NCBI RefSeq assembly: GCF_019375555.1
Contig: NZ_JAHXDN010000001.1
Location: 124,001 to 188,000, forward strand
Direction of reading: 5' to 3'
From: Roseobacter insulae
GTDB taxonomy: Bacteria > Pseudomonadota > Alphaproteobacteria > Rhodobacterales > Rhodobacteraceae
Length of the DNA stretch: 64,000 bases
In this document: positions 1-64,000 of the stretch, one piece after another
Layout of the letters: every line of letters begins with the position of its first letter
Numbering within the stretch: position 1 is the stretch's first letter
Position numbers and translations under genes: made by a program
Notes under the pieces: model-generated
Databases searched by the model: none
What the model was told of the DNA's origin: nothing
Seen by the model: only the letters and a program-made list of their open reading frames with translations

Positions 1-766
1 CCACGCGCTGCGCATTGTATGCATTCATCAAGCCTGCAAATCCGTGTTCGATACCGTCGGGCGGTGTCACCAGCCGGTCGAGTGGAATTCGCATATTCCT
101 GAGGTTGATAACCGTCTCCGGAATGCCGCGCAGACCCATCGTGGGTTCGCGCGCGCCCACATCCAAACCCTCTTCGCCCAGAAACGCGATGAACCCGCCG
201 ATACCCTGGCAGAGGCCATCCTCCACAACCTGCGCAAAGATGAGGTGCAGTCGCGAGACACCGCCACCGGTGATCCAGTGCTTGGACCCGTTCAGAACCC
301 AGCTGTCACCATCGCGCACCGCGGTTGTGATCATCTCGGATGCGGCGCTGCCCGCACCGGGCTCGGTAATGCAGATGGCGGGCTTGTCGCCTGACAGAAC
401 GTGCCGGGCCGCCATTTCCTGCTGACCCTCGCTGCCATATCGCAGGATTGCCCCCACGGCGCCCATGTTCCCTTCGACAACGATGCGCCCGGACACCCCG
501 CAGCACCGCGCGATTTCCTCCACCACCAGAGCGACCTCGAAACAGCCATGACCGGGCCCGCCCAATGCCTCGGGCACCGACATACCCATGAAACCCGCCT
601 CGGTCAGACTGCGGACGACCCCTTCCGGATAGGTTTCGGTCAGGTCCGTTTCAGCGGCCTGTGGACGAATGATCGTCTCTGCCAGTTTCCGGGCCCGCGT
701 CTGTAACGCCTGCTGCCCCGTGCTGAGGCGAAGCGACGGCGCATCCGGTAGGTGTTTATCGAGCAT
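1..766 (-). CDS. Acyl-CoA dehydrogenase (C-terminus beyond window)
   Basis: Reading the minus strand from the ATG at 766 gives an open frame of 255 codons that leaves the window at base 1, so the C-terminal part is missing. The protein has the acyl-CoA dehydrogenase layout: an N-terminal helical part, then the FAD-binding middle domain with ICITEPGAGSAAS and WVLNGSKHWITGGG, then the start of the C-terminal helical domain (YNAQR). Such enzymes oxidise acyl-CoA thioesters at the alpha-beta bond with FAD and pass electrons to ETF. The catalytic base would lie outside the window, so substrate class cannot be read. A GGAA stretch lies about ten bases before the ATG. A LysR gene lies upstream on the same strand, 96 bases away, and may control it. 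Confidence 0.88.
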   Translation of the reverse strand, partial: MLDKHLPDAPSLRLSTGQQALQTRARKLAETIIRPQAAETDLTETYPEGVVRSLTEAGFMGMSVPEALGGPGHGCFEVALVVEEIARCCGVSGRIVVEGNMGAVGAILRYGSEGQQEMAARHVLSGDKPAICITEPGAGSAASEMITTAVRDGDSWVLNGSKHWITGGGVSRLHLIFAQVVEDGLCQGIGGFIAFLGEEGLDVGAREPTMGLRGIPETVINLRNMRIPLDRLVTPPDGIEHGFAGLMNAYNAQRV

Positions 767-862
767 CTGCAGGTTCCGTTTTCGACGATAGTGCCACAGT
801 ACATCGTCAGAAAATAAAAACGTATCGAGAAATTCTTGCGATTTACTTGAGATAACCTGACG

Positions 863-1711
863 TTAAACGGCAGCAAGAAACGTCGCAATCAGAGGGTCAG
901 AGAGACCACCCGCCGCCACAAGGGCGCCGACATCACGCACGAAGGGCGGTGCCCCGAAGCTCACCGACCGCAGACCCGGCCAGACACCCGGAGCGCCACG
1001 GCAATGAGGCACGATGGACACACCCAGACCTTCGCGGACCATCGCCGCAATCGCGTCGAGTGAATCGATTTCCATCGTTGCCTGCACGCGAATGTCACGC
1101 GCTTTGAGTTCTGCTTCGATACCACTCCCCGCCCAGGTTTTCCGATTGAACCAGATGAAAGGCTGGGTGGTCAGCAAGGTTTCATCGTTGCCTTCAGCTT
1201 CTTTCGGCGCAATGACGACCATCGGCTCATGGGCAATCAAGTGCCACTCCAAGCCGTTGATTGGCTGCGGCGGTTTGGTACAGATCACGATGTCCAGATC
1301 ACCTTGGGCAAGCTGTTCGGCAAGGCTGTCGGAACTGCCGCTGTGCACATCGAATGACAGATCGGGGTGCAGGGTCTTCAACTCCGCCAGCGCCCGGGGA
1401 AGAAAACTGCTCAGAACGGTTGGCACCGCACCGATAACGAGTTTTCCGCGAACCAGCTGGTCATGCACGATGTCTTCCGCCGCATCAAAAAGCGCAATGA
1501 TCTTGCGTGCATGATCAGCAAGGGCACGACATTTCACCGTCGGCATCGGCGGGCGCACAAGCCGGTCAAACAGGACAACGCCGAGCTCTTCTTCAAGGCC
1601 CTTGATCTGCAAACTGATCGCCGAGTGGGAGCGCCCAACCGCATCACCTGCGGCGGCGAATGACCCACCGTCCACGACAGCGATGAGAATACGCATCTGC
1701 TGAATGTTCAT
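863..1711 (-). CDS. LysR-family transcriptional regulator
   Basis: The 282-residue product begins with a LysR winged helix-turn-helix (about residues 3-60, with GSFAAAGDAVGRSHSAISLQ) and continues with a periplasmic-binding-like effector domain from about residue 90 (GKLVIGAVPTVLSSFLP). The length is slightly short of the usual 290-310 but both domains are complete. It lies directly upstream of, and in the same direction as, the acyl-CoA dehydrogenase gene, so it may regulate fatty or organic acid catabolism. The ligand cannot be inferred from the sequence. Confidence 0.9.
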   Translation of the reverse strand: MNIQQMRILIAVVDGGSFAAAGDAVGRSHSAISLQIKGLEEELGVVLFDRLVRPPMPTVKCRALADHARKIIALFDAAEDIVHDQLVRGKLVIGAVPTVLSSFLPRALAELKTLHPDLSFDVHSGSSDSLAEQLAQGDLDIVICTKPPQPINGLEWHLIAHEPMVVIAPKEAEGNDETLLTTQPFIWFNRKTWAGSGIEAELKARDIRVQATMEIDSLDAIAAMVREGLGVSIVPHCRGAPGVWPGLRSVSFGAPPFVRDVGALVAAGGLSDPLIATFLAAV

Positions 1712-1740
1712 CTAGGAAAAGAGCCAACTGGTTGCCATTC

Positions 1741-2907
1741 TCAGGCTCGTTCCATCACTTCGACCGACAGTATCGTCGGTAAATGCCTTGCGATTTCCCG
1801 CCAGGTATCACCTTCGTCGGAGCTTTGGAACACCGACCCGGTGTTCGTGCCAAAGTAGACGCCCGCCGGGTCCCGCTCATCACCACCCATTGCCTGCCTC
1901 AACACGGTGAAAAAGCAGTTCTCCTGCGGCAAACCGTTCCGCAGGGGTTCCCAGTCGCCCCCACCATTGCGGGACCGCCACACCGCTGCCGCCGCCTCCG
2001 GGGGGAACCGCCCGACGCTGTCGCCGTTCAACGGGATCGTCCAGATCGTATCGGGATCGGTGGGATGAACGCGGATCGGAAACCCGAAGGTCGAGGGCAG
2101 GCCTGCCGTGATGTCCTCCCAACTTCGCCCGCCGTTCAACGACTTCCACACGCCGTGATGGTTTTGCTGGTAAAGAATGTCATTTCCACCGGGCGCCCGC
2201 ATGATGTTGTGCACGCAATGCCCGGTCTCTCCGTCTTTCGGTGCCGCGGGGTGATCGTGACCCTCGCAGGCCTCGGCATTGGACAGGCGGTTGCGCCGCA
2301 CCCATGATTTTCCGGCATCTTCCGTCTCAAAGACACCGGCGGCGGAAATGCCAACCCACAGCCGATCGGGATTTTTTGCATCAGGCACAATGGTGTGCAG
2401 CACCAGTCCCGCGGCGCCGGGGTTCCAGCTGTCGCGCGACGGGTGATCCGTCAGACCGTTCACACGTGCCCAGGACTGCCCACCGTCCCGGCTGGCCAAC
2501 AGGCAGGCCGGTTTGGCGCCAGCATACAGCGTTCCGTGTGCGTAGCCCAGCGACCAGATCTGCGAAAACTCGTCCGCAAAAGGCGTGTCAGGTTCTGTCC
2601 AGCCAATCATCTTGGCAAACTCTGCATCCTGCTGTGCCCAACTGTCCATGGTTCCCGTTGTCAGGCGTGACAGCGTCCAGCTTTCCCCCATGTCCCGCGA
2701 ACACCAGACACCCGCCCCATGCCAATCGCCACCGCCGCCCGCCCAGATCGTCCCAGTGCCCGGATCGCCGACAACGTGATTGATCGGCCAGCCATCGCAC
2801 AGGGGCCCCATGATGGACCACCCGTCGCGCTTTTCGGCTGCTGAGAGGAGGAAGGCACCTTTCGTGGTGCCAAGCAGGATCACAATTGAGCCAGAAGTCA
2901 TATGCAC
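1741..2907 (-). CDS. Asp-box (BNR) repeat beta-propeller protein
   Basis: The 388-residue protein carries five clear Asp-box motifs of the form S-x-D-x-G-x-x-W: SRDGGQSW, EDAGKSW, LNGGRSW, RNGGGDW and SDEGDTW. These repeats build sialidase- or VPS10-like beta-propellers. No signal peptide is visible at the N-terminus (MHMTSGSIVILLGTTKGAFLL), so it is probably cytoplasmic, which is common for this bacterial exo-alpha-sialidase-like family of unknown function. No sialidase catalytic residues could be assigned, so enzymatic activity is not claimed. Two in-frame ATGs six bases apart are possible starts. It stands between the LysR gene and the decayed MttB region. Confidence 0.75.
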   Translation of the reverse strand: MHMTSGSIVILLGTTKGAFLLSAAEKRDGWSIMGPLCDGWPINHVVGDPGTGTIWAGGGGDWHGAGVWCSRDMGESWTLSRLTTGTMDSWAQQDAEFAKMIGWTEPDTPFADEFSQIWSLGYAHGTLYAGAKPACLLASRDGGQSWARVNGLTDHPSRDSWNPGAAGLVLHTIVPDAKNPDRLWVGISAAGVFETEDAGKSWVRRNRLSNAEACEGHDHPAAPKDGETGHCVHNIMRAPGGNDILYQQNHHGVWKSLNGGRSWEDITAGLPSTFGFPIRVHPTDPDTIWTIPLNGDSVGRFPPEAAAAVWRSRNGGGDWEPLRNGLPQENCFFTVLRQAMGGDERDPAGVYFGTNTGSVFQSSDEGDTWREIARHLPTILSVEVMERA

Positions 2908-3081
2908 AACTTTCCAAGTTCCTGACCCATATTACGCTATTTTTCGATCCACAGATAGCATGACATCCGGCAGCCCTTCCCAAGACAGTTGCAACCCTGG
3001 AATACCACTTTGCCCGAGAAGGCTCGCAAGGGCGCATCACCTTGCCCGGCAAACATCGATCATTCTCTGGCAAACGTGGCA

Positions 3082-3714
3082 TCACGCTACCCGCCACGCG
3101 GCGGTCGTCCCGAGCCCAAGGCTGGCCTGGAAGTCCCGGTTCAGGGCGTCGGCGGGTGGAATTTCACGCTCCCGACCTGCGCGAGAATCGAGCAATGCCT
3201 CGATTATTCCGGCCCCGTTCCAGCCAGCGGAGTGCCATATGTAATTCACCCCGGACAACCAGACCGACATTATGTTTGTGGCACTTTCGTAACCGGCCTG
3301 CGCGTCAAAGGTCTTTGCAGCGCCCAAGATGTCGGAGGTACGTCAAGGCACGCCATGGTGACGTGCCATCTGGCCGGTCGTCATGTTCATCAGGCTGATC
3401 TCGGGCCTGTTGGCGCCGCCCAGCACAAAGGCGAGCCCAAAACCGGCTGACGCATAATCAATTCCCTGCCGAAGAGGATCGCACACATAACCGTCAGGTC
3501 TTCGGCGTTCTTCGGGATTGTGGTCATACCCATGAATGTCTTGTCGGAATGCTGCATCGACGAACAGGAGCTGCGCAGACGGCGTTGGCTGATCAGGTGA
3601 TCGTAGGGTTCAACGATGTGATGCGCGGCGACGTGAATGGCGGGCAGCATCCGGCTGAGCTTTTGAAAATTCGGCAGGTCCTCCGGCACGTGGTTCCGAC
3701 TGCATCACGCTCAT
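3082..3714 (-). pseudogene. Decayed trimethylamine methyltransferase (MttB)-family gene
   Basis: Two fragments of an MttB-like corrinoid methyltransferase are readable on the minus strand in different frames. The first, about 3480-3689, reads LPNFQKLSRMLPAIH, then SDKTFMGMTTIPKNAED and MCAILFGRE. The second, about 3082-3450, reads LAFVLGGANRPEIS and NMTTGQMARHHGVP, hits an in-frame TGA, then continues GAAKTFDAQAGYES and HSAGWNGAGIIEA, which match the conserved C-terminal half. The family is normally near 500 residues, so a large internal deletion joins the pieces, besides frameshifts and a stop. A good ribosome site (AGGAGG) remains eight bases before an ATG at 3714. Many roseobacters carry several MttB paralogues; this copy is dead. 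Confidence 0.7.
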
Positions 3715-3854
3715 GCGACATGCCTCCTTTCAGGAACGCGCCCGCGGTGCCCCGGCCGGAATAGATTGCGGCCGGGGGTGGTGGTGTTGCTGCGTCACTG
3801 AGAGGCCAAGCAGCACAGGGCATCACACTGGTGAAGCGGGGCACAAGAATGCGC

Positions 3855-4297
3855 TCAGCCCGCATCCTCGTGCTCCTGCAAGGAAGTGATATCCAGCGGA
3901 AGAGGATCAGGACGCACGTATTTTGCCATCTGGTCACGCGACAGATCCCCATGCTGCAGGGTCAGGTCGATCACGAGCGATGGCTCTGGCAAATTCGCCT
4001 TGCGGTTCCTTCAGGTCCGCGACCTGCCGGCTTGTTCTGTTTTCCGCCGCCTGCTTCGCGATGCTGGAAAACACCAGTGACGCGGTTTGAAAACAGACCC
4101 GCATCATGGACAGGTCCATCGAGACGGCCGTTGTGCCCCGGTTCTTTTCGAACGGCACATAGCCGTCCCCGGCACGACGATGCAGCACCTCGCGCAGGGG
4201 AGAGCGCAACCCCAAAGAACTCCGACCGCGCGATATCCTGAGACAGGATCCGCCTGCGCAGATCAGCGACATAAAGGGATCTGTTATTTGCAATCAT
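3855..4297 (-). pseudogene. Decayed GntR-family regulator
   Basis: Starting at an ATG with GGGAGG five bases upstream (4297), the frame reads IANNRSLYVADLRRRIL, a GntR winged-helix start. It then shifts frame to SPLREVLHRRAGDGYV and MDLSMMRVCFQTA followed by RQVADLKEPQGEFARAIA, typical of the linker and FCD effector domain. The C-terminal end (DQMAKYVRPDPLPLDITSL) appears in yet another frame and stops at 3855. The pieces total about 145 residues against the usual 220-240, so the FCD middle is deleted. It lies just upstream of the MttB remnant and probably regulated it; both decayed together. Confidence 0.65.
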
Positions 4298-4532
4298 TTT
4301 GCCTCCCGAAAGTTGCATCAGAAATATGATACAATCTCAGGCAATGGCGTTTCAGCGGGCGCGTCGCAGTCTTTATGATCAGGATTGCCACCGCGCCCCG
4401 GAGTGCGACGTCACGGGAAAGGCGACAGGCAGATGCCCGAGCGCTGTGGGTCAAGACTGCAAGTTAAACCCGTGCCATCACCTTGAGGCATTTTATGGCA
4501 CTGGGATCGCTCTGCTTAATATGGCCAGAGGA
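4298..4532. other. Intergenic stretch without a supported gene
   Basis: Between the GntR remnant and the phosphatase-like gene I see only short frames without recognisable domains. It may be further debris of the decayed locus. Confidence 0.5.
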
Positions 4533-4880
4533 TTACGTGGTGTCCGACTTTTCGGAATGGGCTTTCTCAAACAGGCGCTTGCTGCGTTCACCGGAGGCAC
4601 AATAGGCCAGGATCGGTTTGGGCAGCGTGTCCAGAGCCTCCAGGAAGCTACTGATTGTCTCGGGCGAGGGCCCCTCGCGCGGGACAGGCAGGTAACAACT
4701 CACCATCTCCACATTGTCGGCCGCCTGCGCTATGGCAGCGAACAATTGCTGATCCTGCGTCTCGCCATCGGGCCTGTTGCACATCACGGAACGAAAGCCC
4801 AACGCGTGGATCAACGGCAGATCATCGGTTGAAATCTGTGCGGTCACACAAAAATCCTTCGAAAGTCTGGTCGTCTCCAT
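4533..4880 (-). CDS. TIGR01244-type sulfur transferase/phosphatase-like protein (Blh N-domain)
   Basis: The 115-residue product matches the DUF442/TIGR01244 family, the small dual-specificity-phosphatase-like fold often fused or adjacent to persulfide dioxygenases (Blh). It begins METTRLSKDFCVTAQIS, contains FRSVMCNRPDGE, and ends with the phosphate-loop-like AYCASGERSKRLF holding the catalytic Cys. The usual Arg after that Cys (CRSG) is Ala here. The start at 4880 was chosen because GGGAGA lies nine bases before it; the frame is open 129 bases further upstream but that extension is not family-like. It is a plausible part of the sulfur module that also includes the genes at 7.2-9.1 kb and 33.8 kb. 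Confidence 0.75.
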   Translation of the reverse strand: METTRLSKDFCVTAQISTDDLPLIHALGFRSVMCNRPDGETQDQQLFAAIAQAADNVEMVSCYLPVPREGPSPETISSFLEALDTLPKPILAYCASGERSKRLFEKAHSEKSDTT

Positions 4881-5051
4881 TGCCGTCTCCCGATCCCGCC
4901 GTTGTGATTGCCATGAGCAGGCGTGCCCGGAACGCGATGAAGAATGCTGGAACCGTCTCAAAACGCTCCGGGCGGTTTTGACGGTCAGGGCGGAAAGCAT
5001 CCCGCTCACGTTCCGTCACCGCGCAGCATGACGCAATATGCGGTCTTGTCA

Positions 5052-5065
5052 TTGACATATATCAA
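5052..5065. promoter_or_regulatory. FNR/FixK-type box TTGACATATATCAA
   Basis: The site fits TTGAY-N4-RTCAA with both half-sites intact. It lies in the 326-base gap between the divergent phosphatase-like gene (start 4880) and the cytochrome gene (start 5207), 172 and 141 bases from their starts. A second box lies 72 bases to the right. Confidence 0.6.
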
Positions 5066-5137
5066 CGCCGCGGAACGGTGCTGCCGGTTTTCTTGCCATG
5101 CGCAGCAACCCGCAAGCCGCAAACGTGTTACAAGCGA

Positions 5138-5151
5138 TTGATCTAAGTCAG
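5138..5151. promoter_or_regulatory. FNR/FixK-type box TTGATCTAAGTCAG
   Basis: One half-site is perfect and the other has a single mismatch in its last base. It ends 55 bases before the cytochrome c start, the same spacing as for most other boxes in this island. Confidence 0.55.
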
Positions 5152-5206
5152 GACCGGGATCACATGACGTGATGATCTGTCCAAAGCCCTCATATCGGAA
5201 GATGAA

Positions 5207-5620
5207 ATGCCCCGACCAAAATCACGCTACCTTTGCTTTCTCGCCCTGCCCTTTCTGGCCGGCTGCAACGAGACAGAACCCCGGATTGACGCGACACGCG
5301 GCGCCAGTCTGTTTGCGCAGAACTGTGCCGCCTGTCACGGCGCGGATGCACGCGGTAACGGACCTGAATCACTAAAGATTGGTCAACCGGCGCCGGATCT
5401 GACCGGACTTACGCGCAGCGCAGGGGGCACCTTCCCGCGCGATGAGGTGATAAGTGTGATCGACGGGTTCAACCGCCAGAGCCATCCTGAAAATGTCATG
5501 CCGGAATTCGGCGCCGGTGACGTTGGCCCGACGGTGATCGTGGGGGAGGATGATGATGCCACGCCCATCCCCGCGGACCTGCTGGCGCTCTCAAACTACC
5601 TCGAGCAAATCCAGCGGTAG
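5207..5620 (+). CDS. Class I c-type cytochrome lipoprotein
   Basis: The 137-residue product has a short lipoprotein signal with the lipobox LAGC (Cys20), then one haem motif CAACH (Cys40, Cys43, His44) and a probable axial Met98 in VMPEFGAG. It is therefore predicted to be a membrane-anchored periplasmic monohaem cytochrome that carries electrons. Two FNR/FixK boxes lie upstream, so expression is probably raised at low oxygen. No oxidase or reductase genes are adjacent, so its redox partner is unknown. Convergent with the antiporter gene that ends 51 bases downstream. Confidence 0.88.
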   Translation: MPRPKSRYLCFLALPFLAGCNETEPRIDATRGASLFAQNCAACHGADARGNGPESLKIGQPAPDLTGLTRSAGGTFPRDEVISVIDGFNRQSHPENVMPEFGAGDVGPTVIVGEDDDATPIPADLLALSNYLEQIQR

Positions 5621-5671
5621 TCCAACTCCGGCCGGGCCACCGGGGCGACATTGTACGCAGCCGGTGCATTA

Positions 5672-6838
5672 TCAATCGGCGGTCTTTTGCGATACCCGGA
5701 TCGCCATCAGGCAGGCAATCGGGCCGACGATCTCGAATATCACGGTACTGCCGACCGTCAGAACCATGATCTGGTCGGCCCATTGCGGGAATTGCCGCGC
5801 AGCCACCAATGCCATTCCGATGGCAACCCCCGCCTGTGGCAGCAGCGCCCAGCCGAAAAGCGCACGCCTGCTTTTCGATATCTGTGCCGCGCCGCCGCCG
5901 ATCCATCCGCCGATGAAACGAGAGATTACACGCAATCCGATGAACAGGGCCCCCAACGCGCCCAATTCGGTGGAGGCCTGCACATCAAGTGTTGCCCCCG
6001 CGAGCAGGAAGAACAGCACCATGAAGGGCCATTGAATGTGTTCTATCTCATGAAATGCGCGCGTGTGATGCGTCGCGAAATTCACGATGACGGCACCGGC
6101 AACCAGCCCCGCGATCAGAAAGGACAAGTCAAACCAAAGGGCACATCCCGCTGTCAGGAACACGAGGCCCAGGGCCTCGGTTTCAAGCGGTTCTCCATCG
6201 CTGACGCGGCCGGTCAAGAATGCTGCCGGTGCACCGACAACCACCCCCAGCAGAACCGAACCGCTGATCTCCCTCAAAGCGTCCAGGTGCACCGGCACGC
6301 CGGTCGTGCCGGTCATCTGCGCAACGACCACCACTGCAAGGCTGAAAACAATGAGCCCCCAGACATCGTCAACGGCGACAATACCGCTGAGCGTTTGCGT
6401 GAAGTCGTTCTTCACCCCCGACTGCCGGATCACATCATTGGTTGCGGCTGGCGCTGTCGCGGACGCAATAGCTGCCAGAAGCAGGGCCAGTTCAAGCGGC
6501 ACGCCAAACAGCATCAGACCAACCGAGACAAGAAGGACAGTGATGATGACAATCGCGCCAGAGATCAGCAGGATCGTGGCCCCGTAGCGTCGCAGCGTCG
6601 CCCCACGGAGAACCCCTCCGAGCAGAAACGCGACCATCGTCAGGGCCAGAACCGACAGAACGGGGTAAAGCGCTGTCACCTCCGCGGGGATGATATTGAG
6701 CCCCGAACGGCCGATCAGCAGCCCACATAACAGCAACAGGGTTACGCGTGGAATCCACGAATTGCGACCGATCTGATCGGCGAAAAGCCCCGCAAAGAAA
6801 AGCGCACCCAGGGTTATCAGCAGCCCGTGCGACTCCAT
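5672..6838 (-). CDS. CPA2-type sodium/proton antiporter
   Basis: The 388-residue protein is almost entirely hydrophobic with 11-12 predicted membrane segments and the Na+/H+ exchanger (PF00999) pattern, for example the start GLLITLGALFFAGLFADQIG and the segment ASATAPAATNDVIRQSG that resembles the ion-binding DP-like helix crossover. No C-terminal TrkA-N or RCK domain is present, so it is a short form. It exchanges monovalent cations for protons across the inner membrane. It follows a small lipoprotein gene by 12 bases and is probably cotranscribed from the promoter with the box at 7093. Confidence 0.85.
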   Translation of the reverse strand: MESHGLLITLGALFFAGLFADQIGRNSWIPRVTLLLLCGLLIGRSGLNIIPAEVTALYPVLSVLALTMVAFLLGGVLRGATLRRYGATILLISGAIVIITVLLVSVGLMLFGVPLELALLLAAIASATAPAATNDVIRQSGVKNDFTQTLSGIVAVDDVWGLIVFSLAVVVVAQMTGTTGVPVHLDALREISGSVLLGVVVGAPAAFLTGRVSDGEPLETEALGLVFLTAGCALWFDLSFLIAGLVAGAVIVNFATHHTRAFHEIEHIQWPFMVLFFLLAGATLDVQASTELGALGALFIGLRVISRFIGGWIGGGAAQISKSRRALFGWALLPQAGVAIGMALVAARQFPQWADQIMVLTVGSTVIFEIVGPIACLMAIRVSQKTAD

Positions 6839-6850
6839 CCTGAAAGCGGG

Positions 6851-7000
6851 CTACAGCCCCGGCGGGCAATTGGGTATGGACATGTCCTTGACGGGGTCAT
6901 TCGGACCACATTCTTCACCGGTGATCGGATACTGGTCATTTTCATAACATCCGGACAGGGCGAAGACGCCACACAGCAGGAGAACAAGAGACACTTTCAT
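6851..7000 (-). CDS. Small lipoprotein of unknown function
   Basis: A 49-residue product starts at 7000 behind AGGAAGGATCACC. It has a signal peptide MKVSLVLLLCGVFALSG with lipobox LSGC (Cys18), followed by a short acidic tail with two further cysteines (ECGPNDP and IPNCPPGL). The frame is open upstream but the ribosome site and signal peptide fix this start. It sits in front of the antiporter gene in an apparent two-gene operon under an FNR/FixK box. I do not recognise a family. Confidence 0.7.
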   Translation of the reverse strand: MKVSLVLLLCGVFALSGCYENDQYPITGEECGPNDPVKDMSIPNCPPGL

Positions 7001-7092
7001 GGTGATCCTTCCTTGAGTTGCACATGAGCTCCGGCGCTGATGCATGCGCGGAGCTTCACCAAGCCATATACGACCATCCATTCGACAGTTGT

Positions 7093-7106
7093 TTGATCTG
7101 TGTCAG
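7093..7106. promoter_or_regulatory. FNR/FixK-type box TTGATCTGTGTCAG
   Basis: Perfect left half-site, one mismatch at the last base. It lies 92 bases before the lipoprotein start on the minus strand and shares the GTCAG ending with the boxes at 5138 and 32326. Confidence 0.5.
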
Positions 7107-7248
7107 TTCCCGCAGTAATCGGTTGAAGGGGTGTGGTGACGGCAAGTCAGGTTTCCGGATTGCCAGAGGTGTCACGCGCCTGAACGCACGATCGTCACAG
7201 CAGCCATCAGCTTATTGGCCAAGATACAAAACCTGTCCGCGATGCGGC

Positions 7249-7695
7249 TTAATCCGCTTGCCGGAGATCGTGTCGGCTGATCATCATCCGGGTCATGAGC
7301 AGCCGCGTCCCCAGCATGCCTGCGATCAAGGCCGCGACAAACAGAATGACCTTCGGGTTTGCGGTACCCAGAGCGGGTAATGCACCGCCCGGGCAGAAAC
7401 CGGCGATACCCCAGCCGATGCCAAAGATGCCCGCACCGGTCAGCAATCGGGCGTCCAGGGTTTTCTTTGTCGGGATGTCGAAGGCAGGCTCGTAAACCGG
7501 GTGGTCCCGCTTCAGAACGAACCGGTAGCCGATGAAGGTCACGATCAGCGCGCCGCCCATCACGAAAGCAAGGCTTGGATCCCAGGTGCCCGCGATATCG
7601 AAGAAATTGAGCACCTTGGCCGGGTTTGCCATGCCCGACAAGGCGATTCCGGTGCCGAACACCACACCGATCAGAAGGGTGAGGATATTGCGCAT
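7249..7695 (-). CDS. YeeE/YedE-family (DUF6691) sulfur transport protein, second half
   Basis: This 148-residue membrane protein corresponds to one half of a YeeE/YedE (PF04143) transporter, with four or so hydrophobic segments and the signature GFCPGGALPALG (Cys101). Characterised YeeE proteins import thiosulfate through a path lined by cysteines. It begins three bases after the end of the partner half-transporter gene, and the two probably form one functional unit. The operon order is crp/fnr, DUF2892, YeeE half 1, YeeE half 2. Confidence 0.85.
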   Translation of the reverse strand: MRNILTLLIGVVFGTGIALSGMANPAKVLNFFDIAGTWDPSLAFVMGGALIVTFIGYRFVLKRDHPVYEPAFDIPTKKTLDARLLTGAGIFGIGWGIAGFCPGGALPALGTANPKVILFVAALIAGMLGTRLLMTRMMISRHDLRQAD

Positions 7696-7698
7696 GGC

Positions 7699-8130
7699 CT
7701 ATACTCCAAAAAGATGGCGGGTCACATAAACGGTGACACCCGTGGTGAGCATGAAGGTGGCTGTTGCGGCGAATGATCTCGGCGACAGACGGGCCATCCC
7801 GCAGACACCATGGCCGGAGGTACACCCGCTGCCCAGGGTGACACCTGCGCCGACAAGCACACCGCCGATCACCAGCAGCACGTTGGAGGATGGCACGACG
7901 ATCTCGGGCAATTGTCCGGCACCTGCAAAATAGATCCAGGGACCGCATAGCATACCGACCAGAACCAGTGCGCGCCATGTCCAGTCCGTGGAGGAGGCGG
8001 GCCGCAGCGCCCCGGCCAGAATGCCGGTTGCGCCCATAATCTTGCCGCGCAGGAGCATCAGGGACACGGCAGCCAGACCAATGAGGGAACCGCCAACGGC
8101 GGATGCTATGGGTGTAAACGTGGTTTCCAT
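7699..8130 (-). CDS. YeeE/YedE-family sulfur transport protein, first half
   Basis: The 143-residue membrane protein shows the other conserved YeeE/YedE motif, [11 protein letters not shown] (Cys103 and Cys110), in a four-helix half-transporter. Together with the next gene it would form a transporter for a reduced sulfur compound such as thiosulfate; the substrate is inferred from the family. The start follows the DUF2892 stop by three bases, indicating a tightly packed operon. Confidence 0.87.
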
Positions 8131-8133
8131 GGT

Positions 8134-8346
8134 TCAGAGCTTACAGGTTGAAATGCCGAGAATTCTATACAGTGGGCAAAACCTGACACCCGCTGTGATT
8201 ACCAGGATAGCACCAACAGCCATGCTGCCGTAAGCCACCAGGCTGCTTGACCAGACAGCAGGCATGTTGAGTAACGGGGCCAGAATCAGCGCAAGGCCGA
8301 TCAGGGCTCTTGCTACACGATCAATGTTTCCAAGATTGGCGGTCAT
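8134..8346 (-). CDS. DUF2892 (YgaP transmembrane-like) protein
   Basis: A 70-residue protein starting at 8346 with GGAGG seven bases upstream. It begins MTANLGNIDRVARALIG, has two membrane segments and ends RFCPLYRILGISTCKL, the standard DUF2892 pattern also found as the membrane part of the rhodanese YgaP. It stands between the Crp/Fnr gene and the YeeE pair, a frequent alphaproteobacterial arrangement for sulfur handling. Its exact role is unknown. Confidence 0.85.
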   Translation of the reverse strand: MTANLGNIDRVARALIGLALILAPLLNMPAVWSSSLVAYGSMAVGAILVITAGVRFCPLYRILGISTCKL

Positions 8347-8427
8347 CTGTTTGTCCTCCGGTGATGTGACGCTTGCAGAATACACTGGGTTCCGGGCTGC
8401 GTCGGTGAGTTTGTCACAAAGCCGCGT

Positions 8428-9096
8428 TCACGGCGTTTCCGCCAGCCTGCGGATACTGTTCGGGTCCGTCAGCTCGATCGTGCCACGGCTCAGGTTGAGC
8501 CACCCCCGACGTTCAAATTCCTTGAGCTGTCGCGAAACGACCTCGCGGGCGGTACCCAGTTCAATGGCAAATTTCTGGTGCGTCAGATGCAGGGTCTTGT
8601 CATCGCCCATCAGCGCCAGCAGTTTTTGCGCGACACGAATGTCCATACGCTTGAAAGCGATCTCTTCGATGACCAGAAACAGATCGGTGATCCGTTTCGA
8701 ATAAGCCTCGAAGACGAAGGCCCGAAATTCCTTCGACAGCGACATCAGTTCATCGAAATCGTCACGCGGGATCAGCACCGCCTCCACATCTGTTTCGGCA
8801 ATGCCCTCCGCAGAATAATCCTCGAACGCCAGCAGACAGGCCGTGGTCAATACGCAGCTTTCCCCCGAGTGAACGCGGTAGAGTACGATTTCTCGGCCCG
8901 CTTCGGACAGCTGCTGGACCCGCACGGTGCCAGATACCAGCAGCAACAGGTTCTCTGCCGGACTACCGGGGCCGAAAATGACCGTTCCCTGCCGCAACTT
9001 GGTGGTATGTGCCTTTCTGTCCAGGAGACGCGACACCTGTTCCGAGATGCCTGCGAGGCCGGGAAAGCTTGCGCGCCAGGAGGGTAGCGTCAGCAT
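8428..9096 (-). CDS. Crp/Fnr-family regulator of the sulfur operon
   Basis: The 222-residue protein has a cNMP-like effector domain (about 15-130) and a Crp winged helix (about 145-215, HQKFAIELGTAREVVSRQLKEFERRG). It lacks the N-terminal cysteine cluster of FNR but has two cysteines in the effector domain, Cys81 and Cys87 in ESCVLTTACLL. The start at 9096 is chosen over an upstream extension because the family begins here and GGAA lies at ribosome-site distance. It heads the DUF2892-YeeE-YeeE operon. A perfect FNR/FixK box lies 63 bases upstream. Cysteine-based sensing of sulfane sulfur is my inference. Confidence 0.87.
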   Translation of the reverse strand: MLTLPSWRASFPGLAGISEQVSRLLDRKAHTTKLRQGTVIFGPGSPAENLLLLVSGTVRVQQLSEAGREIVLYRVHSGESCVLTTACLLAFEDYSAEGIAETDVEAVLIPRDDFDELMSLSKEFRAFVFEAYSKRITDLFLVIEEIAFKRMDIRVAQKLLALMGDDKTLHLTHQKFAIELGTAREVVSRQLKEFERRGWLNLSRGTIELTDPNSIRRLAETP

Positions 9097-9159
9097 TTTC
9101 TTGTTCCGTACATTCTTTGCGTTGGTGTCGTTAGATACCAAGGTAAAAGGCTGCCCGAT

Positions 9160-9173
9160 TTGACTTTTGTCAA
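9160..9173. promoter_or_regulatory. FNR/FixK-type box TTGACTTTTGTCAA
   Basis: A perfect 14-base palindromic site in the divergent region between the Crp/Fnr gene (start 9096, 63 bases away) and the flavodoxin-like gene (start 9228, 54 bases away). It could serve both promoters. Confidence 0.7.
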
Positions 9174-9227
9174 TGTAAACTGGCGGCAGACTGCGAAAAG
9201 GTCCCGAACTCAGTCGGAGACATTCAC

Positions 9228-9740
9228 ATGGATGGGCCAAACAGCACCACAGGCATTGTCTATTACTCCCGAAGCGGGCATTCCGAGCGGGTGGCGTCCA
9301 AACTGGCCATCATGCTGCATGGTAAGATGATCCCGCTGCAGGCGCCACGCTATGCGCCGCGCATTTTTGGGTACATGCGTGCCGGATATGACAGCCTTCG
9401 GCAGACCTGTGTGCTGCCGCCACAGGCATTCGCCTCGCTTGCGGAGTTTGACAGGCTGGTTGTCTGTGGTCCGGTCTGGACATCCTACCCGGCAACGCCC
9501 CTGCGCGCCTTGCTGCGGTCCGACATGGACAAGCCCGAAACGATCGCGTTGTTTGTGACCACCGGCGGCCACTCTCCCGCAGAGAAGGCGTGGAAGGTTG
9601 CGGAACTGGATCTGGGGCGACCCTTTCTGGCAACAGCTTCGCTGGCCAATTCGCTCGAAGACACGAAGGAAGAAGAACTGATTATTGACACCTTCCTCAA
9701 TGAGTTGGGCGCGCAAGGCCAGAAAACCTCAATGAACTGA
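9228..9740 (+). CDS. Flavodoxin-fold protein
   Basis: The 170-residue product starts with the flavodoxin FMN-phosphate loop (GIVYYSRSGHSERVA, about residues 9-23) and continues with the alternating alpha/beta pattern (RLVVCGPVWTSYPATPL and TIALFVTTGGHSP). Family members bind FMN and act as electron carriers or NAD(P)H-quinone type reductases in the cytosol. The partner is not evident. Its promoter carries a perfect FNR/FixK box, so it is likely low-oxygen induced, and it precedes the PHB synthase gene by 137 bases. Confidence 0.82.
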   Translation: MDGPNSTTGIVYYSRSGHSERVASKLAIMLHGKMIPLQAPRYAPRIFGYMRAGYDSLRQTCVLPPQAFASLAEFDRLVVCGPVWTSYPATPLRALLRSDMDKPETIALFVTTGGHSPAEKAWKVAELDLGRPFLATASLANSLEDTKEEELIIDTFLNELGAQGQKTSMN

Positions 9741-9877
9741 AAGCGGTTTTCCCTGTCTTACCCGGTACAACAACCGCCCGCGCGGGAGACATTCGTGCAA
9801 CAGATTGTATTTCGAACCAGAGGCGAACCGGGAGCGGGGCAACCCGATGGCGCACGCCACGTAGAAAGAAGCTTTTC

Positions 9878-11524
9878 ATGACCCGCAAGACACCCAATCT
9901 CGACGCGCGATGGCATGCGGCTCTGGGCCAGATAACCGGCGGCCTGTCACCGGCTGCATTGGCCACCGCGTACCTTGACTGGTCGCTGCACCTGATCGCA
10001 TCACCCGACAAGCAAGCCGAATTGATGCGTCGCGTCCTTGAGCCTTCCGCCGCGAGCGAGACAGAACCCGAAGATTCACGATTTGCAGACCCCGCGTGGT
10101 CAACCTTTCCCTACAACCTCTTCGTTCAGAATTTTCTGGCCACTCAGGCATGGTGGAACGCCGCCACGACCGGGCTTCCCGGGGTGGACCCGAAACATGA
10201 AAACATCGTCAGCTTCGCGACACGCCAGTGGATCGATGTTTTCTCCCCCGCGAATTACGCGCTGACCAATCCGCAGGTCTGGGACCGCACTCGTCAGGAG
10301 ATGGGCCAGAACCTCGTCCGTGGGATGCGTTACTGGCTTGAGGATTTCAACAGGTTGATGTCTCGTCTGCCGCGCCAGTCTCACGGCTTCAGCGTTGGCG
10401 AAAACCTTGCGACAACACCGGGTCAGGTGGTGTTGCAGAACGATCTGATCGAGCTGATCAGGTATCATCCCACCACCAAGAAAGTGCGTGCCGAACCCAT
10501 TCTGATCGTGCCCGCGTGGATCATGAAATACTATATCCTCGACCTGACGGATCAGCGCTCCCTTGTCGCATACCTGCGGGATCAGGGCTTCGAAGTCTAC
10601 ATCATCTCATGGAAGAACCCGACAGAGGAAGATGCCGACAAGGGGTTGCAGGACTACATTGATCTTGGCATCCGGGCCTCCATTGATCTGATCAAGACGA
10701 CCGGTGCGACACGGTTGCACGCTGTGGGCTACTGTCTGGGCGGCACGCTCCTGTCCATCGCTGCCGCCGCGATGGGGCGCGATGGCGATAACGCATTTTC
10801 CACGATCAGCCTGCTGGCGTCTCAGGTCGATTTCTCTGAGCCTGGGGAACTGGGGCTCTTTATCAACGAAAGCCAGGTTGCCTTTCTCGAAGACATGATG
10901 GCCACGCGCGGGTATCTTAAAGCCGACCAGATGGCAGGCGCGTTTCGCATGCTGCGCTCCAACGATCTGATCTGGAGCCGCGTGGTTCGCCACTACCTTC
11001 TCGGGGAACGTACACAGGAAAACGCGCTTCTGGCGTGGAATGCCGATGCCACGCGGATGCCTGCCGCGATGCATTCGGAATACCTCCGGCATCTGTTTCT
11101 CAAAAACGATCTGGCCAAGGGACGCTTTGCCGTTGACGGCAAGTCGGTGGCGCTGACCGATATCCGGTGCCCGATCTATTGCGTCGCGACGGAAACCGAT
11201 CACGTGTCGCCTTGGAAATCCGTCTACCGACTGTTGCTGCTCACCGATACGGATGTGACCTTTGTCCTGACCAATGGCGGACATAACGGCGGGATCCTGT
11301 CGGAACCCGGGCATGCGGGGCGGCACTTCCGCGCTGACCACAAATCTGAAGGGGACAGACACAGAACCGCCGCCGACTGGTTGGAGGCAACGGCCACACA
11401 GGACGGATCGTGGTGGGTGCACTGGGCAGGCTGGCTACGCGAAAAGAGCGGGGACCGACGCGCGCCCCGCCCCGTACTCGTTAAGATCAAAACGCCTGCA
11501 CCGGGAACATACGTCTTTGGATAA
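9878..11524 (+). CDS. phaC: Poly(3-hydroxyalkanoate) synthase PhaC
   Basis: The 548-residue protein is a PHA synthase: an N-terminal PhaC_N domain followed by an alpha/beta-hydrolase domain with the lipase-like box GYCLGG, catalytic Cys286. The remaining triad is visible as the Asp in ETDHVSPW and the His in NGGHNGG. It polymerises hydroxyacyl-CoA into intracellular granules. The length is a little shorter than typical class I enzymes (about 590). The gene is convergent with the phasin gene, whose stop lies only two bases beyond its own. No phaA or phaB lies nearby. Confidence 0.93.
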   Translation: MTRKTPNLDARWHAALGQITGGLSPAALATAYLDWSLHLIASPDKQAELMRRVLEPSAASETEPEDSRFADPAWSTFPYNLFVQNFLATQAWWNAATTGLPGVDPKHENIVSFATRQWIDVFSPANYALTNPQVWDRTRQEMGQNLVRGMRYWLEDFNRLMSRLPRQSHGFSVGENLATTPGQVVLQNDLIELIRYHPTTKKVRAEPILIVPAWIMKYYILDLTDQRSLVAYLRDQGFEVYIISWKNPTEEDADKGLQDYIDLGIRASIDLIKTTGATRLHAVGYCLGGTLLSIAAAAMGRDGDNAFSTISLLASQVDFSEPGELGLFINESQVAFLEDMMATRGYLKADQMAGAFRMLRSNDLIWSRVVRHYLLGERTQENALLAWNADATRMPAAMHSEYLRHLFLKNDLAKGRFAVDGKSVALTDIRCPIYCVATETDHVSPWKSVYRLLLLTDTDVTFVLTNGGHNGGILSEPGHAGRHFRADHKSEGDRHRTAADWLEATATQDGSWWVHWAGWLREKSGDRRAPRPVLVKIKTPAPGTYVFG

Positions 11525-11526
11525 TG

Positions 11527-11874
11527 CTATGTCTGCTTGTCTTCCGCCGCCTTTTGAAAGGCCTTGGTTCCCATCTCGACCAGTTTCCCGGTCTCTGCCT
11601 GATACTGGTCCATGGCTTTCTGCACGAATTGCGCCTGAATGTGCTGAAATTCGGTCACGTTCTTGCAGTGCATCATCTCGTGCTGGGTCTGCACGTCTTC
11701 CTTGATACGCTCGGCAAGGAAGCTTGCGAATTCGGCCCCCATGTCACCCAGCGCTTCGACCCAGGCTGCGCTCGCGCCCAGCATATTGCCCATGCCGGCC
11801 TTTTGAAGCTGCGAAAATGCGTTTAGTGGTGTATCACTCGCGGCGGTTTTTCCGGTCTCTTGCTTGCTGGCCAT
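11527..11874 (-). CDS. phaP: Phasin-family granule protein
   Basis: A 115-residue, mainly helical protein (KAGMGNMLGASAAWVEALGD and later FLAERIKEDVQTQHEMMHCK), matching phasins that coat PHB granules. The start at 11874 is set by GGAGG seven bases upstream; the frame continues upstream but without phasin character. It faces the PHB synthase gene tail to tail, which supports the assignment. An FNR/FixK box lies 61 bases upstream, between this gene and the P-type ATPase gene. Confidence 0.82.
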   Translation of the reverse strand: MASKQETGKTAASDTPLNAFSQLQKAGMGNMLGASAAWVEALGDMGAEFASFLAERIKEDVQTQHEMMHCKNVTEFQHIQAQFVQKAMDQYQAETGKLVEMGTKAFQKAAEDKQT

Positions 11875-11935
11875 TTCTGGTCCTCCAGTTTGTGTTGGCT
11901 TGGTGCAAGGATACTCGCAACAGCATATGTCGCGA

Positions 11936-11949
11936 TTGACATTGCTCAA
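11936..11949. promoter_or_regulatory. FNR/FixK-type box TTGACATTGCTCAA
   Basis: The TTGA-N6-TCAA consensus is complete. The site lies between the divergent phasin gene (61 bases) and the P-type ATPase gene (58 bases to its TTG start), so it can act on both. Confidence 0.65.
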
Positions 11950-12007
11950 TGCGAAATCGGTTTGTCGGCGGATATCTGACCGCATCCCTGGCAATCGGAG
12001 GCCCAGT

Positions 12008-14587
12008 TTGTCCGACACCAATCCGCACATTGGCCTCTCTCAGGCGCAGGTAACAGCGGCCCGCGCGCGGGCGGGCTGGAATGAGCTTCCCGCCGCCAAG
12101 ACAGCGGGCCCTCTTACGGTATTGGTAAGGCAGTTTTCCAGCTCACTGATCCTGATCCTGATCGTTGCAGCCGTCGTCGCGCTGGCCTTGGGCGAGGCCA
12201 TCGATGCAGCAACCATTGGCCTTGTCGTCATCCTTAACGCGGTTCTGGGATTTGTGCAGGAATGGAAGGCCGAAACCGCTCTGGCCGCCCTGCGCAAGAT
12301 GCTGTCACCCAAGGCGATGGTGATCAGGGACGGGCAGGAACAGATTGTCCCCAGCCGTGACATCGTGCCGGGCGATATCCTTGTCTTGGCGCCGGGCGCA
12401 AAGATCGCCGCCGACGCCTTGCTGCTGCGCGCATCCGAACTGCGCGTTGACGAGAGCGTGCTGACGGGGGAATCGATGCCCGTTGACAAATCCGTGGAAG
12501 ACCCCGAGACCTTGGTGTTTACAGGTACATCCGTTGTCGCTGGTCGCGCGGAGGCGCGGGTGACGTCAACCGGGTTGGACACGGAGTTTGGCAAGATCGC
12601 GCATCTGACCGGATCGGTCGGCACCAAAACCACAAACCTGCAACAGAAACTGAGCCATCTCGCCCGCCAGCTTGGCCTTGCGGCCCTGATCGTTGCAGCA
12701 GGCGTGAGCGGGCTTGGGATCGCGCTTGGCCGCGATTTCCTCGAGATGATCATGACCGGCCTGTCACTATCCGTGGCCATGGTGCCAGAGGGATTGCCCG
12801 CCGTCATCACGATCACCCTTGCCCTGGGGGCCACGGCGATGGTCCGCCAGAATGCGCTGGCCCGGCGTTTGCAGGCGGTCGAAACGCTTGGTGCGGCCTC
12901 TGTCATCTGCACCGACAAAACGGGCACCCTCACCGAAAACAAGATGACGGCCACCAGCATCTGGACAATGGATCGCCAGTATGACGTCACAGGCACAGGC
13001 TATGATCCGGCAGGCCATATTGAAGCTGACGGAGAACGCCTGCGCGCGGTCGATGATCCGGTGCTGGCAGCACTTCTGCAGACCGGGCTCTATTGCAGCC
13101 ATGCGCGCTTGAGTTTTGAAGGTGAAACATGGACGATGATCGGCGCCCCCACCGAGGGCGCGCTGATCACCCTCGCCTATAAGGGGTGGTGCGAACTCCA
13201 GCAGGAACGCAACCTGCTCGCCGAAATCCCCTTCAGCAGTGCCCGCAAGCGCATGAGCGTGTTGTACCAGTCGCCCGATGAAACACTGGTTCTGACCAAA
13301 GGCGCGCCCGAACAGATCCTTGAGATATGCACCACGATCATGCGCGAAGACGGCCCCCAGGAACCGGGACCGCACGATCTGCAGCGCATCAATGATGCCT
13401 ATGCGCAAATGGCCGAACAGGGGTTGCGTGTCATCGCCCTGGCCCGCCGGGCCGTCACCACCAACGAGATTGTTGAAGAAGAACTGACTTTTCTTGGGCT
13501 TGTCGGCCTGATCGATCCGCCGCGTGCGGAAGTCAAAGATGCCATCGCCTCGGCCCATTCGGCCGGCATTCGCGTGATCATGATCACCGGCGACAGCCCC
13601 ATCACGGCAACCGCCATCGCGCAGCAACTGTCCATGAAGGTGAGTGACTGTCAGACCGGTGCAGAACTGGATGCCCTGTCAGATGAAGAACTGGCCGCCC
13701 ATCTGACGCGGGACATATTATTCGCCCGCACCAAGCCGGAACAGAAGATGCGGATCGTCGCATCGCTGCAGGATCAGGGGCAGATTGTCGCCATGACGGG
13801 TGACGGCGTGAACGACGCGCCCGCGCTGAAAAAAGCCGATATCGGGGTGGCGATGGGCATTCGGGGCACAGACGTGGCCCGCGATGCCTCCGATCTGGTG
13901 CTGCTGGATGACAATTTCGCCACGATCGTGCGGGCAATCGGGGAGGGGCGACGCCAGTTCGCCAATGTCAAGAAATTCGTGCGCTACCTGCTGTCATCCA
14001 ACGCGGGTGAGGTCATCGCCCTTGTCGTCAATATCGCCATCGGGGGGCCGCTGGTGTTTTTGGCGACGCAGATCCTGTGGATGAATCTGGTCACGGATGG
14101 CGTCACGGCCGTGGCCCTCGGCATGGAAAAATCCGAGCCTGATCAGATGCAGCACCCGCCGCGTCGCAAGAACACGCCCATCCTTGGTATCGGCGGCATC
14201 CTGACAATCCTTGCGCTTGGGATTTACACCGGGCTGTCGAGCCTGTGGATTTTCTTTGAGCTGCTGGATCAGGGTGTGGAACTTGCCCGGACAACGGCGT
14301 TTACTGCCATGGTCGTTTTCGAAAAGGCAGGTGTGTTCGCCTTCAGGTCCCTGCGGTTGCCAGGGTGGCGTATCGGGTGGTTCAGCAACAAGTTCTTGCT
14401 GGTCGCCTTGGCCGTAACGCTCAGCGCCCAGGTTCTGGCGGTTTACTGGCCCCCCTTGCAATTCATGCTGCGCACGGTGCCGATCGGTGTCGCGGAATGG
14501 CAGTGGATCGCAATCTTCGCCCTGCCGATTGTGATTGTCCCCGAACTGCTCAAGTCAGCATATCACTGGATTTACCGGGTGAAATAA
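12008..14587 (+). CDS. Type II cation-transporting P-type ATPase
   Basis: I place the start at a TTG codon (12008) because CGGAGG lies about seven bases before it and the next residues (SDTNPHIGLSQAQV) match the usual N-terminus; an ATG-started extension would cover the FNR box. The 859-residue protein has the full P-type set: LTGES in the actuator domain, membrane helix VPEGLPAVITITLALG, phosphorylation motif CTDKTGTLT (Asp303), nucleotide-binding domain, and TGDGVNDAPALKKADIG. The pattern is that of the Ca2+/Na+ (type II, SERCA-like) group, so export of Ca2+ or another cation is likely. Its promoter has an FNR/FixK box. Confidence 0.92.
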   Translation: MSDTNPHIGLSQAQVTAARARAGWNELPAAKTAGPLTVLVRQFSSSLILILIVAAVVALALGEAIDAATIGLVVILNAVLGFVQEWKAETALAALRKMLSPKAMVIRDGQEQIVPSRDIVPGDILVLAPGAKIAADALLLRASELRVDESVLTGESMPVDKSVEDPETLVFTGTSVVAGRAEARVTSTGLDTEFGKIAHLTGSVGTKTTNLQQKLSHLARQLGLAALIVAAGVSGLGIALGRDFLEMIMTGLSLSVAMVPEGLPAVITITLALGATAMVRQNALARRLQAVETLGAASVICTDKTGTLTENKMTATSIWTMDRQYDVTGTGYDPAGHIEADGERLRAVDDPVLAALLQTGLYCSHARLSFEGETWTMIGAPTEGALITLAYKGWCELQQERNLLAEIPFSSARKRMSVLYQSPDETLVLTKGAPEQILEICTTIMREDGPQEPGPHDLQRINDAYAQMAEQGLRVIALARRAVTTNEIVEEELTFLGLVGLIDPPRAEVKDAIASAHSAGIRVIMITGDSPITATAIAQQLSMKVSDCQTGAELDALSDEELAAHLTRDILFARTKPEQKMRIVASLQDQGQIVAMTGDGVNDAPALKKADIGVAMGIRGTDVARDASDLVLLDDNFATIVRAIGEGRRQFANVKKFVRYLLSSNAGEVIALVVNIAIGGPLVFLATQILWMNLVTDGVTAVALGMEKSEPDQMQHPPRRKNTPILGIGGILTILALGIYTGLSSLWIFFELLDQGVELARTTAFTAMVVFEKAGVFAFRSLRLPGWRIGWFSNKFLLVALAVTLSAQVLAVYWPPLQFMLRTVPIGVAEWQWIAIFALPIVIVPELLKSAYHWIYRVK

Positions 14588-14798
14588 TACGTGACAAAAC
14601 CTGCCACCAAGGTCAGCGGGAGAAGGATCACCCCATCGCACGTGTGCTTGGGTTGGGGTGCGCCGGCCGATCAGACAAACAAGGTCAGGCGCGGTGTCTG
14701 TGATGTCTTTCACTGAATGGGGCCGTCCTGAAACGGGATTACACCAGGGTGCGTCAACCCCGTTCATTGCATTGCGGCCGAGCATAGGGGCAGACTGT

Positions 14799-14812
14799 TT
14801 GACATAGCTCAA
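14799..14812. promoter_or_regulatory. FNR/FixK-type box TTGACATAGCTCAA
   Basis: Complete TTGA-N6-TCAA site, 34 bases before the preferred ATG of the VIT1-like gene. If transcription starts 41-42 bases from the box centre, as in class II FNR promoters, the RNA would begin at about that ATG. Confidence 0.6.
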
Positions 14813-14846
14813 TGTGTTTCCATGGTCTTGGCATCAGATTGTGCCC

Positions 14847-15563
14847 ATGCAGCAGGATCATGGTCATAGTCCGACAGAAATAGCCGAGCGCTTGTCGGCA
14901 GGGAATAAAAACAGCTATTTGAAAGACATGATCTACGGCGCGATCGACGGCGCGGTCACGACCTTTGCAATCGTCGCCGGGGTCGAGGGCGCGGGTCTGT
15001 CCGAACGCGTAATTGTCATTCTCGGCATCGCCAATATTCTGGCCGACGGGTTCTCGATGGCCGCCAGCAATTACTCTGGCACCAAGGCGGAACTGGATGA
15101 TCGCAAGCGCATTATCCGAATTGAACAACACCACATTGAGCACCACAAAGACGGTGAGCTGGAGGAGCTCAGACAGATCCTTGAGTTACGGGGGCTGACC
15201 GGTGACGTCCTGGAACAAGCCACCGAAGCGATCTCCCGGAACAAGGATACCTGGATTGATCTGATGCTGTCCGAAGAATACGGGCTTTCCAAAAGCCAAC
15301 CACATCCCATCCGGGCAGCACTTGCGACTTTTGGCGCCTTTCTGCTTGCAGGATCTATCCCCTTGGCTCCGTATTTCCTTGGCGTGGGCGGCACATTTCA
15401 AATCTCCGTATTCGCGACGCTCTTTACGTTTTTTCTCATCGGTGCACTGAAAAGCCGTTGGTCGCTGTCGCCCTGGTGGTGGTCGGGCGGCGAAACCCTG
15501 CTGATCGGCACGCTGGCCGCACTGATCGCCTACAGCGTTGGTGGCCTGTTTGACCTGCAATGA
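14847..15563 (+). CDS. VIT1/CCC1-family metal transporter
   Basis: From the ATG at 14847 the product has 238 residues. It shows the VIT1/CCC1 start (SYLKDMIYGAIDGAVTTFAIVAGVEGAG), the segment ADGFSMAASNYSGTKAE, a charged cytosolic helix rich in His/Glu (EQHHIEHHKDGELEELRQ) that binds metal in this family, and three C-terminal membrane helices. Family members move Fe2+ or Mn2+ out of the cytosol. An in-frame ATG at 14814 overlaps the FNR box and is less likely. No ribosome site precedes 14847, so a leaderless mRNA is possible. Confidence 0.87.
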   Translation: MQQDHGHSPTEIAERLSAGNKNSYLKDMIYGAIDGAVTTFAIVAGVEGAGLSERVIVILGIANILADGFSMAASNYSGTKAELDDRKRIIRIEQHHIEHHKDGELEELRQILELRGLTGDVLEQATEAISRNKDTWIDLMLSEEYGLSKSQPHPIRAALATFGAFLLAGSIPLAPYFLGVGGTFQISVFATLFTFFLIGALKSRWSLSPWWWSGGETLLIGTLAALIAYSVGGLFDLQ

Positions 15564-15575
15564 AGCCGGAGACCA

Positions 15576-15589
15576 TTGAGTAAGATCAA
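15576..15589. promoter_or_regulatory. FNR/FixK-type box TTGAGTAAGATCAA
   Basis: Complete TTGA-N6-TCAA site 49 bases before the ATG at 15639 of the site-2 protease gene. It argues against translation starting at the TTG that forms the first base triplet of the box. Confidence 0.55.
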
Positions 15590-15638
15590 TGAGCTTTCCA
15601 GAATAAAATCTAAACTTGGGTCAAACGCGAGGCTCGTG

Positions 15639-16769
15639 ATGTTCTCCAATTCCGTAAAAATCTTCACTCTGGTGGGTCTGGATATCAGGCTTGATCCGAG
15701 CTGGGCGCTGATCGCGGCCCTGATCACCTGGAGCCTGTCACAGCAGTACTTCCCTTCCGCGCTACCCGGGCAGACCTTCGAGACCTATCTGACCATGGCG
15801 ATCACGGCGATGTTGCTGTTCTTTGCATCCCTGCTGCTGCACGAAGTCTCGCATTCCGTGGTCGCAAGATGGCTGGGCGTTCCGATCAAGGGGATTACCC
15901 TGTTTCTTTTCGGCGGTGTTGCCGAGCTTGAAGCGGAACCGCAATCAGCCGCGGTGGAATTCTGGGTCGCGCTGGCCGGCCCCGCGATGAGCCTGTGTCT
16001 GGCTTTGGGGTTCTGGGTGCTCACCGGAATCTCGGATATTGCCCTGCAGTCTCTGATCCTGACAGAGGTGCTTTCTTACCTCGCGACGATCAACCTGATA
16101 CTTGCCCTGTTCAATCTTGTGCCCGCGTTCCCCCTTGATGGGGGGCGGGTTCTGCGGGCCTATCTGTGGCACCGCACCGGGGATGTTTTGAAAGCCACCG
16201 AAACCGCGTCAAGATCCGGTCGCTTCTTTGCCTATGCGCTTATGACAATGGGTCTTTTCGCCCTGTTTCAGGGGGCGCTGATCGTCGGGCTGTGGCAGGT
16301 CATGATCGGTGGTTTTGTTTTCATGGCTGCGAATTCAGCCTATCAGACACAACTTGCGCGCAGCGTGTTCGGCGACAAGACGGTAGGCTCACTGATGAAG
16401 CGACGCCCTGTTGTGGTATCGCCCGAGATGACCTTGTCGGAATTCGTCAACCAGATCATGCTGCATCAGCGTGTGGCCTTCGTCCCCGTTGTCGAAGACG
16501 GGGTGCTCCTGGGACATATGGATCAGGCGGTGCTGGCTGGAATTGACCGCGAAAACTGGGCCAGCACCCGCGTGGGCGACGTTTTTGCCGGGCTCGATCC
16601 GGAGACCACCATTGCACCCGACCTGCCGGTACAGGAACTGATGGCTAAAATTGCAAAGTCCGGGCAGCGAAAATACCTTGTCGTGAAGGGGCGGCAGCTT
16701 GTGGGTGTCGTCACCCTGGCCGATCTCACGAAATACCTTCACCTGTCCGAATTGCTGCATCAGCATTGA
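15639..16769 (+). CDS. Site-2 protease family metalloprotease with CBS domains
   Basis: The 376-residue protein has several membrane helices with the zinc site HEVSH (His68, Glu69, His72) and a second motif FPLDGGRVLRA that supplies the third ligand. A pair of CBS domains fills the C-terminal third (from about VGSLMKRRPVVVSPEM to QLVGVVTLADLTKYL), a layout suggesting control by a nucleotide. It would cleave a membrane-bound substrate inside the bilayer; the substrate is unknown. The ATG at 15639 has GAGG six bases upstream; a TTG 63 bases earlier is possible but lies inside the FNR box. Confidence 0.88.
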   Translation: MFSNSVKIFTLVGLDIRLDPSWALIAALITWSLSQQYFPSALPGQTFETYLTMAITAMLLFFASLLLHEVSHSVVARWLGVPIKGITLFLFGGVAELEAEPQSAAVEFWVALAGPAMSLCLALGFWVLTGISDIALQSLILTEVLSYLATINLILALFNLVPAFPLDGGRVLRAYLWHRTGDVLKATETASRSGRFFAYALMTMGLFALFQGALIVGLWQVMIGGFVFMAANSAYQTQLARSVFGDKTVGSLMKRRPVVVSPEMTLSEFVNQIMLHQRVAFVPVVEDGVLLGHMDQAVLAGIDRENWASTRVGDVFAGLDPETTIAPDLPVQELMAKIAKSGQRKYLVVKGRQLVGVVTLADLTKYLHLSELLHQH

Positions 16770-16778
16770 CGGAAAGCG

Positions 16779-16827
16779 GCGCGCGGCCTGTCTGGCCGGG
16801 GTTCGGCCGCACGCCAATGCCGCGCGC
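16779..16827. terminator. Hairpin between convergent genes
   Basis: The arms GCGCGCGGC (16779-16787) and GCCGCGCGC (16819-16827) are perfectly complementary, and a smaller GGCC/GGCC hairpin lies inside. It sits between the convergent protease and stress-protein genes. No T-run follows, so strength is uncertain. Confidence 0.5.
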
Positions 16828-16829
16828 GA

Positions 16830-17276
16830 TCACACCACGGACAGACAGGCGCATTTCGCCGCGTGATTGATACGTTGCGTGGTGCTGCCCAGCACCAGAC
16901 TGGAAATGCCACCAAGGCCGCGCCGCCCTGTGACGATCAGATCGGCATTGATCTCGTCAGCATGCGCAAGCAGCTCGGCCGCCGCATCGCCATGAGGCAT
17001 ATGTGTCTTGACGTCCTTGCAGCCAACATCGGAGGCGATTTTCAGACCCTCATCCAATATCTTCTTGCCGGCTTCTTCGATCTCGGAAAAGGTCGGCTTC
17101 ATGATCGCGGCGTGATACCCGGCGACCGCCCCCACAACGAAGGCGGAGGATTCCGCGTGCGGTACGTGCAACAGCGTCACTGTGCCGGAATAGAACTTGG
17201 CCAGTTCGCAGGCGACCCGGGTTGCCGTCTTCGATTTCTCCGAGCCGTCAAGGCCCACAATGATTTGTCTGAACAT
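16830..17276 (-). CDS. Universal stress protein (single UspA domain)
   Basis: The 148-residue UspA-fold protein starts FRQIIVGLDGSEKS and ends with the ATP-binding signature GRRGLGGISSLVLGSTTQRI, so it belongs to the ATP-binding USP class. The start at 17276 is set by the family start and AGAGA upstream. It lies 31 bases after the host-attachment-family gene and is probably cotranscribed with it from the promoter carrying the box at 17801. Single-domain USPs of this kind help survival under growth arrest or low oxygen. Confidence 0.9.
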   Translation of the reverse strand: MFRQIIVGLDGSEKSKTATRVACELAKFYSGTVTLLHVPHAESSAFVVGAVAGYHAAIMKPTFSEIEEAGKKILDEGLKIASDVGCKDVKTHMPHGDAAAELLAHADEINADLIVTGRRGLGGISSLVLGSTTQRINHAAKCACLSVV

Positions 17277-17307
17277 TATGTCTCTCTTTCTGAGGGGGTT
17301 GCAGAAT

Positions 17308-17745
17308 TTATACGGCGATGACGTCGCCAAGACGCGCTTCGAGCACATCCATCGGCTGGGTGGACAGATCCTTGACGATTTCACCGGTGATGACGTCGCG
17401 CAGCCGGTCCGTCAGATGCGCGCGCAGCAGGCCGAGCATATGTGGTCCGGCCACGAGCACGAGCCGTTCGAAGTGTTTTGCATCGAGGGAACGACCCAAC
17501 CGCCTGACAATGTCCTGCGCGAACCGGGTGTCGATGTGAAGCTGCGCATCGCTTTGTTCGACCGCCGCGATCCCCGGCCCGGCAATACTATGCCCGACAC
17601 CTGCCCTGTCCCGCGGTTGGGGCGCTTTTTCGGCACGCCAGCGTTGTTCCGGCAACTCGACAAGACCCTTGCCGGGACCGTGATGGGCAACCACACGCGC
17701 TTCGCGCGCGTTCGCCAAAACAATCCAGGTCACCACAGGTTTCAT
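17308..17745 (-). CDS. Host-attachment family protein (RF1-like fold)
   Basis: The 145-residue product begins MKPVVTWIVLANAREARVV and contains KHFERLVLVAGPHMLGLLRAHL, the pattern of the bacterial 'host attachment protein' family (PF18856-like, distant relatives of archaeal release factor domains). The family name comes from plant-associated bacteria; the molecular role is unknown. The start follows GGGAGC by seven bases; an upstream extension would cross the FNR box. It is first in an operon with the USP gene and is divergent from the FixL-like kinase. Confidence 0.75.
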   Translation of the reverse strand: MKPVVTWIVLANAREARVVAHHGPGKGLVELPEQRWRAEKAPQPRDRAGVGHSIAGPGIAAVEQSDAQLHIDTRFAQDIVRRLGRSLDAKHFERLVLVAGPHMLGLLRAHLTDRLRDVITGEIVKDLSTQPMDVLEARLGDVIAV

Positions 17746-17800
17746 CGTTTGCTCCCGATCCATTCGGTGTAAGTATCTGCCAGACCGGGCCCGGACGTCC

Positions 17801-17814
17801 TTGATCGATATCAA
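17801..17814. promoter_or_regulatory. FNR/FixK-type box TTGATCGATATCAA
   Basis: A perfect palindromic FixK/FNR site. It lies 55 bases from the host-attachment-family start (minus strand) and 59 bases from the FixL-like kinase start (plus strand), so both divergent units may respond to it, including the oxygen sensor itself. Confidence 0.75.
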
Positions 17815-17873
17815 TTGGCGCTTGCACCGCTGGCGGAGCATTTGGCAGGTTACGGGAAAGACTGAGAGGCTCC

Positions 17874-19424
17874 ATGCAACCAGATGGGCAGGAGGGTGCA
17901 TTACTGAACGCGCTGTTATCGACAGCGGCGGACGCAATCATCGTGTCCGACAGCGACGGTATCATTCAGCGCGCCAACGAGGCCGCTTGCCATCTTTTTC
18001 AGTACAGCACCGAAGAGATGCTTGGCCAAAGCGTCAATATTCTCATGCCGCAGGCGCTGGCCGATCTGCACGATGGATTCATGCAGCAATATGCCGAGAC
18101 GGGCGAAAAACGTGTCCTTGGGATCGGGCGCGACGTGGAAGGGCAGCGCAAGGATAAATCCGTGTTTCCGCTGCACCTGTTGCTTGGAGAAACCAACGCC
18201 GGAGATCAGCACATGTTCGTGGCGATCCTGCGTGACCTGACGCATAACCATGCAACGCAGAACGCGCTGGCGCGGTCACAAAGACTTGACGCGATTGGCC
18301 AGATGACCGGCGGGATCGCGCATGATTTCAACAACTTGCTGACCGTCGTGATTGGCAACCTGGAGCTTATGGAAATGCGTGGCGTGACCAGTGGGCAGTT
18401 GTCGCTCATCCGCGACGCGCTTGATTCTGCCGAACTTGGGGCCGACCTTACCGCGCGCCTCATGGTGTTTGCACGCAAGAGCAATCTGCGACCGGTCGAA
18501 GTCGATCTGAAGGACGTCTGCGAAAAGACTCTATCCATCCTGCGACGTGCGCTGGGGTCGACATACACCATCAGAACAGACTTCGCGGCGGATATCTCCA
18601 AGGTGATGATCGATCCGGTGCAACTCCAGTCCGCGCTCATGAACCTGACCCTGAATGCACGCGACGCGATGGGGCCAACGGGCGAGTTGCTGATTTCGAT
18701 TGCCAACATCACGATTGACGACACCTACATGGCACAGGAAACGGATATTACCCCCGGCGACTACGTGCGTCTGTTCGTGAGCGACAACGGTGCGGGAATG
18801 AGCATCGAAGCCCAGCGCCGAGCCTTTGAACCTTTCTTCACCACCAAATCCGAAAGTGGCGGGACAGGTCTCGGGCTGGCCATGGTCTATGGGTTTGTGC
18901 GCCAATCCGGTGGCCACATTACGCTATACAGCGAGCTTGATCTGGGCACGAGCTTCGGGCTCTATTTTCCGGCCATTTCGGGGACGCAGGGAAAGGCCGG
19001 TGGATCAGGCCGCGAGCACACGGAAGACACGGTCCCACCCGGGAAAGGTCAGACTGTGCTGGTCGTCGAGGACAATCCCAAAGTCCGCAAACTCTCCGTA
19101 CAACGTATTCGCGATCTTGGTTTCAAAACAGCGGAGGCCAGCAGCGGCGACGAAGCGTACCAGATGCTCAGGGACGGGCTGCATGCCGATGTTGTTTTCT
19201 CGGATCTGGTCATGCCCGGCAGTCTGAACGGATATGACCTCGCGGCGAAAGCCACTGCGGACTTCCCGCATCTGAAGGTTCTGCTGACCTCGGGATACGC
19301 CAGCGACGTGGTGACCGGGAAAATGTCGCGCGGGCAGGACCACGATATCCTGCACAAACCTTATCGGCAGTGGGATCTGGCGACGAGGCTTCAGGCGCTG
19401 TTGACCGACGGGTCCGGCGTCTGA
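17874..19424 (+). CDS. FixL-like haem-PAS hybrid histidine kinase
   Basis: The 516-residue cytosolic protein has a PAS domain (about 8-125), a HisKA domain with phospho-acceptor His150 in GGIAHDFNNLL, an HATPase domain (NLTLNARDAM, DNGAGM, GTGLGLAM), and a receiver domain from about residue 395 (VLVVEDNPKVRK, Asp in FSDLVMPG). The PAS closely follows FixL: GQSVNILMP, then His66 at the position of the haem-ligand histidine of Bradyrhizobium FixL, and Arg86 in GIGR twenty residues later, at the oxygen-contacting arginine. I therefore predict haem binding and O2 sensing. It has no membrane segment. Its end overlaps that of the response-regulator gene by 34 bases. Confidence 0.88.
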   Translation: MQPDGQEGALLNALLSTAADAIIVSDSDGIIQRANEAACHLFQYSTEEMLGQSVNILMPQALADLHDGFMQQYAETGEKRVLGIGRDVEGQRKDKSVFPLHLLLGETNAGDQHMFVAILRDLTHNHATQNALARSQRLDAIGQMTGGIAHDFNNLLTVVIGNLELMEMRGVTSGQLSLIRDALDSAELGADLTARLMVFARKSNLRPVEVDLKDVCEKTLSILRRALGSTYTIRTDFAADISKVMIDPVQLQSALMNLTLNARDAMGPTGELLISIANITIDDTYMAQETDITPGDYVRLFVSDNGAGMSIEAQRRAFEPFFTTKSESGGTGLGLAMVYGFVRQSGGHITLYSELDLGTSFGLYFPAISGTQGKAGGSGREHTEDTVPPGKGQTVLVVEDNPKVRKLSVQRIRDLGFKTAEASSGDEAYQMLRDGLHADVVFSDLVMPGSLNGYDLAAKATADFPHLKVLLTSGYASDVVTGKMSRGQDHDILHKPYRQWDLATRLQALLTDGSGV

Positions 19425-20167
19425 ACCGTCTTAACGTCGCAGGCAAATGTATAGCCGACACCGCGCACCGTTTTGATCAGCTTGGGTTCCGATGGGTTTC
19501 GCTCGATCTTCTTGCGCAGCCGCGCAATCTGGTTGTCGATGGTGCGGTCCAGCGGGCTCCAATCATGCCCTCCCGTCAAATTCATGAGCTGGTCACGTGA
19601 CAACACGCGCTTGGGGCGCTTCAAAAACACGGTCAACAGCTTGAAATCACCGCTTGTCAAATCGCGATCCAGGCCACCGCGGTCCAGAAACTGAAGGCGA
19701 TCGGGAATGGCGATCATTCCGTCGAAATGGAATTTCTCGCATGCCGCGTCACCCGTCGGATCAGGCTGAGCCATCTGTCCCCCTCCCGTCAGGTCGTTTT
19801 GCCCGACGCGACGCAGAACACTCCTGATGCGCGCGATGACTTCGCGGACGTGAAAGGGTTTGGTGATGTAGTCGTCAGCGCCGACCTCCAGCCCGACCAC
19901 GCGGTCGATCAGGTCGTCTTTACCGCTGACGATGATGATGGGCACCGAAGACACCCGTCGCACGGTGCGCGCCAGTTCGATCCCGTTGTCCGAGCCAAGA
20001 TTGATGTCCAACGTGATCAGGTTGACAACCGTCGTCCGGATAAGGTCGAGAACCTCCGCAGTGGTGCCCGCTTCCAGAACAGCAAATCCCTCGTCTTCCA
20101 GCACCTTGCGCAGGAGGCTCCGGACCTTGGCATCATCTTCGACCACAAGCACTGTGCTTTCTGACAT
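19391..20167 (-). CDS. OmpR-family response regulator
   Basis: The 258-residue protein has a receiver domain with phospho-acceptor Asp54 (ITLDINLG) and the conserved Lys in YITKPF, then an OmpR-type winged helix (RGGLDRDLTSGDFKLLTVFL to KLIKTVRGVGYTF). It is convergent with the FixL-like kinase, overlapping its last 34 bases, and divergent from the FixK-like gene. This suggests a relay from kinase to this regulator to fixK, although classical FixJ is of the NarL type, so this partner would be a different class. Confidence 0.9.
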   Translation of the reverse strand: MSESTVLVVEDDAKVRSLLRKVLEDEGFAVLEAGTTAEVLDLIRTTVVNLITLDINLGSDNGIELARTVRRVSSVPIIIVSGKDDLIDRVVGLEVGADDYITKPFHVREVIARIRSVLRRVGQNDLTGGGQMAQPDPTGDAACEKFHFDGMIAIPDRLQFLDRGGLDRDLTSGDFKLLTVFLKRPKRVLSRDQLMNLTGGHDWSPLDRTIDNQIARLRKKIERNPSEPKLIKTVRGVGYTFACDVKTVQTPDPSVNSA

Positions 20168-20220
20168 TGTCAGTCTCTCCGTAGGACATCAGGTTGGAAC
20201 ACACGTCCAATTGTATCTAG

Positions 20221-20244
20221 TTACTCTGTCGCGGTAAGTGTTAC
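20221..20244. promoter_or_regulatory. Possible response-regulator operator with TTAC/GTAA repeats
   Basis: In the 171-base region between the divergent response regulator and FixK-like genes I see TTAC (20221), GTAA (20234) and TTAC (20241), giving two overlapping inverted repeats, TTAC-N9-GTAA and GTAA-GTG-TTAC. No FNR box is present here. A binding site for the response regulator is a guess. Confidence 0.3.
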
Positions 20245-20338
20245 TTGATACAAAAGATTACAAAATCTCGCAGTTGCAGCATAACCCACAATACCAAGGC
20301 TTTCCAAGATGGACCGATGATCACTGGGGGTTAGCCAT

Positions 20339-21013
20339 ATGTATGTCACGATTCCATCTGACCAAACTGCTCACGCGTCACACACACCACTTGCAAGATC
20401 GACCAGCACAATTGCCGAAACCCAGCTGAAAGCGGGTTCATACCTCTACTTTGAAGGCGACAAGGTAGAGTGGCTGTATCAGGTTACCGCAGGCGTGCTG
20501 CGATTGACACGTCTTCTAGAAGACGGTCGTCGGCAGGTCATTGCCTTCGGATACCCGGGGGATGTTGTCGGCTTCCCGTCAAACGGCCAGCATCACACCG
20601 ATTGTGATGTGCTGGTGGACGCCCGTTTGCAGCCCTATCGTCGCTCCATGCTGGAGAATGGCGACGGGAATCCGACGCTTCACCGGGAACTGTTGCAGGC
20701 GGCGCTGCGCGAGATCAGCGCCATGCAGGACCATTTCATGATGCTGGGGCGCAAGTCCGCAATAGAAAAGGTTGCCTCATTTCTGTGCGTCCTCACGGAA
20801 CGGGTGGGCCAGGATATCGGCGGATACAGGCAGGTGGACCTGCCGATGAGCCGTGGTGATATTGCCGACTTTCTCGGCCTGACCACCGAAACGGTCAGCC
20901 GGACGTTCACGCAGCTGCGCAAAAGCAAAATCATCGCGATCGACAATATTCACACCATAATCATGGTGCGCCCGACTGCCTTGCTTGCCTTGTCCCTCGG
21001 GGATCGCGAGTAA
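20339..21013 (+). CDS. FixK-like Crp/Fnr-family regulator
   Basis: The 224-residue protein has the Crp effector domain and a C-terminal helix-turn-helix SRGDIADFLGLTTETVSRTF, whose recognition helix carries the E-x-x-S-R pattern that reads TTGA half-sites. The N-terminus (MYVTIPSDQTAHASHTPL) has no cysteine cluster, so it is of the FixK rather than the iron-sulfur FNR kind. A GGGGG-containing ribosome site precedes the ATG. It is the best local candidate for binding the eleven TTGA-N6-TCAA boxes around it and would be controlled by the neighbouring sensor system. Confidence 0.87.
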   Translation: MYVTIPSDQTAHASHTPLARSTSTIAETQLKAGSYLYFEGDKVEWLYQVTAGVLRLTRLLEDGRRQVIAFGYPGDVVGFPSNGQHHTDCDVLVDARLQPYRRSMLENGDGNPTLHRELLQAALREISAMQDHFMMLGRKSAIEKVASFLCVLTERVGQDIGGYRQVDLPMSRGDIADFLGLTTETVSRTFTQLRKSKIIAIDNIHTIIMVRPTALLALSLGDRE

Positions 21014-21060
21014 GACACCGTGCCTTTGTCGCGCGCCCGCACCGGATCGCCGCGCTATCG

Positions 21061-21092
21061 CTGTGGTCCTGCCCCTAGGGGTCGGGCCACAG
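21061..21092. terminator. Hairpin between FixK-like and DUF2267 genes
   Basis: CTGTGG (21061-21066) pairs with CCACAG (21087-21092) around the palindrome CCCCTAGGGG (21072-21081). It lies at the convergent ends of the two genes and overlaps the last codons of DUF2267. Confidence 0.4.
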
Positions 21093-21506
21093 CGCCCGTA
21101 TCGCCGACGGCAGGCTGGCGCGGACATCCTCGATTTCACCCGCGCTCAACCGGGCGTTCAGCAAGTCGAACACACAGCGAATATCCTCGGACCCGCGGTA
21201 TTCTTCCGTTTCACCCAGCTGCGTTTCGATGAACCCGATGAAATCTGCGGCTGATCTTTCCTTGATCGGCGTTCGCTTCGGCACCCAGCCTTCAAAGAAA
21301 ATGCCACGGATCAACAGGGGAAGCTGGGCGGAAAACTGAGCCATCTCATCAAGCAACAGATGGTCGCGCAAATGGTGCAGGGTCACCCGGAGCAAACGCA
21401 GCGCACTGCGTTTTGATGACCAATCCAGACGGCCACTCAACTCGTTTATCCAGTCATGTGTTACGTGGGTCGCGCGGTCGATGACTTCCAAACCTTGCAC
21501 GGACAT
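21075..21506 (-). CDS. DUF2267 protein
   Basis: The 143-residue, helical protein matches DUF2267 (start EVIDRATHVTHDWINELSGRLD; then ALRLLRVTLHHLRDHLLLDEMAQFSAQLPLLIRGIFFEGW). The function is unknown; such proteins are often found near stress and USP genes. It follows the membrane protein gene by 20 bases on the minus strand and is probably in the same operon under the box at 22769. Confidence 0.82.
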   Translation of the reverse strand: MSVQGLEVIDRATHVTHDWINELSGRLDWSSKRSALRLLRVTLHHLRDHLLLDEMAQFSAQLPLLIRGIFFEGWVPKRTPIKERSAADFIGFIETQLGETEEYRGSEDIRCVFDLLNARLSAGEIEDVRASLPSAIRALWPDP

Positions 21507-21526
21507 TGCCAGTTCTCCAGTTCGTT

Positions 21527-22708
21527 TCAGTTTTCAATGGGCTGCATGTCGATATCGAATGCCTCGCCGGGATTTCCGATCAGATACTGGAGCACGGCGT
21601 TCGTCATAGCCCCGAGACCCAGAAGCACGAGGGTGTAGTTTGCGACCCAGCCAACAAATGGAATGAAATTCAGCATCGCAACAACAATGAGCGCGCCAGC
21701 AAAAACCAGCAGGCGCGTGATGTTGCCGGGCTCCGCGTCATTGCCGAACCCGACCCAGACGCGCATCGCGACGCTGTAGGCGCCCAGAGCGTATCCAAGC
21801 GTCCATGCGACGATGATGGCCAGAACCACGATAGGCACAAAGGGCAAGCCAACGATGGTGAGCCCGACAATGGGCACCATGCCAAACAGCATCGACAACC
21901 CGATGACCCCCAGCAGCATCGACTGGCCGGGGGCTCTGGCGATGCTCTGCCGCATCTTTTCAAGACGCCGGGGCATGAAGCCCAACATCACCGCGCCGAG
22001 AACGACGAAGAACAAAAGCGAGACGATGAAGCCGAACAGCATGGTCGCGAGCGTTGGCAACACGGGCATTTCCTTGCGCATCTTGTCCCATTCATCCCAG
22101 GCATCCGTTGCGGTGGCTTTTTCGAATATCACCCGGTCCGCTGCCGCCACGCGCTCAGGCACGTTGATCTTCTCTTTGGAGCGGTACGTCAGCGTACCGG
22201 CGATAACGGCCTCCGGCCCAAAGGAAATGGACCGTGCGACGATCCGCGCGTCACCCCTGACAGAAGCGTTCAAAACCACGTCGCGGCCGGTTGCGGTCAG
22301 AGCGCCTGCAACCGGCCCTTCGATCACGACAGTGTTGCCAAACAGCCGGGCATTTCCGCTGGTCTGCGACGCGGCCTCCGTGCGGACTGAGTAACCGGCG
22401 GCAGTCAAATCCTCGGCAGTTTTGCCCCGGACAACAACCGTTGCGCCAAAGGCATAAAGATCTTCGGACGTATTGGCGTTCGATGTGACGTCAAACCCGG
22501 TGACGTGCAAATCTCCCTGTGCCTCGCCGCGCACTGTGGCGGTTCGTGCCGAGGCAAAGGCGTCGCCGGACGTGTTGAGCGTCTCGTCGATCACCGCGCC
22601 CGCAGTGAAAAAATCTCCACCAGTCTCGACCCTGACCGTGTCCGACCAGGTGACCGTGCCGCAAAGGACTATAACAACCGCGGCACCGAAGCCTCGTAGA
22701 AAACGCAT
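21527..22708 (-). CDS. Exported repeat protein with polymer-forming-like domain and C-terminal membrane helices
   Basis: The 393-residue protein has a signal peptide (cleavage after about residue 22), a Gly/Ala/Thr-rich stretch of short beta repeats (GDFFTAGAVIDETLNTSGDAF and similar up to about residue 180) like bactofilin or right-handed beta-helix domains, and then four or more membrane helices in the C-terminal half. The beta region would face the periplasm. I do not know a characterised homologue. It is divergent from Hsp20 with a perfect FNR/FixK box between them, and is followed by DUF2267. Confidence 0.65.
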   Translation of the reverse strand: MRFLRGFGAAVVIVLCGTVTWSDTVRVETGGDFFTAGAVIDETLNTSGDAFASARTATVRGEAQGDLHVTGFDVTSNANTSEDLYAFGATVVVRGKTAEDLTAAGYSVRTEAASQTSGNARLFGNTVVIEGPVAGALTATGRDVVLNASVRGDARIVARSISFGPEAVIAGTLTYRSKEKINVPERVAAADRVIFEKATATDAWDEWDKMRKEMPVLPTLATMLFGFIVSLLFFVVLGAVMLGFMPRRLEKMRQSIARAPGQSMLLGVIGLSMLFGMVPIVGLTIVGLPFVPIVVLAIIVAWTLGYALGAYSVAMRVWVGFGNDAEPGNITRLLVFAGALIVVAMLNFIPFVGWVANYTLVLLGLGAMTNAVLQYLIGNPGEAFDIDMQPIEN

Positions 22709-22768
22709 GGGCTGCTCCTTGAGTTCGAGTGCATTGTGCCTCTCCTACCCGAACGTCCGCGCAACAGA

Positions 22769-22782
22769 TTGATCGGAATCAA
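22769..22782. promoter_or_regulatory. FNR/FixK-type box TTGATCGGAATCAA
   Basis: A perfect palindromic site between the divergent membrane protein (start 22708, 60 bases away) and Hsp20 gene (start 22855, 72 bases away). Confidence 0.75.
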
Positions 22783-22854
22783 TCCGGCAACACCGCGATT
22801 TGTTACCCAAAGCGCGCACAGCTTGGTGCATCATACCAGGAAAGGAGACTTTTC

Positions 22855-23340
22855 ATGCCACGCCACACATTACCCAGCCTGCATTCGGAATCAGGTGGAT
22901 CTCTCTTCTTCCCCTCGTTTCAGAAAGAGATAAACCGGTTGATCGATCAGTTCCGCACCGGCTTTCCAATGCCGGACACGGCTGAACAGCCTGTTTTTTC
23001 AACCCCGCTGTTTCCGGCGGTGGACATCGTGGACACCGACGAGGCGATGGAGATCAGCGCCGAGGTGCCCGGTGTCCGGCAGGAAGATCTGGAGGCGACG
23101 ATCACCGGCGATATCTTGACTTTAAAAGGGGAAAAAAGCTCAGATCACGAAGAGAGCGAAGATAGCTTTCACCGTATCGAACGCCGCTACGGCAGCTTTC
23201 GGCGCCAAATCCCGCTGGGGTTCTCTCCGGAGGAAGATGCGGTTTCCGCCAGTTTTGCCAATGGAGTGCTGAAGCTGCGGGTCGCCAAGCCGGTAACCGC
23301 AAAGGCCGAAGTTCGAAAAATCGACATCAGCAACGGCTGA
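22855..23340 (+). CDS. Hsp20/alpha-crystallin small heat-shock protein
   Basis: The 161-residue protein has an alpha-crystallin domain from about residue 55 (FPAVDIVDTDEAMEISAEVPGV) to the C-terminal FANGVLKLRVAKP, which corresponds to the conserved G-V-L end strand. It acts as an ATP-independent holdase in the cytosol. The ATG at 22855 has AAAGGAGA at the right distance; the open frame upstream is not family-like and crosses the box. It is followed 54 bases later by a universal stress gene, likely in one operon, as in dormancy-type regulons. Confidence 0.92.
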   Translation: MPRHTLPSLHSESGGSLFFPSFQKEINRLIDQFRTGFPMPDTAEQPVFSTPLFPAVDIVDTDEAMEISAEVPGVRQEDLEATITGDILTLKGEKSSDHEESEDSFHRIERRYGSFRRQIPLGFSPEEDAVSASFANGVLKLRVAKPVTAKAEVRKIDISNG

Positions 23341-23394
23341 TACCGGCGCCGGGCACGCAAGCGCCCGCGTATCACTTACAAAAGGACAACCACC

Positions 23395-24234
23395 ATGGGC
23401 GTTAAAACACTACTTGTATGCCTGACAACATCAGAGCACGCCGAGACATTGATGACGTTCGCCGCACCGCTCGCGCGTAAACATGATGCACATCTGATCG
23501 GATTGCACACAGTGGAAGCCCTGCTTGTCTATCCCGGGATCGCAATGCACGTACCCGAACCGGCCTTCGCGGCATTCAATGAAAGCCAGCGGGCAGAATC
23601 AGAAGCCATCGAGGCGATATTCACCAAACACACGCAGAACGAAGACTTCCCAAGCGAATTCCGCCTTCTGCGCGCCGAGGCGGTCTCCGCAAGTGACCGT
23701 ATGGTTGAGAGTGCCCGGGCAGCAGACCTCGTGATTATGGCGCGCGAGGACGAGGCAACAGACCGCTATGACCAGCGGCAAGCACAGGTCCGCGTCATTC
23801 GCGAAAGCGGCCGTCCTGTTATCGTCGTGCCGTTGAATTACGAGGGTCCGACCATTGGCAGCAACATTCTCCTGGGATGGAGCGACACGCGCGAGGCCGC
23901 CCGGGCCGCCCACGATCTGTTGATCCTCGCGGAAGAGGGGGCCGCCGTGTCTGTTTTGCGGGTACGCAGCAAACCGCAGGACGCCTTCAAGGATTCAGAT
24001 GGGATCGATCTGGCGGAAATGCTGTCGCGGCACGGCCTGAAGCCCGCTCTTGAACAACGCGACCCATCGGGAGGCGACATCGCCCAAACCCTGAATCAAT
24101 TCGCATTCGAAAAAGGCGCGGATCTCATCGTGACCGGTGCCTTTGGCCATTCGAAAGCCTACGATTTCGTCATTGGTGCAACAACATATGCGCTGCTCAG
24201 GGAGTCGACGCTGCCGGTGATGTTTTGCAAGTAA
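23395..24234 (+). CDS. Tandem universal stress protein
   Basis: The 279-residue protein consists of two UspA-like domains (about 1-145 and 150-279). The second ends with DLIVTGAFGHSKAYDFVIGATTYALLRES, a variant of the USP nucleotide-binding signature. It resembles the alphaproteobacterial tandem USPs found with Hsp20 and respiratory stress genes. It follows Hsp20 and is probably cotranscribed under the box at 22769. Its last 38 bases overlap the convergent endonuclease/phosphatase gene. Confidence 0.87.
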   Translation: MGVKTLLVCLTTSEHAETLMTFAAPLARKHDAHLIGLHTVEALLVYPGIAMHVPEPAFAAFNESQRAESEAIEAIFTKHTQNEDFPSEFRLLRAEAVSASDRMVESARAADLVIMAREDEATDRYDQRQAQVRVIRESGRPVIVVPLNYEGPTIGSNILLGWSDTREAARAAHDLLILAEEGAAVSVLRVRSKPQDAFKDSDGIDLAEMLSRHGLKPALEQRDPSGGDIAQTLNQFAFEKGADLIVTGAFGHSKAYDFVIGATTYALLRESTLPVMFCK

Positions 24235-24934
24235 GCGGTTGATTTGGGACCGCGATATCTGCCCAGACCGGCAAATGATCAGAGGCACGCCTGGCCAGAG
24301 CGCCCTCTTCAACGCCACCGCCATCCATCTGTAACCCGTAGCTCAACGCAAAGCGGTCAAGCGCGGCGACGGGACGGCGCGCGTGGAATGACCTGCCGGG
24401 CGCATGAACATTGAACCGCCCGGTCAGAGGTTCGAGGCCCCGGCGCTGCGACCATTCGTTGAAGTCCCCGGCGATGACGGTGTGTCCACTCTCATCTGTC
24501 GTTTGTCGCAACAGGTTCAGCTGGGTCCGTCGATCACGACGCAGCAACCCCAGGTGGGCTGCCACCACACACAAACCGGCACCCACGTCGAGGTTGATCC
24601 GCACGGCCCCGCGGGGCTCAAACCCGGGCAATTCCAGCGGCGTCGCATCCGTGACCTGCAACTCCCGGCGCAACAGGATGGCGTTGCCGTGCCAGCCCAG
24701 GCTGACCCCGTTTTCGCAGATCTCAAGGATGCTGTAATCCGTTTCAGCCTCGATCAACTCGCGCGGGATGGCCGGGGGGCGAGGTCCAAGTCTTTTATCG
24801 GCTTCCTGCAATACCACGACATCCGCGTCGAGCCGGTTAATGACCTGCAAGGTCCGTTCGGGGTTGCGTTTGTTATCAAGACCCCGCGCCTTACGTACAT
24901 TATAGCTGCCAATTCGGATAAAAGTTTCTGCCAT
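24197..24934 (-). CDS. Endonuclease/exonuclease/phosphatase-family protein
   Basis: The 245-residue protein has the EEP fold markers: RIGSYNVRKARG, VVVLQEADKR, VVAAHLGLLRRDR, VIAGDFNEW and the terminal ASDHLPVWADI, with all catalytic Asp/His/Asn positions present. Substrates of this superfamily range from DNA to phospholipids, so the specific role is open. The start at 24934 is where family similarity begins; the upstream ribosome site is weak. The gene overlaps the end of the USP gene tail to tail. Confidence 0.85.
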   Translation of the reverse strand: MAETFIRIGSYNVRKARGLDNKRNPERTLQVINRLDADVVVLQEADKRLGPRPPAIPRELIEAETDYSILEICENGVSLGWHGNAILLRRELQVTDATPLELPGFEPRGAVRINLDVGAGLCVVAAHLGLLRRDRRTQLNLLRQTTDESGHTVIAGDFNEWSQRRGLEPLTGRFNVHAPGRSFHARRPVAALDRFALSYGLQMDGGGVEEGALARRASDHLPVWADIAVPNQPLTCKTSPAASTP

Positions 24935-24990
24935 GTCCACTATATAGGAAATGACGCAACCGATTTTAATGCCATGACGACACCCAGACC

Positions 24991-25644
24991 ATGAATATTG
25001 CAAAGAATACCGGCCCCGTCATGCTCTCGATCTGGGCATTGCTCCTGTTCGCAGGACTGATTGCACTGGGATTCGGGCGCTGGTCACTGGCCTTTGTCAG
25101 CCTCGCTACGCTGGCCCTGTCGCTGGTCCCGCCGCTACTCGCCTCGCGCTGGTCACTGACGCTACCCGTGCCGTTTCTCTTCGCCACAACGCTGTTCATC
25201 TTCGCCTCCGTCTTTCTGGGAGAGGCGCTGGATTTTTATGAACGCCTCTGGTGGTGGGATCTTGCCTTACACGGGATCTCAGCCTTCGGGTTCGGCCTGA
25301 CGGGATTTCTGTTTGTCTTCATGCTGTTCGAAGGTGACCGCTTTGCCGCACCGCCGTCGGCCATTGCGTTCATCACCTTTTGCGTGGCCATGACCATTGG
25401 CGGCATGTGGGAGATTTTCGAGTTCTTGATGGACGAAACCTTTGGCCTCAACATGCAGAAAAGCGGGCTGGTGGACACCATCGGTGACCTGATGATCAAC
25501 GCCGTGGGCAGTTTCGCCGCCAGTCTCACGGGATACGTCTACCTTGTGCGCAATTCTGCCGGGCCGCTTGGGCGCGCGCTGTCCGAATTCATCAGCCTCA
25601 ACAGACGCCTGTACCAGAAGTCGAAGGATCGGCTCAAAAAGTAG
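24991..25644 (+). CDS. Integral membrane protein (DUF2238/YjdF-like)
   Basis: The 217-residue product has about six membrane segments. The central motif GEALDFYERLWWWDLALHGISAFGFG and later GGMWEIFEFLMDETFG match the DUF2238/YjdF-like family of unknown function. It is divergent from the EEP gene (57 bases) and ends about 100 bases before the arginine deiminase operon. Confidence 0.7.
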   Translation: MNIAKNTGPVMLSIWALLLFAGLIALGFGRWSLAFVSLATLALSLVPPLLASRWSLTLPVPFLFATTLFIFASVFLGEALDFYERLWWWDLALHGISAFGFGLTGFLFVFMLFEGDRFAAPPSAIAFITFCVAMTIGGMWEIFEFLMDETFGLNMQKSGLVDTIGDLMINAVGSFAASLTGYVYLVRNSAGPLGRALSEFISLNRRLYQKSKDRLKK

Positions 25645-25663
25645 ACCGCACCGCCGCCCGTGA

Positions 25664-25677
25664 TTGATCAATCTCAA
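25664..25677. promoter_or_regulatory. FNR/FixK-type box TTGATCAATCTCAA
   Basis: Complete TTGA-N6-TCAA site 68 bases before the first gene of the arginine deiminase operon. Anaerobic control of this pathway by an FNR-type protein (Anr) is established in Pseudomonas. Confidence 0.7.
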
Positions 25678-25745
25678 TCCCATGTCGTGAATTACGGCCA
25701 TTCTTGTCGCGCGTTGACCCCGTCACTTCGTGAAAGACATCCCAA

Positions 25746-27191
25746 ATGGTGCAAACCTCCCAGCCTGCGGTTTCAACCGACCAACCCGCCACGGGATGGT
25801 TTCCGACCGCCTATACGATCCTTTTCGCCCTTGTCGTGATAATGGCCATCCTCACGTGGCTGGTGCCCGCCGGCGAATACCAGCGGGTACAAAGCGATAT
25901 CCTCGGCAAGGATGTGCCCGTGCCCGGGACCTATCAGACCGTCGAGGCAGCACCCCAGAGCATTACACATGTACTGATGGCGCCGATTGCCGGGTTCTAT
26001 GATCCGGTCTCCTACGAAGCGAATGCGATCGATGTCTCGCTCTTCGTTCTGGTGGTCGGCGGGTTTCTGGGTGTGGTCACCGCTACCGGGGCCATCGACA
26101 TCGGTGTGTCACAGGCCATGCGCAAGCTCAAAGGGCGCGAAAAGTGGATGATCCCGATCATGATGACGCTCTTCGCGGCTGGCGGCACAACCTATGGCAT
26201 GGCCGAAGAAACGCTGGCCTTTTACGTTCTCCTGATCCCGATCATGATCGCCGCGGGCTATGACGCCCTGACCGGTGTGGCGGTGATCATGCTGGGTGCG
26301 GGGGTCGGGGTCATAGGCTCGACCATCAATCCGTTCTCAACCGCGATTGCGTCTGACGCCGCGGGCATTCCATTCACCCAGGGCATGTGGCTGCGCGTCG
26401 CGATCCTCGGGCTGTGCTGGCTGGCCGCCACCCTTTTCGTCATGCGCTATGCAGAGCGCGTGCGCCGCGACCCGTCCGCCTCGCGCGTGGCCGACATGAA
26501 AGAGGCCAACGAAGCCTTTTTCCTGCAACCGGCGAAGCGACCGGACACGGAAAAGCTGACGCCCCTGCATATTGTGATCCTGATCCTTTTTGCTGCGACC
26601 TTCGCCGTTATGGTATGGGGTGTTTCCACGCAGGGCTGGTGGATGGCGGAAATGTCCGCCCTCTTTCTGGGCTCCGCCATCCTGATCGGCACGCTTGCCT
26701 GGCTGGGGGAAAAGCAGTTCACCACCGCCTTCGTGGCGGGTGCGCGCGACCTGCTGGGCGTTGCCCTCGTCATCGGACTGGCGCGCGGCATTGTCATCAT
26801 CATGGATCAGGGCCGGATTACCGATACGTTCCTGCATGGCTTCGAGGGATGGATAGGTGGCATGTCGGACATCGCCTTCGTCAATGCCTTGTTCGCAATC
26901 GAAGCATTGATGAGCTTTCTGGTGCCCTCGACATCCGGCCTTGCCGTTCTGTCGATGCCGATCATGGCACCCCTGTCCGATTTCGCCGGGGTGAGCCGTG
27001 ACCTTGCTGTCACCGCCTTTCAGACCGCCATCGGCATCACCAACCTCATCGCACCTACATATGCCGTTGTCGTGGGTGGTCTGGCCATCGGGCGGGTTCC
27101 CTACAACAGGTGGCTGCTGTTCATCTGGCCGCTCCTTCTGATCCTGTCGTTTATTTGCATGGCTCTGCTGAGCCTGGCGGTGATGTTGTGA
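25746..27191 (+). CDS. YfcC/DcuC-family transporter of the arginine deiminase operon
   Basis: The 481-residue membrane protein has about 12 helices and matches the YfcC/C4-dicarboxylate anaerobic carrier family (start of the core: [23 protein letters not shown]; later [17 protein letters not shown] and [19 protein letters not shown]). Its position directly before arcA, with a four-base overlap, suggests it works as the arginine/ornithine antiporter in place of classical ArcD; this role is inferred from context. The FNR/FixK box upstream indicates low-oxygen induction of the operon. Confidence 0.87.
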
Positions 27192-28411
27192 CCGCCCCCC
27201 TTGGTGTTCATTCCGAAACCGGCAAGCTGCGCGCGGTGATGGTGTCGCGCCCGGGGTTGGCGCATGAACGGCTGACGCCCAGCAACTGCGACGAACTTTT
27301 ATTCGATGACGTGTTCTGGGTTGAAGAGGCGCGCAAGGATCACTTTGCCTTTTGTGACAAGATGCGTGACCGCGGCATTGAAGTGCTGGACCAACACGAC
27401 ATGTTGACGGAGATACTCGACATCGCAAAGGCGCGCCGGTGGCTGCTTGATCGCAAGATCACCGAGGACCACATCGGTGTCGGCATGATGGATGATCTGC
27501 GCGCATGGCTGGACGAGATGCCCTCGCCTGCGCTGACGCGGTTTCTGACCGGCGGTATCACGGTGCACGATCTGCCCTTTGCCCCGACCAGCATGTTCGG
27601 CCGGTTTCTGGGAGCAGACGGTTTTGTCCTGCCGCCGCTGCCGAACCTGCTGTTCACACGCGACACCAGCTGTTGGATCTATGGCGGCGTGACCCTCAAC
27701 CCGATGCATTGGCCGGCCCGTCAGCAGGAAACTCTGATTGCCGCGGCGATCTACCGGTTTCACCCCCGTTTTGCGGGGCGGACAAAAGTCTGGTGGGGCA
27801 ATCCCGATCAGGATTTTGGCCCAGCAACCCTGGAAGGAGGGGATATCATGCCCATCGGCAACGGGGTCGTTCTGGCGGGCATGGGAGAGCGCACAACCCC
27901 TCAGGCGGTGGGTCAGCTGGCCATGTCCCTGTTCCGTCAGGAAGCCGCCGAACGTGTTATTGCCTGCCAGATGCCAGCGTCGCGCGCTGCCATGCATCTC
28001 GACACGGTTTTCACTTTTTGTGATCGGGATCTGGTGACCAGCTTCACGCATGTGGCTGACAAGATCAGATGTTTCACCCTGTTCCCGGACGACAGGCGTG
28101 GACTGCGCGTGAAGGAAGACCCGGGCAACATATTCGACATGGTCGAGGAGGCGCTTGGCCTGACATCCCTGCGCACCATTGGCACCGGCGGTGATCACTT
28201 CGAGCAGGAGCGCGAACAGTGGGACGATGGCAATAATGTCGTAGCCCTGGAGCCGGGCGTTGTGCTGGCCTATGACCGCAACGTGCATACCAACACATTG
28301 CTGCGTAAGGCCGGTGTCGAAGTGATCACGATCCGCGGTGCCGAGCTGGGTCGCGGTCGCGGCGGCGGCCATTGCATGACCTGTCCGATCTCACGCGATC
28401 CTGTGGAGTAA
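27188..28411 (+). CDS. arcA: Arginine deiminase ArcA
   Basis: The start is a GTG at 27188 that overlaps the transporter stop (GTGA), giving 407 residues, the normal size. The protein carries the deiminase motifs: N-terminal [47 protein letters not shown] and the C-terminal GGGHCMTCP with catalytic Cys396. It converts arginine to citrulline and ammonia in the cytosol. It is the first enzyme of the operon, followed four bases later by arcB. Confidence 0.96.
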
Positions 28412-28415
28412 GCGC

Positions 28416-29417
28416 ATGGCCTATAACCTCAAGAACCGATCCTTCCTGACCCTGCGGGATTTCACCGGACCCGAAATCAGGTTTCTGCTGAAACTCGCCG
28501 CCGATCTGAAAGCGGCCAAATACGCAGGCACCGAACAACAGACGCTTGCGGGGCGGGAAATTGCCCTGATCTTCGAGAAAAATTCAACCCGCACCCGTGT
28601 CGGTTTCGAAGTCGCCGCCCATGATCAGGGGGCGCATGTCACCTATCTTGGCCCCTCGGGCAGCCACATCGGCAAGAAGGAAAGCATCAAGGATACAGCG
28701 CGCGTTCTGGGCCGGGTGTATGATGCGATCGAGTATCGCGGGTTTGGCCAGAAGGTCGTGGAAACGCTGGCCGAATGGTCAGGCGTACCCGTCTACAATG
28801 GCCTGACGGATGAATTCCATCCCACGCAGATCCTTGCGGATGTGTTGACGATGACCGAACATGTCGACAAACCGCTTGGCCAGATCGCCTTCTGTTTTCT
28901 GGGTGATGTTGGCAACAACATGGGCGACAGTCTGTTGATCGGCGCGGCGAAACTGGGCATGGATGTGCGGCTGTGTGGACCGAAATCGCTGTGGCCGGAC
29001 CAATCCATCGTCAAGGCCGCGCTGGCGCAAGCCAAGCAAACCGGTGCGCGGATCTTACTGACGGAGGACGTCCAGCAAGGGGTGAGCGAATGCGATGTTC
29101 TCTATACCGATGTCTGGGTCTCGATGGGTGAGGCCGAAAAGGTCTGGGCGGAAAGGATCAAGCTGCTGATGCCGTATCAGGTCACCTCGGAGGTCATGGC
29201 GATGACCGGCAATCCCCAGACGAAGTTCATGCATTGCCTGCCCGCCTTTCACAACACTGATACAGAGGTCGGTGCAGAAATCCGACAGAAGTTTGGCCTT
29301 GACGGGATGGAGGTCACGGAAGAGGTGTTTGAATCCACCGCCTCCATCGTCTTTGATCAGGCGGAAAACAGGATGCACACGATCAAAGCGGTTCTTGTTG
29401 CAACTTTGGGGTCCTGA
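28416..29417 (+). CDS. arcB: Catabolic ornithine carbamoyltransferase ArcB
   Basis: The 333-residue protein has the carbamoyl-phosphate site [14 protein letters not shown] and the ornithine-side motif [10 protein letters not shown]. The length (longer than the ~308-residue anabolic forms) and the position between arcA and arcC indicate the catabolic enzyme, which phosphorolyses citrulline to ornithine and carbamoyl phosphate. The stop directly touches the arcC start, so translation is probably coupled. Confidence 0.95.
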
Positions 29418-30332
29418 ATGAGAATTGTCGTTGCGTTGGGCGGTAACGCCCTGTCTGTCAGAGGCGAAAGCCTGACCGCCGAAAGCCAGCGTGCCAGCAT
29501 CCGGGTTGCCGCCGCCTCTCTCGCGCAGCTTCTGGAGGCTGGTCATGAAGTGGTCATCACCCACGGGAACGGCCCTCAGGTCGGGTATCTGGCCCTGCAG
29601 GGCGGCGCCTTTCCCCTCGATGTGCTGGGGGCGGAAACCGATGGGATGATCGGCTATGTCCTCCAACAGGAGCTCGACAACGCCTATGCCCCGGAAACCC
29701 ACTACGCCACCCTGCTGACCCAGATCGAAGTCGATCCCGATGATCCTGCGTTTTTGGCACCGACCAAATTCATCGGGCCAATCTACACCGAGGAAGAAGC
29801 GGCGAAACTCAGTGCAGAGCGCAGTTGGACCATGGGCCGGGACGGCGTGCATTTTCGCCGCACGGTGCCATCGCCGCGGCCCAAGCGGATCCTCGAACTG
29901 GGTGTGATACGGTTGTTGCTCGACCAGGGCGTTGTCATCATCTGTGCTGGCGGGGGCGGTATTCCGGTTGTTCAAAAAGACGATGGCTCGATGATCGGGG
30001 TGGAGGCCGTGATTGACAAGGATCACGCCAGTGGTCTGCTGGCACGCGCTCTGGACGCCGATGCCTTCCTGATGCTCACGGATGTTGCGGGCGTGTTCAC
30101 GGGCTGGGGGACGCCGGACCAGTCCCTGATCAGACAGGCCTCCCCGCAGGAGCTTGCGCAAATGTCCTTTCCCGCCGGGTCGATGGGACCGAAGGTGGAG
30201 GCCGCCTGCGAATTTGCCACGGCAACCGGCGGTTTTGCCGCGATCGGTCGCCTGGCCGACACGCAGAGCCTTGTCGCCGGAACGACCGGCACGCGGATCT
30301 GTTCAGACCGCAACGCCCCACCAGCTCCGTGA
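29418..30332 (+). CDS. arcC: Carbamate kinase ArcC
   Basis: The 304-residue amino acid kinase-fold protein starts RIVVALGGNALSVRGE and contains VVITHGNGPQVGYLALQ and ICAGGGGIPVV, typical of carbamate kinase. It makes ATP from carbamoyl phosphate and ADP, the energy-yielding step of the pathway. It is the last gene of the operon and its final 30 bases overlap the end of the convergent DUF5765 gene. Confidence 0.95.
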   Translation: MRIVVALGGNALSVRGESLTAESQRASIRVAAASLAQLLEAGHEVVITHGNGPQVGYLALQGGAFPLDVLGAETDGMIGYVLQQELDNAYAPETHYATLLTQIEVDPDDPAFLAPTKFIGPIYTEEEAAKLSAERSWTMGRDGVHFRRTVPSPRPKRILELGVIRLLLDQGVVIICAGGGGIPVVQKDDGSMIGVEAVIDKDHASGLLARALDADAFLMLTDVAGVFTGWGTPDQSLIRQASPQELAQMSFPAGSMGPKVEAACEFATATGGFAAIGRLADTQSLVAGTTGTRICSDRNAPPAP

Positions 30333-31025
30333 CGTCACTGATCGCCGGACCGGCGGGCTGAGGCTGATGCAGAGAATGGCGATCGAGAACAGGCACCAGA
30401 TTGCGGGCATCTCATTCGGGTCATCTGTCAGATACCAGGCGAGCACGGGGCCGGTCACCAGATGCAGCAGCACGAAGCGCCACGCACCGTAAAGCAACGG
30501 CAGCGCAAAGGCGGCGGCCATGTAGGTCGGAAAGCCGAAATGCGTGCCAAGTGCGGCTTCCAGCGGCCGCAAGAGACCATTGTACGGCACGTCCCACGCG
30601 ATGTGCCACTCCCCCGAAACGGTACAGTAAGCCTGCCCGCACAGTGCTGTGCCCGGTTGGCACGTCCCAAAGGTTTCCCAAGGGATGATCTGCGCCAGCA
30701 TGACCGCCGAGGAGCCCGCACAAAGCGATAGTATCCACACCCGGACACGACGCCTGACCGCCCCGGGCACCAGTTCCATCGCGAAGAGATTGATGAAGAT
30801 CGGCTGGAAAACGATGTGCAGGTACGACAGCAGCGTGATGGTCTGATTTGCTGGTGTGCCGCATTTATCCACAACGATGTATCCGGCAACCTGCAGGGCC
30901 TCCATCGCGGTGAAGTAACCAAGCGTCGCCCAGATTGCCGCAGGCTGTTTGTGGTGCAGGGTGACGCCAGTGGCGACCGCACCGACAATAACCATCGCTG
31001 CGGAGGCTTCAATGCTCCAGCACAC
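30303..31025 (-). CDS. DUF5765-like membrane protein
   Basis: The 240-residue protein has about seven hydrophobic segments, starting MCWSIEASAAMVIVGAVATG, and several cysteines in a loop (TCQPGTALCGQAYC). It matches the DUF5765 type of membrane protein of unknown function. It begins four bases after cbpM and ends in overlap with arcC. The operon appears to be cbpA, cbpM and this gene. Confidence 0.65.
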   Translation of the reverse strand: MCWSIEASAAMVIVGAVATGVTLHHKQPAAIWATLGYFTAMEALQVAGYIVVDKCGTPANQTITLLSYLHIVFQPIFINLFAMELVPGAVRRRVRVWILSLCAGSSAVMLAQIIPWETFGTCQPGTALCGQAYCTVSGEWHIAWDVPYNGLLRPLEAALGTHFGFPTYMAAAFALPLLYGAWRFVLLHLVTGPVLAWYLTDDPNEMPAIWCLFSIAILCISLSPPVRRSVTSRSWWGVAV

Positions 31026-31028
31026 CGG

Positions 31029-31328
31029 TCAAATGGCCTCGTAGCGGGCCAGCCTTCGCAAAAACCTGTCGCGTTCTTCCAGCAGCTCAAGCACCAGCGC
31101 GACACCGGCGGTGTTGATCCCCAGATCCCGGTTCAGCCGTCGCGCTTTCTTGGCACGGACGATGTTTGCCCCCCTGAAGCGCCAGGTCTGAGCAGTAGAC
31201 CCGTGCGGTTCGAGCACGCCATGCTCCACCAGTTCAATGACCCATGCCTCGTCCGCCTCGCAGAAACGACACAGGTCCGGCAGCGAAAGCGCGTCCACGA
31301 TATCGCTGCGCCGCGTTGCTTTTTTCAT
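31029..31328 (-). CDS. cbpM: CbpM-like chaperone modulator
   Basis: The 99-residue helical protein (LSLPDLCRFCEADEAWVIELVEHGVLEP) matches CbpM, a specific inhibitor of the DnaJ homologue CbpA. The start at 31328 has GGAGG eight bases upstream. It follows cbpA by four bases, the standard arrangement. Confidence 0.85.
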   Translation of the reverse strand: MKKATRRSDIVDALSLPDLCRFCEADEAWVIELVEHGVLEPHGSTAQTWRFRGANIVRAKKARRLNRDLGINTAGVALVLELLEERDRFLRRLARYEAI

Positions 31329-31332
31329 AGTC

Positions 31333-32265
31333 CTATCCTCCAAGATGGGCGCGCGGATCAAATGGCATCACCTTTGCCATTTCCTCAAAGAACGCGCGCG
31401 CTTCTTCCGTGGTGACCTTCGGATTGACGATTTTGAGCGTCGCATAGATGTCGCCGGCGGGTGTGCCGGGCAAACCCTTGCCCTTGAGCCGCAGTTTTTG
31501 CCCCGTGCGCGCACTTTCAGGGATGCGAAGATCCACCTTGCCGCCCGGTGTCGGCATCACGACATGCCCCCCCAAGACGGCCTCCCAGGGCGCAACGGGC
31601 AGATCAAGATGCAGGTCTTTACCCTCGGGCCGGTAAATCGGATGAGGCGCGAAGGACACTTCCAGAAACAGGTCTCCTGCGGGACCACCGCCAAAAGAAG
31701 ATGCGCCCTGCCCGGCAAGCCGGATGTGCTGCCCTTGCATTATGCCTTTGGGCACGCTCACCGAAACGGACCGCTCCTGCAGGGTGACAGCCCCATCCGG
31801 CCCCACCACGGGCGACCGCATCGTCAAGGTGCGCGCTGCGCCCCTATATGCGTCCTCAATGTCGATCATCAACTGCGCATGGCTGTCCGCGCCACGGCCT
31901 GACGCCCGGTGTCCGCCCGCTGCCCCGCCACGCCGGAACAGCGTCTCAAAAAAGTCGCTGAACGCCCCCTCGGGACCGGGGCCGCCTTCGGAAAACGCAA
32001 AGCCGCTGTCCCATCCGGGGGGCGGCTGATAGCCTCCCGCGCCGCGCGGCGGTTCGGCACCCAATTGATCGTAGGCCGCACGCTTTTCGGGATCGCTCAA
32101 CACCTCGTAGGCTTCGTTCACATCCTTGAACTTGGCCTCTGCATCGGCAGATGTGTTGATGTCAGGGTGATACTTGCGGGCAGCTTTGCGAAAGGCTCGC
32201 TTTATCTCGTCTGCAGTTGCATCGCGCTTCACCCCCAACGCTTTGTAGTAGTCCTTGAATTCCAT
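31333..32265 (-). CDS. cbpA: DnaJ-family co-chaperone CbpA
   Basis: The 310-residue protein starts with a J-domain (MEFKDYYKALGVKRDATADE; HPD at residues 33-35), then a Gly/Pro-rich linker and two C-terminal beta domains (LMIDIEDAYRGAARTLTM and GKDLHLDLPVAPWEAVLGG). The zinc-finger of true DnaJ is absent, which defines CbpA. It stimulates DnaK. In-frame codons upstream are not J-domain-like, so the ATG at 32265 is used. A box at 32326 lies 60 bases upstream. Confidence 0.9.
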   Translation of the reverse strand: MEFKDYYKALGVKRDATADEIKRAFRKAARKYHPDINTSADAEAKFKDVNEAYEVLSDPEKRAAYDQLGAEPPRGAGGYQPPPGWDSGFAFSEGGPGPEGAFSDFFETLFRRGGAAGGHRASGRGADSHAQLMIDIEDAYRGAARTLTMRSPVVGPDGAVTLQERSVSVSVPKGIMQGQHIRLAGQGASSFGGGPAGDLFLEVSFAPHPIYRPEGKDLHLDLPVAPWEAVLGGHVVMPTPGGKVDLRIPESARTGQKLRLKGKGLPGTPAGDIYATLKIVNPKVTTEEARAFFEEMAKVMPFDPRAHLGG

Positions 32266-32325
32266 CTGCCATGTATCCGAAAATCTGATGTCGCAGCAAA
32301 TTGGCACAGCGCTCATCGAGCTTCA

Positions 32326-32339
32326 TTGATCTTTGTCAG
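32326..32339. promoter_or_regulatory. FNR/FixK-type box TTGATCTTTGTCAG
   Basis: One mismatch at the last base. It lies between the divergent cbpA (60 bases) and USP (83 bases) starts, matching the divergent placement seen elsewhere in the island. Confidence 0.55.
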
Positions 32340-32422
32340 TCGTCTGGCGGTATGATCTGTCAGCCCTGATCCGACCCCGTCGCGCAAGTCAGCGACGCGG
32401 GCACACAGAACGGAGTAACATC

Positions 32423-33268
32423 ATGAACCGCCGCACCCTTCTCTTTGTCATCAACTCGGAAACCGCGGACACTGTGCTCGAGGAGGCGGCGGAAGCCACC
32501 GAAAAGACACAGGGCCATCTGAGCCTGCTTTTGATTGATCCCGCACCGGCGTTGCCGATCTACGCCTATGGCGGTCCGCCCTACAGCGGCATGAATATTC
32601 CGGACAACTGGGGGGAAATGGTCGATGAGGCCCAGCGTGCCCAGAAAAGCCGTGTTCAGAAGATTGAGCAGGTGCTGGCGCAAAGCGGTGTTTCCGCGGA
32701 CGTCCAATCCGTTCTGTGCGCAACGCTGGACGTCAAGCGTCACGTTGCACGCAGGGCCCGTGTCTGCGACGAGGTTTTCATCGCAGCCGATTTTCGCGAA
32801 ACGCCTGAAATCCTGCGCGAAGCCGCCCATGGCGTGCTGTTCCATTCGCCGGTCGGGCTGAGGTTGAACGGATCGATGGCCACGGACGCCAACCGCATAT
32901 TCGTCGCCTGGGACAGCAGCGAAACTGCATCCAGCGCCGTGCACGCAGCCCTGCCCTATCTGAAACGCGCCGAGGACGTTGTGATCGGGTGTATCGACCC
33001 GGTGATGACAACGGCAGGAGACGGATTCGACCCGGGAACGGATGTCGCCGCCTGGCTCAGTCATCATGGGTGTCGCGTCACCATTTCGCAGTTCCCCAGC
33101 GGCGGGAATGAGGTCGGGGTGTGTATCCAGGATCGCGCGCGGGAATTCGGCGCGGATCTGGTCGTGCTGGGCGCTTACGGTCACGCGCGGGTGCTCGAAG
33201 CGGTGTTCGGCGGCACCACCAGAACGATGCTGGAACAAACCGAGCTACCCGTTCTTCTGGCTCACTAG
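32423..33268 (+). CDS. Tandem universal stress protein
   Basis: The 281-residue protein contains two UspA-like domains; the second shows DLVVLGAYGHARVLEAVFGGTTRTML, close to the USP nucleotide-binding signature. The start at 32423 has CGGAGT at ribosome-site distance. It is divergent from cbpA, with an FNR/FixK-like box between, and is followed 23 bases later by the ClbS/DfsB gene. Confidence 0.87.
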   Translation: MNRRTLLFVINSETADTVLEEAAEATEKTQGHLSLLLIDPAPALPIYAYGGPPYSGMNIPDNWGEMVDEAQRAQKSRVQKIEQVLAQSGVSADVQSVLCATLDVKRHVARRARVCDEVFIAADFRETPEILREAAHGVLFHSPVGLRLNGSMATDANRIFVAWDSSETASSAVHAALPYLKRAEDVVIGCIDPVMTTAGDGFDPGTDVAAWLSHHGCRVTISQFPSGGNEVGVCIQDRAREFGADLVVLGAYGHARVLEAVFGGTTRTMLEQTELPVLLAH

Positions 33269-33291
33269 GCATCGCCAGATCGGAGGAGAGG

Positions 33292-33798
33292 ATGGCCTGC
33301 ACGCATAAATCAGAGCTGCTGAAAATCACCAATAAGGAATATGCGAAGCTGTCAAAGCTCATTGCGCCACTGGATGGACAACTGGCGGCAATGGCGCTTG
33401 ATGGCGTGTCAATCAAGGATGTGATTGGCCACCGCGCGCATTGGATCGGGCTTTTCCTTGGCTGGTATCACGATGGCCTTGCCGGAAAGGAAGTCTTCTT
33501 TCCGGCCGAGGGCTATAAATGGACGGAACTCAACCGGTACAATGCCGATTTGCGGCAACGTCAGGCGCATCTTGACTGGGAGGCCGTCTGCGGCCTCTTA
33601 CAGGGCGGATACGCAGACATGATAGGCTTCATCGAAACGGCCTCTGACGAGACCCTGTACGGCGGTTCGATGATTGGTGCCAAGAACGATTGGACACCCG
33701 GCAGATGGGCTGAAGCCGCCGGGGCGAGCCACTTTCGCTCTGCTGCGAAATTCGTGCGGTCCGTGCTGAAGGACCACCACGCATCAAGCCCGCCCTGA
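33292..33798 (+). CDS. ClbS/DfsB-family four-helix bundle protein
   Basis: The 168-residue protein matches the ClbS/DfsB family (start KSELLKITNKEYAKLSKLI; then IKDVIGHRAHWIGLFLGWY). Family members include ClbS, which hydrolyses the colibactin cyclopropane and protects DNA; most others are uncharacterised. A strong GGAGGAGAGG precedes the ATG. It probably shares a transcript with the USP gene and ends 10 bases before the convergent MBL gene. Confidence 0.8.
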   Translation: MACTHKSELLKITNKEYAKLSKLIAPLDGQLAAMALDGVSIKDVIGHRAHWIGLFLGWYHDGLAGKEVFFPAEGYKWTELNRYNADLRQRQAHLDWEAVCGLLQGGYADMIGFIETASDETLYGGSMIGAKNDWTPGRWAEAAGASHFRSAAKFVRSVLKDHHASSPP

Positions 33799-33808
33799 CA
33801 CGGGGATA

Positions 33809-34693
33809 TCAGATCGCGTTGACCGGCACCTTGAGCACGGGCTTCCCATCCTTGGTCTTCGGCAGTTCCCCCGCGCGCATGTTCACCTGCAACGAGGGCA
33901 GGATCAGGTGTGGCACGTCGAGCGTGGCGTCTCGCGCCTCGCGAAACTTGATAAACGCTTCACGCGATTTGCCCTGACCGACGTGGATGTTTTCGGCCTT
34001 CTCCTCTGCGACGGTGGTTTCCCACATGATATCGCGACCCTCCGGCCCGTAATCATGGCACATGAACAGCCGCATCTCGTCCGGCAGCGCCAGCACCTTC
34101 TGGATGGAATCATAAAGCTGCCCAGCATCCCCGCCCGGGAAATCGGCGCGCGCCGATCCTCCATCCGGCATGAAAAGCGTGTCGCCGACGAAGGTGGCAT
34201 CGCCGATGACATGCACCATGCAGGCCGGCGTGTGCCCCGGCGTATGAATCGCGAAGGCCGTCATTTCCCCGATCTGATAGCTGTCACCATCCTTGAACAG
34301 CTGATCGAACTGCGAGCCGTCGCGCTGAAATTCCGTTCCTTCGTTGAAGACCTTGCCAAAGGTTTCCTGCACCACGGTGATCTGATCACCAATACCGATC
34401 TTGCCGCCCAGTTTTGATTGGATGTAGGGCGCGGCCGACAAGTGATCCGCGTGCACATGGGTTTCGATCAGCCACTCCAGCTCAAGCTTGTATTTCCTGA
34501 TATATGCGATGATCTCATCTGAATGATCATAGGTGATGCGCCCCGCGGCATAGTCGATGTCCATCACGGAATCGATCACGGCGCAGGATTTCGAGTTTGG
34601 GTCCATCACCACATGACTGATTGTGTTGGTCTCAGGGTCGAAAAAGGATTCGACCTCGGGATGAACATCCAGATTTACGGGATATTGCGTCAT
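33809..34693 (-). CDS. Persulfide dioxygenase-like MBL-fold protein
   Basis: The 294-residue metallo-beta-lactamase-fold protein has THVHADHLSAA, then HTPGHTPACMVHV and later FMCHDYGPEGRD, the metal-binding set of the ETHE1/Blh group. These enzymes oxidise glutathione persulfide to sulfite with a single iron. The ATG at 34693 has GGAGA six bases upstream; another ATG 12 bases earlier overlaps that site. It would complete the sulfur module whose transporter and regulator lie 25 kb away, and whose phosphatase-like partner is at 4.5 kb. Confidence 0.85.
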   Translation of the reverse strand: MTQYPVNLDVHPEVESFFDPETNTISHVVMDPNSKSCAVIDSVMDIDYAAGRITYDHSDEIIAYIRKYKLELEWLIETHVHADHLSAAPYIQSKLGGKIGIGDQITVVQETFGKVFNEGTEFQRDGSQFDQLFKDGDSYQIGEMTAFAIHTPGHTPACMVHVIGDATFVGDTLFMPDGGSARADFPGGDAGQLYDSIQKVLALPDEMRLFMCHDYGPEGRDIMWETTVAEEKAENIHVGQGKSREAFIKFREARDATLDVPHLILPSLQVNMRAGELPKTKDGKPVLKVPVNAI

Positions 34694-34980
34694 GCTTTTC
34701 TCCATTCTCGGGCTGACATTAGAATAGCAGCAGTTCTGCCAGCTTCAGTGACATGGTCACATTGACGCCCTGCGCGAACGCGCCATTGAGAAAAATCAAC
34801 TTTCGCAAGGAAGTTCGAGGAAGTTGGAAATGGCATTGAGCGTCCCGCAGAGGATGGCACTCAGGCACGGCGATCTGGAATTTGAGAAGGAGGTCTTGGA
34901 AACAGAAATCATTCACCATGAAGAACAGACCAGCATCATCCCGATACACAACACCGGTCAGTTTATGCAACAAGATCAGC
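34694..34980. other. Intergenic stretch before the recombinase scar
   Basis: About 290 bases with lower GC than the neighbours. A 57-codon frame (34830-35003, plus strand) with a weak GAGG site is present but shows no family features. I see no FNR box here. Confidence 0.45.
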
Positions 34981-35193
34981 CTGTTAAGCAATGGATTGAG
35001 TGATCCTGCAATACGTCATCGTACCATCGAAGCGATCCAGGGCTTGATCGACCATATCAAGGTGATCCCAACAAACACGGAGTTCGATGTGGGACTCCAT
35101 GGTGAATTGGGTGCGATTATGGAAATGGTAGACCAAAACGACCGACGCCCCGCAGGGTTAACTGCGGGGCGTTCGTTGTCAGTGGTTGCGGGA
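34981..35193 (+). pseudogene. C-terminal remnant of a serine recombinase
   Basis: The frame reads LSDPAIRHRTIEAIQGLID, then VIPTNTEFDVGLHGELGAIM and GLTAGRSLSVVAG, which corresponds to the far C-terminus of large serine recombinases of the resolvase/invertase type found in alphaproteobacterial mobile elements. The catalytic domain, the recombinase domain and the zinc ribbon are all missing. Only about 70 residues remain recognisable. It marks a former integration or excision event between the stress island and the BKACE operon. Confidence 0.65.
35147..35170. terminator. Perfect 9-bp hairpin in the recombinase scar
   Basis: GCCCCGCAG (35147-35155) and CTGCGGGGC (35162-35170) flank the loop GGTTAA. 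A weak T-rich stretch follows. It may be the old terminator of the recombinase gene. Confidence 0.5.
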
Positions 35194-35203
35194 GGGCGCT
35201 CAA

Positions 35204-35279
35204 ATCTCAACTTACAAACGAAAGACGGCCACCCATTAGGGGCGGCCGATCTTCGTGAGCTGGCATCGCAAGTTGAGAT
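35204..35279. repeat. Inverted repeat ATCTCAACTT / AAGTTGAGAT
   Basis: Perfect 10-base arms at 35204-35213 and 35270-35279 enclose a smaller GGCC-type hairpin. It lies just after the recombinase remnant and may be part of an element end. Confidence 0.45.
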
Positions 35280-35406
35280 GGTTGCTAGGGCTGGATCTGT
35301 TCTGAATTTGCTGTTCTGTGCACCTGCATAGACGACGTATTGGCTACACTTCCGCACTTGTCGGCCCTATACAGAATGCTTGGCGATTAGTGACGTAAAA
35401 TGAGAA

Positions 35407-36276
35407 TTATCGTTTCAGCCCGGCCCTTACCGCTTCGGTCCTGTTGCGCACGTCGAGCTTTTTCAGGATCGCGCTGACGTGCAACTTGACGGTACCCTCG
35501 GAGATGCCCAAGGCTGCCGCAATCATCCGGTTTGAATCTCCGTCCCTGATCAGCGTCAGGATTTCCTGCTGTCTCCGCGTCAGCCGGTCGTCCGCCTCGG
35601 GCAGCTTGGTCGCGGGATCGGACTGGCTCGCGGCGACAAGGTCCTTGGTGGCCGAAAGCGCGATTTCGAAGTCGCTGAACCGTTGCGCGAGGTCCGCGAT
35701 AAGCGGCGATATGCGATCCGTGTCCGCCGCGTCGGCAGATTGCAGATCCGCGATGGTGGTGCGCAGCGCGCCGAGCGGTCCCGACAGATCCTGCGCCGCG
35801 ATATAGGCGAACCGACCTTCGGCGACTTCGCTTCGGCGCGCTTCGTCCATGGCGCGTTCAAGGGCGTTCAGGGCTTCGCGCCGATCCGTGACATCCAGCG
35901 CCACACCATCCCAGATCGTCGCGCCGTCCGGTTGCCTGCGCGGCTGGCCCAAAGAGCGCACCCACCGATAGCCGCCGCTCAATGATTCGACGCGCACTTC
36001 GATGTCGAGGGGGGTCAGATCGCGCGCGGATTGCTCCAATTCATCCAGAAAACGCGGGCGGTCTTCGGGATGAATCCAGCCGTGGTCCACCGCAGGGGCG
36101 TTCATCAGCTCTGCGGGATCGAGGCCGAAGGTCTTCAGAACACCGGAACTGACGTAAATATAACGGTATTTTCCATCAATCGTCCGCATCCGCTGCATCG
36201 TGTGACCCGGAAACTGGTCGGTCAGAAGGTCGGCGACATCGGGGCGGTGCGGGGTATGGGAGGGATCCACGAACAT
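35407..36276 (-). CDS. PAS-domain LuxR-family regulator
   Basis: The 289-residue protein has an N-terminal PAS domain (FPGHTMQRMRTIDGKYRYIYVSSG, later GYRWVRSLGQPRRQPDGATIW), a helical linker, and a C-terminal LuxR helix-turn-helix (LTRRQQEILTLIRDGDSNRM to GTVKLHVSAILKKLDVRNRTEAVRAG). No receiver domain is present, so it probably binds a small ligand directly. The ATG at 36276 is preferred although its ribosome site is weak; an extension of 69 residues would cover the promoter region. It is divergent from the BKACE operon and most likely regulates it. Confidence 0.85.
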   Translation of the reverse strand: MFVDPSHTPHRPDVADLLTDQFPGHTMQRMRTIDGKYRYIYVSSGVLKTFGLDPAELMNAPAVDHGWIHPEDRPRFLDELEQSARDLTPLDIEVRVESLSGGYRWVRSLGQPRRQPDGATIWDGVALDVTDRREALNALERAMDEARRSEVAEGRFAYIAAQDLSGPLGALRTTIADLQSADAADTDRISPLIADLAQRFSDFEIALSATKDLVAASQSDPATKLPEADDRLTRRQQEILTLIRDGDSNRMIAAALGISEGTVKLHVSAILKKLDVRNRTEAVRAGLKR

Positions 36277-36317
36277 ATATCTTAGGATATATATAAACAG
36301 AGCATTTGCAACTGAAA

Positions 36318-36362
36318 TATAACTTTCGCTATGCACATCAGTCCGATCTGCTATAACTTTCG
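36318..36362. promoter_or_regulatory. Direct repeat TATAACTTTCG in the BKACE promoter region
   Basis: TATAACTTTCG occurs at 36318-36328 and again at 36352-36362, 34 bases apart (about three helical turns), in the region between the PAS-LuxR gene and the BKACE gene. It is a candidate binding site pair for the LuxR-type regulator. Confidence 0.4.
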
Positions 36363-36382
36363 GCACAGGCGGAGGAGGACGC

Positions 36383-37282
36383 ATGAACAAGATCATCATC
36401 GAAGCGCGCGTGAATGAGCTGGCCACCCGCCTCGGAAATCCGCATGTCCCCTTCCTGCCGCACGAGATCATCGCCGATGCCAAGGCCTGCTATGACGAGG
36501 GGGCATCGGTCTTTCATTATCATGGCCGCACCGCGGATGGCGCGCCGGAACATGCCCCGGAATTCTATCTTGAAACCAACGCCGGAATCCGCGCCCAATC
36601 CGACATCCTGATCCATCCGACACTGGGATATGTGGCGAATGATACGGATGCCGCGGGCCGCTTTGCCGCCATCGAGGAAATGATGCGATCACCCGAGACG
36701 GCACCGGATTTCGCACCCATGGATACCGGCAGTGTCAATGTCGATTGGTGGAATCCGCAGGCGGGCCGATACGACACGACAGACCTGATCTACAAGAATT
36801 CTACCGGCACGCTGATGCACTTTGCCGAACGCATCAAGCACCACGGCCTGAAACCCTATCTGGTCAGCTGGAACGTCAGTTTTACCCGTCAGATCGAACA
36901 GTTCCTGAAAATGGGCGTGCTGAGCGATCCCGCCTATATCTGCTTTTGCATGACGGATGAGATCATCTTTGCAGGCCATCCGGGCACCGAGGATGGGTTG
37001 AACGCCCACACCATGTTCCTGCCCCGGGATTTTCAATGTGTCTGGACGGTCGTGAACTACAAGGGCGACCTGTTCGAGCTGACCGAAAAGATCATCCGCG
37101 ACGGCGGCCATATCTCGATCGGCCTTGGCGATTACGCCTACATGGACGGGGCGCGGCATATGACCAATGCCGAAGTGATCGCCAAGGTCGCCGCACAGGC
37201 CCGCGCCATGGGCCGCGAGCCCGCGACCGTGTCCGAGACGCGCGAAATTCTCCAGATGCCGAAACTGCGCGTCGCGGCCTGA
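36383..37282 (+). CDS. BKACE-family beta-keto acid cleavage enzyme (DUF849)
   Basis: The 299-residue TIM-barrel protein matches the 3-keto-5-aminohexanoate cleavage enzyme family. Visible features are IIIEARVNE near the start (catalytic Glu position), the zinc-site strand VFHYHGRT in place of the common HLHVRD, and the C-terminal GGHISIGLGDYAY. These enzymes transfer an acetoacetate unit from a beta-keto acid to acetyl-CoA. The binding-site variation means the substrate is not one of the well-known ones. A strong GGAGGAGGA site precedes the ATG. It is the first gene of the TRAP operon. Confidence 0.85.
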   Translation: MNKIIIEARVNELATRLGNPHVPFLPHEIIADAKACYDEGASVFHYHGRTADGAPEHAPEFYLETNAGIRAQSDILIHPTLGYVANDTDAAGRFAAIEEMMRSPETAPDFAPMDTGSVNVDWWNPQAGRYDTTDLIYKNSTGTLMHFAERIKHHGLKPYLVSWNVSFTRQIEQFLKMGVLSDPAYICFCMTDEIIFAGHPGTEDGLNAHTMFLPRDFQCVWTVVNYKGDLFELTEKIIRDGGHISIGLGDYAYMDGARHMTNAEVIAKVAAQARAMGREPATVSETREILQMPKLRVAA

Positions 37283-37319
37283 GGGCCACCACTCACGAAC
37301 AATCCAAGGGAGGAAATCA

Positions 37320-38324
37320 ATGAAACATACCAAACTCTTTGTCGGCGTCGCGGCGCTGGCTCTGATGGCCGGGGCGGCCACAGCCGAGACGTTCAAGATG
37401 CAGACATTCCTGGGGGTGACGGCCGCCACAACCACGGCGTTCGAAGACATGGCCGCATCCCTGAAAGAACGCTCCGGCGGCGCAATCGAGATTCAGGTGT
37501 TTCCCAGTGGCGCGGTCGTCGGGCCGACCGAAACACTCGAAGCGGTGCGCAACGGCCTGCTTGATGGGCACTATACCGGCCCGACATTCTTTGCCGGTGT
37601 GGACCCCGCATTCGCCGTGCTGGGCGATACGCTGTCCGCCTATCCGGATGTCGATGTGCGCGACAACTGGTTCACCGAGGGCGGCGGGCTCGAGCTCGGG
37701 CGCGCGCTCTATGCGAAATACGACATGCATATGATCTGTGCGATCCACTGGCCGCAGGAACAGATCCCCTCCACCGTGCCGATCCGCAGCGTCGACGATT
37801 TTCAGGGGATCAAGATCCGCGCACCCGGCGGGCTTCCGTCCGATCTGCTGACGCGGGCGGGCGCGTCCCTGGTCAACCTGACGCCCGGCGATGCGATCGG
37901 CGCGCTTGAAACCGGTGTGCTCGATGCGTCGGACCTTGCCAATGTCGGCCTAAACATGGCCTTCGGGATGTATCAGAACGCCCCCTATTCGATCTTTGCC
38001 CGCCATTCGATGCCGGTGACCGAGATGTCGGTGTCGGCCGCGAAATGGAACGCGCTGTCGGACACTGCCAAGAACCAGTTCGAAGAGGCCTGCAACGGTC
38101 TGTCGGACACGCTCAAGACCACATTGGGTGAACAGGAGGTCGCGGCCATCGAAAAGGCCAAGAACGAGCTGAACGTAGAGTTCATCGAATTCGGCGACGC
38201 GGATGCGGAAAAGTTCCGCAACATGCTGCTCGAGGTCTGGGAAGACTGGGGCAGCCGCAATGACGACGCCCGCGCGATCGTGGACAGCCACAAGGCCTAC
38301 ATGACCAGCCTTGGCATCCTGTAA
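37320..38324 (+). CDS. dctP: TRAP transporter substrate-binding protein DctP
   Basis: The 334-residue protein has a Sec signal peptide (MKHTKLFVGVAALALMAGAATA) and the DctP fold with the conserved GIKIRAPGGLPSDLLTRAG region, where the Arg clamps a carboxylate. It binds an organic acid in the periplasm for the QM complex. GGGAGG precedes the ATG. A GC-rich hairpin separates it from dctQ, which probably yields more of this subunit than of the membrane parts. The ligand is unknown but should relate to the BKACE and aldolase reactions. Confidence 0.92.
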   Translation: MKHTKLFVGVAALALMAGAATAETFKMQTFLGVTAATTTAFEDMAASLKERSGGAIEIQVFPSGAVVGPTETLEAVRNGLLDGHYTGPTFFAGVDPAFAVLGDTLSAYPDVDVRDNWFTEGGGLELGRALYAKYDMHMICAIHWPQEQIPSTVPIRSVDDFQGIKIRAPGGLPSDLLTRAGASLVNLTPGDAIGALETGVLDASDLANVGLNMAFGMYQNAPYSIFARHSMPVTEMSVSAAKWNALSDTAKNQFEEACNGLSDTLKTTLGEQEVAAIEKAKNELNVEFIEFGDADAEKFRNMLLEVWEDWGSRNDDARAIVDSHKAYMTSLGIL

Positions 38325-38331
38325 TCGCACA

Positions 38332-38358
38332 GACCGGTGCGCGGCGCGCGCTCCGGTC
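38332..38358. terminator. Hairpin between dctP and dctQ
   Basis: GACCGG (38332-38337) pairs with CCGGTC (38353-38358), with a GCGCG/CGCGC inner stem. No T-run follows, so it is more likely an mRNA stabiliser or attenuator than a full stop. Confidence 0.5.
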
Positions 38359-38384
38359 CCCTCTCATCCTGACAGGCGAACCGA

Positions 38385-38897
38385 ATGGCATGGCTGATCA
38401 AGAAACTGGCCGAGCTTTCGGCATGGGGGTTCGCCCTGATCGTGCTGATGATGGTCTTTGAGGTCGTGGCCCGCTACGGCTTTGGCGCGCCGACGTTCTG
38501 GGCGCACGAGATTGCCGGGCTTCTGGGCGCGCTGGCCTTTCTTCTTGGGGGCGCGTTCTGCATGATCGAGGGCAGCCATATGCGGGTGACCGTGCTGCGC
38601 GACAAACTCTCGCCCGGGCTGTTTCGGCTCACGGAATACCTGTCTCTGGGCTGCGGTTTGCTCTATCTCGGGGCGCTCACCTATTCAGGCTGGCTCATCT
38701 CGCAACGCGCGCTCTTTCGCTTTATGCCGGACGGATCGTGGTTTCCCGAACGCTCGGGCAGTTCGTGGAATACGCCGCTGCCCGCCTTCATTAAGTTCGC
38801 GCTTTTCATCGGCGCATTTCTGTTTCTCGCAGCGGTTCTGCGGCAGTTTTATCTGCTGGTGCGACATCGCGCGGATATCAATGGGCGGCCCGAGTAA
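38385..38897 (+). CDS. dctQ: TRAP transporter small membrane subunit DctQ
   Basis: The 170-residue protein has four membrane helices (ELSAWGFALIVLMMVFEVVARYGF and GLLGALAFLLGGAFCM among them), as usual for DctQ. It joins DctM to form the transport unit. Its stop overlaps the dctM start (TAATG). Confidence 0.9.
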   Translation: MAWLIKKLAELSAWGFALIVLMMVFEVVARYGFGAPTFWAHEIAGLLGALAFLLGGAFCMIEGSHMRVTVLRDKLSPGLFRLTEYLSLGCGLLYLGALTYSGWLISQRALFRFMPDGSWFPERSGSSWNTPLPAFIKFALFIGAFLFLAAVLRQFYLLVRHRADINGRPE

Positions 38898-40213
38898 TGG
38901 ATATCGGCTCCGTCTCGTTATTGATCGTCGCAGCGATGTCCATCCTGCTTCTGTTGGGCGTGCCGGTTGCCTTTGTGTCCGGTGCCATCGCCGTCGTGCT
39001 GGCTTATGCCAATTTCGGCACTGCCGGGTTTTTCCTGATCTCGACCCGCACCGCGGAATTCGTCGGATCCTTCGAGCTTATCGCCGTTCCGATGTTCGTT
39101 CTCATGGCCTCGATCATGGAAAAATCGGGCGTCGCGCGCGACCTCTACCGGGCGTTTCACGTCTGGGCCGGGTCGGTGCGTGGCGGCATCGGCGTGGTCA
39201 CCACCGGCGTCGCCGTTCTGTTGGGGGCCACGACGGGCATCATCGGCGGGGAGATCGTGCTGCTGGGGCTGATCGCCCTGCCCCAGATGCTGAACCTCGG
39301 CTATGACCGCAAGCTGGCCATCGGCACGATCACCGCGGGCGGCAGCCTCGGCACCATGATCCCGCCCTCGATCATCCTGATCTTTTACGGCCTGACTGCC
39401 GAGGTCTCGATTTCGCACCTGTTCCTGGCCACGCTGGTGCCCGGCCTGATGTTGGCCAGCTTTTATGTCGCCTATATCTTGATCCGGTGCGGGCTGGACC
39501 CGACCCTTGGCCCGCCGCTGCCCCCCGAAGAACGCGACATGCCCCTGGGCCAGAAGCTGGCCCTGTTCAAGGGCGTTGCGCTGCCCATGGCAGTGGCGGG
39601 GGGCGTGCTGGTGTCGATCTATGCAGGGTTCGCCTCCATCACCGAAAGCGCCGCGCTTGGTGCTTTTGGTGCCGCCATCGCCGCGTGGGTGCGCAATGAA
39701 TTCAGCTTCACCATGCTGCGCGAGGTGCTGGTGCAGGCGCTCAGAACCTGCGGCATGGTCTTCTGGCTGGTCTTTGGCACCAACGCGCTGATCGGCGTCT
39801 ACAACCTGATGGGCGGGATCACCTTTGCCTCGGAAATGCTGGCCGGGGTCAGTCAGGACCCCGCGGTCACCCTGTCGGTGATGATCGGCGTCTTCGTCCT
39901 TCTGGGCTTTTTCATCGACTGGATCGGCATCCTGTTTCTGACCATGCCGATCTTTCTGCCGGTGCTGACGCAACTGGGCTATGACCCGATCTGGTTCGGC
40001 ATCGTCTTCAACCTGTCGATGCAGATCGCCTATCTCACCCCGCCCTTCGGGCCTGCATGTTTCTATCTCAAGGGTGCGGCGGGCGACACGCTGCAACTGT
40101 CCGAGATCTTCGCCGCGCAATGGCCTTTCATCGGGCTTCAGATCATCGCGCTTGTCATCGTTGTGATGTGGCCCGATCTGTCGCTCTGGCTGCCGAAACT
40201 GGTTTACGGGTGA
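38897..40213 (+). CDS. dctM: TRAP transporter large membrane subunit DctM
   Basis: The 438-residue protein has about 12 helices and the DctM family pattern (FELIAVPMFVLMASIMEKSG, GGSLGTMIPPSIILIFYG, LTPPFGPACFYLKG). It catalyses sodium-driven uptake of the acid delivered by DctP. Its last bases overlap a GTG codon in the frame of the next gene, so the operon continues without a gap. Confidence 0.93.
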   Translation: MDIGSVSLLIVAAMSILLLLGVPVAFVSGAIAVVLAYANFGTAGFFLISTRTAEFVGSFELIAVPMFVLMASIMEKSGVARDLYRAFHVWAGSVRGGIGVVTTGVAVLLGATTGIIGGEIVLLGLIALPQMLNLGYDRKLAIGTITAGGSLGTMIPPSIILIFYGLTAEVSISHLFLATLVPGLMLASFYVAYILIRCGLDPTLGPPLPPEERDMPLGQKLALFKGVALPMAVAGGVLVSIYAGFASITESAALGAFGAAIAAWVRNEFSFTMLREVLVQALRTCGMVFWLVFGTNALIGVYNLMGGITFASEMLAGVSQDPAVTLSVMIGVFVLLGFFIDWIGILFLTMPIFLPVLTQLGYDPIWFGIVFNLSMQIAYLTPPFGPACFYLKGAAGDTLQLSEIFAAQWPFIGLQIIALVIVVMWPDLSLWLPKLVYG

Positions 40214-40218
40214 TCGCG

Positions 40219-42246
40219 ATGGCGGGCGTGCATATCCTCGATACGCTGCCGCAACCTGCGCCGGGCAACCGCATGGGCCCGGACGAAATGCGCGCTGCGC
40301 TGCGCATGATGCTGCGCATCAGGCAGTTCGAAACCCGCGCCAAGGATCTGTTCCTCAAGGGCGTGATCAAGGGCACCGCGCATTCCAGCGTGGGCCAGGA
40401 GGCGATCGCCGCAGGCGCCTGCGCGGCACTGCTGGCGGATGATTTCCTGCTGACCCATCACCGTGGACACGGCCATACGATTGCAAAAGGGTCTGACCTG
40501 GGCCGGATGTTTGCCGAACTGATGGGCCGGGCCACCGGGTATTGCGCAGGATTGGGCGGCTCCATGCATATCGCCGATTTCGAACGCAATATTCTGGGCG
40601 CGAACGGCATTGTTGGTGCGGGCATGGGCCTTGGCACTGGCGCGGCGCTGGCCGAACAGTTGAACGGCACCGGCAACATCGGGATCACCTTTTTCGGCGA
40701 TGGCGCCGCCAACGAAGGCATTTTTCACGAGGCGATGAACCTTGCCGCCGTTTGGAAACTGCCGCTGATCTTTTTCTGCGAGAACAACCAGTACGGCCTG
40801 ACGACCGCGACCGAAGCCGTGACCGCAGGTCCCAGCATCGCGGCGCGCGGCGATGCCTACGGCGTGCCGAACGAGCGGATTGACGGCAACGATGTCGCAG
40901 TTGTCTTCGACGCCGTTGAGCGCGCGGCCCTACGGGCGCGCGCGGGCGAAGGGCCATCCCTGATCGAGGCCCTAACCTACCGTTGGGATGACCATTCCAT
41001 GCGCGCCAACCTGCCGTCCTACCGGGCTCAAGCCGAGGAAGAGGCGTGGAAGTCGCGCGATCCCATTCCCCGCCTTCGCGCGCGACTGGCGCAGGCGTCC
41101 GAGCTTGAGGACACCGCCTTTGACGCCATGGTGCAAGACGTCGCAACCGAAGTCGAAGAGGCCATCGACTGGGCCCGGGATCAGGCGGAACCGGACATGG
41201 CGCTGGCCATGTCAAATGTCCTGCCGCCCGCAACGTACACCCCGTCCGAACCCACAGCGGGCAGTCGCATGCTCACCTACCGCAAGGCGATCACCGAAGC
41301 CTTCGCGCTGGAAATGGAGGCCAACGAGAACGTCATCATTCTTGGCGAGGATGTCGGCACCACCGGCGGTATCTTCGGCCTGACGCCAGGTCTTGCCGAC
41401 CGGTTCGGCACCGAGCGCGTGCGGGACACCCCCATCTCCGAAGGAGCCATGTCGACCTGCGGGGTCGGGGCCGCCATGCGCGGCAAACGTGTGGTCGTTG
41501 AAGCGCAGCTTTGGGATTTTGTCACGCTGATGATGGACGCCATCGTCAACCAGGCCGCCAAGGCGCGGTTCATGCTGGGGGGCAAGGCCTCTGTGCCCAT
41601 CGTCTTTCGCGGCCCACAGGGGGCAGGTATCCGGCTTGCCGCGCAGCACTGCCAGTCGCTTGAGATGTTCTTTGCCAATATTCCCGGCCTGCAGGTTTAT
41701 GCCCCGGCCTCGGCCTATGACGCCAAGGGCCTCATGGCCGCAGCGATTGCTGATGACGGCCCTGTGGTGTTTCTGGAACACAAGCTGCTCTACCTCGGCG
41801 GGGAACAACCCGTGCCCGAAGAACGGTACCGGATCGCACCGGGGCGCGCGCGGATCGTACGCGAGGGCAGCGATTGCACCGTCGTCGCCACCCTCGCGAT
41901 GGTGGACCGCGCGGTGCAGGCCGCCGAGCGGCTCGAGAGGGACGGGATCAGCGTCGAAGTGATCGACCCGCGCACCATCAAGCCGCTGGACGCCGAAACC
42001 ATCCGCGCGTCGGTCCGAAAGACCAATCGCGCCGTGGTTGTCCACGAGGCCCCGCTGTTCGGCGGTTTCGGCGGCGAGATCGCCGCGACCATTCAGGAAC
42101 AGGCGTTCGACTGGCTTGATGCCCCCGTAGCGCGCGTCGGTGCACCCGAAATGCCCGTGCCCTACAACGACCGGCTTGAGCGGGACTACATGCCGGATGC
42201 GTCCCGCATTGCCCAAGCCATCAAGTCCGTTTGTTACAGGAGGTGA
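40219..42246 (+). CDS. Fused alpha-beta E1 2-oxoacid dehydrogenase
   Basis: The 675-residue protein joins two E1 subunits: an alpha part (about 1-330) with the thiamine-diphosphate motif GDGAANEGIFHEAMNL through CENNQYG, and a beta part (about 345-675, LTYRKAITEAFALEMEANENVIILGEDVG, later EVIDPRTIKPLDAETI). Such fusions occur among acetoin/pyruvate-type dehydrogenases. It decarboxylates a 2-oxo acid and would pass the acyl group to a lipoyl E2, but no E2 or E3 gene is nearby. The ATG at 40219 is chosen; a GTG nine bases earlier overlaps the dctM stop. Confidence 0.88.
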   Translation: MAGVHILDTLPQPAPGNRMGPDEMRAALRMMLRIRQFETRAKDLFLKGVIKGTAHSSVGQEAIAAGACAALLADDFLLTHHRGHGHTIAKGSDLGRMFAELMGRATGYCAGLGGSMHIADFERNILGANGIVGAGMGLGTGAALAEQLNGTGNIGITFFGDGAANEGIFHEAMNLAAVWKLPLIFFCENNQYGLTTATEAVTAGPSIAARGDAYGVPNERIDGNDVAVVFDAVERAALRARAGEGPSLIEALTYRWDDHSMRANLPSYRAQAEEEAWKSRDPIPRLRARLAQASELEDTAFDAMVQDVATEVEEAIDWARDQAEPDMALAMSNVLPPATYTPSEPTAGSRMLTYRKAITEAFALEMEANENVIILGEDVGTTGGIFGLTPGLADRFGTERVRDTPISEGAMSTCGVGAAMRGKRVVVEAQLWDFVTLMMDAIVNQAAKARFMLGGKASVPIVFRGPQGAGIRLAAQHCQSLEMFFANIPGLQVYAPASAYDAKGLMAAAIADDGPVVFLEHKLLYLGGEQPVPEERYRIAPGRARIVREGSDCTVVATLAMVDRAVQAAERLERDGISVEVIDPRTIKPLDAETIRASVRKTNRAVVVHEAPLFGGFGGEIAATIQEQAFDWLDAPVARVGAPEMPVPYNDRLERDYMPDASRIAQAIKSVCYRR

Positions 42247-42250
42247 GCCC

Positions 42251-42655
42251 ATGACGACCCGTAAAGTCATCATCCCCGAGGGGATGGAGAACATCTATGA
42301 CACCTACCACTACGCCCCAGCCATTCAGGTGGGCAATACGCTCTATCTATCAGGGCAGGTGGGCCGCGACGAGAACCTGAATGTGGTCGAGGGCACGGAG
42401 GCGCAATTCGTTCAGGCCTTTGAGAACGTCAAGCGCGTGCTCGATGCAGCGGGAGCGGGTTTTGAAGATGTGGTCGAGCTGGAAACCTGGTTTTCCGACA
42501 GCATGGCGGACCTGCAAACCTTTCTCGAGGTCAAGGATCGCTATTTCACCGCTGCCTTTCCTACGTGGACCGGGTTTGCCGTCAAAGGTTTCTCGATGCC
42601 AGGCATTCTGGTCGAGATCAAATGCAAGGCCGTGCTCGGCCTGACCGCTGCATGA
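42251..42655 (+). CDS. RidA/YjgF-family protein
   Basis: The 134-residue protein matches the RidA family (AIQVGNTLYLSGQVGRD, later FENVKRVLDAAGAGFEDVVELETW, end GILVEIKCKAVL). Several members hydrolyse reactive enamine/imine intermediates; the usual Arg of the active site in the C-terminal strand reads Lys here (IKCKA), so it may belong to another subfamily. GGAGG precedes the ATG. It overlaps the aldolase start by four bases (ATGA). Confidence 0.85.
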   Translation: MTTRKVIIPEGMENIYDTYHYAPAIQVGNTLYLSGQVGRDENLNVVEGTEAQFVQAFENVKRVLDAAGAGFEDVVELETWFSDSMADLQTFLEVKDRYFTAAFPTWTGFAVKGFSMPGILVEIKCKAVLGLTAA

Positions 42656-43428
42656 CCCGCGATCTCAAAGCGCTGCTGGCATCGGATCAGACAGCACTGG
42701 GCACATGGACCCAGATGGTCGCACCCGAATTGGTCGACCTGATCGGGCTCAACGGGTTCCGCTTTACGATCATTGATTGCCAGCATGGCCCCTTCGGCAT
42801 CGAAACCGCCGAAAACCTCGCGCGGGCAGCGGATGCCAATGACATCGCGGTGGCGCTCAGGGTGTCGCGCAATGATCCCGTCGAGATCATGAAGGCGCTC
42901 GATGCGGGTATCCGCCACGTGGTCGTGCCAAATATCGAGACCGCAGAGGAGGCCGAAACCGCCGTTGCTGCCACCCGCTTCGGGCCGCACGGTCTGCGCG
43001 GCGCCTGTCCCTGCTGCCGGTCCGGCGGCCACTTCATCCGCAACTGGGACAGCTACGTGACCGCAGAAGAGGCGCGCACCGGCGCGATTGCGCTGGTTGA
43101 AACCGAAGAGGGGCGTCGCAACATCGAGGCGATCTGCGCCACATCCGGTCTGGCGGCGCTGATGATCGGCCCCTTCGATCTTTCGGTGTCCATGGGTCTG
43201 AACGGCGATTGGCGGTGCGACGAGGTGCAACGCGCCGTCACCGAGATGGCGCGCGCGGGAACCTCTGCCGGTCTGCCGGTAATCATGCCGGTCTTCGCCC
43301 CCACCCCCGCCGAATGCCGCGACCTCGTCGATCATTGGCGCGGAGAAGATGTGACGACATTCGTCGTCGGGTCCGACAAGATCCTTATTGCGGAGGCCTT
43401 TGCCAGTTGGGCGGCTAAATTGAGCTGA
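42652..43428 (+). CDS. HpcH/HpaI-family aldolase
   Basis: The 258-residue TIM-barrel enzyme has ALGTWTQMVAPELVDLIGL, FTIIDCQHGPFGIETAE, and the metal-site region IALVETEEGRRNIEAI and MIGPFDLSVSMG. Members of this family split 4-hydroxy-2-oxo acids into pyruvate (or another 2-oxo acid) and an aldehyde. It ends the operon. Pyruvate released here could feed the neighbouring fused E1 enzyme; this link is inference. Confidence 0.9.
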   Translation: MTRDLKALLASDQTALGTWTQMVAPELVDLIGLNGFRFTIIDCQHGPFGIETAENLARAADANDIAVALRVSRNDPVEIMKALDAGIRHVVVPNIETAEEAETAVAATRFGPHGLRGACPCCRSGGHFIRNWDSYVTAEEARTGAIALVETEEGRRNIEAICATSGLAALMIGPFDLSVSMGLNGDWRCDEVQRAVTEMARAGTSAGLPVIMPVFAPTPAECRDLVDHWRGEDVTTFVVGSDKILIAEAFASWAAKLS

Positions 43429-43661
43429 ATTTTTTACGGCAGGCTTCGCAGTCAGTTCGCCTAGCGGGCTGGTCGCGCATGACCTTGTTCCGGTCCCACA
43501 CAGCTACAACTCAGTCGATCTCCGTAAAACTGGGATCCATTATTGTTACCGGTTGAGTGAATATCCCCGGGGCGGTATTCGGTCACGACGATATGGAAAT
43601 TATCGTTAGCGTTCTGCGTTGAAGCCGCCAATTTCATCTGCCAGCCAGCAATATCTGAGAG

Positions 43662-43787
43662 CTAACAGATCCCCCATTGCGTCAAATAAATCTCCAAGAG
43701 TGGGCTTCTGTACGCGAGGAAAATCATAGTGAGCACAATACCGAGAAGGACAACAACCAAACCGTTGCTAATACGCACTTGCGTCAT
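43662..43787 (-). CDS. 41-residue single-helix membrane peptide
   Basis: The frame MTQVRISNGLVVVLLGIVLT and the following residues form a single hydrophobic helix. Its ATG overlaps the MFS transporter stop (ATGA), which implies translational coupling. I know no family. It could be a small accessory subunit of the transporter. Confidence 0.5.
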   Translation of the reverse strand: MTQVRISNGLVVVLLGIVLTMIFLAYRSPLLEIYLTQWGIC

Positions 43788-44998
43788 GCCGCGAGTCTCC
43801 GTTCTGCCAAGCTTCGCTCCGTGATCGGCCAATTTAGTACCGCGGCAAAAAGACTGAGCGCAATGGCAACGCCCCACGCCATGTCATAATTACCCGTCCG
43901 GTCATACAGCCATCCGCCCAGCCATCCGCCGGCAAACGACCCGAGTTGGTGGGCGAAAAAAACGATACCTCCCAGCATCGACAGGTGCTTGACCCCAAAA
44001 ACGGCCGCCACTGTGCCGTTGGTCAGCGGCACTGTCGAGAGCCAAAACAGACCCATCATCGCACCAAAAACATAGGCCGTCGGCGCGGACACAGGCAGCA
44101 GAACAAAGGAGGCTATTGCCAGGGCGCGCCCAATATAGATCCACGACAAAAGCATCGGTTTGCGATGTTGGCCCCCCCACAAACCGGCATAGTAGGTGCC
44201 CGCGATATTGACGAGGCCGATCAACGCCAGCACCATGGTCGCCACGCCATTGCCAAGCCCTTCGTCAGCGAGGAATGCGGGCAGGTGCACGGCAATGAAC
44301 ACGACCTGGAACCCGCAGGCGAAAAAGCCCAGCGACAAAAGCCAGAAATCCCTTTCCCCGAAGGCATCCCGCAGGGCCTGGCCGAAGCTGACGTCCTCCT
44401 GAGCATTGGCAACCGGTGCTGCCTCCGATCGAATGCCGAATGCAAGCGGCAGCATTGCCAGCGCCAGAACCGACATTGCAATTAGTGCCCCCTGCCAATT
44501 CAGCCCCACAATCAGGCTCAGGGACAGGGGCAACATTGCGAACTGACCAAACGACCCTACCGACATCGTGATCCCCATCGCCAGCGAGCGTTGTTCCGGG
44601 GCTACGAGGCGGCTTATTGCGCCGAAAATTACCGGAAATGTCGTGCCCGACAGGCCGAGCCCGATCATCACACCCGCGCCCAGAATAAACATCAGTTCGC
44701 CGGCCACGATGCTCATCATCCACAAACCTAGCCCATACAGAACGGCCCCGATCGCAACGACAAGTTTCGCGCCATAGCGATCGGCAACCATTCCCGTGAA
44801 GGGCTGGCTCGCGCCCCAGACAAGGTTTTGCAATGCGATGGCGAAGGCAAATGTCTCGCGTCCCCATCCTTGGTCCATGCTGACGGGCTGGAGGAAAAGA
44901 CCGAACGCATGCCGAACGCCCAGCGAAATGAGCAGGATCAGGGATCCGCAGATCAGGGCGACACCGGCCCCGTGCCACTTTGAAGGCTGAGTTGTCAT
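43784..44998 (-). CDS. MFS transporter
   Basis: The 404-residue protein has 12 membrane helices and the loop motif GMVADRYGAKLVVAIGAVLYGLG typical of the major facilitator superfamily, resembling the monocarboxylate/oxalate-formate antiporter-like branch. It follows a MarR gene by 13 bases, suggesting a regulated exporter or importer of an aromatic or monocarboxylate. The substrate is not evident. Confidence 0.9.
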   Translation of the reverse strand: MTTQPSKWHGAGVALICGSLILLISLGVRHAFGLFLQPVSMDQGWGRETFAFAIALQNLVWGASQPFTGMVADRYGAKLVVAIGAVLYGLGLWMMSIVAGELMFILGAGVMIGLGLSGTTFPVIFGAISRLVAPEQRSLAMGITMSVGSFGQFAMLPLSLSLIVGLNWQGALIAMSVLALAMLPLAFGIRSEAAPVANAQEDVSFGQALRDAFGERDFWLLSLGFFACGFQVVFIAVHLPAFLADEGLGNGVATMVLALIGLVNIAGTYYAGLWGGQHRKPMLLSWIYIGRALAIASFVLLPVSAPTAYVFGAMMGLFWLSTVPLTNGTVAAVFGVKHLSMLGGIVFFAHQLGSFAGGWLGGWLYDRTGNYDMAWGVAIALSLFAAVLNWPITERSLAERRLAA

Positions 44999-45011
44999 GA
45001 CGAGTCTCCTG

Positions 45012-45425
45012 TCAGAGGTATGTGTGAGGCCTCCAGATCGGCCAGAATGTTATAAGCGCGATGGCATCCGCCGCGATTAGATCGGAAAGGTCACTTGGCA
45101 ACTGGCGCCACAGCGGGATCGCAGCTTGCAAGGTTGCCCGCCCGTCATCCGCCAGCCGAATATGTCCGGCGCGCTTGTCCTGTGCGACCTCGGTTTCGAT
45201 GAGGTTCTGTTTCTCGAGCACACGCAGGTTGCTCCCCAGCGTACTTCGCTCGAGGCTAGTCCGGGCGGCAAGGTCCTTGATGGAAATGCCTTCTGTTCCC
45301 TCGAGGCTTCTAAGCAGGCGGAACATCGTCGCCTTAATGCCGACGGGTTCAAGAACGGTGTCGCAAGGCTCAGTGCTGTACGCAACAACCTGCCGCAAAG
45401 CTGTGCAGATGCATCTTTCAGTCAT
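45012..45425 (-). CDS. MarR-family regulator
   Basis: The 137-residue protein has a winged helix (ISIKDLAARTSLERSTLGSNLRVLEKQNLIETEV) flanked by dimer helices. Cysteines lie near the N-terminus (ERCICTALRQ). The start at 45425 is preceded directly by the palindrome GGGTATATACCC, so no ribosome site is visible and the mRNA might be leaderless or start further upstream. It forms an operon with the MFS gene and probably controls it. Confidence 0.83.
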   Translation of the reverse strand: MTERCICTALRQVVAYSTEPCDTVLEPVGIKATMFRLLRSLEGTEGISIKDLAARTSLERSTLGSNLRVLEKQNLIETEVAQDKRAGHIRLADDGRATLQAAIPLWRQLPSDLSDLIAADAIALITFWPIWRPHTYL

Positions 45426-45430
45426 AATGC

Positions 45431-45442
45431 GGGTATATACCC
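45431..45442. promoter_or_regulatory. Palindrome GGGTATATACCC before the MarR gene
   Basis: A perfect 12-base palindrome five bases before the MarR ATG. It is a good candidate for an autoregulatory MarR operator. Confidence 0.5.
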
Positions 45443-45608
45443 TTTTTTGCTTTAGGCAAGGATTCGAAGCGGGAATGAGCCAAAATGAAAGCCCGTGCCT
45501 GCCCGGCTTCAAAAAAGCTGCAAAGAGAGTCTGATGCTTTTCAGAGGAATGTGCGTCTTGTGCCGAACTTGATCAAACGGTTCTGTAGCTGCGGAATGAC
45601 CATTCAGG

Positions 45609-46229
45609 TCAAGCGGATGCGCTTTTTGTCAGTGGCGATTGCAAATATGGGCGCAATGCTTCCAATGACATTTTGATAACGTCGTCATGGACCGAAGGGT
45701 CGCCCGATATGCGGGCGTTGATGCCCATGGCTCGGCCCTGAGCGGAAAAGAAACGTGCCAGAACTTGTGCATCGGCGGCGGCAGCCAACTGCCCATCAAC
45801 TTGTGCCTGCCGAAAGCGCGCATAAAACGCGCGATCCTCGTCAGCAAACGCACGGGCCACGCGACGCTTTATGCCCGGCGCGCGACTTTCGCTGTTTTCC
45901 GCGGCCAACACCAACAAACACCCTGCCTTAGATGACTTTTCCATCAACCGGTCCTTGAGGACCGTTAATGCGCCGAGGACGGCCGCGTACAAATCAGCAT
46001 GATCCAATGCCGCCTGAAACGCCGGACGCGACTTTTCGAGATAGTGATCGATGACCAGGATGAACAAATCTTCTTTGTTTCCGAACGTATTGTACAAGCT
46101 GCTTCGGCTAACCCTTGTGGCTTTGGTCAGATCGTCAACCGACGTCGCCTCATAGCCAAGATCCCAGAACACAGCCATCGCACGGTCCAGTGCCTCATTA
46201 ATGTCAAATTGTTTCACGCCAACCATCAA
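45609..46229 (-). CDS. TetR-family regulator
   Basis: The 206-residue protein has an N-terminal TetR helix-turn-helix (FDINEALDRAMAVFWDLGYEATSVDDLTKATRVSR), a C-terminal ligand domain and no metal or sugar signature. It is the last gene of a minus-strand operon that starts with the TIM-barrel gene at 49709; its ATG overlaps the NrtS stop. It probably controls the divergent promoters at 49.7-49.96 kb. Confidence 0.88.
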   Translation of the reverse strand: MMVGVKQFDINEALDRAMAVFWDLGYEATSVDDLTKATRVSRSSLYNTFGNKEDLFILVIDHYLEKSRPAFQAALDHADLYAAVLGALTVLKDRLMEKSSKAGCLLVLAAENSESRAPGIKRRVARAFADEDRAFYARFRQAQVDGQLAAAADAQVLARFFSAQGRAMGINARISGDPSVHDDVIKMSLEALRPYLQSPLTKSASA

Positions 46230-46519
46230 TGGGTCCTTATATTCGCATTCCGAGCTATCGTACTATCGTCGATCTTCGCATGTTTTGTCTGTTGCCTGAA
46301 TGTTAGAATGGAAGACACGAAAGACACACAGAACGGGACAAAAAACGTCACGGCAATCTTGCCCACTGCAACAGGCGTCAGCGTTCCCGCAAAAAAGGCA
46401 TCCCCATGATTTATGCAGGCGAGGATCGGGCCGACAAAAAGCGCCACCTTGAACGCACGCCGCACCATCGGCCCGTATGTCGTCCACCAATCCGCGAGAC
46501 GCACATCACGGTAGATCAT
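46226..46519 (-). CDS. NrtS-like small membrane protein
   Basis: The 97-residue protein has two membrane helices (FKVALFVGPILACINHGD and VGKIAVTFFVPFCVSFVSSIL) and matches the small 'nitrate/nitrite transporter NrtS' family. It overlaps the tautomerase stop and the TetR start, so all three are translationally coupled. Why such a protein lies in an aromatic catabolic operon is unclear. Confidence 0.68.
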   Translation of the reverse strand: MIYRDVRLADWWTTYGPMVRRAFKVALFVGPILACINHGDAFFAGTLTPVAVGKIAVTFFVPFCVSFVSSILTFRQQTKHAKIDDSTIARNANIRTH

Positions 46520-46872
46520 GCGACTTGACTTTGTGTGAGATCGATATCGGTGGCGAACAGTGTCTCTTGTGTATGACCGAAGGCACGGAAAGCAAACGTC
46601 CCTGCGTGGTCCGGCGGCAAGGTCGCAGCCAGGGCGGTAGCCAATTTGGTCATCACCGCCCCGTTCCTTGACGGCGCTGTCCGGTAAATGAATTCCACGA
46701 AGACGTCCGCAGTATGTGGCGCAGTCACCGCCCGAACTAACAGGACATTCGGGACATGAGATGGCAAGTCCAACTGCGATTGTATCGCCGCTTCCATCCT
46801 GGATGCGATCACCTGCAACTGGGCATCATCCCAATCCAATTTGTTGCTTATCGTGACAATCAGATTTGGCAT
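46516..46872 (-). CDS. Tautomerase-like protein
   Basis: The 118-residue protein begins MPNLIVTISNKLDWDD, resembling the tautomerase superfamily, in which Pro after the initiator Met is catalytic. The later part (HTADVFVEFIYRTAPSRNGAVM) fits the second beta-alpha-beta unit. Such proteins isomerise keto/enol acids from aromatic ring cleavage. The ribosome site is weak. It is coupled to NrtS and TetR downstream. Confidence 0.6.
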   Translation of the reverse strand: MPNLIVTISNKLDWDDAQLQVIASRMEAAIQSQLDLPSHVPNVLLVRAVTAPHTADVFVEFIYRTAPSRNGAVMTKLATALAATLPPDHAGTFAFRAFGHTQETLFATDIDLTQSQVA

Positions 46873-46957
46873 TTTTGTACATCGTCCCGTTTTCATGAAA
46901 TCATCGCGACGGCAGGTCCCGGGTGCGACGTACTTTTGTACACGCCGCGCCCGCGGA

Positions 46958-47986
46958 TCAGACCGCGTACCGTTCAATGGCCGCACCGGGCGGGTGGCCG
47001 GGCCAGGAGATGGCGCCCGCCAGAATCGACGGGCGCGCAAAGCAGCGATCCGCATAGGCGGAGACGCCGGGCAATTCCGCCCAAATCCAATCGTATCCCA
47101 GATAGAGCAGGCGAAAGAGGCTGACGCCCCAGAACGTATCGGCCAAGGTAAACGTGTCACCCGTCACCCATGACGTCCTGGTGGCGGTCAGGTCCACCTC
47201 CAACGCGTTGATCGCAGTTTTCGTCTGTTCGATCAGCGCCCGCATATTGTCCGGGTCGGCGATGAATGCTTTGCCCGCACGTTCCTTTTTCAGCTTGTGT
47301 GCGTAGGCTGCATGCAGGGGCGAGTCCACAGGCAGTTCCGCCTTGCGGCGCTCCACTTGTTCGATTTTTTTCAGATGTGCGCCGTTCATACCTGCCTGGA
47401 TAGGCGGCGGGCGATGGTCACCATCGGGGTTGGCCCCGTAGAAAAGACCGGCATGCGGCAGGCCATCGACAATATCCACCTGTTTCATGACGGCATCGTG
47501 GATGGTTTCGGGGACGAGCCTGTCCCCGGACAGCGTGTTAGCATAAAGCGCAATGTCCCGGCTGTCGGTGATAACCTGCCCGGTCTCGTGATCGACAAGA
47601 GTCGGGACCACCATCGGATCGAACCCTTCTCCGTGCACTCCCGTCGCCCCGGTATAGCCACCAACCAGCGGTTGTTCTGCAGCAGCTTGCGATGCCATGC
47701 GCAGAGCCACGTATTGCTCGATGTAGTTTTCGTTCACCGGCGGCATGATCACCACCTCGTTAGAACCGTATTCCAACCCGGCCTCGAAAAGAGCAGCGCG
47801 GCTTTTTTGTGAGCAGATCGACATCACAAAGTGAAAAAGCTCAAGCCGCGGGTCCGCTGCGTTTTCGTCACGTGGCGTGTCCGGGCGCGGGTGGTCGGCC
47901 GAAACAACAGTGCGCCGGCCGGGGTCGCCAACGGCGGCAAGGCGGGCTTTTTTGGCTAGGTCGTGTGTATCAAATTGAAGCGTCAT
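46958..47986 (-). CDS. LinD-like glutathione S-transferase (possible reductive dehalogenase)
   Basis: The 342-residue protein is longer than common GSTs. It has an N-terminal extension, the thioredoxin-like start LELFHFVMSICSQKSRAAL and a C-terminal helical domain (TFTLADTFWGVSLFRLLYLG, end FARPSILAGAISWPGHPP). As far as I recall, the arrangement (FHF-SICSQK, MPPVNENY-QYV, FDPMVVPTLVDHETG) resembles LinD, the glutathione-dependent 2,5-dichlorohydroquinone dechlorinase of Sphingobium. The catalytic Cys would be that in SICSQK. The ATG at 47986 has GGAAGG at the right distance. Confidence 0.7.
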   Translation of the reverse strand: MTLQFDTHDLAKKARLAAVGDPGRRTVVSADHPRPDTPRDENAADPRLELFHFVMSICSQKSRAALFEAGLEYGSNEVVIMPPVNENYIEQYVALRMASQAAAEQPLVGGYTGATGVHGEGFDPMVVPTLVDHETGQVITDSRDIALYANTLSGDRLVPETIHDAVMKQVDIVDGLPHAGLFYGANPDGDHRPPPIQAGMNGAHLKKIEQVERRKAELPVDSPLHAAYAHKLKKERAGKAFIADPDNMRALIEQTKTAINALEVDLTATRTSWVTGDTFTLADTFWGVSLFRLLYLGYDWIWAELPGVSAYADRCFARPSILAGAISWPGHPPGAAIERYAV

Positions 47987-48012
47987 GGTTTTTTTCCTTC
48001 CAGAGCTTTGCG

Positions 48013-48804
48013 TTAAACGGAACGGTGCATGCCGCCATCGACAACAATCTCGGTTCCGGTGAGGGCGCGAGAGCGCGGTGACGCCGCAAAGAGCACGGTT
48101 TGTGCAATATCCTCGGGCATCACAAACCGGCGCAGGCTCAACCCCAGCTCCTCGGGGATGGCCCGGTCGCGGGCGTCTTCCGGGGTGCAGCCACAGCGCG
48201 CGGCGTATTGTTCCAGCTGGCCACCCGGATCGGTCCATTGCGGTGTCAACGTCGGCCCCGGCGAAACCGAAACGACGCGCACCCCGTTAGGCCCGAACTC
48301 AGCCGCCAGGTTCTGGGCGAGGTTCAGGGTCGCGGCCTTGGTTGCGCAATAGTCGGGTTGAATCGTGATCGGTTCACGCGCCAAAACACTGGTGATATTC
48401 ACCATCACCCCCTGTGTTTCAATGAGTTGCGGCAAAGCGGCACGGGTGACACGGACCATGGAGAACAGGTTGATCTGAAACAGCCGTTCCCAATCATCAT
48501 CCGTGGTCGACAAAAACCCGTCGCGCACCGGAGAGGCACCCAGATTGTTGATCAGAATATCCAACCCGCCAAATTCCGATTCGACGGCCTGAAGGAGCGT
48601 CTGCGCGCTCTCGCGCTGTCCCATATCCAGTTCGAGCGCAAATCCGCCCGACGCTTTTGTCACGGCGGCAAGGTCCTCGGTGACGTGAATGTCTGCCGAT
48701 GCCACCCGTGCGCCACGTTCCGCAAACTGGCGGGCGATCTCTAGGCCGATGCCGACACCCGCACCAGTGATCAACACGCGCGCCCCCTTAAATTCAGTAT
48801 CCAT
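48013..48804 (-). CDS. Short-chain dehydrogenase/reductase
   Basis: The 263-residue SDR has the cofactor loop TGAGVGIG (about 13-20), Asp37 after the second strand (favouring NAD), NNLG, and the active-site Tyr/Lys in DYCATKAA with Ser in NITSVLA upstream. It oxidises or reduces a hydroxyl/carbonyl; the substrate is unknown. It stands between the isomerase and GST genes in the operon. Confidence 0.9.
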   Translation of the reverse strand: MDTEFKGARVLITGAGVGIGLEIARQFAERGARVASADIHVTEDLAAVTKASGGFALELDMGQRESAQTLLQAVESEFGGLDILINNLGASPVRDGFLSTTDDDWERLFQINLFSMVRVTRAALPQLIETQGVMVNITSVLAREPITIQPDYCATKAATLNLAQNLAAEFGPNGVRVVSVSPGPTLTPQWTDPGGQLEQYAARCGCTPEDARDRAIPEELGLSLRRFVMPEDIAQTVLFAASPRSRALTGTEIVVDGGMHRSV

Positions 48805-48836
48805 CGCTTCCTCCCATGGATGTCTTTCCGATCCTG

Positions 48837-49709
48837 CTATGCCGCGCCCTTGCGGATGTCTTTTGGTAGGATCGCGTCAAAGGCGGGCATGAGCGTTTCC
48901 GCAATTTCGTCGGCTGTCATCGCATCCAGGCTGGCCGAAAACACTTCCGGGCCGACAGATATCAAATGCCCGTTTTCCTTTAGCGCCGACAAAACCTCTG
49001 TTAGCGGCATTTCACCGGCACCAGGCACACACCGTCTTTGCAGGCAGTCTTCGAACAGGCTGATCCCGGGCGGGCATTGCAAGGAGCCGTCTGCGATCTG
49101 AACATGGTCGATCATGCCCGGTGGGATCGACGCCAGAAGACTGTCGTCCCGGCCGCCGCGGATGTAGTGCCACGTATCAAAAAGCAGCCGGATGTTGGGT
49201 TGACCTGCTTGACGGCGCAATGCGTCCACTTCCGCGAAGGTTTTCAGCCCCCACATCGGCATCGCCTCGAGCACACAGGTGATACCTTCAGGCGCCATGC
49301 GCTGTGCAAAGATGCTGAGGTGTTCGGCCACCTCTTCCATGTGGTATCGTCCACTTGGAAAACAGGTGATGGTGAGCATCCGGTCGATTCCCAGCCCATG
49401 CGCGAATTCCAGCTCTCGACCTAGCCCAGCCTCAAGAAACGGCACAAAGTCTGCCGCCGTTTGACCTGGTGCCCAGTCCGGCAGCCACGAGACCACCGGA
49501 TCTAGGTACGTGAATGAGACGCCAACGTCCTCCGCCATGGCACGAATCGAGTCCAGCGTCTCGCCTGCATGCAACAGGGCGACGACGTCCGCAGGCGCAA
49601 TGTTCAGGGCGTCAAAACCATGCCGGGCTGCAAATTGCGCGCGATCACGCACGGATAGCGCACGTACGTTTCCCCACCAAAGTATTCGGCCGAAGGACGT
49701 AACAGCCAT
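48837..49709 (-). CDS. TIM-barrel sugar-isomerase-like protein (paralogue 1)
   Basis: The 290-residue protein matches the xylose-isomerase-like TIM-barrel family (AP_endonuc_2 fold), with conserved metal-site residues in VLEAMPMWG, LLFDTWHYIRGG and HVQIADG. It shares a distinctive C-terminal segment, VGPEVFSASLDAMTADEIAE, with the protein at 54658. It heads the minus-strand operon and may catalyse an isomerisation, dehydration or epimerisation in the pathway; the family alone does not fix which. Confidence 0.85.
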   Translation of the reverse strand: MAVTSFGRILWWGNVRALSVRDRAQFAARHGFDALNIAPADVVALLHAGETLDSIRAMAEDVGVSFTYLDPVVSWLPDWAPGQTAADFVPFLEAGLGRELEFAHGLGIDRMLTITCFPSGRYHMEEVAEHLSIFAQRMAPEGITCVLEAMPMWGLKTFAEVDALRRQAGQPNIRLLFDTWHYIRGGRDDSLLASIPPGMIDHVQIADGSLQCPPGISLFEDCLQRRCVPGAGEMPLTEVLSALKENGHLISVGPEVFSASLDAMTADEIAETLMPAFDAILPKDIRKGAA

Positions 49710-49863
49710 AGATTTTTGATCCTCCCGATTCCACAACAAGTTAGTTGGAACGTACATTTCAAAACAAGTAGAAAATTTTGAGAATCTCTTGAGAGGGATA
49801 GAGTAGTCAAGGGAATATCATAAAAAAGTGTTTGTTAACAACATATAAGAGCACATATATTTC

Positions 49864-49929
49864 AGCGTTCGAAATTTTGATTGACGAACGCTCAGTCCAA
49901 GATAAGCTAGAATGATCAGTCCAAGATAA
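49864..49929. promoter_or_regulatory. Operator-like repeats in the divergent catabolic promoter
   Basis: AGCGTTCG (49864-49871) and CGAACGCT (49885-49892) form an inverted repeat; TCAGTCCAAGATAA occurs at 49892-49905 and 49916-49929 with a 24-base period. This AT-rich region separates the two divergent catabolic operons and is a likely binding region for the TetR regulator. Confidence 0.5.
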
Positions 49930-49959
49930 TATTGCGGGCTGCTTCTGGGAGGAATAAAC

Positions 49960-51228
49960 ATGACCAAAAAACAAGAGCTTTCGCGCCGTCAGGTGCTTGG
50001 CGGCCTTGCGGGGACCGCAGCCATACCCGCATTGGCCAGCCCCGCGCTGGCGCAGAACAACTCCTTAAAAATAGGGTTCGTGCAGCCCGAGACGGGACCA
50101 CTAGCCGAAGTCGCCTCAGGTAACGCGTTTGTGCTGGAAAACCTGCGCCAAGCGCTCGCCGGTGGGTTGCAGGTCGACGGCGGGCAGACCCGCAACGTTG
50201 AGATTGTCGTGCGCGACAGCCAATCAAATTCAAATCGCGCCTCCGAAGTCGCCGCCGACCTGATCCTGGGCGAGGAAGTGGACATTATGTGCGCCGCCAT
50301 TCATCCACTGACGGTGACACCTGTAGCGGATCAGTGCGAGTTGAACGGCGTGCCGCTGATTTCTTCGATTACACCATGGGAGACGCAATTCTATGGACGC
50401 GGCGCCACGGATGACGCGCCGTTCAGCTATCAGCTGCACCAGTTCTGGGGGTTCGGTGAGATCACCAATACCTTTATTGACATCTGGAACCAGCTGGATA
50501 CCAACAAGGTCGTGGGCGGTCTATGGCCGAACAACCCCGACGGCGTAGGTTTTGCCCAGGGCTTCACCCCGATCCTCGAAGAGCGCGGGTTTACCGTGAT
50601 CGATCCCGGTCGGTATCAGGACCTGACAGACGATTTCAGCGCCATTATCCGCATGTTCCTTGAAAACGAGGTCGAAATCGTAACGGGAGTGGTACTGCCA
50701 CCCGACTGGACGACATTCTGGACCCAAGCCGCACAGCAAGGTCTGTCGGTCAAGGCTGCGACTACGGCGGCGGCACTCGCGTTCCCGGGCACCGCCGAAC
50801 AGCTTGGCCCGCTGGCGCAGAACCACAGTTTTGATTTGTTCTGGCACCCTAGTTTCCCATTCGAAAGCTCGGTCACCGGGCAAAGCGCTGCAGATTATGC
50901 CGCCGCCTTCGAAGAGCAAACCGGGCGGCAATGGATCCAACCGATTGGCACAGTGCATTCGGTGTTCGAAACCGCAATTGACGCGCTCAAACGTTCGGGT
51001 GGCGGAGATTGGGAGGCAACGCGGGAGGCGATGTTCGCGACCAATCTCAATACGATCCAGGGTCCCATCGTGGCAGGGTCTGGTCCAGTTCCGAACGCGG
51101 TGATCACCCCGCTGACCGGCGCGCAATGGCGGCAATCTGATGGCCCCTTCGACTTTGAAGCCGTCATCGTCAGCAACATCGCAGCCGACGGCGTCGACGC
51201 TGGCGGTACTGTTCAGGCGACGGCCTAG
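49960..51228 (+). CDS. ABC transporter substrate-binding protein (Liv type, Tat-exported)
   Basis: The 422-residue protein has a Tat signal (SRRQVLGGLAGTAAIPALAS) and a Leu/Ile/Val-type periplasmic binding fold (KIGFVQPETGPLAEVAS; DLILGEEVDIMCAAIHPLT). Such binding proteins often capture aromatic acids in roseobacters. GGGAGG precedes the ATG. It begins the plus-strand operon, and a strong hairpin lies between it and the ATPase genes, probably raising its share of expression. Confidence 0.9.
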   Translation: MTKKQELSRRQVLGGLAGTAAIPALASPALAQNNSLKIGFVQPETGPLAEVASGNAFVLENLRQALAGGLQVDGGQTRNVEIVVRDSQSNSNRASEVAADLILGEEVDIMCAAIHPLTVTPVADQCELNGVPLISSITPWETQFYGRGATDDAPFSYQLHQFWGFGEITNTFIDIWNQLDTNKVVGGLWPNNPDGVGFAQGFTPILEERGFTVIDPGRYQDLTDDFSAIIRMFLENEVEIVTGVVLPPDWTTFWTQAAQQGLSVKAATTAAALAFPGTAEQLGPLAQNHSFDLFWHPSFPFESSVTGQSAADYAAAFEEQTGRQWIQPIGTVHSVFETAIDALKRSGGGDWEATREAMFATNLNTIQGPIVAGSGPVPNAVITPLTGAQWRQSDGPFDFEAVIVSNIAADGVDAGGTVQATA

Positions 51229-51244
51229 AAGCCTTCCGCCCCAC

Positions 51245-51277
51245 TGGCCGAGGCGCGCGCGCCACGGCCACTTTTCT
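51245..51277 (+). terminator. Hairpin with T-run after the binding-protein gene
   Basis: TGGCCG-A-GGCGCG (51245-51257) pairs with CGCGCC-A-CGGCCA (51258-51270), with an A/A mismatch, and CTTTTCT follows. It resembles a partial terminator that lets some transcripts proceed into the rest of the operon. Confidence 0.55.
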
Positions 51278-51297
51278 CAGATGAAGGGAGCGCGGAT

Positions 51298-52026
51298 ATG
51301 ACCCCACCCCTGTTGGAATTGCGACACGTATGCAAAGCCTTCGGCAAGGTTGTCATCGCTGATGGCATCAATCTAACGCTGAACGAAAATGAGGGCCTCG
51401 GCATCATAGGTCCCAATGGTGCGGGAAAATCTACCCTCTTCAACCTAATCACGGGTGATTTGTCCCCCAACGGCGGAGACATTCTCATTTCCGGTAAATC
51501 GGTACTGTCTCAGAGGCCTCACCAAAGATGCCGGTCTGGTGTCGGGCGCAGTTACCAGATCCCGCACCCGTTCGGGAAAATGTCGGTATTTGAAAACGTC
51601 CTGACCGCAGCGACCTTTGGAGGCGCCGCAGCCATGGGCGAGGCTGAAGCGATGAGCCTCGAGATTTTGGGTGTTACGGGACTGCTGAATGATGTGAACA
51701 CGCCAGCGGGCAAGCTCACGCTCCTCAAGCGAAAGCGGCTTGAGTTGGCCCGTGCACTGTCAACGAGACCGCGGCTTTTGCTGCTGGACGAGATCGCAGG
51801 CGGTCTGACCGAAGCAGAGGTACAGGCCTTGATCAGCACCATTCGTGACATCCGCCGGAGCGGTGTGTCGCTGATCTGGATCGAGCACATCGTGCACGCT
51901 TTGCTGGCGACGGTGGATCGTCTGGTGGTCCTGAACGGCGGCATGTTTTTGGCAGATGGAGACCCACATGAGGTCATGCGCGCACCCGACGTGCAACGGA
52001 TATACATGGGGGTCGAACCGGCATGA
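51298..52026 (+). CDS. Liv-type ABC transporter ATP-binding protein (LivG-like)
   Basis: The 242-residue ATPase has the Walker A motif GPNGAGKST and Walker B LLLLDEIAGGL; the canonical LSGGQ signature is replaced by KLTLLKRKRLELARAL, as seen in LivG proteins. It powers the transporter with the second ATPase. Its stop overlaps the next start (ATGA). Confidence 0.93.
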   Translation: MTPPLLELRHVCKAFGKVVIADGINLTLNENEGLGIIGPNGAGKSTLFNLITGDLSPNGGDILISGKSVLSQRPHQRCRSGVGRSYQIPHPFGKMSVFENVLTAATFGGAAAMGEAEAMSLEILGVTGLLNDVNTPAGKLTLLKRKRLELARALSTRPRLLLLDEIAGGLTEAEVQALISTIRDIRRSGVSLIWIEHIVHALLATVDRLVVLNGGMFLADGDPHEVMRAPDVQRIYMGVEPA

Positions 52027-52721
52027 GCACGATCGAAACCCGTGGCCTGACCGCGCACTACGGAGACTTTCAGGCGCTCTTTGGCCTGGACGTGACACTG
52101 CGATCTGGAGAAACCACAGCGATTATCGGGGCGAACGGTGCTGGTAAATCGACTTTCATGAAGGCGATCACCGGGCTGATCAAAACCGCACCCGACATGA
52201 TTCATATCGACGGCGCACCTGCGGGGGGGCGAGACGCGCACACGATCATTTCGCAGGGTATCGCGATGGTTCCTGAAGGCCGTCGGCTATTCCCTTCGCT
52301 TTCGGTCGAAGAGAACTTGCTTATCGGCACACACGCGAAACGCAGCGGACCTTGGAGCCTTGATCGTGTCTACGACGTTTTCCCAGTACTCAAAGAACGC
52401 CGCCGTCTGTCGGGCACGTCGTTGTCTGGAGGGCAACAACAGATGGTGGCCATTGGCCGAGCGCTTTTGTCGAACCCGACCACGCTACTTTGTGATGAGA
52501 TCAGCCTCGGCCTCGCCCCTGTGGTGATCGAGGAACTCTATCGCACAATTGCTGAACTCCGCAGCGAAGGTCTGTCCATCGTCATCGTCGAACAAGACGT
52601 TGCGCGCGCCGTGCGCGTGGCTGATCAAGTCTACTGCTTCATGGAGGGGCGCGTGTCGCTCAGCGGCGCAGCCCAAGACATCGCCCTCGAAGACATCCGC
52701 AACGCTTACTTCGGGATCTGA
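52023..52721 (+). CDS. Liv-type ABC transporter ATP-binding protein (LivF-like)
   Basis: The 232-residue ATPase has Walker A GANGAGKST, signature LSGGQQQM, and Walker B LLCDEISLGL. The motifs VPEGRRLFPSLSVEENLL are typical of LivF. It overlaps the upstream ATPase gene by four bases and precedes the permease genes by three. Confidence 0.94.
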   Translation: MSTIETRGLTAHYGDFQALFGLDVTLRSGETTAIIGANGAGKSTFMKAITGLIKTAPDMIHIDGAPAGGRDAHTIISQGIAMVPEGRRLFPSLSVEENLLIGTHAKRSGPWSLDRVYDVFPVLKERRRLSGTSLSGGQQQMVAIGRALLSNPTTLLCDEISLGLAPVVIEELYRTIAELRSEGLSIVIVEQDVARAVRVADQVYCFMEGRVSLSGAAQDIALEDIRNAYFGI

Positions 52722-52724
52722 ACC

Positions 52725-53591
52725 ATGGATTGGATTGCAACACTCCTTCAAGGGCTTCTTCTGGGTGGCGTCTATGCGTTGTTTGCCATCGGCTTAAGTC
52801 TTGTTTTTGGCGTCATGCGGCTGGTGAACATTGCCCATGGTGATATGATCGTTTTGGCTGGCTTTGTCTCTTTTGCAGTGGTCGAGGTGTTGGGACTGGG
52901 TCCCATCTTGTCCCTCGCCATCGTCCTGCCGCTGTTTTTTGCGTTTGGCTATGTGCTCCAACTGGCTGTGCTTAACCGGACTTTGGGCGACGACCTGCTG
53001 CCGCCGATGATCGTAACCTTCGGTCTGGCCATTGTGATCCAGAACGGCTTGCTCCAAAGCTTTGCTGCGGACAGCCGCAAATTGAGCCTAGGTGAAGTCG
53101 AAACAGCAAGTATCGCACTTGGCACCGACATTGCGGTGGGGGTTTATCCGCTCATTATCTTTGCCACCGCGATTGTCACCATCCTCGCGCTGCAAGCACT
53201 GTTCTATGGCACGAAGATCGGGCGCGAATTCCGCGCAACGTCAGATGATCCCGAAGCGGCACGGCTGATGGGCATCAACACCAAACGCGTGTTCGCTGTG
53301 GCCACGGGCGTTGCGCTGGTTGTGATCGGCATTGCCGGTGTGCTGATGGCGATCCGGACTACGTTCGATCCACTGTCAGGACCTGTGCGCCTACTCTTTG
53401 CTTTTGAAGCGGTGATCATTGGCGGCTTGGGCAACATATGGGGCACGCTATTGGGTGGTGTCACGCTGGGCCTCGCGCAAGCCATCGGCGGTGCCATTGA
53501 TCCGCAATTCCAGGTCATGGCCGGTCACCTCGTCTTTCTCGCTATCCTGATCGTCCGGCCGCGCGGCTTTTTCCCTAAGGTAGCTCACTGA
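52725..53591 (+). CDS. Liv-type ABC permease (LivH-like)
   Basis: The 288-residue protein has about eight membrane helices and the LivH pattern (GGVYALFAIGLSLVFGVMRLVNIAHGD; FRATSDDPEAARLMGIN). It forms the channel with LivM. The stop overlaps the next start (TGATG). Confidence 0.93.
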   Translation: MDWIATLLQGLLLGGVYALFAIGLSLVFGVMRLVNIAHGDMIVLAGFVSFAVVEVLGLGPILSLAIVLPLFFAFGYVLQLAVLNRTLGDDLLPPMIVTFGLAIVIQNGLLQSFAADSRKLSLGEVETASIALGTDIAVGVYPLIIFATAIVTILALQALFYGTKIGREFRATSDDPEAARLMGINTKRVFAVATGVALVVIGIAGVLMAIRTTFDPLSGPVRLLFAFEAVIIGGLGNIWGTLLGGVTLGLAQAIGGAIDPQFQVMAGHLVFLAILIVRPRGFFPKVAH

Positions 53592-54658
53592 TGACCCAAC
53601 CGTCCTATCGCATTGAACGCGCCACGCGCAGTTCGACCATTGGCCTCGCAGTTCTGGGGCTTGGGCTGATCGGCCTGCTGCTTTTGCCCCTGACCGGCGA
53701 CCGGGCCACCATGCGCCTGATCGTCGAGATCGCCTATTTCCTTGCGCTGGCGCAAATGTGGAACCTGCTTGCTGGTTATGCGGGGCTTTTGTCCGTGGGC
53801 CAGCACGCGTTCATCGGCTTTGGCGGCTATATGCTTTTTGCCCTTGTCGCCCATGCCGGGTTTTCACCGATCTATTCGTTGCCGATCGCAGGATTGCTCA
53901 GCGGGCTCATTTCGATCCCGGTCGCTATCCTTATGTTCCGCCTCTCTGGTCCTTACTTTGCAATCGGCACATGGGTCGTGGCCGAAGTGTTTAAGCTCGC
54001 TTTTTTCGAGGTACCTGCCCTGGGCGGGGGATCGGGGATGAGCCTACCGTTGCAAGCGGTGCGCGACATCGCCCCGTCGGCGCAGGGGCGCGAGTTGATC
54101 ATCTACATCAGCGCGCTTGCCATTGCCGTGGCATCGGTCGTGGCGGTTTATGCCCTGCTGCGGTCGCGCTATGGCCTTGCTCTGACAGCCATCAGGGACA
54201 GCGAGCGCGCCTCAGCGTCGGTCGGCGTCGATACGTTCCGCCTGAAACTTGGGGTCTTTGTGGCCGTCGCCGCCTTCACCGGCATGATCGGCGCGCTGAT
54301 CTTCTTGCAAAAGCTTCGTATCTCTCCCGTTGCCGCCTTTGATGTTATGGAATGGTCGGCGGCCATCATCTTCATCGTTGTCATTGGCGGTATCGGCCGG
54401 ATCGAAGGGCCCTTTGTCGGTATCGCGATCTTCTTCCTGTTACGGGAAACGACATCAGACTTTGGCGCTTGGTACCTGATCCTTCTGGGGCTGCTGGCGA
54501 TCGCCATCATGCTCTTCGCGCGCCAGGGCATTTGGGGTCTCATCGCAGACAGGTACCGGATCAACGTCTTTCCTGTGGAGCGACAAGTCCATCTGGATGA
54601 CCACCGCCAAAGGCAAGCGTCCTCCACTTCACTCACACCAACTTCGGAGAAACACTAA
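53591..54658 (+). CDS. Liv-type ABC permease (LivM-like)
   Basis: The 355-residue protein matches LivM (LAQMWNLLAGYAGLLSVGQHAF; IRDSERASASVGVDTFRLKL). It completes the five-gene transporter. Its stop overlaps the start of the isomerase gene, showing that the transporter and the enzymes are one transcriptional unit. Confidence 0.93.
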   Translation: MTQPSYRIERATRSSTIGLAVLGLGLIGLLLLPLTGDRATMRLIVEIAYFLALAQMWNLLAGYAGLLSVGQHAFIGFGGYMLFALVAHAGFSPIYSLPIAGLLSGLISIPVAILMFRLSGPYFAIGTWVVAEVFKLAFFEVPALGGGSGMSLPLQAVRDIAPSAQGRELIIYISALAIAVASVVAVYALLRSRYGLALTAIRDSERASASVGVDTFRLKLGVFVAVAAFTGMIGALIFLQKLRISPVAAFDVMEWSAAIIFIVVIGGIGRIEGPFVGIAIFFLLRETTSDFGAWYLILLGLLAIAIMLFARQGIWGLIADRYRINVFPVERQVHLDDHRQRQASSTSLTPTSEKH

Positions 54659-55545
54659 TGACACATGACCGGAACAACTATCTTCTGTGGCAGGGCACCA
54701 TTCGTGAATTGCCTCTTGCTGAACAGCTCCGCGTGGCGCGTGAAACAGGATTTGGTAAAATCTCGGTAACGCCCTTTCACCTGGACATGTGGATGAACGA
54801 AGGCACCTCGGCCGCTGACATGAAGGCGATGGCGGCTGATCACGACGTCAAGCTGAGCCACCTTGATCCGTTGACCCGCTGGGCCCCTAAATGGAAGCCA
54901 GACAATGTGGCGGATGAATTCCTGCCGTTCCTTGGTTTTGAGACAGACCGTTTCTTTGAAATCGCGGAAGAGTTCGAGTGCGAAAGCATGTCGACGATTT
55001 GCTGTTTCCCTGCGGGTACAGTGAACCGGCAGCAATTGACCGACGCCTTCGCTGAGATCTGCGACAGGGCCGCAGAACGCGGGATCGTATGCCACCTTGA
55101 ATTCATCCCGTTCTGGGGTTTGTTCGATCTGAACATGGCCTGGCAGGTGATCCGTGACACTGACAAGCCTGGTGCAGGAATTGTATTTGACTACTGGCAT
55201 TTCATGCGTGGCAACCCAGATTTGGAATTGTTGGCCTCCATCCCGGGTGACAGGATCGCGTCTGTTCAACTGGCCGACGCCACAGCCACATATCCTGAAG
55301 ATCGAAGCCCTGTCGATGACTGCTTGAATTGGCGCGTGCCGTGTGGCGAAGGCGACTTTCCAGTCACTGAAATCACCAAGACAATCGCCGACATTGGCGG
55401 GCTGCGTAATGTTGGACCAGAAATCTTCTCTGCCAAGTTCGATGCGATGACGGCGGATGAAATCATCGAGTCAATCCGCGACTTTTTCCCCAAAGCGTTG
55501 GACGCAGCAGGCGTACGAAACGGGTACATGCCGAAGGCTGCATGA
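54658..55545 (+). CDS. TIM-barrel sugar-isomerase-like protein (paralogue 2)
   Basis: The 295-residue protein belongs to the same xylose-isomerase-like family as the protein at 48837, with HLEFIPFWGLF, GIVFDYWHFMRGN and SVQLADA in corresponding places and a shared tail VGPEIFSAKFDAMTADEII. Both operons thus contain one paralogue, suggesting two related steps or two partially redundant enzymes in the same pathway. The chemistry is unknown. Confidence 0.85.
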   Translation: MTHDRNNYLLWQGTIRELPLAEQLRVARETGFGKISVTPFHLDMWMNEGTSAADMKAMAADHDVKLSHLDPLTRWAPKWKPDNVADEFLPFLGFETDRFFEIAEEFECESMSTICCFPAGTVNRQQLTDAFAEICDRAAERGIVCHLEFIPFWGLFDLNMAWQVIRDTDKPGAGIVFDYWHFMRGNPDLELLASIPGDRIASVQLADATATYPEDRSPVDDCLNWRVPCGEGDFPVTEITKTIADIGGLRNVGPEIFSAKFDAMTADEIIESIRDFFPKALDAAGVRNGYMPKAA

Positions 55546-55579
55546 TCGACAGAAACTGACGGAAAAGGGAGGAGACGTC

Positions 55580-56443
55580 ATGACACTAATCACTAATCAC
55601 AAAGCGGACATCAAGGATATCCGCATGCATTATTCGATGGCGGGAGATGGTCCCGCCATCGTCCTGATCCATGGCTGGCCACATACCAATTTTGGCTGGC
55701 GCGAGGTGCAAGAGCGGTTGGCGGACAAGTTCACTGTCATAGCGCCCGACATCCGGGGGGCAGGCTACACCACACGCCCCGAAACCGGATATGATGGTGA
55801 CAACCTTGCAGACGACATCCGGACGCTGGTTAAGGATCACTTGGGCCATGACAAAGTAGTTGTGGTCGGTCACGACTGGGGGGCGGTATGGGCCTATCAC
55901 TATGCCGCGCAGTTCCGTGATGAGGTGGTCGGCCTCGCCAATTTCGAAATGATGATTCCCGGTACGGGTGGTCATGAGGCCGGTATGCAGCCGCAGCCTG
56001 ACGGCAAGTTCTTTTGGCACATGAACTGGCACTCGGTACCGACCTACCCCGAAGAGATGATCCGCGGCGATATCCGGCGTTACCTCGACTACTACTATAC
56101 CGAGTTCAGCTATAACCCACATGCCGTGACGCTTGAGGCGCTGAACGAATACGAACGCGCCTTTACGCAGTTCGGCTCTCTACGCTCGGGCCTTGAAATC
56201 TACAAGAAATTCTGGACCCACGCCGAACAGGCCAAAGAGCACATGAAGTCTAAGCTTGAGATGCCTGTTATCGCCTGGGGCGGAGCTGCACTGATGAACA
56301 ATTGGTGCGTTGAGTCGATGGAAAAACTCGCCAACGACGTCAGCGGTGGCGGCATCCCCGAATGTGGTCACTGGGTCGCCGAAGAACAGCCGGACTTTGT
56401 CGCCAATGAAATCCGAAGTCTTGCCGAAAAGGCATTTGCCTAA
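55580..56443 (+). CDS. Alpha/beta hydrolase (epoxide-hydrolase/dehalogenase-like)
   Basis: The 287-residue protein has HGWPHTNFGWREV (oxyanion hole), the nucleophile motif VVGHDWGAVWAY with Asp as nucleophile, and a C-terminal His in ECGHWVAEEQP. An Asp nucleophile is typical of epoxide hydrolases and haloalkane/haloacetate dehalogenases, not of esterases. GGGAGGAGA precedes the ATG. A perfect hairpin follows the gene. Confidence 0.88.
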   Translation: MTLITNHKADIKDIRMHYSMAGDGPAIVLIHGWPHTNFGWREVQERLADKFTVIAPDIRGAGYTTRPETGYDGDNLADDIRTLVKDHLGHDKVVVVGHDWGAVWAYHYAAQFRDEVVGLANFEMMIPGTGGHEAGMQPQPDGKFFWHMNWHSVPTYPEEMIRGDIRRYLDYYYTEFSYNPHAVTLEALNEYERAFTQFGSLRSGLEIYKKFWTHAEQAKEHMKSKLEMPVIAWGGAALMNNWCVESMEKLANDVSGGGIPECGHWVAEEQPDFVANEIRSLAEKAFA

Positions 56444-56456
56444 CCGAACACGATTT

Positions 56457-56476
56457 GGCGCAGGTCTCCCTGCGCC
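56457..56476 (+). terminator. Perfect hairpin between hydrolase and dioxygenase genes
   Basis: GGCGCAGG pairs fully with CCTGCGCC around TCTC. There is no T-run, so it may protect or attenuate the mRNA rather than end it. Confidence 0.5.
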
Positions 56477-56510
56477 AGCCAAACCCTTTCACATGAATGG
56501 AGATCCTTCG

Positions 56511-57416
56511 ATGGATGGAGCACTAAAAACCACCCCGGATATGATCACGGAGATCGTGCTCAAATCCTATGAGAACGCGCCTGATCCACGGATGAACCTG
56601 ATCCTGCAAGAGTTGATTAAAGCGTTGCACGGATTTGCAAAGGCGGTCGAACTGAAGCCCGATGAGTTACTGGCCGCAACCGAGTTTCTGACCCGCACCG
56701 GTCACATCAGCGACGCTAAACGGCATGAGTTCATCCTTATGTCCGATGTGCTGGGTCTGACCATGCTGGTCGAGACGATGAATGACGATTTACCCGAGGG
56801 CGCATTTGAACCTTCGGTCCTGGGACCGTTCTATCGCGAAGGCTCGCCCGAGATTGCGCATTACGACAACATCTCACGGGGTGACAATGACGGGCTACCC
56901 GCACTGGTGACGGGCCATGTGCTCGATATTGACGGTGCCCCGGTGGGCAACGCGCTGCTGGACATCTGGCAGACCAACAACAATGGGCTTTATGAAAACA
57001 TGGACGACAACCAGCCCGACTACAACCTGCGGGGGCAGCTGAGGACTGACGCAGATGGCAACTTCGCCTTCTGGACGGTCAAACCCGAGGCCTACCCGAT
57101 CCCAACGGACGGACCCGTCGGAGATCTGCTCGAGGCCGGGGCGCGGCATAACATGCGTCCCGCGCATATCCACTTCATCGTGTCCGCGCCTGGCTTCAAG
57201 TCGATTGTGTCTGAGCTCTTTGCCCGAGAGGATCAATACATCGAGGGCGATGCAGTCTTTGGCGTCAAGGACAGCCTTTTGGTGGATTTCGTTGAGGCGG
57301 ACGAACCGGAAACGGCTGGGACATACGATATGCCCAATCCGTTCTGGCGCATGCATTATGACTTTGTGCTGGTTCCGGGTGACCGCGCTACTCACTCGTT
57401 TTCGACCTCCCGCTAA
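56511..57416 (+). CDS. Hydroxyquinol/intradiol ring-cleaving dioxygenase
   Basis: The 301-residue protein has the intradiol dioxygenase N-terminal helical domain (KALHGFAKAVELKPDELLAA) and the catalytic domain with the iron-ligand set: Tyr in GLYEN and YNLRGQ regions and the pair in RPAHIHFIV. Its neighbour, a maleylacetate reductase, points to hydroxyquinol 1,2-dioxygenase, which yields maleylacetate, rather than a catechol enzyme. The start follows GGAGA by nine bases; an ATG 18 bases earlier is less suitable. Confidence 0.88.
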   Translation: MDGALKTTPDMITEIVLKSYENAPDPRMNLILQELIKALHGFAKAVELKPDELLAATEFLTRTGHISDAKRHEFILMSDVLGLTMLVETMNDDLPEGAFEPSVLGPFYREGSPEIAHYDNISRGDNDGLPALVTGHVLDIDGAPVGNALLDIWQTNNNGLYENMDDNQPDYNLRGQLRTDADGNFAFWTVKPEAYPIPTDGPVGDLLEAGARHNMRPAHIHFIVSAPGFKSIVSELFAREDQYIEGDAVFGVKDSLLVDFVEADEPETAGTYDMPNPFWRMHYDFVLVPGDRATHSFSTSR

Positions 57417-57419
57417 GAC

Positions 57420-58475
57420 ATGGAAGGGTTTCTCTATACCGCTGGGCCTGTACGTGTCCTGTTCGAAAAGGGCGGCCTGAGTCAAGCCGGCGCGGAGCTT
57501 GATCATCTGGCCGTCAAACGCGCGTTGGTGCTCAGCACACCACAGCAGGCCGATGACGCCACAGCATTGGCGCGCAGCATGGGCGACCGATGCGCAGGCG
57601 TTTTCGACGGTGCGGCGATGCATACACCGGTTGACGTGACCGACCGCGCCATGGCGCTGGTGGAAAAGGAACGGGTTGACGGTCTTGTCGCGTTTGGCGG
57701 TGGGTCCACCATCGGCCTGGGCAAGGCCATTGCTCTGCGCACTGATTTGCCGCAACTGGCGATCCCGACCACCTATGCCGGATCTGAAATGACGCCGATC
57801 ATCGGCCAGACCGAAGGCGGGAAAAAGACCACACAGACCACGCCCAAGGTCCTGCCGGAAACTGTGATCTACGATCCCGCGCTGACTTATACCCTGCCCT
57901 CCTTCATTGCCGGACCGTCAGCGGTCAATGCGCTGGCGCACTCGGTCGAAGCGCTTTATGCCCAGAACCGAAACCCAGTCACCTTGATGCAAGCTGAGGC
58001 GTCGATCGCAGCCATCGGACGGGCCGTTCCCGGACTGATGGGCGATAAACTGGACGAGGACGCGCGTGCTGAAGCCTTTTATGGCGCCTGGCTGGCGGGC
58101 ACGTGCCTGGCCAGTGTCGGAATGGCGATTCATCACAAAATCTGCCACACGCTAGGTGGCTCGTTCGATCTGAATCACGCGGACATTCACTGTCTGATGA
58201 TCCCCTACACCGCTGCATTTAACCGTGATCATGCGCCCGAGGCGATGGCCGCCATTGCCCGCGCCTTGTGCACCAATGATCCGATAGGCGGTCTTTTTGA
58301 TCTCATGCAGACCGCTGCGTCCAAGAAGAATCTAAAATCCTTTGGGTTGACGACAGATGACATTGAAAGGGCCGCGGATCTGGCCGTTGAACGCGCTTAT
58401 TACAACCCGCGCCCTGTCACGCGGGACGATGTCGCGGCCATGTTGCATGCCGCATTCGACGGGGCACGACCATGA
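57420..58475 (+). CDS. Maleylacetate reductase
   Basis: The 351-residue protein belongs to the iron-containing alcohol dehydrogenase fold (GGGSTIGLGKAIALR nucleotide loop; IPTTYAGSEMTPIIGQT; HHKICHTLGGSFDLNHADIH). The pattern is that of maleylacetate reductase, which converts maleylacetate to 3-oxoadipate with NADH. It lies directly behind the dioxygenase gene and overlaps the glutathione reductase start by four bases. Confidence 0.9.
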   Translation: MEGFLYTAGPVRVLFEKGGLSQAGAELDHLAVKRALVLSTPQQADDATALARSMGDRCAGVFDGAAMHTPVDVTDRAMALVEKERVDGLVAFGGGSTIGLGKAIALRTDLPQLAIPTTYAGSEMTPIIGQTEGGKKTTQTTPKVLPETVIYDPALTYTLPSFIAGPSAVNALAHSVEALYAQNRNPVTLMQAEASIAAIGRAVPGLMGDKLDEDARAEAFYGAWLAGTCLASVGMAIHHKICHTLGGSFDLNHADIHCLMIPYTAAFNRDHAPEAMAAIARALCTNDPIGGLFDLMQTAASKKNLKSFGLTTDDIERAADLAVERAYYNPRPVTRDDVAAMLHAAFDGARP

Positions 58476-59863
58476 CCAAAGTGGACTATGACCTCTTTGT
58501 CATCGGCGGCGGGTCTGGCGGCGTACGTGCGGCCAAGGTGGCCAGCGCGCTTGGCAAGAAAGTGGCTGTGGCAGAAGAGTTCCGGTTTGGCGGTACCTGT
58601 GTAATCCGTGGATGCGTGCCCAAGAAACTCTTTGTCTACGCATCCCAAGCTGGCGCGCAGGCGCGAACGTCCTCCTCCTTTGGATGGACGGCGGCGAAAC
58701 CCGAATTTTGTTGGAATACATTGCGCAACGCTAAGGAGACTGAAATCACCCGCCTCGAAGGGTTGTACCGCACCGGGGTCGGTTTCGCGGGGGCCGAGAT
58801 CATCGACGACCGTGCCGAATTGATCGGAGAGGGTCGGGTCCGCCTGGTGCGGCAAAACCGGACAATCAAGGCACGCCACATCCTTATTGCCACGGGCGCG
58901 ACACCGGCGCGTATGATGGGCATGCCTGGGGACGAGCTGTGCGTGACCTCGGATGAAATGTTTGATCTGCCCGATCTTCCCAAATCCGCTGTCGTGGTTG
59001 GCGGCGGCTATATAGCGGTTGAATTCGCGGGTATCCTCAACGGCCTCGGCGTTGACACCACTTTGGTCTACCGCGGTGATAAGGTGCTGCGTGGTTTTGA
59101 CGACGACGTCCGCGACGACCTTATGGCAGCGATGGCCGCCAAGGGGATCCGGCTTCGCATGAACAGCACGCCTACAGCTGTCGCGGTGCGCGACGATGGC
59201 GGACGCGATATCCTTTTGTCCGATGGCGCGGTTCTAAGTGCGGGCTTGGTGATGCTGGCGATCGGCAGGAACGCCAATACCGCGCGCCTGGGTCTGGAAG
59301 CTGCGGGCGTCGACACGACACCTGATGGTCGTGTCATGATCGATGAACTTGGCCAAAGCACCGTCGTAGGTGTGCATGCGCTCGGCGATGTGACGAACCG
59401 CGAACAGCTGACACCGGTCGCTATTCACGAGGCGATATGTTGGGTGCGCACGATTTTTGGGGGTGAGCCGACAATACCAGACCGTAGCGACATCGCTACG
59501 GCAGTGTTTTCCCAGCCTGAAATAGGCTGCATCGGTCTGACCGAGGCCGAAGCGCGAGAGAGGTTGCCTGCTGTGAATGTGTTCAGCACACGGTTTCGTC
59601 CGATGAAAGCTACGCTCACAGGCGATCCAACGCGGATGATGATGAAGGTCGTGGTCGACGCGAACACTGACCGTGTCGTCGGAGTCCACCTTCTGGGGGA
59701 AGGCGCTGCCGAGATGATCCAATTAATCGGTGTCGCGCTTAAGGCAGGAGCAACCAAAGCAGATTTTGACGCCACGATGGCTGTCCATCCAACCGCTGCT
59801 GAAGAGCTGGTCACGATGTACGCCCCGACGCGCACGTACCGCACAGAAAAAGACGTCGCCTGA
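58472..59863 (+). CDS. gor: Glutathione-disulfide reductase
   Basis: The 463-residue flavoprotein has FAD site VIGGGSGGVRAAKVA, redox-active disulfide GGTCVIRGCVPKKL, NADPH site VVGGGYIAVEFAGIL and C-terminal HPTAAEELVTM with the catalytic His. It regenerates glutathione using NADPH. Its presence inside a ring-cleavage operon implies that the pathway consumes or oxidises glutathione, which fits the GST gene of the divergent operon. Confidence 0.93.
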   Translation: MTKVDYDLFVIGGGSGGVRAAKVASALGKKVAVAEEFRFGGTCVIRGCVPKKLFVYASQAGAQARTSSSFGWTAAKPEFCWNTLRNAKETEITRLEGLYRTGVGFAGAEIIDDRAELIGEGRVRLVRQNRTIKARHILIATGATPARMMGMPGDELCVTSDEMFDLPDLPKSAVVVGGGYIAVEFAGILNGLGVDTTLVYRGDKVLRGFDDDVRDDLMAAMAAKGIRLRMNSTPTAVAVRDDGGRDILLSDGAVLSAGLVMLAIGRNANTARLGLEAAGVDTTPDGRVMIDELGQSTVVGVHALGDVTNREQLTPVAIHEAICWVRTIFGGEPTIPDRSDIATAVFSQPEIGCIGLTEAEARERLPAVNVFSTRFRPMKATLTGDPTRMMMKVVVDANTDRVVGVHLLGEGAAEMIQLIGVALKAGATKADFDATMAVHPTAAEELVTMYAPTRTYRTEKDVA

Positions 59864-59876
59864 GGAGGAAAACGCG

Positions 59877-61661
59877 ATGAATACTCTTGCAACAGATGTC
59901 CTGATTGTGGGCAGCGGTCCCGCCGGGGGCACAATGGCCGTGGCGCTGGCCACCTATGGGATCAAGGTGACGGTCATCAACCGCTATCGCTGGACCAGCC
60001 CGACACCGCGCGCCCACATCACGAACCAGCGCACGATGGAAATCCTGCGAGATTTCGGGCTGGAGGACGCAGCGATGGAGGATGCCGCCCCTCAGGAGCT
60101 CATGGCTAATTCCGTGTTCTGCAGTAGCCTCGCCGGGCAGGAATACGGGCGCATACTGGCTTGGGGCAACCACCCGCAACGGAAGGCTGACTACACCATG
60201 GCAAGCCCCACTTCGATGTGCGATCTGCCGCAAACCTACATGGAGCCGCTCCTCGTCTCAAACGCCTTGAAACGGGGCGCGAAAGTGCGGTTCAACACGG
60301 TCTTTATATCCTACGAAGAGACATCGGATGGCGTGCTTGTCCAAGCAGAGGACAGCGAAACCGGCGCCCCTTTACAGATCAAGGCAAAGTACCTGGTTGG
60401 GGCAGATGGAGGAAACTCGATTGTCGCTGTACAGGCTGGTCTGCCCTTCGAAGGGGCGATGGGCATTGCCGGGTCGATGAACATCGAATTCGAGGCCGAC
60501 CTGTCCGCGCTGACAGCGCACCGTCCCAGTGTCCTGTATTGCGTGATCCGACCCGGCTCGGGCGTAGGCGGTGTCGGGATGGGCATCGTGCGAATGGTGC
60601 GACCTTGGAATAAATGGCTGATCGTCTACGGGTACGACATTGAGGCCGGGCCGCCCGAGATGACCGACGACTATGCGACCAGCATTATTCGTGAATTGAC
60701 CGGTTTGCCCGATCTTGAGCCAAAAATCACAGGGACGTCGCTCTGGACAGTGAACAACTACTGGGCGACGCAATTGTCGGCGGGCCGGGTGTTTTGCGTT
60801 GGCGATGCTGTGCATCGCCATCCGCCAACGAATGGCTTGGGATCGAACACCTCGATGCAAGACAGCTATAACTTGGCGTGGAAACTGGCGATGGTTCTCA
60901 AAGGTCAGGCCGGTGAACCGCTGCTTGACAGCTACAACGCTGAGCGCGCGCCGGTCGCCGAACAGATAGTATCACGCGCGATCAGGTCGATCCAAGAGTA
61001 CGGGCCGATCTTTGGTGCGTTGGGCCTTGGTCCGGACGTGCCCGACGACGCCGCGTCGACGGCGCTGGCAACCCTGTCTTCGGATGATGACGCTGGGCAA
61101 AACCGGCGCATCGCGTTGCGGGCCGCGCTAGACGCCAAGTCGTATGAGTACAACGCCCACGGTGTGGAATTGAACCAGCGCTACAACTCATCCGCAACGG
61201 TCGAAGACAGCACCGCGATGCCGGCCCCTGCGGACGCAGATCGTGATGCGGAACTCTATTACATTGCCACGACAGCGCCCGGAGCCAAGATACCGCATGC
61301 TTGGCTTGAGACAGAAACCCACTTGATTTCCTCGCACGATCTGATTGGACACGGCCGCTTTACCTTGCTGACCGGGATCGGTGGGAAGGCCTGGCTGGCG
61401 GCGGTTGAACAGATCGCAGCGTCCGAAGACCTGCCACTGCAAGGTTTTGCCATCGGCATTGGCCAAACCTATCAGGACCCTTACGGTGACTGGCAACGCC
61501 AACGGGAGATCGACGAGGACGGTTGCGTTCTCGTGCGCCCAGATGGATATGTCGCCTGGCGCCAGAAAAGCCTAAGCGATGCCCCGGAAACAGCTCTACG
61601 CACCGTCCTGCAATTAGTTCTATCGCGAAATGTCACAACGCCCGTAGCCGAGCCTGCGTGA
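59877..61661 (+). CDS. TfdB-like FAD-dependent phenol hydroxylase
   Basis: The 594-residue protein is a class A flavin monooxygenase: GXGXXG in VLIVGSGPAGGTMAVAL, the second FAD motif VFCVGDAVHRHPPTNGLGSN, and a C-terminal thioredoxin-like domain. The segments PRAHITNQRTMEILRDFGLED and ASPTSMCDLPQTYMEPLL resemble 2,4-dichlorophenol 6-monooxygenase (TfdB). It would ortho-hydroxylate a phenol, for example resorcinol or a chlorophenol, to supply the dioxygenase. A strong GAGGAGG precedes the ATG. Its stop overlaps the next start. Confidence 0.9.
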   Translation: MNTLATDVLIVGSGPAGGTMAVALATYGIKVTVINRYRWTSPTPRAHITNQRTMEILRDFGLEDAAMEDAAPQELMANSVFCSSLAGQEYGRILAWGNHPQRKADYTMASPTSMCDLPQTYMEPLLVSNALKRGAKVRFNTVFISYEETSDGVLVQAEDSETGAPLQIKAKYLVGADGGNSIVAVQAGLPFEGAMGIAGSMNIEFEADLSALTAHRPSVLYCVIRPGSGVGGVGMGIVRMVRPWNKWLIVYGYDIEAGPPEMTDDYATSIIRELTGLPDLEPKITGTSLWTVNNYWATQLSAGRVFCVGDAVHRHPPTNGLGSNTSMQDSYNLAWKLAMVLKGQAGEPLLDSYNAERAPVAEQIVSRAIRSIQEYGPIFGALGLGPDVPDDAASTALATLSSDDDAGQNRRIALRAALDAKSYEYNAHGVELNQRYNSSATVEDSTAMPAPADADRDAELYYIATTAPGAKIPHAWLETETHLISSHDLIGHGRFTLLTGIGGKAWLAAVEQIAASEDLPLQGFAIGIGQTYQDPYGDWQRQREIDEDGCVLVRPDGYVAWRQKSLSDAPETALRTVLQLVLSRNVTTPVAEPA

Positions 61662-62383
61662 TGGTAGAGATTGCGGCACAGATCGGTGATACGCTGTCCG
61701 ACATACCAGACGGCGCGCGCCTCATGATCGGCGGCTTTGGCGGCTCCGGCGCACCTATCGAGTTGATTCACGCGTTGATCGACAGATTCAACACGACAGG
61801 GCAGCCCAAGAACCTGACCGTGATCAACAACAATGCAGGAAATGGCGGCGTTGGTATCGCCGCGATGATAAGTGCAGGAATGGTGGCCAAGATGGTCTGC
61901 TCTTTCCCAAGATCAGCAGATGCTGTCGCGTTCGGCACAGCCTATATGAATGGCGACATCGAACTCGAGTTGGTACCCCAAGGCACCTTGGCCGAACGCA
62001 TTCGCGCCGGCGGTGCCGGAATCCCCGCCTTTTATACGCCAACAAGCTTTGGAACCGACCTGGCAATTGGCAAAGCGACAGAAGAGTTCGAAGGCAAAAT
62101 GTATGTCCGCGAACGTTGGCTCAAGGCCGACTTTGCCCTGATCAAAGCGGAATGCGCAGACAGGCTGGGCAACCTCACATACCGTATGGCTGCGCGGAAT
62201 TTCGCTCCGCTTATGGCGATGGCCGCAGAGGTCACGATTGCACAGACGCGCACCCTGTTGGACCCGGGCGGGATCGACCCGCAAGAGGTGATCACGCAGG
62301 GCATCTTTGTCGACCGGCTGATCGCTGTGCCGTCCCCTGAACAGGAAGAGGCCTTAGTGCGCGACGAAGTGAACTACGCATGA
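61661..62383 (+). CDS. pcaI: 3-oxoadipate CoA-transferase subunit A
   Basis: The 240-residue protein matches the alpha subunit of CoA transferase family I (GARLMIGGFGGSGAPIELIHALI; SFGTDLAIGKATEEFEGK). With subunit B it transfers CoA from succinyl-CoA to 3-oxoadipate. The start overlaps the hydroxylase stop (TGATG), and the stop overlaps the subunit B start. Confidence 0.92.
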   Translation: MVEIAAQIGDTLSDIPDGARLMIGGFGGSGAPIELIHALIDRFNTTGQPKNLTVINNNAGNGGVGIAAMISAGMVAKMVCSFPRSADAVAFGTAYMNGDIELELVPQGTLAERIRAGGAGIPAFYTPTSFGTDLAIGKATEEFEGKMYVRERWLKADFALIKAECADRLGNLTYRMAARNFAPLMAMAAEVTIAQTRTLLDPGGIDPQEVITQGIFVDRLIAVPSPEQEEALVRDEVNYA

Positions 62384-63054
62384 CATTGCCAAAACTCACT
62401 GGCGCGCAGATTGCCTGGCGCGCCGCCCAAGACATAGAAGACGGAGCCTATGTAAACCTAGGAATCGGCTTGCCTGAACGCATCGCGCAGTTTCAACCCG
62501 AAGGGCGCACAGTCACCTATCATACCGAAAACGGTGTTTTGGGATTTGGCGATGCACCTGCCCCCGGTCAAGAAGACTGGGACCTGATCAATGCCGGGAA
62601 AAAGGCGATTACCATCAAGCCTGGTGCGTCCTTTTTTAACCACGCCGACAGTTTCGCGATGGTACGCGGCGGGCACTTGGACCTCGCTGTTCTGGGCGCT
62701 TATCAGGTCGCCGAAAACGGTGATCTGGCCAATTGGAGTGTGGGGTCCAAGGGCGTGCCTGCGGTGGGCGGCGCTATGGATCTTGTGCACGGCGCCAAGC
62801 GTGTTGCGGTGATCACCGATCACGTCACCAAAGACGGAAAACCCAAGCTGATGCGTGAATGTACGCTGCCGCTGACAGGCAAAGCCTGCGTGACACGCAT
62901 CTACACATCGCTGGCAGTACTCGACATCACCCCGATGGGATTTGTGCTTCGCGAGAAGGTGCCGGGCGTGTCCTTTGATCAGCTTCAAACGGTAACCGGC
63001 GCCCCACTTCACATCGACGAGACCGTTCAGGATCTCAAAGCTCCAGAGGTTTAA
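62380..63054 (+). CDS. pcaJ: 3-oxoadipate CoA-transferase subunit B
   Basis: The 224-residue beta subunit has the start IAWRAAQDIEDGAYVNLGIGLPERIA and the catalytic Glu in the motif TENGVLGFG. The order A then B and the following thiolase are the normal arrangement of the lower beta-ketoadipate route. Confidence 0.93.
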   Translation: MTLPKLTGAQIAWRAAQDIEDGAYVNLGIGLPERIAQFQPEGRTVTYHTENGVLGFGDAPAPGQEDWDLINAGKKAITIKPGASFFNHADSFAMVRGGHLDLAVLGAYQVAENGDLANWSVGSKGVPAVGGAMDLVHGAKRVAVITDHVTKDGKPKLMRECTLPLTGKACVTRIYTSLAVLDITPMGFVLREKVPGVSFDQLQTVTGAPLHIDETVQDLKAPEV

Positions 63055-63055
63055 G

Positions 63056-64000
63056 ATGCAAGACGCCTACATCTGCGCCTATGTCCGCACGCCCATCGGG
63101 CGCTATGGTGGCGCGCTCTCTTCAATTCGTGCCGATGATCTTGGCGCGGTCCCGCTTCGCGCTCTAATGGAGCGTGTGCCTACACTCGATCCTGCCGAGA
63201 TCGACGAGGTGATTATGGGCTGCGCCAATCAGGCGGGCGAGGACAATCGCAACGTCGCGCGTATGTCACTGCTTTTGGCCGGGTTGCCCGAGAGCGTGCC
63301 GGGTGTGACAGTCAACCGGCTGTGTGGCTCGGGGATGGAGGCGATAACCACGGCCGCTCGCCTGATCCGGTCGAATGAGGCGGATGTCGTTGTCGCAGGC
63401 GGAGTCGAAAGCATGTCGCGAGCACCCTTCGTGATGCCGAAGGCCACGAGTAGCTTTGCACGCACGAACGAAGTGCATGACACCACGATCGGCTGGCGCT
63501 TTGTCAATCAGATGATGCACGCGCGATATGGTACAGACAGCATGCCGGAGACGGCTGAAAATGTGGCCACCGATTATCAAATTTCGCGTGCCGATCAGGA
63601 CACTTTTGCGCTGCTGTCGCAACAAAAAGCCGCTGCTGCGCAGGCCAGCGGGCGCTTGGCAAATGAGATCACCCCTGTCACCATTCCCCGGCCACGCGGC
63701 GATCCAATCATCGTCGATACAGACGAGCACCCACGCGCAGACACAACCCTCGATACCTTGGCCAAGCTCAAGCCTATTGTACGGGTGGATGGGTTGGTCA
63801 CAGCCGGAAATGCTTCGGGCGTCAACGATGGCGCCGCGGCGCTGCTGATCGCGTCAGAGACCGCCATCAAAGCACATGGCTTGATACCGCTCGCCCGTTT
63901 TGTCGGGGGTGCAACTGCAGGTGTGCCACCGCGCGTGATGGGCATCGGCCCGGCGCCTGCTTCGCAAAAGCTGATGGATCGGCTTGGGATGTCACAAACA
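63056..64000 (+). CDS. pcaF: 3-oxoadipyl-CoA thiolase (3' end beyond window)
   Basis: The open frame from the ATG at 63056 runs off the window after 315 codons of about 400. It begins [19 protein letters not shown], includes the catalytic Cys in [11 protein letters not shown] and [14 protein letters not shown], and reaches the loop [19 protein letters not shown]. It would cleave 3-oxoadipyl-CoA to succinyl-CoA and acetyl-CoA, ending the pathway. The terminal catalytic His and Cys lie beyond the window. Confidence 0.92.

Follow-up and report, generated by a model that had tools for sequence, protein, structure and literature searches.

The region of the Roseobacter insulae genome analyzed here (a stretch of 64 kb, the window) raises the question of whether its many TTGA-N6-TCAA boxes define one regulon, and if so, which regulator acts on them. 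All eleven sites listed in an initial annotation were recovered at their coordinates by pattern scan (8 perfect and 3 with one mismatch), and all are intergenic according to independent gene calls. The interval from 34.7 to 64 kb, which had been described as free of intergenic boxes, contains a perfect intergenic one at 34786; the box at 62975 is perfect too, but lies within a gene. The sites, with the basis for each, are:

5052..5065: box TTGACATATATCAA, perfect (pattern scan)
5138..5151: box, one mismatch (pattern scan)
7093..7106: box, one mismatch (pattern scan)
9160..9173: box TTGACTTTTGTCAA, perfect (pattern scan)
11936..11949: box, perfect, between phasin and P-type ATPase genes (scan, conservation)
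14799..14812: box, perfect, upstream of VIT-family gene (scan, conservation)
15576..15589: box, perfect, upstream of M50-CBS gene (scan, conservation, -10 spacing analysis)
17801..17814: box, perfect, between Host_attach-family gene and hFixL (scan, conservation)
22769..22782: box, perfect, between bactofilin-like gene and Hsp20 (scan, conservation)
25664..25677: box, perfect, upstream of arginine deiminase operon (scan, conservation)
32326..32339: box, one mismatch, between CbpA-like gene and USP (scan, conservation)
34786..34799: box, perfect, 81 bases upstream of the start of 33809..34705 (kept in 2/2 orthologues)

Seven sites, rather than the five first counted, lie between divergent genes, in 6 intergenic regions. 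The distance from box to start, given as 50–90 bases, is mostly 35–90, the exceptions being 7093 (about 255) and 5052 (about 142). The window holds 10 perfect boxes, a number reached by 0 of 100 shuffles (mean 1.06, largest 4). Between 5052 and 34799 there are 9 perfect boxes against 0.49 predicted from the rest of the genome, an 18-fold excess with a Poisson P of 3e-9 that is flattering, because the first and last boxes serve as the borders. The three one-mismatch sites (5138, 7093, and 32326) all read TTGATC....GTCAG, and they look real, given the recurrence of boxes with at most one mismatch before orthologues of CbpA (10/10), the USP at 32423 (13/13), and the Na/H exchanger (5/6); other half-site permutations gave means of 0.3–1.2 in the same test. 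The CbpA and USP (32423) genes are divergent, and such sites may be common to both. The genes of the island are:

4533..4880, minus strand: sulfur-transferase half of Blh
5207..5620, plus strand: cytochrome c
5672..6838, minus strand: Na/H exchanger family
7249..8130, minus strand: DUF6691 and YeeE-type sulfur transport genes
8428..9096, minus strand: second Crp/Fnr-family regulator (box before 4/4 orthologues)
9878..11524, plus strand: class I PHA synthase-like
11527..11874, minus strand: phasin
12008..14587, plus strand: P-type cation ATPase; the nearest models are calcium-type, matched below their cut-offs
14847..15563, plus strand: VIT-family transporter (alternative start 14928)
15639..16769, plus strand: M50 membrane protease with CBS domains
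16830..17763, minus strand: USP and Host_attach-family genes
21075..21506, minus strand: DUF2267 gene
21527..22708, minus strand: bactofilin-like protein (Pfam match weak, below cut-off)
22969..24234, plus strand: Hsp20 and USP
25746..30332, plus strand: arginine deiminase operon (antiporter, ADI, OTC, carbamate kinase-type)
31029..32265, minus strand: MerR-type and DnaJ/CbpA-like genes
32423..33268, plus strand: USP
33809..34705, minus strand: dioxygenase half of Blh (MBL fold)

Across 66 Roseobacter-group fixK loci (1.24 Mb around fixK), 277 boxes were found, while 11 permuted half-sites averaged 9.5, and 64 of the 66 loci contain at least one box. A box precedes the orthologues of the bactofilin-like gene (42/43), the M50-CBS protease (40/44), the phasin (25/26), and the arginine antiporter (8/9), and is seldom found before cytochrome c (0/3), PhaC (2/8), or the DUF2267 gene (3/38). 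In 72 of 225 promoters a -10-like TANNNT lies 28–29 bases away from the box centre, whereas any other offset between 10 and 59 accounts for 0–5 promoters; as judged from this pattern, the spacing is that of class II FNR promoters. The signal is carried by some gene groups and is lacking in 10 of 19, including the P-ATPase (0/18), Host_attach (0/13), and hFixL (0/26), and it occurs at only 2 of 12 window sites. Among relatives in the genus, the bactofilin-like gene is present in 8/9 that have the island fixK and in 0/9 that do not; one member (G001, 90% complete) has a boxed M50-CBS gene and no island-type fixK. This box conservation, promoter spacing, and co-inheritance give good support to the earlier proposal that the genes make up a coherent regulon of the FNR/FixK type.

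The boxes are not confined to the island, and a reading in which they occur only there is rejected. The whole genome contains 97 perfect boxes (19 for the reversed-pattern control), including a second cluster of 8 to the left of the window (C1:33585-61052) and dispersed sites. Elsewhere, the strict pattern TTGAYN4RTCAA has 29 sites, 25 intergenic and 4 within genes. By density the island does stand out genome-wide; a similar density, which the initial annotation had named as grounds for refutation, recurs at one place only, the left cluster, which is of the same kind. With the strict pattern the difference shrinks: the island has 4 sites and the left cluster 6, and other 30-kb stretches have at most 3.

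Three genes and one repeat in the middle of the island bear on which regulator is involved:

17874..19424, plus strand: hybrid FixL-like kinase (hFixL), PAS-HisKA-HATPase-receiver (Pfam)
19391..20167, minus strand: OmpR-type response regulator, FxkR-like, divergent from fixK (Pfam, Trans_reg_C)
20247..20262, plus strand: K-box-like repeat GATACA-AAAG-ATTACA, 92 bases upstream of fixK
20339..21013, plus strand: FixK-type Crp/Fnr activator without an Fe-S cysteine cluster (Pfam, sequence)

The PAS domain of hFixL matches that of Sinorhizobium meliloti FixL (1d06, E-value 5.7e-29). In the alignment, the heme histidine is found in 56 of the 59 rows with a residue at that position and is replaced in 3/59, and the FixL arginine (59/59), the kinase histidine (61/61), and the receiver aspartate (73/73) are invariant. 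On this evidence hFixL is a hybrid kinase with a FixL-type heme PAS domain and a C-terminal receiver, and heme binding is predicted. The best solved-structure match of the island FixK is FixK2 (E-value 3.3e-33), and the glutamate and arginine of its recognition helix are present in 85/85 rows. The first 35 residues contain no cysteine in 51 of these rows, one in 24, and two in 10; an N-terminal Fe-S cysteine cluster is absent from the island FixK and present in FnrL, encoded elsewhere in the genome. The arrangement is conserved, with fxkR divergent from and adjacent to fixK in 61/66 loci and hFixL directly upstream in 58/66. The kinase, the OmpR-type regulator, and FixK likely form the control unit of the island. 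A canonical FixLJ pair was considered and rejected, as the regulator has a Trans_reg_C domain of the OmpR type and is not FixJ-type. The DosR regulon of mycobacteria has similar content (USPs, small heat shock proteins) and heme-based oxygen sensing; its regulators and binding site are unrelated to those of this island, and the dormancy-like character that the initial annotation gave to the island is putative.

A K-box-like pattern, loosened after the data were seen, matches 61 of 66 fixK promoters at a fixed position (0.016 expected), and a stricter version matches 45/66, with the promoter in the window not among them. The Roseobacter-group variant is mostly GATACA-N4-GATACA, and the exact published sequence, GTTACA-N4-GTTACA, has no match in 65 fixK upstream stretches, the best having one mismatch. 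Used to search the whole genome, the pattern failed: both strands together gave 16 matches, and the control gave 25. The TTGA-N6-TCAA box is rare before fixK itself (4/64).

We propose, with a probability of about 0.72, that the genes of the region form a regulon for survival at low oxygen, grouped around a control unit of their own that corresponds, in Roseobacter, to the hFixL-FxkR-FixK cascade of rhizobia. At falling oxygen, the heme-PAS hybrid kinase would become active and signal to the OmpR-type regulator, which would bind the K-box-like repeat and turn on fixK. FixK would then bind TTGA-N6-TCAA near -41.5 and switch on genes for stress proteins, ion pumps, the membrane protease, and proteins of PHA granules, as well as those that handle persulfides and supply ATP by way of arginine. 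The island genes would be expected to respond to oxygen. About half of the loci have a box before hFixL, which is suggestive of positive feedback.

That the boxes are chance matches arising from base composition has next to no probability. Although the motif is short, and the shuffled rate would give about 81 in a genome of this size, this explanation is rejected by the shuffles and by the density relative to the rest of the genome, and the boxes are kept across the 66 loci with their -10 spacing. A far more serious competitor, if still an unlikely one, is that FnrL is the main activator, with the FixK cascade adding to FnrL or acting at higher oxygen. The genome encodes FnrL with its cysteine cluster, a box lies upstream of it, and the FNR, FixK, and DNR motifs are virtually identical according to the excerpt cited (PMC2908626). 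USP genes of Dinoroseobacter shibae are under FnrL control in the portion of PMC5398030 used here, and a boxed small heat shock gene of Rhizobium leguminosarum UPM791 is FnrN-dependent in that of PMC11784457. However, the boxes cluster around fixK, and FnrL-type matches also occur in genus members without the island, whereas the bactofilin-like box gene follows the island fixK. It is very improbable that the boxes answer to nitric oxide through the second Crp/Fnr protein (8428..9096) or through a protein of the Dnr type. The former lies within the island, has the recognition helix EVVSR, and has boxes before all four of its orthologues tabulated above; yet its orthologues occur in only 5/66 loci, far fewer than the boxes. 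Under the FixK-centred reading, FnrL may use the same boxes as FixK.

Control units of this type are best known from root-nodule bacteria. As described in the cited parts of PMC7888657 and PMC4999443, the Rhizobium hFixL-FxkR-FixK system shares a heme-PAS hybrid kinase with receiver, a FixK without cysteine cluster, an OmpR-type regulator divergent from fixK, a K-box-like repeat, and TTGA-N6-TCAA targets; it differs in its published K-box, given above, and in its gene order, fxkR-fixK-hfixL rather than hfixL-fxkR-fixK. The island has no symbiosis link and, within the window, no ccoNOQP link. Plasmid stretches of R. leguminosarum and S. medicae contain the same trio, 11 boxes each, and stress genes from the families seen in the island; GWTACA-N4-GWTACA is not matched in the R. 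leguminosarum stretch. A 49-kb plasmid of Tropicibacter oceani has the trio and only 3 boxes, and at a plasmid match in Rhodobacter sp. CZR27, 31.5 kb contained neither a box nor a match to FixK or FxkR. The initial annotation had overlooked the control unit, the box at 34786, and the rhizobial counterparts. In reciprocal searches from S. medicae, the window FixK was best, narrowly (109.7 bits vs. 103.4 for FnrL), while the window genes for FxkR (198.5 vs. 205.9) and hFixL (428.5 vs. 486.7) came second, leaving strict orthology of these two unsupported. In the tree, Roseobacter FixK forms a clade apart from the FixK of rhizobial hFixL clusters. The kinases are only about 43–46% identical, which argues against a recent transfer from Rhizobiales; an old transfer is conceivable, since the kinase tree rooted on the FixL row places the Roseobacter kinases as a clade among rows from Rhizobiales.

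The FixLJ-FixK system of Sinorhizobium, Bradyrhizobium, and Caulobacter shares the FixL-type PAS domain, the FixK-type activator, and the box, whereas here the kinase carries a receiver and the regulator is OmpR-type instead of FixJ. The FnrL regulon of Rhodobacterales shares the box and USPs among its targets, and differs in that its Fe-S sensor is encoded elsewhere and its targets center on respiration and heme synthesis, as far as the excerpts of PMC5398030 and PMC2908626 describe it. In the cited part of a survey of 50 genomes, Rhodobacterales have only FnrN, and the origin of hFixL-FxkR-FixKf is placed in Rhizobiaceae (PMC4999443). FixK is described as generally restricted to Rhizobiales and, outside three Bradyrhizobiaceae genera, as having no common targets and unknown roles, in the cited portion of PMC2908626.

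It is conceivable, if doubtful, that hFixL-FxkR-FixK forms, together with its stress genes, an old module for survival of microoxia that can be transferred and is carried on plasmids and chromosomes by marine Rhodobacterales and soil Rhizobiaceae. If so, the rhizobial symbiotic cascade would be a specialized offshoot of a general survival island and not an invention of Rhizobiaceae. In the present case, a Roseobacter-group FixK lineage has an adjoining sensor cascade and a conserved target set. This offers a concrete oxygen response to test in marine bacteria, and a counterpart outside symbiosis with which the rhizobial cascade can be compared.

A pattern search of the window confirmed all eleven TTGA-N6-TCAA boxes (FNR/FixK type) of the initial annotation, and independent gene calls placed all eleven in intergenic regions, as it had claimed; a box at 34786 had been overlooked. 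Perfect boxes number 10 in the window (mean 1.06, maximum 4 in 100 shuffles) and 97 in the whole genome, a 4.88-Mb draft of 17 contigs in which the window occupies C1:124001-188000. Taking the boxes themselves as borders, the island at window positions 5052-34799 holds nine perfect boxes vs. 0.49 expected at the rate of the remaining genome, and a second cluster, 68 kb away on the same contig to the left of the window (C1:33585-61052; L002-L004), holds eight vs. 0.46. Ten proteins encoded beside boxes of this second cluster include three of Hsp20/USP type, a BON protein, an alcohol dehydrogenase, an aldehyde dehydrogenase and an HlyD-type export protein; one of the ten is without family assignment.

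The genome-wide scan for TTGAYN4RTCAA proposed in the initial annotation speaks for the motif, with 40 sites vs. 4 in the control, and against its restriction to this region, as 29 sites fall outside C1:12-147 kb and 11 within it. By gene calls on short stretches, 25 of these 29 are intergenic and 4 within genes. Cytochrome oxidase subunit I, PPK2 and a sulfur transporter are among ten proteins chosen near outside sites, and one such site precedes the FnrL gene. Therefore, an FNR-type regulon is dispersed through the genome, and the two clusters are distinguished by density.

The middle of the island encodes a putative control unit:

17874-19424, hFixL-like kinase, domains PAS-HisKA-HATPase-receiver (Pfam)
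19391-20167, OmpR-type regulator, FxkR-like (Pfam)
20339-21013, FixK-like activator, best solved-structure match FixK2 (E 3.3e-33)

The best solved-structure match of the kinase is a kinase core (5idj), and its PAS domain resembles that of S. meliloti FixL (1d06, E 5.7e-29) and also matches 1dp6 (E 1.3e-26). In the alignment of Roseobacter-side kinases, where some strains are present twice, 56 of the 59 rows with a residue at the position of the putative heme-ligand His retain it (14 more rows are cut off); the FixL Arg (59/59), kinase His (61/61) and receiver Asp (73/73) are invariant. A 1493-aa CheB-CheR-PAS-kinase-receiver protein on another contig (C12; L135:3583-8064) shares 42% identity with the island kinase over its C-terminal third and is possibly another FixL-like sensor. 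The island FixK is without a Cys cluster, and the FnrL of the genome has one. The named sequences closest to the island FixK come from strains of Roseobacter and Sulfitobacter (80-77% identity), so the genome is probably that of a Roseobacter-group bacterium. Among 66 named fixK loci of the Roseobacter group, fxkR is adjacent to and divergent from fixK in 61, and hFixL ends at most 1.5 kb upstream of fixK in 58, some loci stopping early.

In trees, Roseobacter-group FixK, sampled from 20 loci among the 66, from two plasmids and from the window, forms one clade (89/100); FnrL (100/100) and the FixK proteins of three rhizobial hFixL clusters (100/98) lie apart from it. Terrarubrum FixK is placed elsewhere than these three, and the deep order is not resolved. 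In the kinase tree, one clade (100/100) unites 21 of 23 Roseobacter-side rows, with loci L077 and L082 outside, and Rhizobiales rows do not form one group. In reciprocal searches the window gene was best for FixK only, by a narrow margin.

The K-box, which precedes fixK in the rhizobial hFixL-FxkR-FixK cascade, is given as GTTACA-N4-GTTACA in two papers (PMC7888657, PMC4999443). Across 65 loci, the best match to it mostly sits near -94, usually as GATACA-N4-GATACA. A pattern fitted to these matches occurs in 61 of 66 fixK promoters (65 loci and the window) vs. 0.016 expected, 57 of the 61 at -100 to -78; a stricter pattern occurs in 45 of 66 vs. 0.008, the window not among them. The window copy is GATACA-AAAG-ATTACA at -92, and S. 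medicae fixK is preceded by GTTACACTCTGTTACA.

Within up to 10 kb either side of the 66 fixK genes (1.24 Mb) lie 277 boxes, vs. a mean of 9.5 for 11 permuted half-sites and 4 for the reversed motif. Gene families were assigned by Pfam and NCBIfam.

Orthologues (at least 40% identity over half of the query; only those with 150 bases upstream) with a box at -300 to +20; control means 0-1.1
Hsp20, 35/35
Bactofilin-like, 42/43
Phasin, 25/26
M50-CBS, 40/44
VIT, 19/22
P-ATPase, 18/21
Host_attach, 13/16
USP of 16830, 9/15
Arginine antiporter, 8/9
Second Crp/Fnr, 4/4
Blh dioxygenase, 2/2
hFixL, 28/58
Few or none:
USP of 23452, 10/42
ArcC, 5/12
CbpA, 2/10
USP of 32423, 2/13
Na/H exchanger, 2/6
PhaC, 2/8
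DUF2267, 3/38
217-aa gene, 1/21
EEP, 0/21
Cytochrome c, 0/3
ADI, 0/7
OTC, 0/8
fxkR, 1/62
fixK, 4/64

These counts are not independent events, because the loci are related and each divergent pair (Hsp20/bactofilin-like, phasin/P-ATPase, Host_attach/hFixL) shares one box. The bactofilin-like protein (21527-22708), with a box before 42/43 orthologues, has no family assignment beyond a weak bactofilin match; in its consensus, hydrophobic segments seem to follow a repeat-rich N-terminal part. The halves of the persulfide enzyme Blh are separate genes at the two island ends (4533-4880 and 33809-34705), the dioxygenase half with its own box; Blh is one protein in R. leguminosarum (L127).

TANNNT was looked for in 225 distinct promoters whose box lies 35-110 bases ahead of the gene. 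It begins 28 or 29 bases from the box centre in 72 of them, vs. 0-5 for any other single offset between 10 and 59. Phasin (20/25) and M50-CBS (27/38) show this spacing strongly; bactofilin-like (12/42) and VIT (4/19) promoters have it too, and it was not found for P-ATPase (0/18), Host_attach (0/13), hFixL (0/26) or arginine antiporter (0/8). At least one such promoter occurs in 9 of 19 gene groups, and 2 of 12 window sites have it.

Island-type FixK occurs in 9 of 18 genus relatives (69-80% identity). The bactofilin-like gene accompanies it in 8/9 vs. 0/9 without it (Fisher P 4e-4), and M50-CBS in 8/9 vs. 1/9 (P 0.003); the module is gained or lost largely as one unit. Plasmids of Tropicibacter oceani and Sulfitobacter sp. 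DSM 110093 also carry versions of it, and that of the Sulfitobacter strain adjoins ccoNOQP-ccoGHIS. The 49-kb T. oceani plasmid (NZ_CP124618.1) carries fxkR, fixK, hFixL, P-type ATPase, CBS protein and cytochrome c genes, a K-box-like site and 3 boxes. By tblastn with the island kinase (E 1e-40), 851 plasmid records matched, 339 of them from Rhizobium; many of the 851 matches will be hybrid kinases of other kinds. The order fxkR(-) fixK(+) hfixL(+) is common to R. leguminosarum 23B pRL23b5 and an S. medicae plasmid, with Hsp20, USP and P-type ATPase genes near the trio in both and Blh, YeeE, VIT and site-2 protease genes in one or other. Window proteins are 28-48% identical to theirs; as the families are wide, this need not mean orthology. 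Both stretches (~37.5 kb each) contain 11 boxes vs. 0.1-0.2 in controls.

Among the matches listed in literature searches (FixK/FixL with Roseobacter, Rhodobacterales, Sulfitobacter, Rhodobacteraceae or Roseobacteraceae; subscription papers mostly outside the search), no title or abstract described this cascade in the Roseobacter group, and the accessible text of the papers checked mentioned FixK/FixL just for other bacteria or in references. One report describes a small heat shock gene of a rhizobium that has a box of this kind and rises ~50-fold in expression at low oxygen via FnrN (PMC11784457). FnrL may co-control the box genes alongside the FixK cascade. The regulon put forward in the initial annotation is real, and its best explanation would be control of the surrounding genes by a Roseobacter hFixL-FxkR-FixK cascade.
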